The position numbers were made by a program, and so were the translations under genes. The notes under the pieces were generated by a model, which did no database searches, was not told the DNA's origin, and saw nothing but the letters and a program-made list of their open reading frames with translations. A stretch of DNA of 24,262 bases from Baffinella frigidus (Eukaryota; Cryptophyceae; Cryptomonadales; Baffinellaceae): positions 78,435-102,696 of the forward strand of contig MU646433.1 in the NCBI GenBank assembly GCA_026770585.1. Direction: 5' to 3'. This document shows, piece by piece, positions 1-24,262 of this stretch (its first letter is position 1; each line of letters starts with the position of its first letter).

Positions 1-3
1 GGT

Positions 4-70
<67 letters not shown>

Positions 71-919
71 GGTTTGGGGTTTGGGATTCAGGGTCCAGGG
101 GCTAGGGTTCAGGGTTCAGAGATTCGGGATTAGGATTTAGGATGTAGGGATTAGAGATCAGGGTTCAGGGTTTGGGGTCCAGGATCTAGGGTCTAGGGTC
201 TAGGGTCTAGGGTCTAGGGTCCATGATCTACGGTCTAGGGGCTAGGGTATGGGGTTTACGGTGTAAGGTTTAGTGTTGGTGTTTTACGATTTGGCGTGTA
301 GGGTTTGGGGTTTGGAACCAAGGATTTTGGGTTCAAGGTTTAGGGTTCATTCTTAGGGGTTGAGGGTTGATGGTTGAGGCTCATGGTTCAGAGATCAGGG
401 TCTAGGGTTTAGGGTTTAGGGTTTAGGTTCTATGGTCTAGGGTTTAGGGTGTAGGGTGTAGGGTGAAGGGTTTAGTGTTTGGGGTTGAGGGTTGAGGGTT
501 GAGGGTTGAATATCTAGGGTGTAGGGTATGGGGTTGAGGGTTTATGGTGTATGATTTGAGGTTAAGGATTCGGTGTCTAGGGTTCAGGGTTTAGGGTTTG
601 GGGTGGAATGCGGGTTTTGGGTTCAAGGTTTAGCGTTTATGGTGTAGGATTTAGAATCAAGTTTAGGGTTCAGGTGACAGGGTTCACGGTTTAGGGGTCA
701 GGGTTTAGGGTTTAGGGTTTAGGGTTTAGGTTTTAGGTTTTAGGGATTAAGGTGTAGGATTTAGGGATTAGGGTTTAGGGTGTAGTGTGTAGGATTTTAG
801 GGTTTTAGGTTCAGGGTTTTAAGTTTTAGGTTTTAGGTTCAGGATGAAGGGTTCAGAATTCATGGTGAGGGGTTAACGGTTCAGGGTTCAGGGCCTAGGG
901 TTGAGGGTTGAGGGTTTAC
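1..919 (-). repeat. Degenerate telomere-like repeat filling CDKAL1 intron 1
   Basis: The plus strand opens with about ten exact TTGAGGG units (3-72). It continues as degenerate 6-8 bp variants (TTTAGGG, TCTAGGG, TTCAGGG, TGTAGGG) up to the CDKAL1 splice donor at 919. Read along the gene (minus strand) it is CCCTCAA/CCCTAAA-like. The conserved protein is interrupted exactly here in mid-domain, so the block is best read as intron. A truncated gene at a chromosome end cannot be excluded from this window alone. No other gene is visible in it. Confidence 0.85.
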
Positions 920-1783
920 CACGCGGAGCATGACGCCGTCCGGGAGGCAGCCGACAACGCCGTCGAGCATCGTGGCGAGCGAGACGTTGATGTCGCGCCC
1001 GTACGCACCCGTGTCCTCGCTCGACAGCCACAGCTCGCGCACCCCTTCCTTGATCACGTCCTGCACGCGAGCCACGATGGCCTCTGGGAGGTACGAGACC
1101 AGGTCCCCGCGGGCGTGCTTTGTCTTGCAGTAGGTGCAGTGGTTCAGGCACCCCATCGAGATGGGCACGATCTCGACGAGAGCGTTGCGCCGGATCTTGG
1201 GAAGGTCGAGCGCGGGGCGCACTCGCTGGCCCAGCAGCCGCACCACGTTGCCCTTCGCAGCCTCCTCCACCACCTCCACCACCCGGTGGATCTGTCTCGC
1301 GCCCACGACCGAGAGGTCCTGCAATTCCTTGCGGTCCGGATCGCCCTGCGGCACGCACCCCGCAGCCACCACTGCCGCGCCCGATGACTTGGCTTTCGCC
1401 ACCATGTTGAGAAAGCTGTCCTGGCTCGGGCCCTTGACGGTGCAGGAGTTGAAGAGGAATACATCCACGTTTTCGTCCCAGACCTGTGTGATCGTGTAGC
1501 CGTGCGCCGCGAGGAGCCCTGCCATGTACTCCCCGTCGCTGACGTTGTGAGCGCACCCTTGCGTCTTCATGTACACCGTCTGCACACCGGGCACGATTCC
1601 GTCCTTGGAAGCTGAGATGCGGTCTGTGTCTGCCGCCGATACCGTGCTCTGCTTGGCGTAGACCTCCTTGCTCGGCCGCGAGCGGCGGGTGGGGGTGACA
1701 GAGCGCGTGGACGACGTGACCGAGGGCGACATACGCGGCGCCTCCCCCCACACACCGCCCATGTCCTCCATGTCGAGCACCAT
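920..1783 (-). CDS. CDKAL1: CDKAL1-type tRNA t6A37 methylthiotransferase, first exon (partial gene)
   Basis: Radical-SAM methylthiotransferase that adds a 2-methylthio group to t6A at position 37 of tRNA-Lys(UUU). The exon has 288 codons from ATG 1783. After a Ser/Thr/Arg-rich leader (about residues 1-60) comes the MTTase N-terminal domain, with its three cluster cysteines Cys77 (KTQGCAHN), Cys114 (NSCTVK) and Cys143 (AGCVPQ). The radical-SAM CxxxCxxC follows in GCLNHCTYCKTKHARGDL (Cys212, 216, 219), then SSEDTGAYGRD. The family's next expected residues (GMTNPPY) are absent here. Instead a donor GTAAACCC starts at 919, in phase 0 after MLRV, and opens directly into telomere-like repeats. The remaining exons (rest of the SAM barrel, TRAM domain, possible C-terminal anchor) must lie beyond position 1. 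Divergent from the PH/ATG4 gene. Family identity is very secure; the exact start is fairly secure. Confidence 0.93.
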
Positions 1784-2590
1784 TTTTTCTGCAAGGGGAT
1801 CTTTTTGAGAGATGCCTCAGCAGCGAGCGAAGGGCGACCGGATTCTCAGATCTTTTCCAGGTGAGAAGTGAGCAGAGATCGGCAGCCCTTCACACTCAGC
1901 ACAGCGCGAAGGGGAAGATCCCAGCTGATCCCGAGCAAGGAAGTGGAGAGACCTCCCGACCCGCCGATTCTCGCTTTGGTCAAAGTCAACAATAAGTTGA
2001 CTTTTGCCAATCTCTGAATCTCTTAAAATCTTATTACCCGACTTTTAAAAGCTCTTCTCGACCAACAAGAGAGTGGCTTTGGCGCCGCTCACCGCACCCC
2101 TTCCTCCTGCCGCCAACCGCGCTGCACGGTGCGCAACGCACACCATTCCCTTCCTCGCACTGTCAAACAAGAAAACTCAGCTGTGCGCCTGGGCAACGTC
2201 GGTATTGGGGTCATTTCGAATCAGCGACCCAGGCTGATGCCCCCGCGAAATCCCCCGCGCCCCGCGGCGCGCGATGCCTGGACACCAGCAAAGGGTAGTG
2301 ATTTACATTGTGGCGTTAGTTTGCTGTTGTTCTGAGCTGGTGACAGGAGCGGTGCGTGCTCCACACGCCCCCAGCTGCCTCGCGGGGTTCTGGCCGCAAC
2401 AGAATCACCACCCCCCCCCAAACAACGCTGTGCGGGCACATTCCTGGCAGCTCGCCGGAAAAAACCTGTCTGACCCCTTGCACCACTATCACTGCACCTC
2501 GGCGGTGGGTTGTCTTGCTCTTTGCAGTCACGACACCGTGTCCTTGGTGAGCCTGAAACGATGTGGTTGTATCTCAGGCCCTTGCGATCA
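1784..2590. promoter_or_regulatory. Divergent intergenic region, CDKAL1 / PH-ATG4
   Basis: About 800 bp between two divergent start codons, so it should hold both promoters. Visible structure: a near-perfect inverted repeat, TTGGTCAAAGTCAAC (1976-1990) against GTTGACTTTTGCCAA (1996-2010), and a perfect palindrome CTTTTAAAAG (2042-2051) in an AT-rich patch (2020-2052). A C-run lies near 2411-2420. The sequence CTCTTTGCAG ending near 2530 could be a 3' splice site of a 5' leader exon of the plus-strand gene. No convincing separate gene; promoter roles are inferred from position only. Confidence 0.5.
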
Positions 2591-5500
2591 ATGGCGACTG
2601 CGGTGGAGATGAACACTCCTCTGCCTCTGCCGGCCACCATGCCGACGCACGGACCCCCCGTGTTGGACTACGCTCCAACCACGCAGCCGCCAGGGGTCTC
2701 GCACGCGACGGCTGCGATTCTGAAAGAGGGATGGATGCACAAGCTGTCGTACATGGGTTCTGGGTGGAAGAAGCGGTACGTGGCCGTGACAGAAGACAGC
2801 GAATTACGATACTGGGCCCCGACAGAGATTGGCGGCTGGGAACTGAAAGGGGTCATCACTCTTGAAGACGCCGAGTTCTCGCAGGTTGCTTCTCCTGCCC
2901 TCCCTCTCTTGACCGAGCCTGACATTCGAATGCCCGGGTTGTTGGTTGTTGGTGAGCTGCGTAGCTGGTAACAGAAGAGGCGCACCCACTCGTGCAGATA
3001 CGAGACATGACTGTCGATGGCGCGGAGGGCCGATTTCCTCTCTCGCTCAAAATCGCCTCGTCAAGGTTGTTTCCCGTCCCTGCAGCTTGCTCTTGCGACT
3101 TACTCTTCCTGGCTCTGTTGCGTTGAGGCAGTGCCAACATAGGTGACAGGACCAGCATGCGGGAAGAACTTGTTTCCGACGGTGTGTGGTCGGTTCGTGG
3201 ACCTTGGATTGCGACGTTGGCTGACAGGGTATCTTGTGTGGCGTTGGCAGGAGCGTGTCAGTGAAGCACCAGCAATGGTGGATCTTGCGAGACTACTTCT
3301 TCGCTGCCGAAGAATCTGAGCTGGAATCGTGGCTTGACGTCCTCAATCAGGTGCAGATCGCCTCCCGTGCCACCCGCCGCGCCCTTATGTCTGAGCTGCG
3401 GCGCTGGTTGCTGCTCTAGGAGAGTGAGTGGCTCAATAGAAACCCTGGCTGGCTGGATGGTGACAGTGGGTCGCGGATGTGTGCTGGCTGGCTGGCTGGC
3501 ACGTGACATGCGCGCTAGTAGCTTGACGATGCGAGTGCGTGGCACACGGAGAGGCAGCCTTGGTGGTGACAGGGGGGCGCGGTGCTGAGGTGGATGTGGC
3601 CTGGCAGGCGCGCAACGACGTGGAGCTAGTCGACAGGGCCTACTGCCTCTTCTCGGACGACGAGGAGGGTGGCGAGTCTCCGCGCGAGCGCCTCGACAAG
3701 CAGTACACGATGGTGGATGGCGGCACCGCGCGCGACGACCTGCAGGTGATGTCGCGGCAGGTGCTGCTCTCGACGCAGACCAACGTGGCGCACGCGGGCC
3801 GCAAGCTCGCCGAGGGCATGCACACACTCTTCCGCACCATCGTCGACGGCCCGCCCCCCGAGCCCCAAGACAAGCGCCACAAGGGCGACCCCGCCGGGCG
3901 CCCCATCTGGATCCTCGGGACGCGCTACGACGTGGGGCCCGACTCGCCGCGGTCGCGCGCGTCGTGGGCGCAGGGCCAGGGCCGTCCGGGGGGGGAGGTG
4001 GCGGCGTGGAAGCGCGCCCAGCGTGCCTTCCACAAGGACATGCAGTCGCGCCTGTGGTTCACGTACCGATCGGGGTTCGAGACCATCAAGCCGTCGCGGC
4101 TGACGTCGGACGCGGGGTGGGGGTGCATGCTGCGGTCGGGGCAGATGATGCTGGCGCAGGCGCTGCTCCACCACCACCTCCGCCGCGACTGGCGCCTCCG
4201 CCCCGACGCCCCCCCCCCGCGGTACCATACACCATACACCATACACCATCAACCATCAACCATAAACCATACACCATACACCATACACCATAAACCATAC
4301 ACCATAAACCACACACCATCAACCATCAACCATCAACCACACACCATCAACCATCAACCATCAACCATACACCACACACCATACACCATACACCATGAAC
4401 CATACACCACAAACCACACACCATCAACCATCAACCATGAACCATGAACCACACACCATAAACCTTACGGCTGAAACAATGAACCCTCAGGTGGTACGGG
4501 CTGATCCTGAAGCTGTTCGAGGACGACCCCTCCGCGATGTTCTCGATCCACAAGATCGCGCAGGGAGGAGTGCAGTGCCAGCGACAGGTGGGGCAGTGGT
4601 TCGGGCCTGACACCGTGTGCCGCGTGCTCAAGAACATCTGGACCGCGCAAGAGGGCAACTGGCCGTGCCACACGGCCGGGCTGCTCTACGTCGAGGATCG
4701 CTGCATCTACCGCGACATGGCCGAGGAGTGTGCCGCGTCGCGGCCGGCCTACCCTGGCATCATCAACACCAACAGGTCCCAACCCAGCCTCCGACCTGCC
4801 GCCCACCCCCGCGCGCACGCGCCCCTTGCCCCGATTCGCCTCCGTGCTCTGCCACAGCACGCGTGCGCGGCACCACTTTGAAGGCGCGTGGGTGACGCGC
4901 GCGGGCGACGCTGACTGTCTCAACGCCAGGCTTGCTGGGCCCCTCCCCGCGTGCGTTGCACCACTTTGAAGGCGCGTGTCTGACGGGCGTGGGTGACGGG
5001 ATGTGGGTGGGGCCCTGGCAGCCGGACGGAGCAAGCGCGGATCCCGTGCCCCTGGCGCCCGCTCATCATCCTCATCCCTGTGCGCCTCGGGCCTGAGGGC
5101 AAGATCAACAGGTCCGCCCCCCCCTCTCCATCTCACTGTGTGTGCATCCCGCCGTCCAAGAACCCCCCCCCCAAACAACCCCAACCCTGAACCCCTGCAA
5201 CCCCAAACCCCTACGCTACCCTTAACCACTTAACCCCTAAACCCTCCAAACCCCTGAACCCTCAACCTCTCAAACGTTTCCGACCCCCAACCCCCCAAAC
5301 CCCCAAAATTTGAGTGCCCACCAAACCGGACACACTAAAACCCCTGCACTACCCTACCCTACCCTACTCCGCGCGTGACACTTGGTGTGGTTGGCGCGTG
5401 GCAGTGCGTACATCCCGAAGCTGGCCGCGTACCTAGGCTTCCCGCAGAGCCTTGGCTTCGTTGGCGGCAGACCCCGGCACTCCTACTACTTCGTCGGCGT

Positions 5501-6789
5501 CCGCGGGTCACTCTTCCCCCCCTCGAACCCTGCGAGCCTTCTAGCACCCCCCCGCTGCCTCAGGGCACCCCCCCGCTGCCTGAGAGCACCCCCCCTCTGC
5601 CTCAGAGCCACCCCCCCTGTCTGCGAGCACCCCCCCCTGCCTGAGAGCAGGCTCCCCTGCCGCCCTCTTCGCCCTGAGTGCCAGCACCCGCCCGTGCCTG
5701 CCAAGCTGTCTGTCTAGCTGCCTTACGTTGAGAGTGCGCAAACAGGGATGCAGGCAGGGGCCGCCTTGCCAGCCTGGCAGTGTCCCGGAAAGGAAAGCAG
5801 GTTGCATGCACCCATGGCTGACCGACGCGCGCGTGGCAGATACCACACCTACTACCTCGACCCGCACGTGACGCAGGCATACCAGCCGATCCGGCGCAAC
5901 ACCAACTGCTCATCCTTCCACTGCCGCATGCCTGAGAAGATGTCACTCGCGCATATCGACCCGTCTCTCGGTACCCGACCCCTCTCCCGTCGCCTGACAC
6001 CCTCCCAACTGCCGACACCCGCACCTCCCGCTTGCCAGCCCAGCGCCCGCCCTCCTCTCACCTTTCCAGGCCAAGGCCTGCCTGCCTGCCTCGGACCTCC
6101 CAGCCCCTCCCGAGTGAGTGTTGCTGATGGCTCCGTTTTCGGGTGGCAGCGCTCGGGTTCTACTGCGACGACAAGTCCGACTTCGAGGATCTCTTCAAGT
6201 ACGTCCCCCGAAATAACATGTCCTTGGCTTCTAGTAATAGACGCGACGTAGCACCCTGGTCTCTTTTCACTCGCACTAGCCTGCTGTTGTTCGGCACGCC
6301 TGCTGTTCTCCTGCCGGAGAAGAGCACTGCTTTTCTTCTGCCCCACACTGTTGCTCACTACATCTCGAATCTCTCAACGCTCATTTGGGTTTCGCGCGGG
6401 CCCTGACGGAGGAAGGGACGTGCAGGCGGATCAAGCAGCTGACAGCAGACGACAGTTCCCCGATCCTCTCCGTCGGCGAGCGCGCCCCTGGTTCGCCCTC
6501 CCTCCTCCCCTCGTCCTCTCCTGCCCACTCGTACACTACATGTACTCCCCGTCCTGTTTCCTCCCCTCGTCCATTCCTCCCTGTCACTTGCCTTGGGTCG
6601 TCTCTCGTACACACACACTCATCCCCGCCATGCACGTCGGTGCAAACACTTGCTCTTTTCGAAGCTTTGCCTCGATGCGCAAACACACAGTTGGGATGTT
6701 TTTTGTCTCTCTGAGGGGTGCTGGTGTTCGGTGGCGCAGATTATCTCTGCATGGACGACATCGACGAAGATGTCCTTGTCGGGGAATGA
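2591..6789 (+). CDS. ATG4: ATG4 cysteine protease with an N-terminal PH domain (11 exons)
   Basis: ATG4 is the C54-family protease that processes and de-lipidates ATG8 in autophagy. Proposed exons: 2591-2884, 2980-3065, 3251-3350, 3608-4221, 4491-4775, 5022-5111, 5405-5506, 5840-5970, 6150-6198, 6426-6490, 6740-6789 (TGA). All phases match and the sum is 621 codons plus stop. Residues about 44-160 form a PH domain ([19 protein letters not shown], final helix ESWLDVLNQ). An acidic linker follows, then the protease: [17 protein letters not shown], catalytic Cys333 in [39 protein letters not shown], and Asp531/His533 in YYLDPHVTQ. The Cys-to-Asp spacing resembles animal ATG4. The start is uncertain: ATG 2639 has a GCCACC context. 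The PH-to-protease junction (3350/3608) is inferred; the alternative is a PH gene ending at the TAG 3417-3419 plus a separate ATG4 starting at 3539. The acceptor at 2979 is weak. Confidence 0.85.
4222..4490 (+). repeat. ATG4 intron made of CCATACA/CCATAAA-type repeats
   Basis: The donor GTACCATACACC at 4222 begins the repeat itself. About 240 bp of 7-mer-like units follow (CCATACA, CCATAAA, CCATCAA, CCACACA), then a short unique tail and CCCTCAG acceptor at 4490. The flanking exons rejoin in frame (phase 2) across conserved ATG4 sequence (HHLRRDWR to WYGLILKLF), so this is an intron. The C-rich strand is the transcript strand. Confidence 0.9.
5112..5404 (+). repeat. ATG4 intron rich in CCCTAAA/CCCCAAA-like units
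   Basis: The intron lies between the KIN and AYIPKL coding segments. About 5158-5370 is dominated by degenerate C-rich telomere-like units (CCCCAAAC, CCCTGAA, CCCTAAA, ACCCT runs). The transcript strand is again the C-rich one. It ends in GTGGCAG at 5404. Confidence 0.75.
5543..5655 (+). repeat. C-rich minisatellite in an ATG4 intron
   Basis: Roughly five imperfect copies of a 20-22 bp unit of the form GCACCCCCCCGCTGCCTGAG lie inside the 5507-5839 intron. Overlapping reading frames stay open only because of the repeat; the conserved ATG4 exons lie on both sides. Confidence 0.75.
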
Positions 6790-7329
6790 GTGCGAGGAGA
6801 GGGTGTAAAGGAGGAATGCTGCAGCGTGTACTGTACCATGTGCAAGCCGCGGCTTCCAATGCCCGGCGCAGCAGTGCACGTTTGTCCGAACAGTGTGTTC
6901 GAGTGTAAATTACATGTGCTTCACTACACGTGATCAATCGGCGCCAGCCTGAGATGCCTCAGCCTTCCCGGCGATAAAAAATAAGGGGGGCTCGCCCCTG
7001 CTCGCTCCTGCTCGTGCGTGGCTGCCCTACTGCTGGTGTAGACCACCCGCAGAGCACCCGGCGAGCAATGGAGAGCAGGTGCCTTGCAGCACTACAGCAC
7101 CGCCACGTTGTCGTTCTTGGGCTGCAGCGGGCGTCTCTTGGAGGCAGACAGCGGCAGTTTCGAGGCAGACACCGGCAGTTTCCTGCACCCGCCCCACCCC
7201 TTCAGACGGCAGCTGCAAGCAAGCAGCCCTGAGAACACACACCAGCTCAACGATAAGACACCACGCGCGCACAGTACACCCACGTACAGGGATATGAACT
7301 ATCATAGGAAAACCCTTGGTCCAGCCGAG
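6790..7329. other. Intergenic sequence downstream of ATG4
   Basis: No gene recognised between the ATG4 stop and the foldback element. TGTAA occurs at 6804-6808 and about 6904-6908. That pentamer is a polyadenylation signal in green algae, but its use here is untested. A short direct repeat of the form GAGGCAGACA-CGGCAGTTT occurs twice at about 7140-7182. Confidence 0.4.
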
Positions 7330-7625
7330 CCTTGGTCGGTGTCAATGTTCTTCAATTAGTACCGGGTTGACTACAGGGGTATCTGGGTTATAAGAACACG
7401 GGTGCTCCGACATCGGTCGGTGTCTTTTTTCTCAAATTAGTACGAGAGGGTTGACTAAACGCAAGATTTAGTCAACCCTCTAGAACTAAATTAAGAAAAC
7501 AGGGGGTCCAAATCCGGTCTGTGTTCTTATGTTCTGGTTTCTTAAAGCCCAGATACCCCGGTAAAACGCGATATTTAGCCAAACCACAGGTTCTAAATTA
7601 AGAACACACAGGCCCCAAATCTGGC
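7330..7625. repeat. Imperfect foldback (MITE-like) element
   Basis: About 300 bp form a large imperfect palindrome centred near 7463. The core is a perfect 15-bp inverted repeat, AGAGGGTTGACTAAA (7445-7459) against 7467-7481, with a 7-nt loop. Further pairs: ATAAGAACAC (7390-7399) with 7521-7530, and GGGGTATCTGGG (7376-7387) with 7548-7559. Each arm also holds two related direct copies of a TTAGTAC-GGGTTGACTA module (about 7356-7373 and 7437-7459 on the left, and their inverses on the right). It is AT-rich compared with its surroundings, has no coding capacity, and sits between two convergent gene ends. Target-site duplications were not identified. Confidence 0.7.
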
Positions 7626-7769
7626 ACGGTTTCTTGAGTTGTGGGTTCTTGTAACTCAGATATGCGACGAGGCAGTGCGAAGGAGAGGCAGTGGTCCACA
7701 CCCCGCATCAAGAAAAGGCAAGAGGTGCGCGCGTGCTTGCCCCAGTGAAAGGCGCAGTGGAAAGGCAAC

Positions 7770-10700
7770 TTACACGGGCGTCACGACGGCGAGGCTGCGG
7801 TAGGTGGGAGCGTTGTCTGTCGAAGACTTCTTCTTGAGGCTCGGCGAGGAGATGCACACCTGCAGCCGCGAACAACCGCTTCAGCGGGACTCGTAACCTG
7901 CTTCTGAAAAAAGGCGCACCGCGTTCCTGCACCCCCCCTCCACCCAAACACCGCAGGCTGGAACATCGCCTCTGAGAGGCCCCTGCCCGACAGCAACGCA
8001 CGCAGCGAGGCGAGACGGAGCACGATGGTACCTTGCTCCAAGGCGCGAGAGGAAGAGGCTCGTCGCGCGGCTCCTCCGCGATGAGCATCTGGCTGCCCTC
8101 GTCTGCCGCAAGGTGCGTGCCTCCGCGCGACGGCGGACGCCCCGAGCGCAGCGCCTGCGCCGGCGGCAGAGGCTTCGCCTCTAGGGGCCGCGCGCCTGTC
8201 TGCGCCGTGGTGCCGTCGCCGCGATCATGCTCGGCGTCGCCCACCTCCCTGCGCGCCTCCCGCACCACGGATGCCCCCGTGGCCGGGCGCGACTCGGCAC
8301 GCGTTCCAGGCACCGGCGTCGCCATGCGCCGCGAGGGTGGCCGCCGCACTCCGTCTGCCGTCTGCCGTCGCAGGGGGGGGTGCGCCGATTATTGCGATTC
8401 ATGCTAGCAAGCCTCAGTCTCAGAGCAGGGCGAGACGTGGGGGTAGCCCGCTTCCGTGAGAAGATTGGGCGGGTGCTCTTGGTAGCAGTCACGGGACCAC
8501 GTTACACACCACTCTGGCACTCCTGGCACATGCGGCAGGCTCAGCACGCGGCTGGGCATGGCATGACACGCACGGAACCACTTGGACTTGCAGAGGCTGG
8601 GCCCCGGCCGCCTGTGCGAGATGAACCCTGCTTCACACCGTGGGGGCTGGGCGTGGTGGGGCGTGGATGCACACCTTGGGCGGCGGCGGCGGCGGCGGAG
8701 AGGACATGTCTGCGAGGATGCTCTCCATCGCGGGCCGCGGGGGCGTGCCGGCGCCGGAGCCGCGCACGGACGCTGCCTGAGGAGAGACCGCGGGCAGCAG
8801 CGCTGCCGACGGGCTGAGGAGCAGCGGGTCCTGCTTGGCGGAGGCAGGCATCGCGCGCGGCGCGCCACGGCTCGCGCTCTTGGGCCTGAGCGGGAACAGA
8901 AGCACGGCGCCGCTCTTCTCGGCGCCCTCGCTGGCGGTGCGCTGCTGGAACCGCTCCTGCACACCATCGTCCTTCTCGGCGTCCCGCCACAAAGTGGACC
9001 CCCCCCCCGCGAGCGGCGAGTGCCTGGCAGGGGGCGCCCACGACTCCCCATCAGGCTCCTGATCCTCGCACGCGTCATCTCCTGCAGCTTCCGCGCGGGC
9101 CAGTGCCTGCGCCTCCGCGAAGGGCAAGATGCCAGCAGCCACCGCCACCTCCCCGCGTCCCCGCGCCGGCGGGCCAGGATCTTGCGACTCGCCGCAGAGG
9201 AAGAGCAGCGAGAGGAGCGGGGTCTGCACGCCGCCCTCCTCGGGGGGGGCGGATTCGGTGGAGCAGGCGTCGGAAACGCCAGCCTGTCTTCCGTCGCAGG
9301 AAGGCCCGTGCGTCGGGCATGAGTAGGCGCGCACCAGCGAGACAATGTCCCCGTTTTGGAGCGCCACGCGCGTGCCCTTGAGCAGCCACTTCTTCTCTCC
9401 GCGTCGGATCCAGGTCCCTGCACACCACACGCGTCACGCTCTAGACACGCCACACTCTTGCCCTACCTGCCTCCAGCGCGAGGGCTGCACCAAGGTTGCG
9501 AGCACATGCGCCGAGCGTCGGGAGTGACAGAGGCAACGGCAGTGACGCATACGGGTAGGAGCAGCGTCGGGATTGAGACACAGGCAAGCGAGGGCAGGAC
9601 CGTTGTGCGAGTGATCCTGGAGCTGAAAGCCCGGAGGGTGCCCCCCGACCCTGCGGAGGCCGGGCGCGAGATCCTCAGGTTGGACCTCCCACCGGATGGT
9701 CAAGTGCTGCCCCGACGCCCGCGAGTCCTTCGTCCGCACCATGTTTGCTCTAGTCCGTCCCAACGTGAACCTGCTTCAGACTTGAGCGTTTATGGGTTGC
9801 AGTTTAGGGTTTGGTGTCAAGGGTTGAGGGTTTAGGGTGCAGGGTTTGGGGTTTAGGGAGTAGGGTTTCGGGTTTGGGATTTAGGGTTTAGGGTTTGGAG
9901 ATGAGGGTTTGGGGTTAAGCGAGGGGGGGTTAGGGTTTGGAGATTAGGGTTCAGGGTTATGGGTCAAGGGTTTAGGGTTCAGGCTTTGGGGTTTGTGGTT
10001 TAGGGTTGAGGGTGTAGGGTGTAGGATTTGGGTTTTGGGTAGCAGAGTTTAGGGTTTCTGGTTTAGGGATTAGGGTTTGAATACTAGTGTTGAAGGTTAG
10101 GGTTTGGGGTTAAGGGATTGGGGTTTGGGGTTTGGAGTTTGAGATGTCGGGTTGAGGGTTTCGAGTTTCGAGTTTCAGGTTTCGGGTTTCGGATGTCGGG
10201 GTCAGGGTTCAGGGTTCGGGTTTCGGGTTTCGGGTTTCGGGTTTTGGATTTGGGTTTTGGGGTGTAGGGTTCAGGGTTCAGGGTTTGGGGTTTAGAGTCA
10301 AGGGTTTAGGGTGTGGAGTTTCGGGTTTAGAGCTTGAGGTTCGGGGTGTAGTGTGTAGGGTTTAGGACTTGGGGTTTCGGGTTTTGGGTTTAGGATTTAG
10401 GGTCAGGGGGGAAGGGTTTGGGGATGAGGGTTTAGGGGTTTTGGGTTTGGGGTTTCGGGGTTCATGGTTTAGGGTTGGGAGATTATGGTTTGGTGTTACG
10501 ATTAGAGGGTTTAGGGTATATGGGTTGGGATTGAGGGATGAGAGTTCAGGGTTTAGGGTTTGGGGTTTAGGGTTTAGGTGTACGCTTCAGGGTTTAGGGT
10601 TTGGGGATGAGGGGGTTGGGTGTAGGGTTTGGGGTTTAGGGTTTAGGCAGTAGGGTTTAGGGTTTAGGGTTCAGGGATTGGGTTTTAGGGTTGAGGGTTG

Positions 10701-12019
10701 AGGTCTTGGGGTTCAGGGCTGAGGGTTTAGGGTTTAGGGTTTGGGGTTTAGGGTTTGGGGTTTAGGGTTTGGGGTTCAGGGTTTAGGGCTTAGGGTTTAG
10801 GGTTCAGGGTTCAGGGTTTGAGGTGCAGGGTGTAGGGTGTAGGGTTTGGTGTCAAGGGAGCAGAGTTTAGGGTTTAGGGATTAGGGTTTAGGGTTTAGGG
10901 TTTAGGGTTTAGGGTTTAGGGTTTAGGGTTTAGGGTTTAGTGTTGAGTGCTCAGGGTTTATGGTTTAGGGTTCAGGACATAGTGTTATGGTTGTAGGGTT
11001 GAGGGATTAGGGTTCAGGGTTTAGGGTTTAGGGTACTGGGTTTAGGGTTCAGGGTTTAGGGTTTGGTGATTGGGGTTTGGGGATTAGGGTTTAGGGTTTG
11101 GGGTGTATGGCTTGGAGTTCAGAGTGTATGATTTAGGGTTTAGGAATTAGGGTTTAGGGTGTAGGGTTCAGGTTCAGGGTTTGGTATTTGGTGTTTGAGA
11201 TGTAGGGTTTAAGTTTTAGGGTTTAAGGTTTAGGGTTTAGGGTTTAGGGATTCGGTTTCGGGTTCAGTGTTTCGGGGTTAGGAATTGCGGGTTGGTGTTT
11301 GAGGTTTGGGATTTGGGGTTTCGTGTTTCGGGGTTAGGGTTTAGGTTTTAGGTTTTAGGGTTTAGGGTTTAGGGCTTATGGTTTAGGGTTCAGGATTTAG
11401 GGTTAGGGGTTCAGGGTTTAGGGATTAGGGTCTAGATTTGAGGGGTCGGGGTTTAGTGTTCTGGGTTTAGGGTTTGGGGTGTGGGGTTTGGAATTGAAAT
11501 GTAGGGTGTAGGGCCAGGGTTTAGAGTTTAGGGTTTAGTGTTGAGGGTTTAGGGTTCAGGGTTTAGGGCTTGGGGTTTAGAGTTGGGGGTTCAGGGTTTA
11601 GGGTACAGGGTTCAGGATTCAGAGTTGAGGGTTGAGGGTTGAGAGTTTAGGGTTTACGATACGCCGCGCTCAATTTCGATGGACGGGATGCCAGCGCTGA
11701 GGGGCTCGATCCTCCCCCAGCTGGGCGCTGCGCGTTGGACATGTAGTGGAGCGAGCGGCGCAGGAGTGAGTGGCGACGGAAGCTGGCTGAAGCACTCGTG
11801 GTTCCACCTGTCAACGTCGCCACTTTCGCCTGGTGTCACCGGCGACGGCGCGCGGCGCCCGTCCCTGGCAGGCGTCAGGAGGTTTCCTGGAAGGAAGGCT
11901 CCTCCTTGCAAGATCACTGGCAGGGTCGTCTTGGGCGGCGTTTCGGCTGCTGCCATCGACTGCGCTGGTTCTGCCCCCGCCGCTGAAGCAGACCGCCCCA
12001 GCGGTGCAAGCTGCATCAT
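7770..12019 (-). CDS. FHA-domain protein (5 exons)
   Basis: Proposed exons on the minus strand: 12019-11658, 9770-9601, 9417-8675, 8361-8032, 7859-7770 (TAA at 7772-7770). Phases 2, 1, 0, 0 all match, giving 564 residues. A complete FHA (phosphothreonine-binding) domain spans about residues 114-206: SIEIERGV then FTLGR (Gly125-Arg126), the SxxH motif S140-H143 in RASGQHLTI, the loop SHNGTW (Asn177-Gly178-Thr179), and RVALQNGDIVSL. The domain is split by introns 1 and 2, and only this splicing restores it. The rest is Ala/Pro/Ser/Arg-rich and probably disordered, including a PPPPPPPK run. No catalytic domain was recognised, so the partner and pathway are unknown; a phospho-dependent adaptor is likely. 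Exons 4 and 5 rest on frame continuity only and are less certain. Intron 1 (9771-11657) is entirely telomere-like repeat. Confidence 0.78.
9771..11657 (-). repeat. 1.9-kb telomere-like repeat intron of the FHA gene
   Basis: From about 9785 to 11656 the plus strand is almost pure degenerate TTTAGGG (runs of exact TTTAGGG near 10885-10940, with TTTGGGG, TTCAGGG and TTTCGGG variants elsewhere). On the minus strand the donor GTAAACCC at 11657 is itself part of the repeat. The acceptor GAAGCAG ends at 9771 after only about 15 unique bases. Exons on either side encode adjacent halves of one FHA beta-sandwich (IERGV to FTLGR) and join in phase 2. Confidence 0.88.
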
Positions 12020-12474
12020 GGCCAGGGAGGCGCCCTCCAGGGCCTGCCGCCAACTCCGCCAACCCTTTTAACCTGCTCGCAAGACCGAGGCAACGTCAGC
12101 ATTTTTGGCCGTCGATCCCTCAGCCAGCGCGGGCATTCCCCGTCGTCGCTCATTAAGAAAACGTAGCACGCAGTCTCGGAAATTTGGTCGCAAATCAGTC
12201 GACTCTCCGCAACGTTACACCGACACTAGCGCCATCCAGACGGTTAGGGCTGAGTAGCTTCGCATACCTAGGTTCACCTGCGACGCCAGCGCTTGGCCAA
12301 GTCACCGTCCAGCGCCCCGTGGAGCGCCCTTCTTGGGCGAATCCTCTTTGAATTTTCAAAAAAATGACCTCAAGAGGTCCTCAAAAGTTGACAGAAACTC
12401 CAGAATCGTCCACTTTTGAAAGTGTCAGAGTTCCCCGAAAGCGTCTTTTCGCCCAGGGAGGTTCTTCCAGCAGG
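12020..12474. promoter_or_regulatory. Divergent intergenic region, FHA gene / Cys-rich gene
   Basis: About 455 bp between divergent start codons, presumed to contain both promoters. It includes an AT-rich self-complementary patch around 12348-12363 (TTTGAATTTTCAAA) and an in-frame upstream ATG at 12364 for the plus-strand gene. No core promoter element can be assigned with confidence. Confidence 0.4.
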
Positions 12475-15400
12475 ATGCCGCCGCCTGGCTCCGCGCTCCT
12501 CCTCGTTCTCTGCGTCGCCTCTACATCTCTGCACGTTGCTCTCGCTCAGGAGTGCCTGCCAGGCTTTACAGGAAAGTGTAGACACGGAGAGACCTTATTT
12601 CCGACTTTGAGAGTTCACGGTCAGTTCACGCATTTTTTGCTTCCACCGCATGGAACCCCCCCCGCGGAGGCTACGCTTCAGCAGGATTTAGCGCGAGATT
12701 ACACACACTCTGCACACATCAAGGGCGCTATCCCGAAAACTGGGACGGTGGGAACATTCTCTTGTCACTTCGCTTTTGGTGCCTTCCTCACTGAGGAACT
12801 CCAAAGGAACGCTCTTGCACCTGAAGGTGTGGGACGGGGGCCTGTCAGTCGGATCCGGAGATCAGTCGCACCAATCCACGCTCCACTGTGACCCCCCACA
12901 GACAAGCCAGATGGTGCCTGGCTTGGCGAGCAACCTAAACTGAGGGATAGCTGGGGCCAAGGGATAGCTGCTTGATCCTCTCGCGCCGGCTATCCCGAAA
13001 GCTGGGCCGGTGGGAACATATTCTTGTCACGTCGCTTTGACTGACCCGATGCGGCGTGATGCAGGCACCGGCGGCGGAGACTGCTCCCCCTGTCCGATTG
13101 ACTCCTTTTGTACGGGTGGCGCCAACAAGACGGCGTGCAATGCCTCGAGCAGCTCTCCCACTCAGTCGTCGACGGCCGAAGCGTGTGTGTGCAACGCTGG
13201 TTTCGTGGGGGCGAATGGGGGCACGTGCTCACCATGCGCTGCCAACTCCTACTGTCCCGGAGGCACGGTCGAGACTTCCTGCAATGCCGCAAGCAGCTCT
13301 CCCACTCAGTCGTCGACGGCGGGAGCTTGTGTGTGCGACGCCGGATACGTGGGGGCGAATGGCGGGACTTGCTCACCATGTGCGGCCAACTCCTTCTGTC
13401 CTGGAGGCACGGTCGAGACTTCCTGCAATGTCTTGAGCAGCTCTCCCACCCAGTCGTCAACGGCCGCAGCGTGTGTCTGCAACGCCGGATACGTGGGGGC
13501 GAATGGCGGGACTTGCTCACCATGCGCTGCCAATTCCTACTGTCCCGGAGGCACGGTCGAGACTCCCTGCAATGCCTCGAGCAGCTCTCCCACTCAGTCG
13601 TCGACGGCGGGAGCGTGTGTCTGCAACGCTGGTTTCATGGGGGCGAATGGGGGCACGTGCTCACAATGCGCTGCCAACTCCTACTGTCCCGGAGGCACGG
13701 TCGAGACTTCCTGCAATGCCGCGAGCAGCTCTCCCACTCAGTCGTCAACGGCCGCAGCGTGTGTGTGCAACGCTGGTTTCGTGGGGGCGAATGGCGGGAC
13801 TTGCTCACCATGCGCTGCCAACTCGTACTGTGTGGGCGGAAGCCTGCAGGTGTCGTGCGGGGGCGTGGCGACGTCTCCGGCAGGGAGCAGTGCCGCCTCT
13901 AGCTGTCGGTGCTTTGCAGGATACTCTGGCGCCAATGCAATCTGTGCCGCGTGTCTCGTCAACACCTTCTCCCTCGCGGGGAGCGCAACATGCACTGCGT
14001 GTCCGGCCAACACTGCCTCCCCCGCCATCAGCACAGCGCTCAGCCGGTGCAAATGTCTCGCCGGTTACACGGCCGCTGGTCCGTGCCCACATTCTTCCCG
14101 TGTCTGTTCTGTCCTTTCAACTATCCTTTCAAGTGCTGCTTTCGGGTTGAACACGCACGCATGGTGATTTTGCGCTGAAGAGGGCAACACGATGTGCCGA
14201 CCCTGCGTCTCTCTTTGTCTCTGCCTCTCTGTCTCTCTATCTCTCTCGCTCTCTCTCTTGCTCTCTATCGGCTCCAAGGGCCAGGCCAGCTGGGAACAGT
14301 CTCGACTGGCAGGTTCGCAGGGCAAGGCGGGCGTCGGACAGGTTGGCTGCTGTGCGTGGCAGGAGACGGTTGACTGATTGGCGGTGGGTGTCACGTGACA
14401 GGCGACGGAGTGGCATGCACAGCTTGCCCGGCCGGCACCGCGAAGGTCGCCACGGGCGCGACAGCCTGCGTCGCGTGCACGGCAGGTCTGTCCCCGCCAC
14501 TGCCTGCAGGCCCGAGCGCGTGCGCCCATCAAACACGCGCTCGCACGCTTGGCGCACATGTGCGATGCCGAAAGCTCGCGCTAGGGAAGGACTTGAGTTG
14601 AGGTATAGCCCTGCACTGAGCCCTATGCAAGTTTTTCAAAGCAACGGCCGGTGTTTTGAAGGTGTAGTATGAATTGAGTACCGAATAGCGTGCTAGTAAG
14701 TCCTGCTCTCCACTCCACGCTGATCGATCTACCTCTGTTTGAAAAAAGTAGCGTCCCTAAGAGGCCACCCCCTCAATGATTTGTTTGCCACCACCTCTGT
14801 GATTTGTTCTTGATTTTTTCTCTCTGGGAGGGCTTTCTCCCCCCAGGTCACTAGTGCTCACCATTTCTTCCAACGCCATGGACGCGAGTGTGAAGCCCCA
14901 CATTTCAACAAAGGCCTGGGGCAGCCTCGATTGGGTAGCGTGAGCCATAATCTGGGCCCTTGCCGCGTTTCAGGGTCTGAAGAGATAGACAGCATCCAGA
15001 TGCACTTGGTTGGAGGATGCACTTGGTTGGGTCCTGACGAACAATGTGCTCCGTTGCAGGCAAGTACGCGGCCGCCGCAGGGTCTGGCGTGTGCGTCTCG
15101 TGCCCGGCAAGCACTCCCGTGTCGTGCGTCTCGCGGATCGCTTGCTACGCTTCTGGCGTGCAAGGCCAGTGCCCCTGCGACGCGGGCTCCACAGGTGCGA
15201 GACGCCCTCCCCATGGTGCATGGTGGGAGGGTGGCCCGGTAGGAGCATGGCAGGGTGCTGGTTTTGCACTCTGGATCGGAACCCCGGGGGCTCTCTCCTG
15301 TGGGCGCGGTTGGGTGGGTGGACAGCAGTGGGTGTACAGCAGTGGGTGGACAGCAGTGGGTGTACAGCAGTGGGTGTACAGCATGCCGGCTGGCAGTCGT

Positions 15401-18328
15401 CGAGGGCCGCCGGGAGACACTAGCAGTGTGCGACACACCGCAAGCAGCGCACGCACTAGAGCCAGCCCAGCCGCGTTTAGTCCTGTGTCGCCGGACCGCA
15501 AATTTGCTTCCGACCCTCCCCCGGGCGTGTTTTTCCGAACCGAGCAAGGAAGTTGCTGCCCCGTTTCGGTCAACCGCCATACGCCTTTCAGCAGCAACTG
15601 TCGGCCAGCATACTTCTTTGAGAAGTATTTATGTGGTTCGCCGTCACATGCCCGTGTGTGTGGTGGGTAGTTTGTGTGACGTGACAAGGTGGGATTCTTG
15701 GGATGGCGTGACAAAGTGAGGTGACTTGGCTGAGTGTGCGGGATGGGCGGCAGGCGGATCGGGCTCGGCAGGCGCATGCACCCCGTGCGCGATCGGCACC
15801 TTCAAGACTTCCGCGGGTGTCGGCACGTGCGCCCCGTGCCCCGCAGCGTCGTCCTCGCCTGCTGGCTCGTCGCTGCTCACTGCCTGCACGTGCAAACCTG
15901 GCTTCTACGGCCCCAACGGTACCCCCTCTTCGCAACCCCAGCGGCGTGCACCATGCGTGTCCCCACCCTGCGCGCAGCCTGCCGTAGCCCCCCGAGGACA
16001 TCTGTCTACAAACTAAACCCCGAAACCTTCACCCTAAACACTAAACCTGCTCAGCATCCGCCATCCCCTGCACGATCATTGCACCAAGAGCCCCGCGCGT
16101 GCCCCCCCCCCCCAGCAGAATGGTTGGCGCAGCGCAACGTGCAGCATCCTCTGGGCGAGGATGGCGGCAGGGCGCGTGTTCCGGCAGGGCGCGTGGATGG
16201 CAGGCACGGCACGTATGCAGGCAGGGAGCGTGTGGTGGCAGGCAGCGCGATCCTGACGTGGATCGCGGCGCGGGAGCAGGGGGGGCATGCCAGGGGTGCG
16301 CGGTCGGATCGTACAAGACAGTCTCTGGCGCGGCATCCTGCACCCCCTGCGCGGGCAGCTCGACGACTCTGGCGAACAGCAGCACTGCCTGGATCGACTG
16401 CGTCTGCGACACGGGCTTCTACGGTCCCCGCCCCCTCTCCTGCCTCTCCCTGCTCCTGGTAACCTTGTATCCGTAGGTGCTTAGATGCCCACACTCCTAC
16501 CATCCCTGGCAGCCGTGATGGGGGGGGGGGGTGGCAGCACCCGCACCCTCACCGCGAGCCCCGCCAGGGTCAGAGCCCCCCCCACCCCTCCCGGCAAGAT
16601 GGGGCTCTGACGCGGCACGGCCCCTGCAGGAGCGAACAGCACGGTGTGCACACTCTGCCCGGCGCTGACAAACTCGACGCCTCCATCGGTGGGCGTCGAG
16701 GACTGTGCCTGCAACCCTGGCCACACGGGACCTGGCGGGGAGGTCACCTGCCTCGAGTGCGCTGCTGGTATGCCCACATGCCACCCTGTGCCCTGCAATC
16801 GTGTGCCCGCTGGCAACCTCTGTCAGGGTGCTGTGGCTAGACCACAGGGTTTTTTCGTGTGGCCATTCGCACGACGCTATGCGACGCTGTGTGGCAAGTG
16901 GATCGGAACTCTGTGCCCGTCTTCACACGAATCATCACCTCGGGCGCTCTCGCTAGAGATATGACGACAGGGCTGTGCACGGCTGGCAGGCAAGTACAAG
17001 GTGGCGATGGGGGACGCAGCATGCACGGCGTGCGCGGGCATCGGCATCTCCTCCCCGGCCGGCAGCCTCTCGCTCCTCGCGTGCGCGTGCGCTGTCGGCC
17101 ACACGGGGCCGTTTGGCGGCCCCTGCTCTCTCTGCCTCCCGGGCTTCACCAAGGTGTGCCCCGCCAAAGAGATGCCCCCCTCCCACGCCTGCGGCCAGGA
17201 CTGCTGGGCCCTGCTGGGCGCGGCGCGCGCTGCCCCCCGGACTGCACCGCGCTGGAGCCCTCCTTGCGAGCGTCTGCTGTCCGTGCGCTGCACCCCCCCT
17301 TCCTTCCTCCCTCCCTTCCTCCCCCCCTCCCTCTCTCCCTCCCTCCCGCGCACGCATCGTCTGACGGGGAGGCGGGGGGGCAGGCGGTGATCGGCAACGC
17401 GGCATGCGAAGTCTGCCAGGAACACATTCTCCCGTCAAAGGCCTTCTTCCAATCGCCCACCGCGGCCGCCTTGCCCTGCAACTGGAGGTGCCCGCTCAGC
17501 AGCCTTTCTTTCTCTCCTCGAATGCATGCTTTCGGAAGGTGCCTCGATTGTGTCTGCGCCGTGACGGGCATAAGTGGGGGGGGGGGGGGCAGTCTAGCAA
17601 GGACGCGGTCGGGACGCACGCCACGCGCCATCTGCCGACGCGGGCCAACCTCGTGTAACACAGGAGCGCGGATGGCAGGTGTAACACGGGACACCACTAC
17701 CTAGAGCAGAGCGCATTCCGACCCAACGCCTGCGTCCCGTGCGTCGTCATCAAGCCCGCCAAGAACCCGTGCGCCGTCGGAGAGTACTTCAACAACGTGT
17801 GTTCTACCTCGGGCGATCGCGGATGCCGCCCGTGTGCCTCGCTCGTCGGGCAGGGCCACTACTCTGCCCACCACCAGGTCCCCTCCTCTCGGGCCACCTT
17901 CCCCGCTGCATCGTCCACTTCGCGTGCTGCTTTGTCCCTGCGTCCCTGCCACTTCAGGAAACAATCCTCACCGCCCCGCCCCGCCCCGCGCTGTACAGCC
18001 ACGCGCGCGGCAGCCCCCTTGTCTTTTGGGTGCGGGTGGTGATGCTCACCAGCAGGCGAGAGCACTAGCCGGTGCTCTCCGGGGTGGCTGTGTCTCTCCT
18101 GGCGGGCGTAGAAGTGCGCCGCTCCGGGGGTGCTCTGCGAGCGCTCGCGTGGTCCTCTGCAAGCCCTCAACCTAAACCCTCAATCAGGAGTGGACCAAGG
18201 CCGCGTGCCCCTTCAACTGTGACCTCGGGTGGAAGCTTCTCGCGGGGAAATGCGTGGAATGTCCTTCTGGTGAGTTCTGTGGTATCGAGGAGGCCCTCTG
18301 CGCCAAGGGAATAACCTCAAGTAGCTAG
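12475..18328 (+). CDS. Secreted Cys-rich repeat protein, GCC2/GCC3 (ephrin-receptor-like/TNFR-like) type, 11 exons
   Basis: Proposed exons: 12475-12619, 13065-14078, 14402-14485, 15060-15194, 15754-15918, 16280-16423, 16630-16767, 16990-17153, 17384-17487, 17679-17877, 18188-18328 (TAG). All phases match, giving 810 residues. A signal peptide (hydrophobic LLLVLCVASTSLHVALA, cleavage near AQ) precedes Cys-rich modules of about 48 residues. The typical pattern is C-x2-C...YCPGG...CNASS..PTQSST..CVCNAGFVGANG, the pattern of GCC2/GCC3 surface proteins. Exon 2 holds six modules in tandem; later exons carry single diverged modules. Seven introns in a row are phase 1, so modules can be shuffled. After CVECPSG the frame runs on through GEFCGIEEALCAKG to the stop without a membrane segment, so the product looks secreted unless further exons exist. 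The in-frame ATG at 12364 is less likely because it buries the signal peptide. Ligand and function are unknown. Confidence 0.8.
12727..13038 (+). repeat. Two diverged copies of a ~50-bp sequence in intron 1 of the Cys-rich gene
   Basis: Copy 1 (12727-12777) and copy 2 (12989-13038) share GCTATCCCGAAA-CTGGG-CGGTGGGAACAT and TTCTTGTCAC-TCGCTTT with few differences. GGGATAGCTG at about 12944 and 12961 is the inverse of GCTATCCC, giving hairpin potential just before copy 2. It looks like a duplicated or mobile-element remnant within the 12620-13064 intron. Confidence 0.65.
13079..13918 (+). repeat. Coding tandem repeat, 144-bp unit, about six copies
   Basis: Units start near 13079, 13220, 13364, 13508, 13652 and 13796. 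The middle four are nearly identical at the DNA level; the first and last have diverged. The 144-bp period encodes one 48-residue Cys-rich module. Because the period is a multiple of three, other frames also stay open here and produce spurious long reading frames. Confidence 0.9.
14205..14267 (+). repeat. Pyrimidine (CTCT) simple repeat
   Basis: CTCT-rich microsatellite inside intron 2 (14079-14401) of the Cys-rich gene. It is pyrimidine-rich on the transcript strand. Confidence 0.85.
15315..15384 (+). repeat. 14-bp minisatellite, five copies
   Basis: Five contiguous copies of TGGGTG(G/T)ACAGCAG lie in intron 4 (15195-15753) of the Cys-rich gene, with the final copy ending in T instead of G. 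Confidence 0.9.
16004..16056 (+). repeat. Short CCCTAAA-like patch in intron 5 of the Cys-rich gene
   Basis: The patch carries ACTAAACCCCGAAACC followed by CACCCTAAACACTAAACC. The C-rich strand is again the transcript strand. Other parts of the 15919-16279 intron are unique sequence. Confidence 0.6.
18164..18187 (+). repeat. CCCTCAACCTAAACC tail at the last intron of the Cys-rich gene
   Basis: A short telomere-like C-rich tract directly abuts the acceptor CAATCAG of the last exon (18188). The transcript strand is C-rich. Confidence 0.55.
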
Positions 18329-18738
18329 GTGGGGCGAGGGGGGCGTGGCGTGTAGATTAAAAACGGACAAGTGGAGCAGGCAGCGGCTTCTGTACGTGTT
18401 GGCAGTCAGCATGTGATTGACCTATTGGTGCCAAGTACGGTGTGTTTCATTGGTGCCGGATTGTCGCTCACGGCAGAAAAGGAGCACTGGGCAATGGTTC
18501 CTCGCCCGTGGCTTCCCCATCCTCCCCTTCCACGCGTTCCCCGTCCTCCCGAGACTCTTCAACGTCCCCCTCCGGCCCATCCGCCGAGTCCTTCCCACCG
18601 TCCGACTTGAGCGTGCTGCTGCTCCGCTTCTTTCTTCGCGCCTTCTGCTCACCGACCGCACCATGTGTTGGAAGTGTGGCCAGGCAAGAGAGCGTGCCAG
18701 CAGATCGAAGCAAACTTGTCACTGACGTAATGAAAACG
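18329..18738. other. Convergent intergenic region
   Basis: About 410 bp between the stop codons of the Cys-rich gene and the release-factor gene. I see no gene in it. A short GAAACA-type simple repeat lies just beyond its right edge (about 18752-18770), inside the tentative last exon of the minus-strand gene. Confidence 0.4.
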
Positions 18739-21700
18739 TTACGATGATTCCACCGAAACAGAAACAGAAACGCAAACAAACTTAGGAAGTTGCTCTACCA
18801 GCTTTGAACAGCTTAATGATTCAGATGGCGTGACCATGGCCATCGCATCTTGCGGTGGTTGCAGATGTTGCTGTGTCTGACAGTGTTCTTGCTGCAGCTC
18901 GCAGCAAGGATGGTAAGTAGTCAAGTACGAGCGCACGGGTGAGGTTCCCGGAAGTGCAAAGGGAAACTCACACGGACAGACACAGACCTGCTTCCGCAGG
19001 GCGAGCATCTTCTTCTCATCCTTGGTGCTCCCATCCCCCCCCTTGAGGACAATCTCGACCTTGTCGACGAGAGCGCGAAGTGCGATGAATCTGTTTTTCT
19101 CGCGCTGCCGCTCGCGCTGGCACTCATACTGCTCGCGCCACCAACACCGCTTTTCAGCTCTACAGGCGGCTTGCTCTTGCCAAAAACAGGCGGCTTGCTC
19201 TTGCCAAAAACCGCGCCCAGCTCTCAGCTCTCGCCACCAGGTTCCCTTCACTTCCAGGAACCCTCGACCCCCTTGCAATGAGATGGCAAACTTGCCAGAA
19301 GCGATTCATCTGTTGCAAGCCGATGGGGGTTCAGGGTGCAAGATTTAGGGTCGAGGATTTACGGTTTGGGGTTGAGGGTTTAGGGTTTAGGGTTTAGGGT
19401 TTAGGGTGCAGGGTTCAGGAGTTAGGGATTAGGGTTTAGGTTTGACGTTTTGGAGTTTAGAGTTTAGGTATGAGAGTTTAGGGTTTAGGGTTGAGGGTTT
19501 AGGGTTTAGTGTTTAGGGTTTGGGGTTTGGGGCTTACGGTTTCGGGCCGTGGGTTTAGGGTTTGGGGTTCATGGTTTAGGATTTGGGGTTTAGGTTTGGG
19601 GCTGAGGGTTGAGATTTCAAGGTTCAGGGTTTAGAGTTTGGGGTTTGGGATTTGGAGTTTGAGGTCAGGGTTTAGGGTTTAGGGTTTAGGGTTTAGGGTT
19701 TAGGGTTTAAGGATGATGGTTTGGGATTTAGATTTTAGGGTTTGGGGTTTAGGGTGTAGGGTTTAGGGTTTAGGGTTCAGGGTTTAGGGTTTTGGTTTCA
19801 GGGTTTAGGGTTTAGGGTTCAGGGGTTAGGATTCAGGGTTGAGGGTTAAAGGTTTAGGGTTGAAAGATGAGGATTCAGGGTCCAGGGTTGAGGGCTGAGG
19901 GTTTTAGGTTTAGGGTTTGGGGTTTGGGATTCAGAGTCATGGGTCAAGGGTTTAGGTTTTATGGTTCAGGGTTTAGGATTTGGGGTTCAGGGTTGAGGGT
20001 TGAGGGTGTAGGATTCAGGTTTCAAAGTTTCAGTTTAGGATTTGGGATTTGGGGTTTAGTGTGTGGGGTTTGGGGTATAGGGCTTAGGGTTTAAGGTTTG
20101 TGGTTGAGTGTTTAGGGTTTAGGGTTTAGGGTTTATGGTGCAGGGTTCAGGGTTTGGGGATGAGGGTTGAGAATCTAAGGTTTAGGGTTTGAGGTTGAGG
20201 GTTTAGGGTTCGCAGTTTAGGGTTCATATCAGAGGATTCAGGGATTGGGATTCAGGGTTTAGGTTTGAAGGATTAGGGATTGGGGTTGAAGGATTAGGGT
20301 TTGGGATTTAGGGTTCAGGGTTGAGGATTTAGGGTTTGGGGTTTAGGCTTTAGGGTTGAGGGTTCATGGTTATGATTGAGGGTTTAAAGTTTCAGGTTTT
20401 GGGTTTCAGGTTTTGGGTTTCGGGGTTGAGGTTTAGGGTTTAGGGTTGAGTGTTTAGTATTCAGGTTGTTGGTTTAGGGTTTAGGGGTTGCGGCTTACGG
20501 TTTCGGGCTGTGGGTTTAGGGTTTGGGGTTTAGGGTTTATGGTTTGGGGTTTGGGGTTGGGGGCTCAGGGTCTAGGTTTCAAGGTTCAGGGTTGAGGGTT
20601 CAGGTGTTCGGATTTGGGGTGTGAGGTCTAGGGTTTAGTTTTTGGGGTTTAGGGTTTAGGATTTGGATTATAGGGTTTAGGGTTTAGGGTCTAGGGTTTA
20701 GGGTTTAGGGTTTAGGGTTTAGGGTCTAGGGTTTAGGGTTTAGGATTAAGGGTTCAGGGTGGAGTGTTTCGGGCTAAGTGTGCTCAGGGTTTATCTTTTG
20801 TCCAGGGTTTATTAGGGTTCAGGGTTTAGGTGTTGGGGTTCAGGATTAAGGGTTTAGGGTTTAGGTGTTAGGGTTTAGGGTTTAGGGTTTTTGGTGGATT
20901 CAGGTTTCAAGGTTTAGGATTTGGGGGTTCGGGTGTAGGTTTTGTGGTTTGAGGTTTGAGGGTTTAGTGTTCAGGATTCAGATTTTGGGCTTCAAGGTTC
21001 AGGGTTTATGGTTTAGAGTTTAGAGTTGAGGGTTTCGGGTTTCGGGAATCGGTTGATTGGTTTAGTGTTCATGGTTCAGGGCTGAGGGTTTAGGGTCCAG
21101 GGTTTGAGGTTTAGAGGTATGGGTTTGGGGTTGAGGATTTAAAGGTTATGTTTGAGGGTTTAGGGTTGAAGGTTGGAGGTTGAGGGTTTAGCTTTTAGGG
21201 TTTGGGGTTTAGGGTCGGGGGGTTAGGGTTGGAGGGCTGACGGTTTAGGGTTCATGGTTCAGGGTTCAGGGTTCAGGGTCAAGGGTTCATTGTCCAGGGT
21301 CCAGAGTTCAGGGACAAGGCATGAGGATTCAGGGAAAAGCAAGAAACACATCTAGTCTAGCCACGCAAGATTGTTGGGTTGAGCTGTGAGAACATGTCAG
21401 TTGATAGAGGATTTGTCTCAACTTTCCGAAATTTCTGGGAGGAATGTACGTTTGAACCGAAAAAGAAGCCAGTCAGCTCTACACTCGTTCGTGGAGAGTT
21501 CAGGTTTTAGAGTTTAGGGTTTAGGGTTTAAGGTTTGGATTTTGGGGGTTGGGATTTTGGGTTTAGTGCTTAGTGTTTAGTGTTTAGGGTTTAGGGTTCG
21601 GGTTTTAGGGTTTAGGATTCAGGATTCAGGGGTGTAGGTCACCTGGAGTCCTGTCGGGGAGTGTGTCATCTGCACTTTGGAGTTGGTCTTGTTGATTTTC

Positions 21701-22213
21701 TGCCCACCGGCGCCGCTGCCCCGCACGAACTTCTCCTCGATGTCCGCCATCGAGATTCCGAGCTCCCCGATCTTGTCGAAGAGTGCATCGACCTGCTCAC
21801 CCAACACTCGGTGTCATATCATCCCATCAATTTGACTAGCTTTTGTCAGGTGCTGGTATGGCTGGTCTCTACCTCATCCGCCAGGGCGAGAAACGGTCTA
21901 CAGCAGTCGTCCAAGAATCTGCCGGCGTGGCTCAAGTCCCGGGGGGAAGGCGCAGAAAAGACACCTTGTCTTTCTTGATGTCAAAGTTGTGGTGCCTGTC
22001 CAGCGAGACCCCAAGCACCAGCTGCGTTCCCCGGCGGCTTGTCCAGAGGCTTGGCGCGTGTCGCTCGACTAGCCCTCGCGACAATCCCCCCGGCCTCCTT
22101 ATGCACGGCACTCCTGTCGCAAACGGACTGGGCGGGACCGCGAAACAGGAAACGCAGGCTGCGTTGCACAGAGCGAGCGCCACAACCATGCATGCTCGCT
22201 GAGAAGGCACCAT
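18739..22213 (-). CDS. Organelle-targeted GGQ release-factor-like protein (RF-1 domain, MTRFR/C12orf65 type), 4 exons
   Basis: Class-I release-factor fold proteins of this short type hydrolyse peptidyl-tRNA on stalled organelle ribosomes. Proposed exons: 22213-21965, 21792-21643, 19128-18988, 18891-18739, all phase 0 (230 residues). Residues 1-23 look like a signal peptide. They are followed by CFAVPPSPF and a Ser/Arg-containing stretch, the Phe-led bipartite leader typical of red-derived complex plastids; plastid targeting is inferred. The RF-1 core follows: ADIEEKFVRGSGAGGQKINK (GGQ 112-114), KVQMTHSPTGLQ, then the basic helix YECQRERQREKNRFIALRAL. GSGAGGQ has Ala where the family usually has Pro. 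The codon-recognition domains of full RF1/RF2 are absent. Exons 2 and 3 are 2.5 kb apart across telomere-like repeats. The last exon is tentative: the frame also reads through 18987-18892. Confidence 0.8.
19163..19210. repeat. Perfect 24-bp tandem duplication
   Basis: Two identical 24-bp copies beginning CAGGCGGCTTGCTCTTGCC (19163-19186 and 19187-19210) lie in the unique 3' part of the release-factor intron. Confidence 0.9.
21330..21500. other. Unique island inside the telomere-like intron
   Basis: About 170 bp without TTTAGGG-like units, more AT-rich than the surrounding genes and bordered by repeats on both sides. Neither strand has a recognisable tRNA, a clear C/D snoRNA box pair or a conserved peptide. 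It could be the ancestral intron core, an intron-hosted small RNA or an unrecognised alternative exon. Confidence 0.45.
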
Positions 22214-22302
22214 CGAACGTCTCCCCCCCTGACAAGGCACTCCCCAACCCATCCGGATGCTTTGTTTGTGGCTTTTAAAATTCATGTTTTAAAACTCTGG
22301 GG
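22214..22302. promoter_or_regulatory. 89-bp bidirectional promoter, release factor / POLI
   Basis: Only 89 bp separate the two divergent start codons, so 5' leaders and both promoters must share this space or overlap the coding exons. It contains two exact TTTTAAAA octamers (22273-22280 and 22287-22294) separated by TTCATG, ending 8 bp before the POLI start. They are the only AT-rich sequence in the spacer and are the obvious TATA-like candidates. Confidence 0.6.
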
Positions 22303-24262
22303 ATGGAGGACGACTCTCCGCGGGCAAGTGACGAGGAGCTGGACGAGGACGAGGCTGACGAGCAGCTTGACACTGGCCTGCCAGACGCCTCCCGCGTCAT
22401 CCTTCATTTTGATGTCGGCTCCTTCCATCCATGTTTGCTGTGGAAAGCTCAAAAGCAGCTGCGAACAAGAGCGGTGGGGAAGCAACACATTGAGGTTAGG
22501 CAGTCAGGCAACACGGCTGACGCTAGAAGGTGGTCTGCCAATGCGTCCTTTCATGCATGTCTCCATGGACCCGTATGGGTCCCCTTCCAAAAGCGTCTCC
22601 CCATGCCCTAAACCCCAATCTTACATTCAGGTTGATTGTTTCTACGCGCAGAGAGAAGAGATCCGGGTGAGTTTCGGATGTCCTGTGGCCCCTACCCTCG
22701 CTGGCACGTTTACGCTGATCAAATTCGGGGCTGCATGTGACCTCTGATTTCGCGCTCATGTTTGTCATCTTACGATGAGGCTGTCGTGTGGCGCAGGATC
22801 CGTCCTTAAAGGAGAAGCCGATTGGAATCACGCAGAAGTACCTGGTGGCGCCCCTTCTGTGTCTCTCCTTCTCGCTCAAGCAAGTCCAGAGGCAGCATTT
22901 CCAACAGTAGGGCGCATCCTGAATTTGGACGCTCTCCTGCCCAACGCATCTAGACGCTCTCCTGCCGGCGACTCAGCCACACTGCGGACGCATATGCTGA
23001 GTGTAATCCCAGATGGACTACGTGCCTTTGAACCTGGGGCAAGGGGCTCGCCGTATGGCCGTCCTTGGCCATACGGCGATCAAATCGGCAAATCATGTAT
23101 CGTTACAGTGATTGAGTCCCAATCCGCAAAGCCTGCATCGTTACAGTGATTGAGTCTCTTGACCGCGCGCCAGTTCTCTTGCTCCAGCCAGCCTGGAGTC
23201 ATGTCTGAGAATTGCCAGACATGACTTGCCGCCGCTCGCCTGCCACCGGCGGGGCGCTACTCATGCTCAATTGCAGATTCGCCTGTTGTCCAGCGTTTTA
23301 TCTTCGCCCCCCCCCTCTTATCAGTCCCCTTCTCGCGATGGCAGGTTGTGACAACCAACTACAAGGCGCGAGAGCTGGGCGTGCAGAAGATGACCAACAT
23401 CGACGAGGCACTGAAGCAGTGTCCGGAGCTGATCCTGCTGCCCGGCGAGGACTTGACGCCCTACAGAGACGCGAGCAAGAGCATCTACAAGACGCTCGCG
23501 CGCTTCGGGACCGCGGCAGAGCGCCTCGGCATGGACGAGGTCTCGCGCCGCCCTACTCTCATTCACCCTGGCAAATTGACGCTGTGCCTGTTCTCGAGAA
23601 CCGTTCCGTGGCCTATCTGGCACGAGAAGGATAGTGTGTGGTGGGCCAAAAGGAAGGCGTTTGGTGGGCGAGAAAATGAAGACCTTTTGGTGAGAGTGAG
23701 CATGAGGCGCTCGGCAGGTGTGGGTGGATGTCACGGATCGCTGCAAGGCTGTCGTCGACGCTGCGCCGAGCGGCCTACAGCAGGCTGCCGCTCGTCTCTC
23801 GGGCGGTGGCGGCCAGGCGGCAGCGCTGGCGTGGCAGGGGCATGTGCACCGCAGCGGCGCGAACGTTGCCAGCGAAAACCGCCACCGCTTGATGGACCTC
23901 CGCGCCGTGGGGACTCAGTCGGGCAGGGGCGGTGGCGAGTGGGCGGCGCGGGACAGGGAGCGGCCCAACCTTCTGCTGATGGCTGGGAGCGTCATCGCGC
24001 ATGAAGCGAGAGCTGCGGTCATGCCAGCCTCCTATCCGGCCCCCTCCCCAGATGCATACTGTATCCCCGGTTGATGGTGTGCCTGTTGGAGTGGCGGGTG
24101 CCCCCCTGCCCTCCCGGGGCGGCGTGTGACGCGAGGCGGTGAGGAGTATGCCGCGTCAAGTGGCGGGACGCGGGGCTGGCTGGAAGGGGTTGGGTAGGTT
24201 TGGGCGGGCGTTGATGCGTGCGGGGTGGCACTGCTGGCCTGGTTGTTGGCAGGTGCGGGGGG
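22303..24262 (+). CDS. POLI: DNA polymerase iota, Y-family (partial, 5' exons)
   Basis: Error-prone translesion DNA polymerase. Proposed exons: 22303-22413, 22631-22666, 22797-22844, 23345-23539, 23718-24017, and the first 10 bases of a sixth from 24253; every junction is phase 0. After an acidic N-terminus (about residues 1-30) the catalytic palm opens with VILHFDVDCFYAQ (metal-binding Asp37). KPIGITQKYLVVTTNYKARE and LGVQKMTNIDEALKQCPE are pol iota-like rather than eta-, kappa- or Rev1-like. LLPGEDLTPYRDASK follows, then RLGMDEVWVDVTD with Asp129-Glu130. The spacing from the first Asp to the Asp-Glu pair is 92, as in human pol iota. Exon 5 carries a Gly/Ala-rich insertion before GHVH and ends in the palm helix GSVIAHEARAA. 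The rest of the palm, little finger and ubiquitin-binding motifs lie beyond the window. Confidence 0.92.
22596..22630 (+). repeat. CCCTAAACCCC tail at the 3' end of POLI intron 1
   Basis: ATGCCCTAAACCCCAATC lies about 10 bases before the acceptor TTACATTCAG. It has the same C-rich transcript orientation as the large blocks. This is one of the few acceptors here without G at -4. Confidence 0.55.
22928..23225 (+). repeat. Direct repeats and perfect hairpins in POLI intron 3
   Basis: Within the 22845-23344 intron: GACGCTCTCCTGCC occurs twice (22928-22941, 22953-22966). A perfect 12-bp stem CGCCGTATGGCC with 6-nt loop spans 23049-23078. ATCGTTACAGTGATTGAGTC occurs twice (23099-23118, 23137-23156). 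The stem CTCCAG/CTGGAG spans 23182-23198, directly adjoined by the perfect 10-bp stem GTCATGTCTG/CAGACATGAC (23198-23225, 8-nt loop). Confidence 0.8.

What the first reader, a model, noticed from the sequence alone, without database searches (positions are those of the whole stretch)
1..22630. Telomere-like repeats are introns, always with the C-rich strand in the transcript
Eight separate telomere-like tracts fall inside introns: 1-919, 4222-4490, 5158-5370, 9785-11656, 16004-16056, 18164-18187, 19327-21632 and 22596-22625. Genes on both strands are involved, yet in every case the sense strand is the C-rich one (CCCTAAA-like); random insertion would give mixed orientations. A plausible cause is splicing: the opposite orientation would put TTTAG|GG, a ready-made 3' splice site, in every unit, while CCCTAAA supplies neither GT nor AG. 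Alternatively the C-rich tract acts as a splicing element, or the repeats were inserted in coupling with transcription. I know of no described system of telomere-repeat introns with strict polarity.
Basis: partly seen in the sequence, partly recalled or inferred. Interest (0 to 1): 0.88.

Follow-up and report, generated by a model that had tools for sequence, protein, structure and literature searches.

The report
Telomere-like introns, strongly strand-biased
In this single-celled alga many introns are filled with degenerate copies of the chromosome-end repeat, and nearly always the C-rich strand is the one copied into RNA; this is a large, unexplained bias that can now be tested.

Summary
The window is from the cryptophyte Baffinella frigidus. 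The telomere-like tracts found lie in 8 introns of 6 genes, all C-rich in the sense strand. A transcript-derived protein matches the spliced ATG4 gene across both of its tract introns.

Of 24 stretches between neighbouring protein-kinase exons elsewhere in the genome, 17 hold tracts. All 17 are C-dominant in sense: 4909 C-rich bases against 369 G-rich. A phospholipid-flippase gene has such tracts in 16 of 17 introns drawn, none G-rich. So the polarity is real and strong, but not strict: 5 of the 17 stretches hold some G-rich tract.

The proposed cause is only partly supported. Flipped tracts would carry about 30 times more GT and 10 times more AG, yet few match this species' own splice sites. 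AG-avoidance inside tracts is mixed. A yeast study found the C-orientation the worse one in an intron. Flipped RNA would also form G-quadruplexes, an equal rival.

Most likely, selection on the transcript removes G-rich orientations. My nine literature searches found no description of this.

The parts
1..919 (-). 5' part of an intron of the CDKAL1-like gene; donor GTAAACCCTC at 919; telomere-like throughout; cut by the window's end
920..1784 (-). exon of the CDKAL1-like methylthiotransferase
   Evidence: UPF0004 59.8 bits, Radical_SAM 28 bits (cut-off 29.5)
2591..6790 (+). ATG4 protease gene with PH domain, 11 exons, 10 introns
   Evidence: Peptidase_C54 296.6 bits, PH 28.3 bits; P0001 matches across all 10 junctions, though the small exon 2998-3065 was added from P0001
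4222..4490 (+). ATG4 intron made of ACCATAC/CCATCAA-type heptads almost from GT to AG (ends CCCTCAG)
5112..5404 (+). ATG4 intron with a degenerate CCCTAAA-like tract at about 5160-5370
9771..11657 (-). intron of the FHA gene, telomere-like from the donor GTAAACCCTAAAC to 11 nt before the acceptor; join to exon 1 is inferred
9601..9770 (-). FHA-domain exon 2
   Evidence: FHA 30.9 bits over exons 2 and 3; P0121 identical from MVRTKD on
15919..16279 (+). intron of the cysteine-rich gene with a short C-rich tract at 16006-16049
17878..18187 (+). intron of the cysteine-rich gene; about two units abut the acceptor (CCCTAAACCCTCAATCAG on the sense strand at its end)
19129..21642 (-). intron of the MTRFR-like gene with tracts at 19324-21289 and 21495-21631, and other sequence between
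22414..22630 (+). intron of the pol iota-like gene; about two units just before the acceptor

Best explanation
In Baffinella frigidus degenerate telomere-type heptads fill many introns, some of them from GT to AG. Shown: the tracts, their intron position, a transcript-derived protein that joins across two of them, and the strong C-rich-in-sense bias. Inferred: tracts arise or land in both orientations and grow by local slippage or unequal exchange (runs of one variant unit in a row). Those that put the G-rich strand into the pre-mRNA are then removed by selection, because such RNA is full of GT and AG and also prone to G-quadruplexes or R-loops. C-rich RNA is nearly unstructured and nearly free of those dinucleotides, and is spliced out as inert filler. 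Which of the two costs dominates is not settled.
For: Window: 8 of 8 introns C-rich in sense. Kinase sample: 17 of 17 tract-bearing stretches on 17 contigs C-dominant, 4909 against 369 bases. Flippase gene: 2418 C-rich, 0 G-rich bases. Bestrophin-like gene: 7 of 7 tract-bearing intervals C-dominant, 1431 against 244 bases. RNA folding with G-quadruplexes: sense 0 to -3.7, flipped -20 to -37 kcal/mol per 120 nt. GT and AG per kb: sense 4.6 and 10.7, flipped 136 and 102. A-to-G changes that make AG are about 3 times rarer, against A-to-C, than the one that does not (147:283 against 303:185). In all 17 stretches the tract piece nearest the 3' end is C-rich, also in the 5 mixed ones.
Against: By the species' own splice-site profiles flipped tracts are no worse than ordinary introns. 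C-to-G changes that make AG (46:76 against C-to-A) or GT (50:87) are not rarer than the neutral one (30:75). Variant units spread in runs, so the counts are not independent. A G-rich repeat with GT and AG in each unit (GTGGGTGTACAGCA, 15314-15383) sits in an intron of this window. G-rich telomere-like pieces are tolerated in some introns. In yeast 60 CCCTAA repeats in an intron in C-orientation abolished the mature mRNA while 60 TTAGGG repeats did not (PMC9272169, passages). I had no tracts known to be intergenic to compare.
Confidence: 0.5

Rival explanations
1. One reading: the G-rich orientation is excluded because every unit would offer a usable splice site.
For: Dinucleotide load of flipped tracts; rarity of AG-making A-to-G changes; the tract piece nearest the 3' end is C-rich in 17 of 17 stretches.
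Against: Flipped tracts give only 0.2 acceptor-like and 3.2 donor-like sites per kb by profiles from 20 ordinary introns; GT-making and AG-making C-to-G changes are not avoided; sense tracts already hold 10.7 AG per kb.
Confidence: 0.18
2. Directional insertion: the repeats enter genes in one orientation, for example by reverse splicing of tract introns into other transcripts or by insertion coupled to transcription, so no filter is needed.
For: Some introns are telomere-like almost from GT to AG; 16 of 17 introns of one gene carry the same polarity.
Against: No direct repeats at the ends of tract introns: mean match 3.0 against 2.9 for mismatched pairs, 19 introns. G-rich pieces occur. Some tracts sit inside introns that also hold other sequence.
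Confidence: 0.17
3. Transcription-linked mutation: repeats expand or survive better when the C-rich strand is the non-template strand, without any effect on splicing.
For: Orientation follows transcription; variants occur in local runs.
Against: Not tested here. In yeast, small-scale length change did not differ between orientations without selection (PMC9272169, passages).
Confidence: 0.12
4. Artefact of gene drawing or chance.
For: Several models rest on homology or open frames only; no RNA reads could be used.
Against: P0001 spans two tract introns; homologues support another; the genome-wide 21-mer count is about 2000 times the control; the kinase sample repeats the bias.
Confidence: 0.03

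Closest known systems
Telomere-like AAACCCT/AGGGTTT heptad repeats of Eimeria genomes (PMC4287421 and PMC9131526, passages)
   Same: Same heptad, spread along chromosomes rather than only at ends; in E. [quoted passage not shown]
   Different: The passages I read report no orientation relative to genes and no introns made of the repeat. The two main Eimeria genome papers were not held.
Interstitial telomeric sequences of mammals (PMC7215372, PMC6410037, passages)
   Same: Telomeric repeats inside chromosomes, some in introns, none of the human ones in exons.
   Different: In humans 31% lie in introns, which the authors call compatible with random insertion; no polarity is reported in the passages.
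Plant telo boxes (PMC3022908, passages)
   Same: Short telomere motifs in genes, AAACCCTA.
   Different: Single motifs enriched in 5' untranslated regions, not long arrays in internal introns.
Introner elements (literature listings only; otherwise recalled)
   Same: Related sequences in many introns of one genome.
   Different: No target-site duplication found here; simple heptads, not a defined element.
Yeast URA3-intron reporter with human telomeric repeats (PMC9272169, passages)
   Same: Engineered telomeric tract in an intron; the effect depends on orientation.
   Different: There the C-orientation is the more harmful one, opposite to what the algal bias would suggest.

Membership tests
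Interstitial telomeric sequences | Telomere-type repeats away from chromosome ends | tested here: met
   Window lies at 78435-102696 of a 757183-base contig; repeats confirmed.
Interstitial telomeric sequences | Repeat equals the species' own telomere repeat | not tested
   No chromosome end was read; TTTAGGG telomeres of cryptophytes are recalled.
Interstitial telomeric sequences | Insertion at a break, shown by an empty site in a relative | not testable with these tools
   No relative's genome is held; one search says the genome has no relatives here.
Introner elements | Related sequence in many introns of one genome | tested here: met
Introner elements | Target-site duplication or other mark of insertion at the intron ends | tested here: not met
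   19 tract introns, no excess over mismatched pairs.
Plant telo boxes | Single short motif near the 5' end of genes | tested here: not met
   Tracts up to about 2000 nt, in internal introns.
Eimeria-type telomere-like repeats | Heptad repeats dispersed along chromosomes, mostly outside coding sequence | tested here: met
   53120 exact 21-mers in 382 Mb; none centred in exons of the window.
Eimeria-type telomere-like repeats | Co-occurrence with CAG repeats that encode homopolymers | tested here: not met
   No CAG array among the 29 repeat rows of the window; one CAG run was seen elsewhere, in L045.

The most novel reading that the evidence does not exclude
Telomere repeats are a source of new introns in this lineage. 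C-strand repeat placed in a gene needs only a G before a T (GTAAAC...) and an A before a G (...CCCTCAG) to form both splice sites, so telomeric DNA has been turned into introns on a genome scale, with orientation set because only that strand works as an intron.
Probability: 0.25. Interest if true: 0.92.

Novelty: new variant of a known kind. Interest (0 to 1): 0.73.

Why it matters
Telomere repeats inside chromosomes are usually seen as scattered scars of DNA repair. Here they fill many introns of a nuclear genome and follow the direction of transcription. That gives a natural experiment with very many loci on what splicing and transcription tolerate, on how introns grow, and perhaps on how introns are born. 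It also warns annotators: the database model of the FHA gene stops short of such a tract.

Tried and rejected
Target-site duplications as a sign of transposition: no signal. Purging of AG and GT inside tracts as proof of the splicing cause: mixed (weak on the window alone; on more tracts one prediction met and two not). A general C-over-G excess of introns: too small (2141 C, 1950 G in introns without a long tract). Viral contigs with the 21-mer (22 loci): only short tracts, dropped. Counts of tract-end strings genome-wide were planned, but the service did not answer (and repeats).

Early mistakes: my first ATG4 model missed a small exon (2998-3065), mended from P0001, so searches list a false intron 2885-3227; the second FHA intron was labelled 9434-9600 and is 9418-9600. 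Neither touches a tract. In L038, 4 of the 17 introns drawn do not start GT and end AG (three start GC, one has neither end), so their ends may be off; one search used 12 of the 17.

Papers: 9 of 10 searches used. Passages were seen in PMC9131526, PMC3022908, PMC4287421, PMC9756366, PMC9272169, PMC7215372, PMC12747079, PMC6410037 and PMC12220804; other papers as listings only; none was read whole. In what I saw, none described intron polarity of telomere repeats. Most subscription papers are not held.
Full report
What the window is. Six gene pieces can be modelled: a CDKAL1-like methylthiotransferase (minus), an ATG4 protease with a PH domain (plus), an FHA-domain gene (minus), a cysteine-rich ephrin-receptor-like gene (plus), an RF-1-domain gene like MTRFR (minus) and a DNA polymerase iota-like gene (plus); the finer gene names are partly recalled. 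The best ATG4 match is P0001, from transcriptome MMETSP0989 with taxid 697907, now Baffinella frigidus. The FHA gene matches T484DRAFT_1788067 of B. frigidus at 100% over 76% of the query. Its contig length of 757183 equals that of contig C131, on which the window lies. The strain is probably CCMP2293, whose published draft has 534.5 Mb and 41.1% repeats (PMC9756366, passages); the copy searched here holds 382.5 Mb.

Are the tracts in introns? P0001 equals the translation of my spliced ATG4 model in three blocks: coding nt 49-849, 882-1142 (another frame) and 1144-1842. All 10 junctions fall inside these blocks. That of the 4222-4490 intron (nt 1076) is in the middle block and that of 5112-5404 (nt 1451) in the third; both were drawn before P0001 was seen. 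One residue between blocks and the last 36 residues of P0001 do not match, and the frame change means that transcript and genome differ by small gaps around nt 850-881 and 1143. For MTRFR the joined residues align with four homologues. For CDKAL1 only the donor is seen; the Radical_SAM match, just under its cut-off, breaks off there. For the FHA gene a stop just upstream of exon 2 requires an upstream exon, but the database model starts inside exon 2, so the link to exon 1 is my inference.

Polarity in the window. All 14 segments of the two-unit scan are in introns and C-rich in sense; shuffles give almost none. This is 8 introns in 6 genes.

Polarity elsewhere. A kinase-family search of the assembly gave 108 exon-level matches with strand. 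I took neighbouring same-strand matches in consistent profile order. Of 14 stretches 0.8-2.0 kb long, 12 hold a tract by the three-unit scan; of 10 stretches 0.37-0.76 kb long, 5 do. Summed from those outputs, C-rich bases in sense are 3753 + 1156 = 4909 and G-rich 323 + 46 = 369. All 17 tract-bearing stretches, on 17 contigs, are C-dominant (p = 1.5e-5). G-rich pieces occur in 5 of the 17, so 'strict' is wrong. A stretch may hold an unseen exon between the two matches.

Whole genes. One fixed-position stretch (L038) is a phospholipid-translocating ATPase gene (TIGR01652, 364.7 bits for this part, under the full-length cut-off of 431). Of 17 introns drawn, 16 are 37-99% C-rich tract and one 9%; none has G-rich tract. 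Another (L036), weakly bestrophin-like (27.5 bits, cut-off 27), has tracts in 7 of 9 intervals between exon anchors, all C-dominant, 1431 C-rich against 244 G-rich bases. On contig C3, exons on the plus strand of L044 that weakly match a thioredoxin-like domain (19.5 bits, cut-off 27), and an exon of L026 that looks PDI-like by eye (no family match), neighbour C-rich tracts on the plus strand. In L045 a G-rich tract on the plus strand is followed by what looks like a minus-strand exon, which fits; a 42-base C-rich piece nearby and a 29-base piece in L034 run the other way, in unknown context.

What the tracts look like. Positions 4 and 5 of CCCTAAA vary most: they keep T in 74% and A in 67% of units of the long window tracts, the others 83-87%. 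Runs of one variant in a row (for example CCCTCAA) point to local spreading. Several tract introns start the repeat at the donor (GTAAACCC, GTACACCC, GTTCAACCC). Acceptors differ from the ordinary GCAG in 9 of 19 tract introns (7 of the window, 12 of L038) against 1 of 21 ordinary ones (p = 0.003).

Why this orientation? Dinucleotides: sense tracts hold 4.6 GT and 10.7 AG per kb, flipped ones 136 and 102, ordinary introns 59 and 52. Site profiles from 20 ordinary introns: flipped tracts have 3.2 donor-like and 0.2 acceptor-like sites per kb, sense tracts none, ordinary introns 3.8 and 1.8; with 20 training sites this is rough. Variants inside tracts: A-to-G that makes AG (positions 6 and 7) is rarer against A-to-C than at position 5 (147:283 against 303:185, p = 3e-17), but C-to-G that makes AG or GT is not rarer than the neutral one, and units are not independent. 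So avoidance of splice sites is possible but not shown. Folding with G-quadruplexes gives the flipped strand -20 to -37 kcal/mol per 120 nt and the sense strand 0 to -3.7, which favours a structural cost equally. Against both, the yeast reporter lost its mRNA with the C-orientation (PMC9272169), though repeat-binding proteins of yeast may cause that.

Origin. No direct repeats mark the intron ends, so transposon-like insertion is not supported. Growth in place, or capture during break repair, followed by filtering is the simplest account. Birth of introns from telomeric DNA is not excluded, because some introns are telomere-like almost from end to end; without an empty site in a relative it cannot be shown.

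Novelty. My nine literature searches found telomere-like repeats in Eimeria, mammals and plants, some in introns, but in what I saw no report of polarity or of introns made of them. I therefore call it a new variant of a known kind.

Noticed in passing
L038 about 1120-1200 and 1700-1750; L057 about 650-1330; L036 about 1050-1690: Degenerate copies of the neighbouring exon lie inside introns beside the tracts (in L057 an exon-like piece is repeated several times), as if introns also grow by duplicating exon edges.
   Followed up: no
9771-12067: The database protein P0121 starts at a methionine inside exon 2 of the FHA gene and lacks the first residues of the FHA stretch as I model it; annotation seems to have stopped at the tract.
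   Followed up: partly
window introns and L038: Ordinary introns end almost always in GCAG while donors show little beyond GT; tract introns use TCAG, ACAG or CCAG about half the time.
   Followed up: partly
2591-6790: ATG4 fused to an N-terminal PH domain; the same pair of domains is listed for Guillardia theta and Hanusia phi.
   Followed up: no
13136-13831: 144-nt tandem repeat inside an exon of the cysteine-rich gene, 4.8 copies, 89% alike.
   Followed up: no
15314-15383: Intronic tandem repeat GTGGGTGTACAGCA with GT and AG in each unit, G-rich in sense.
   Followed up: no
18468-18660: A minus-strand frame resembling the basic C-terminal part of MTRFR homologues overlaps the drawn last exon of the plus-strand cysteine-rich gene; one of the two ends is probably wrong.
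   Followed up: no
exon 3608-4221: P0001 lacks about 32 nt of this exon and reads another frame for 87 residues: assembly error, allele or alternative splicing.
   Followed up: no
L026, L067, L068, L072: Short palindromic dispersed elements with CCTACGGTA-like arms recur in introns and intergenic DNA.
   Followed up: no
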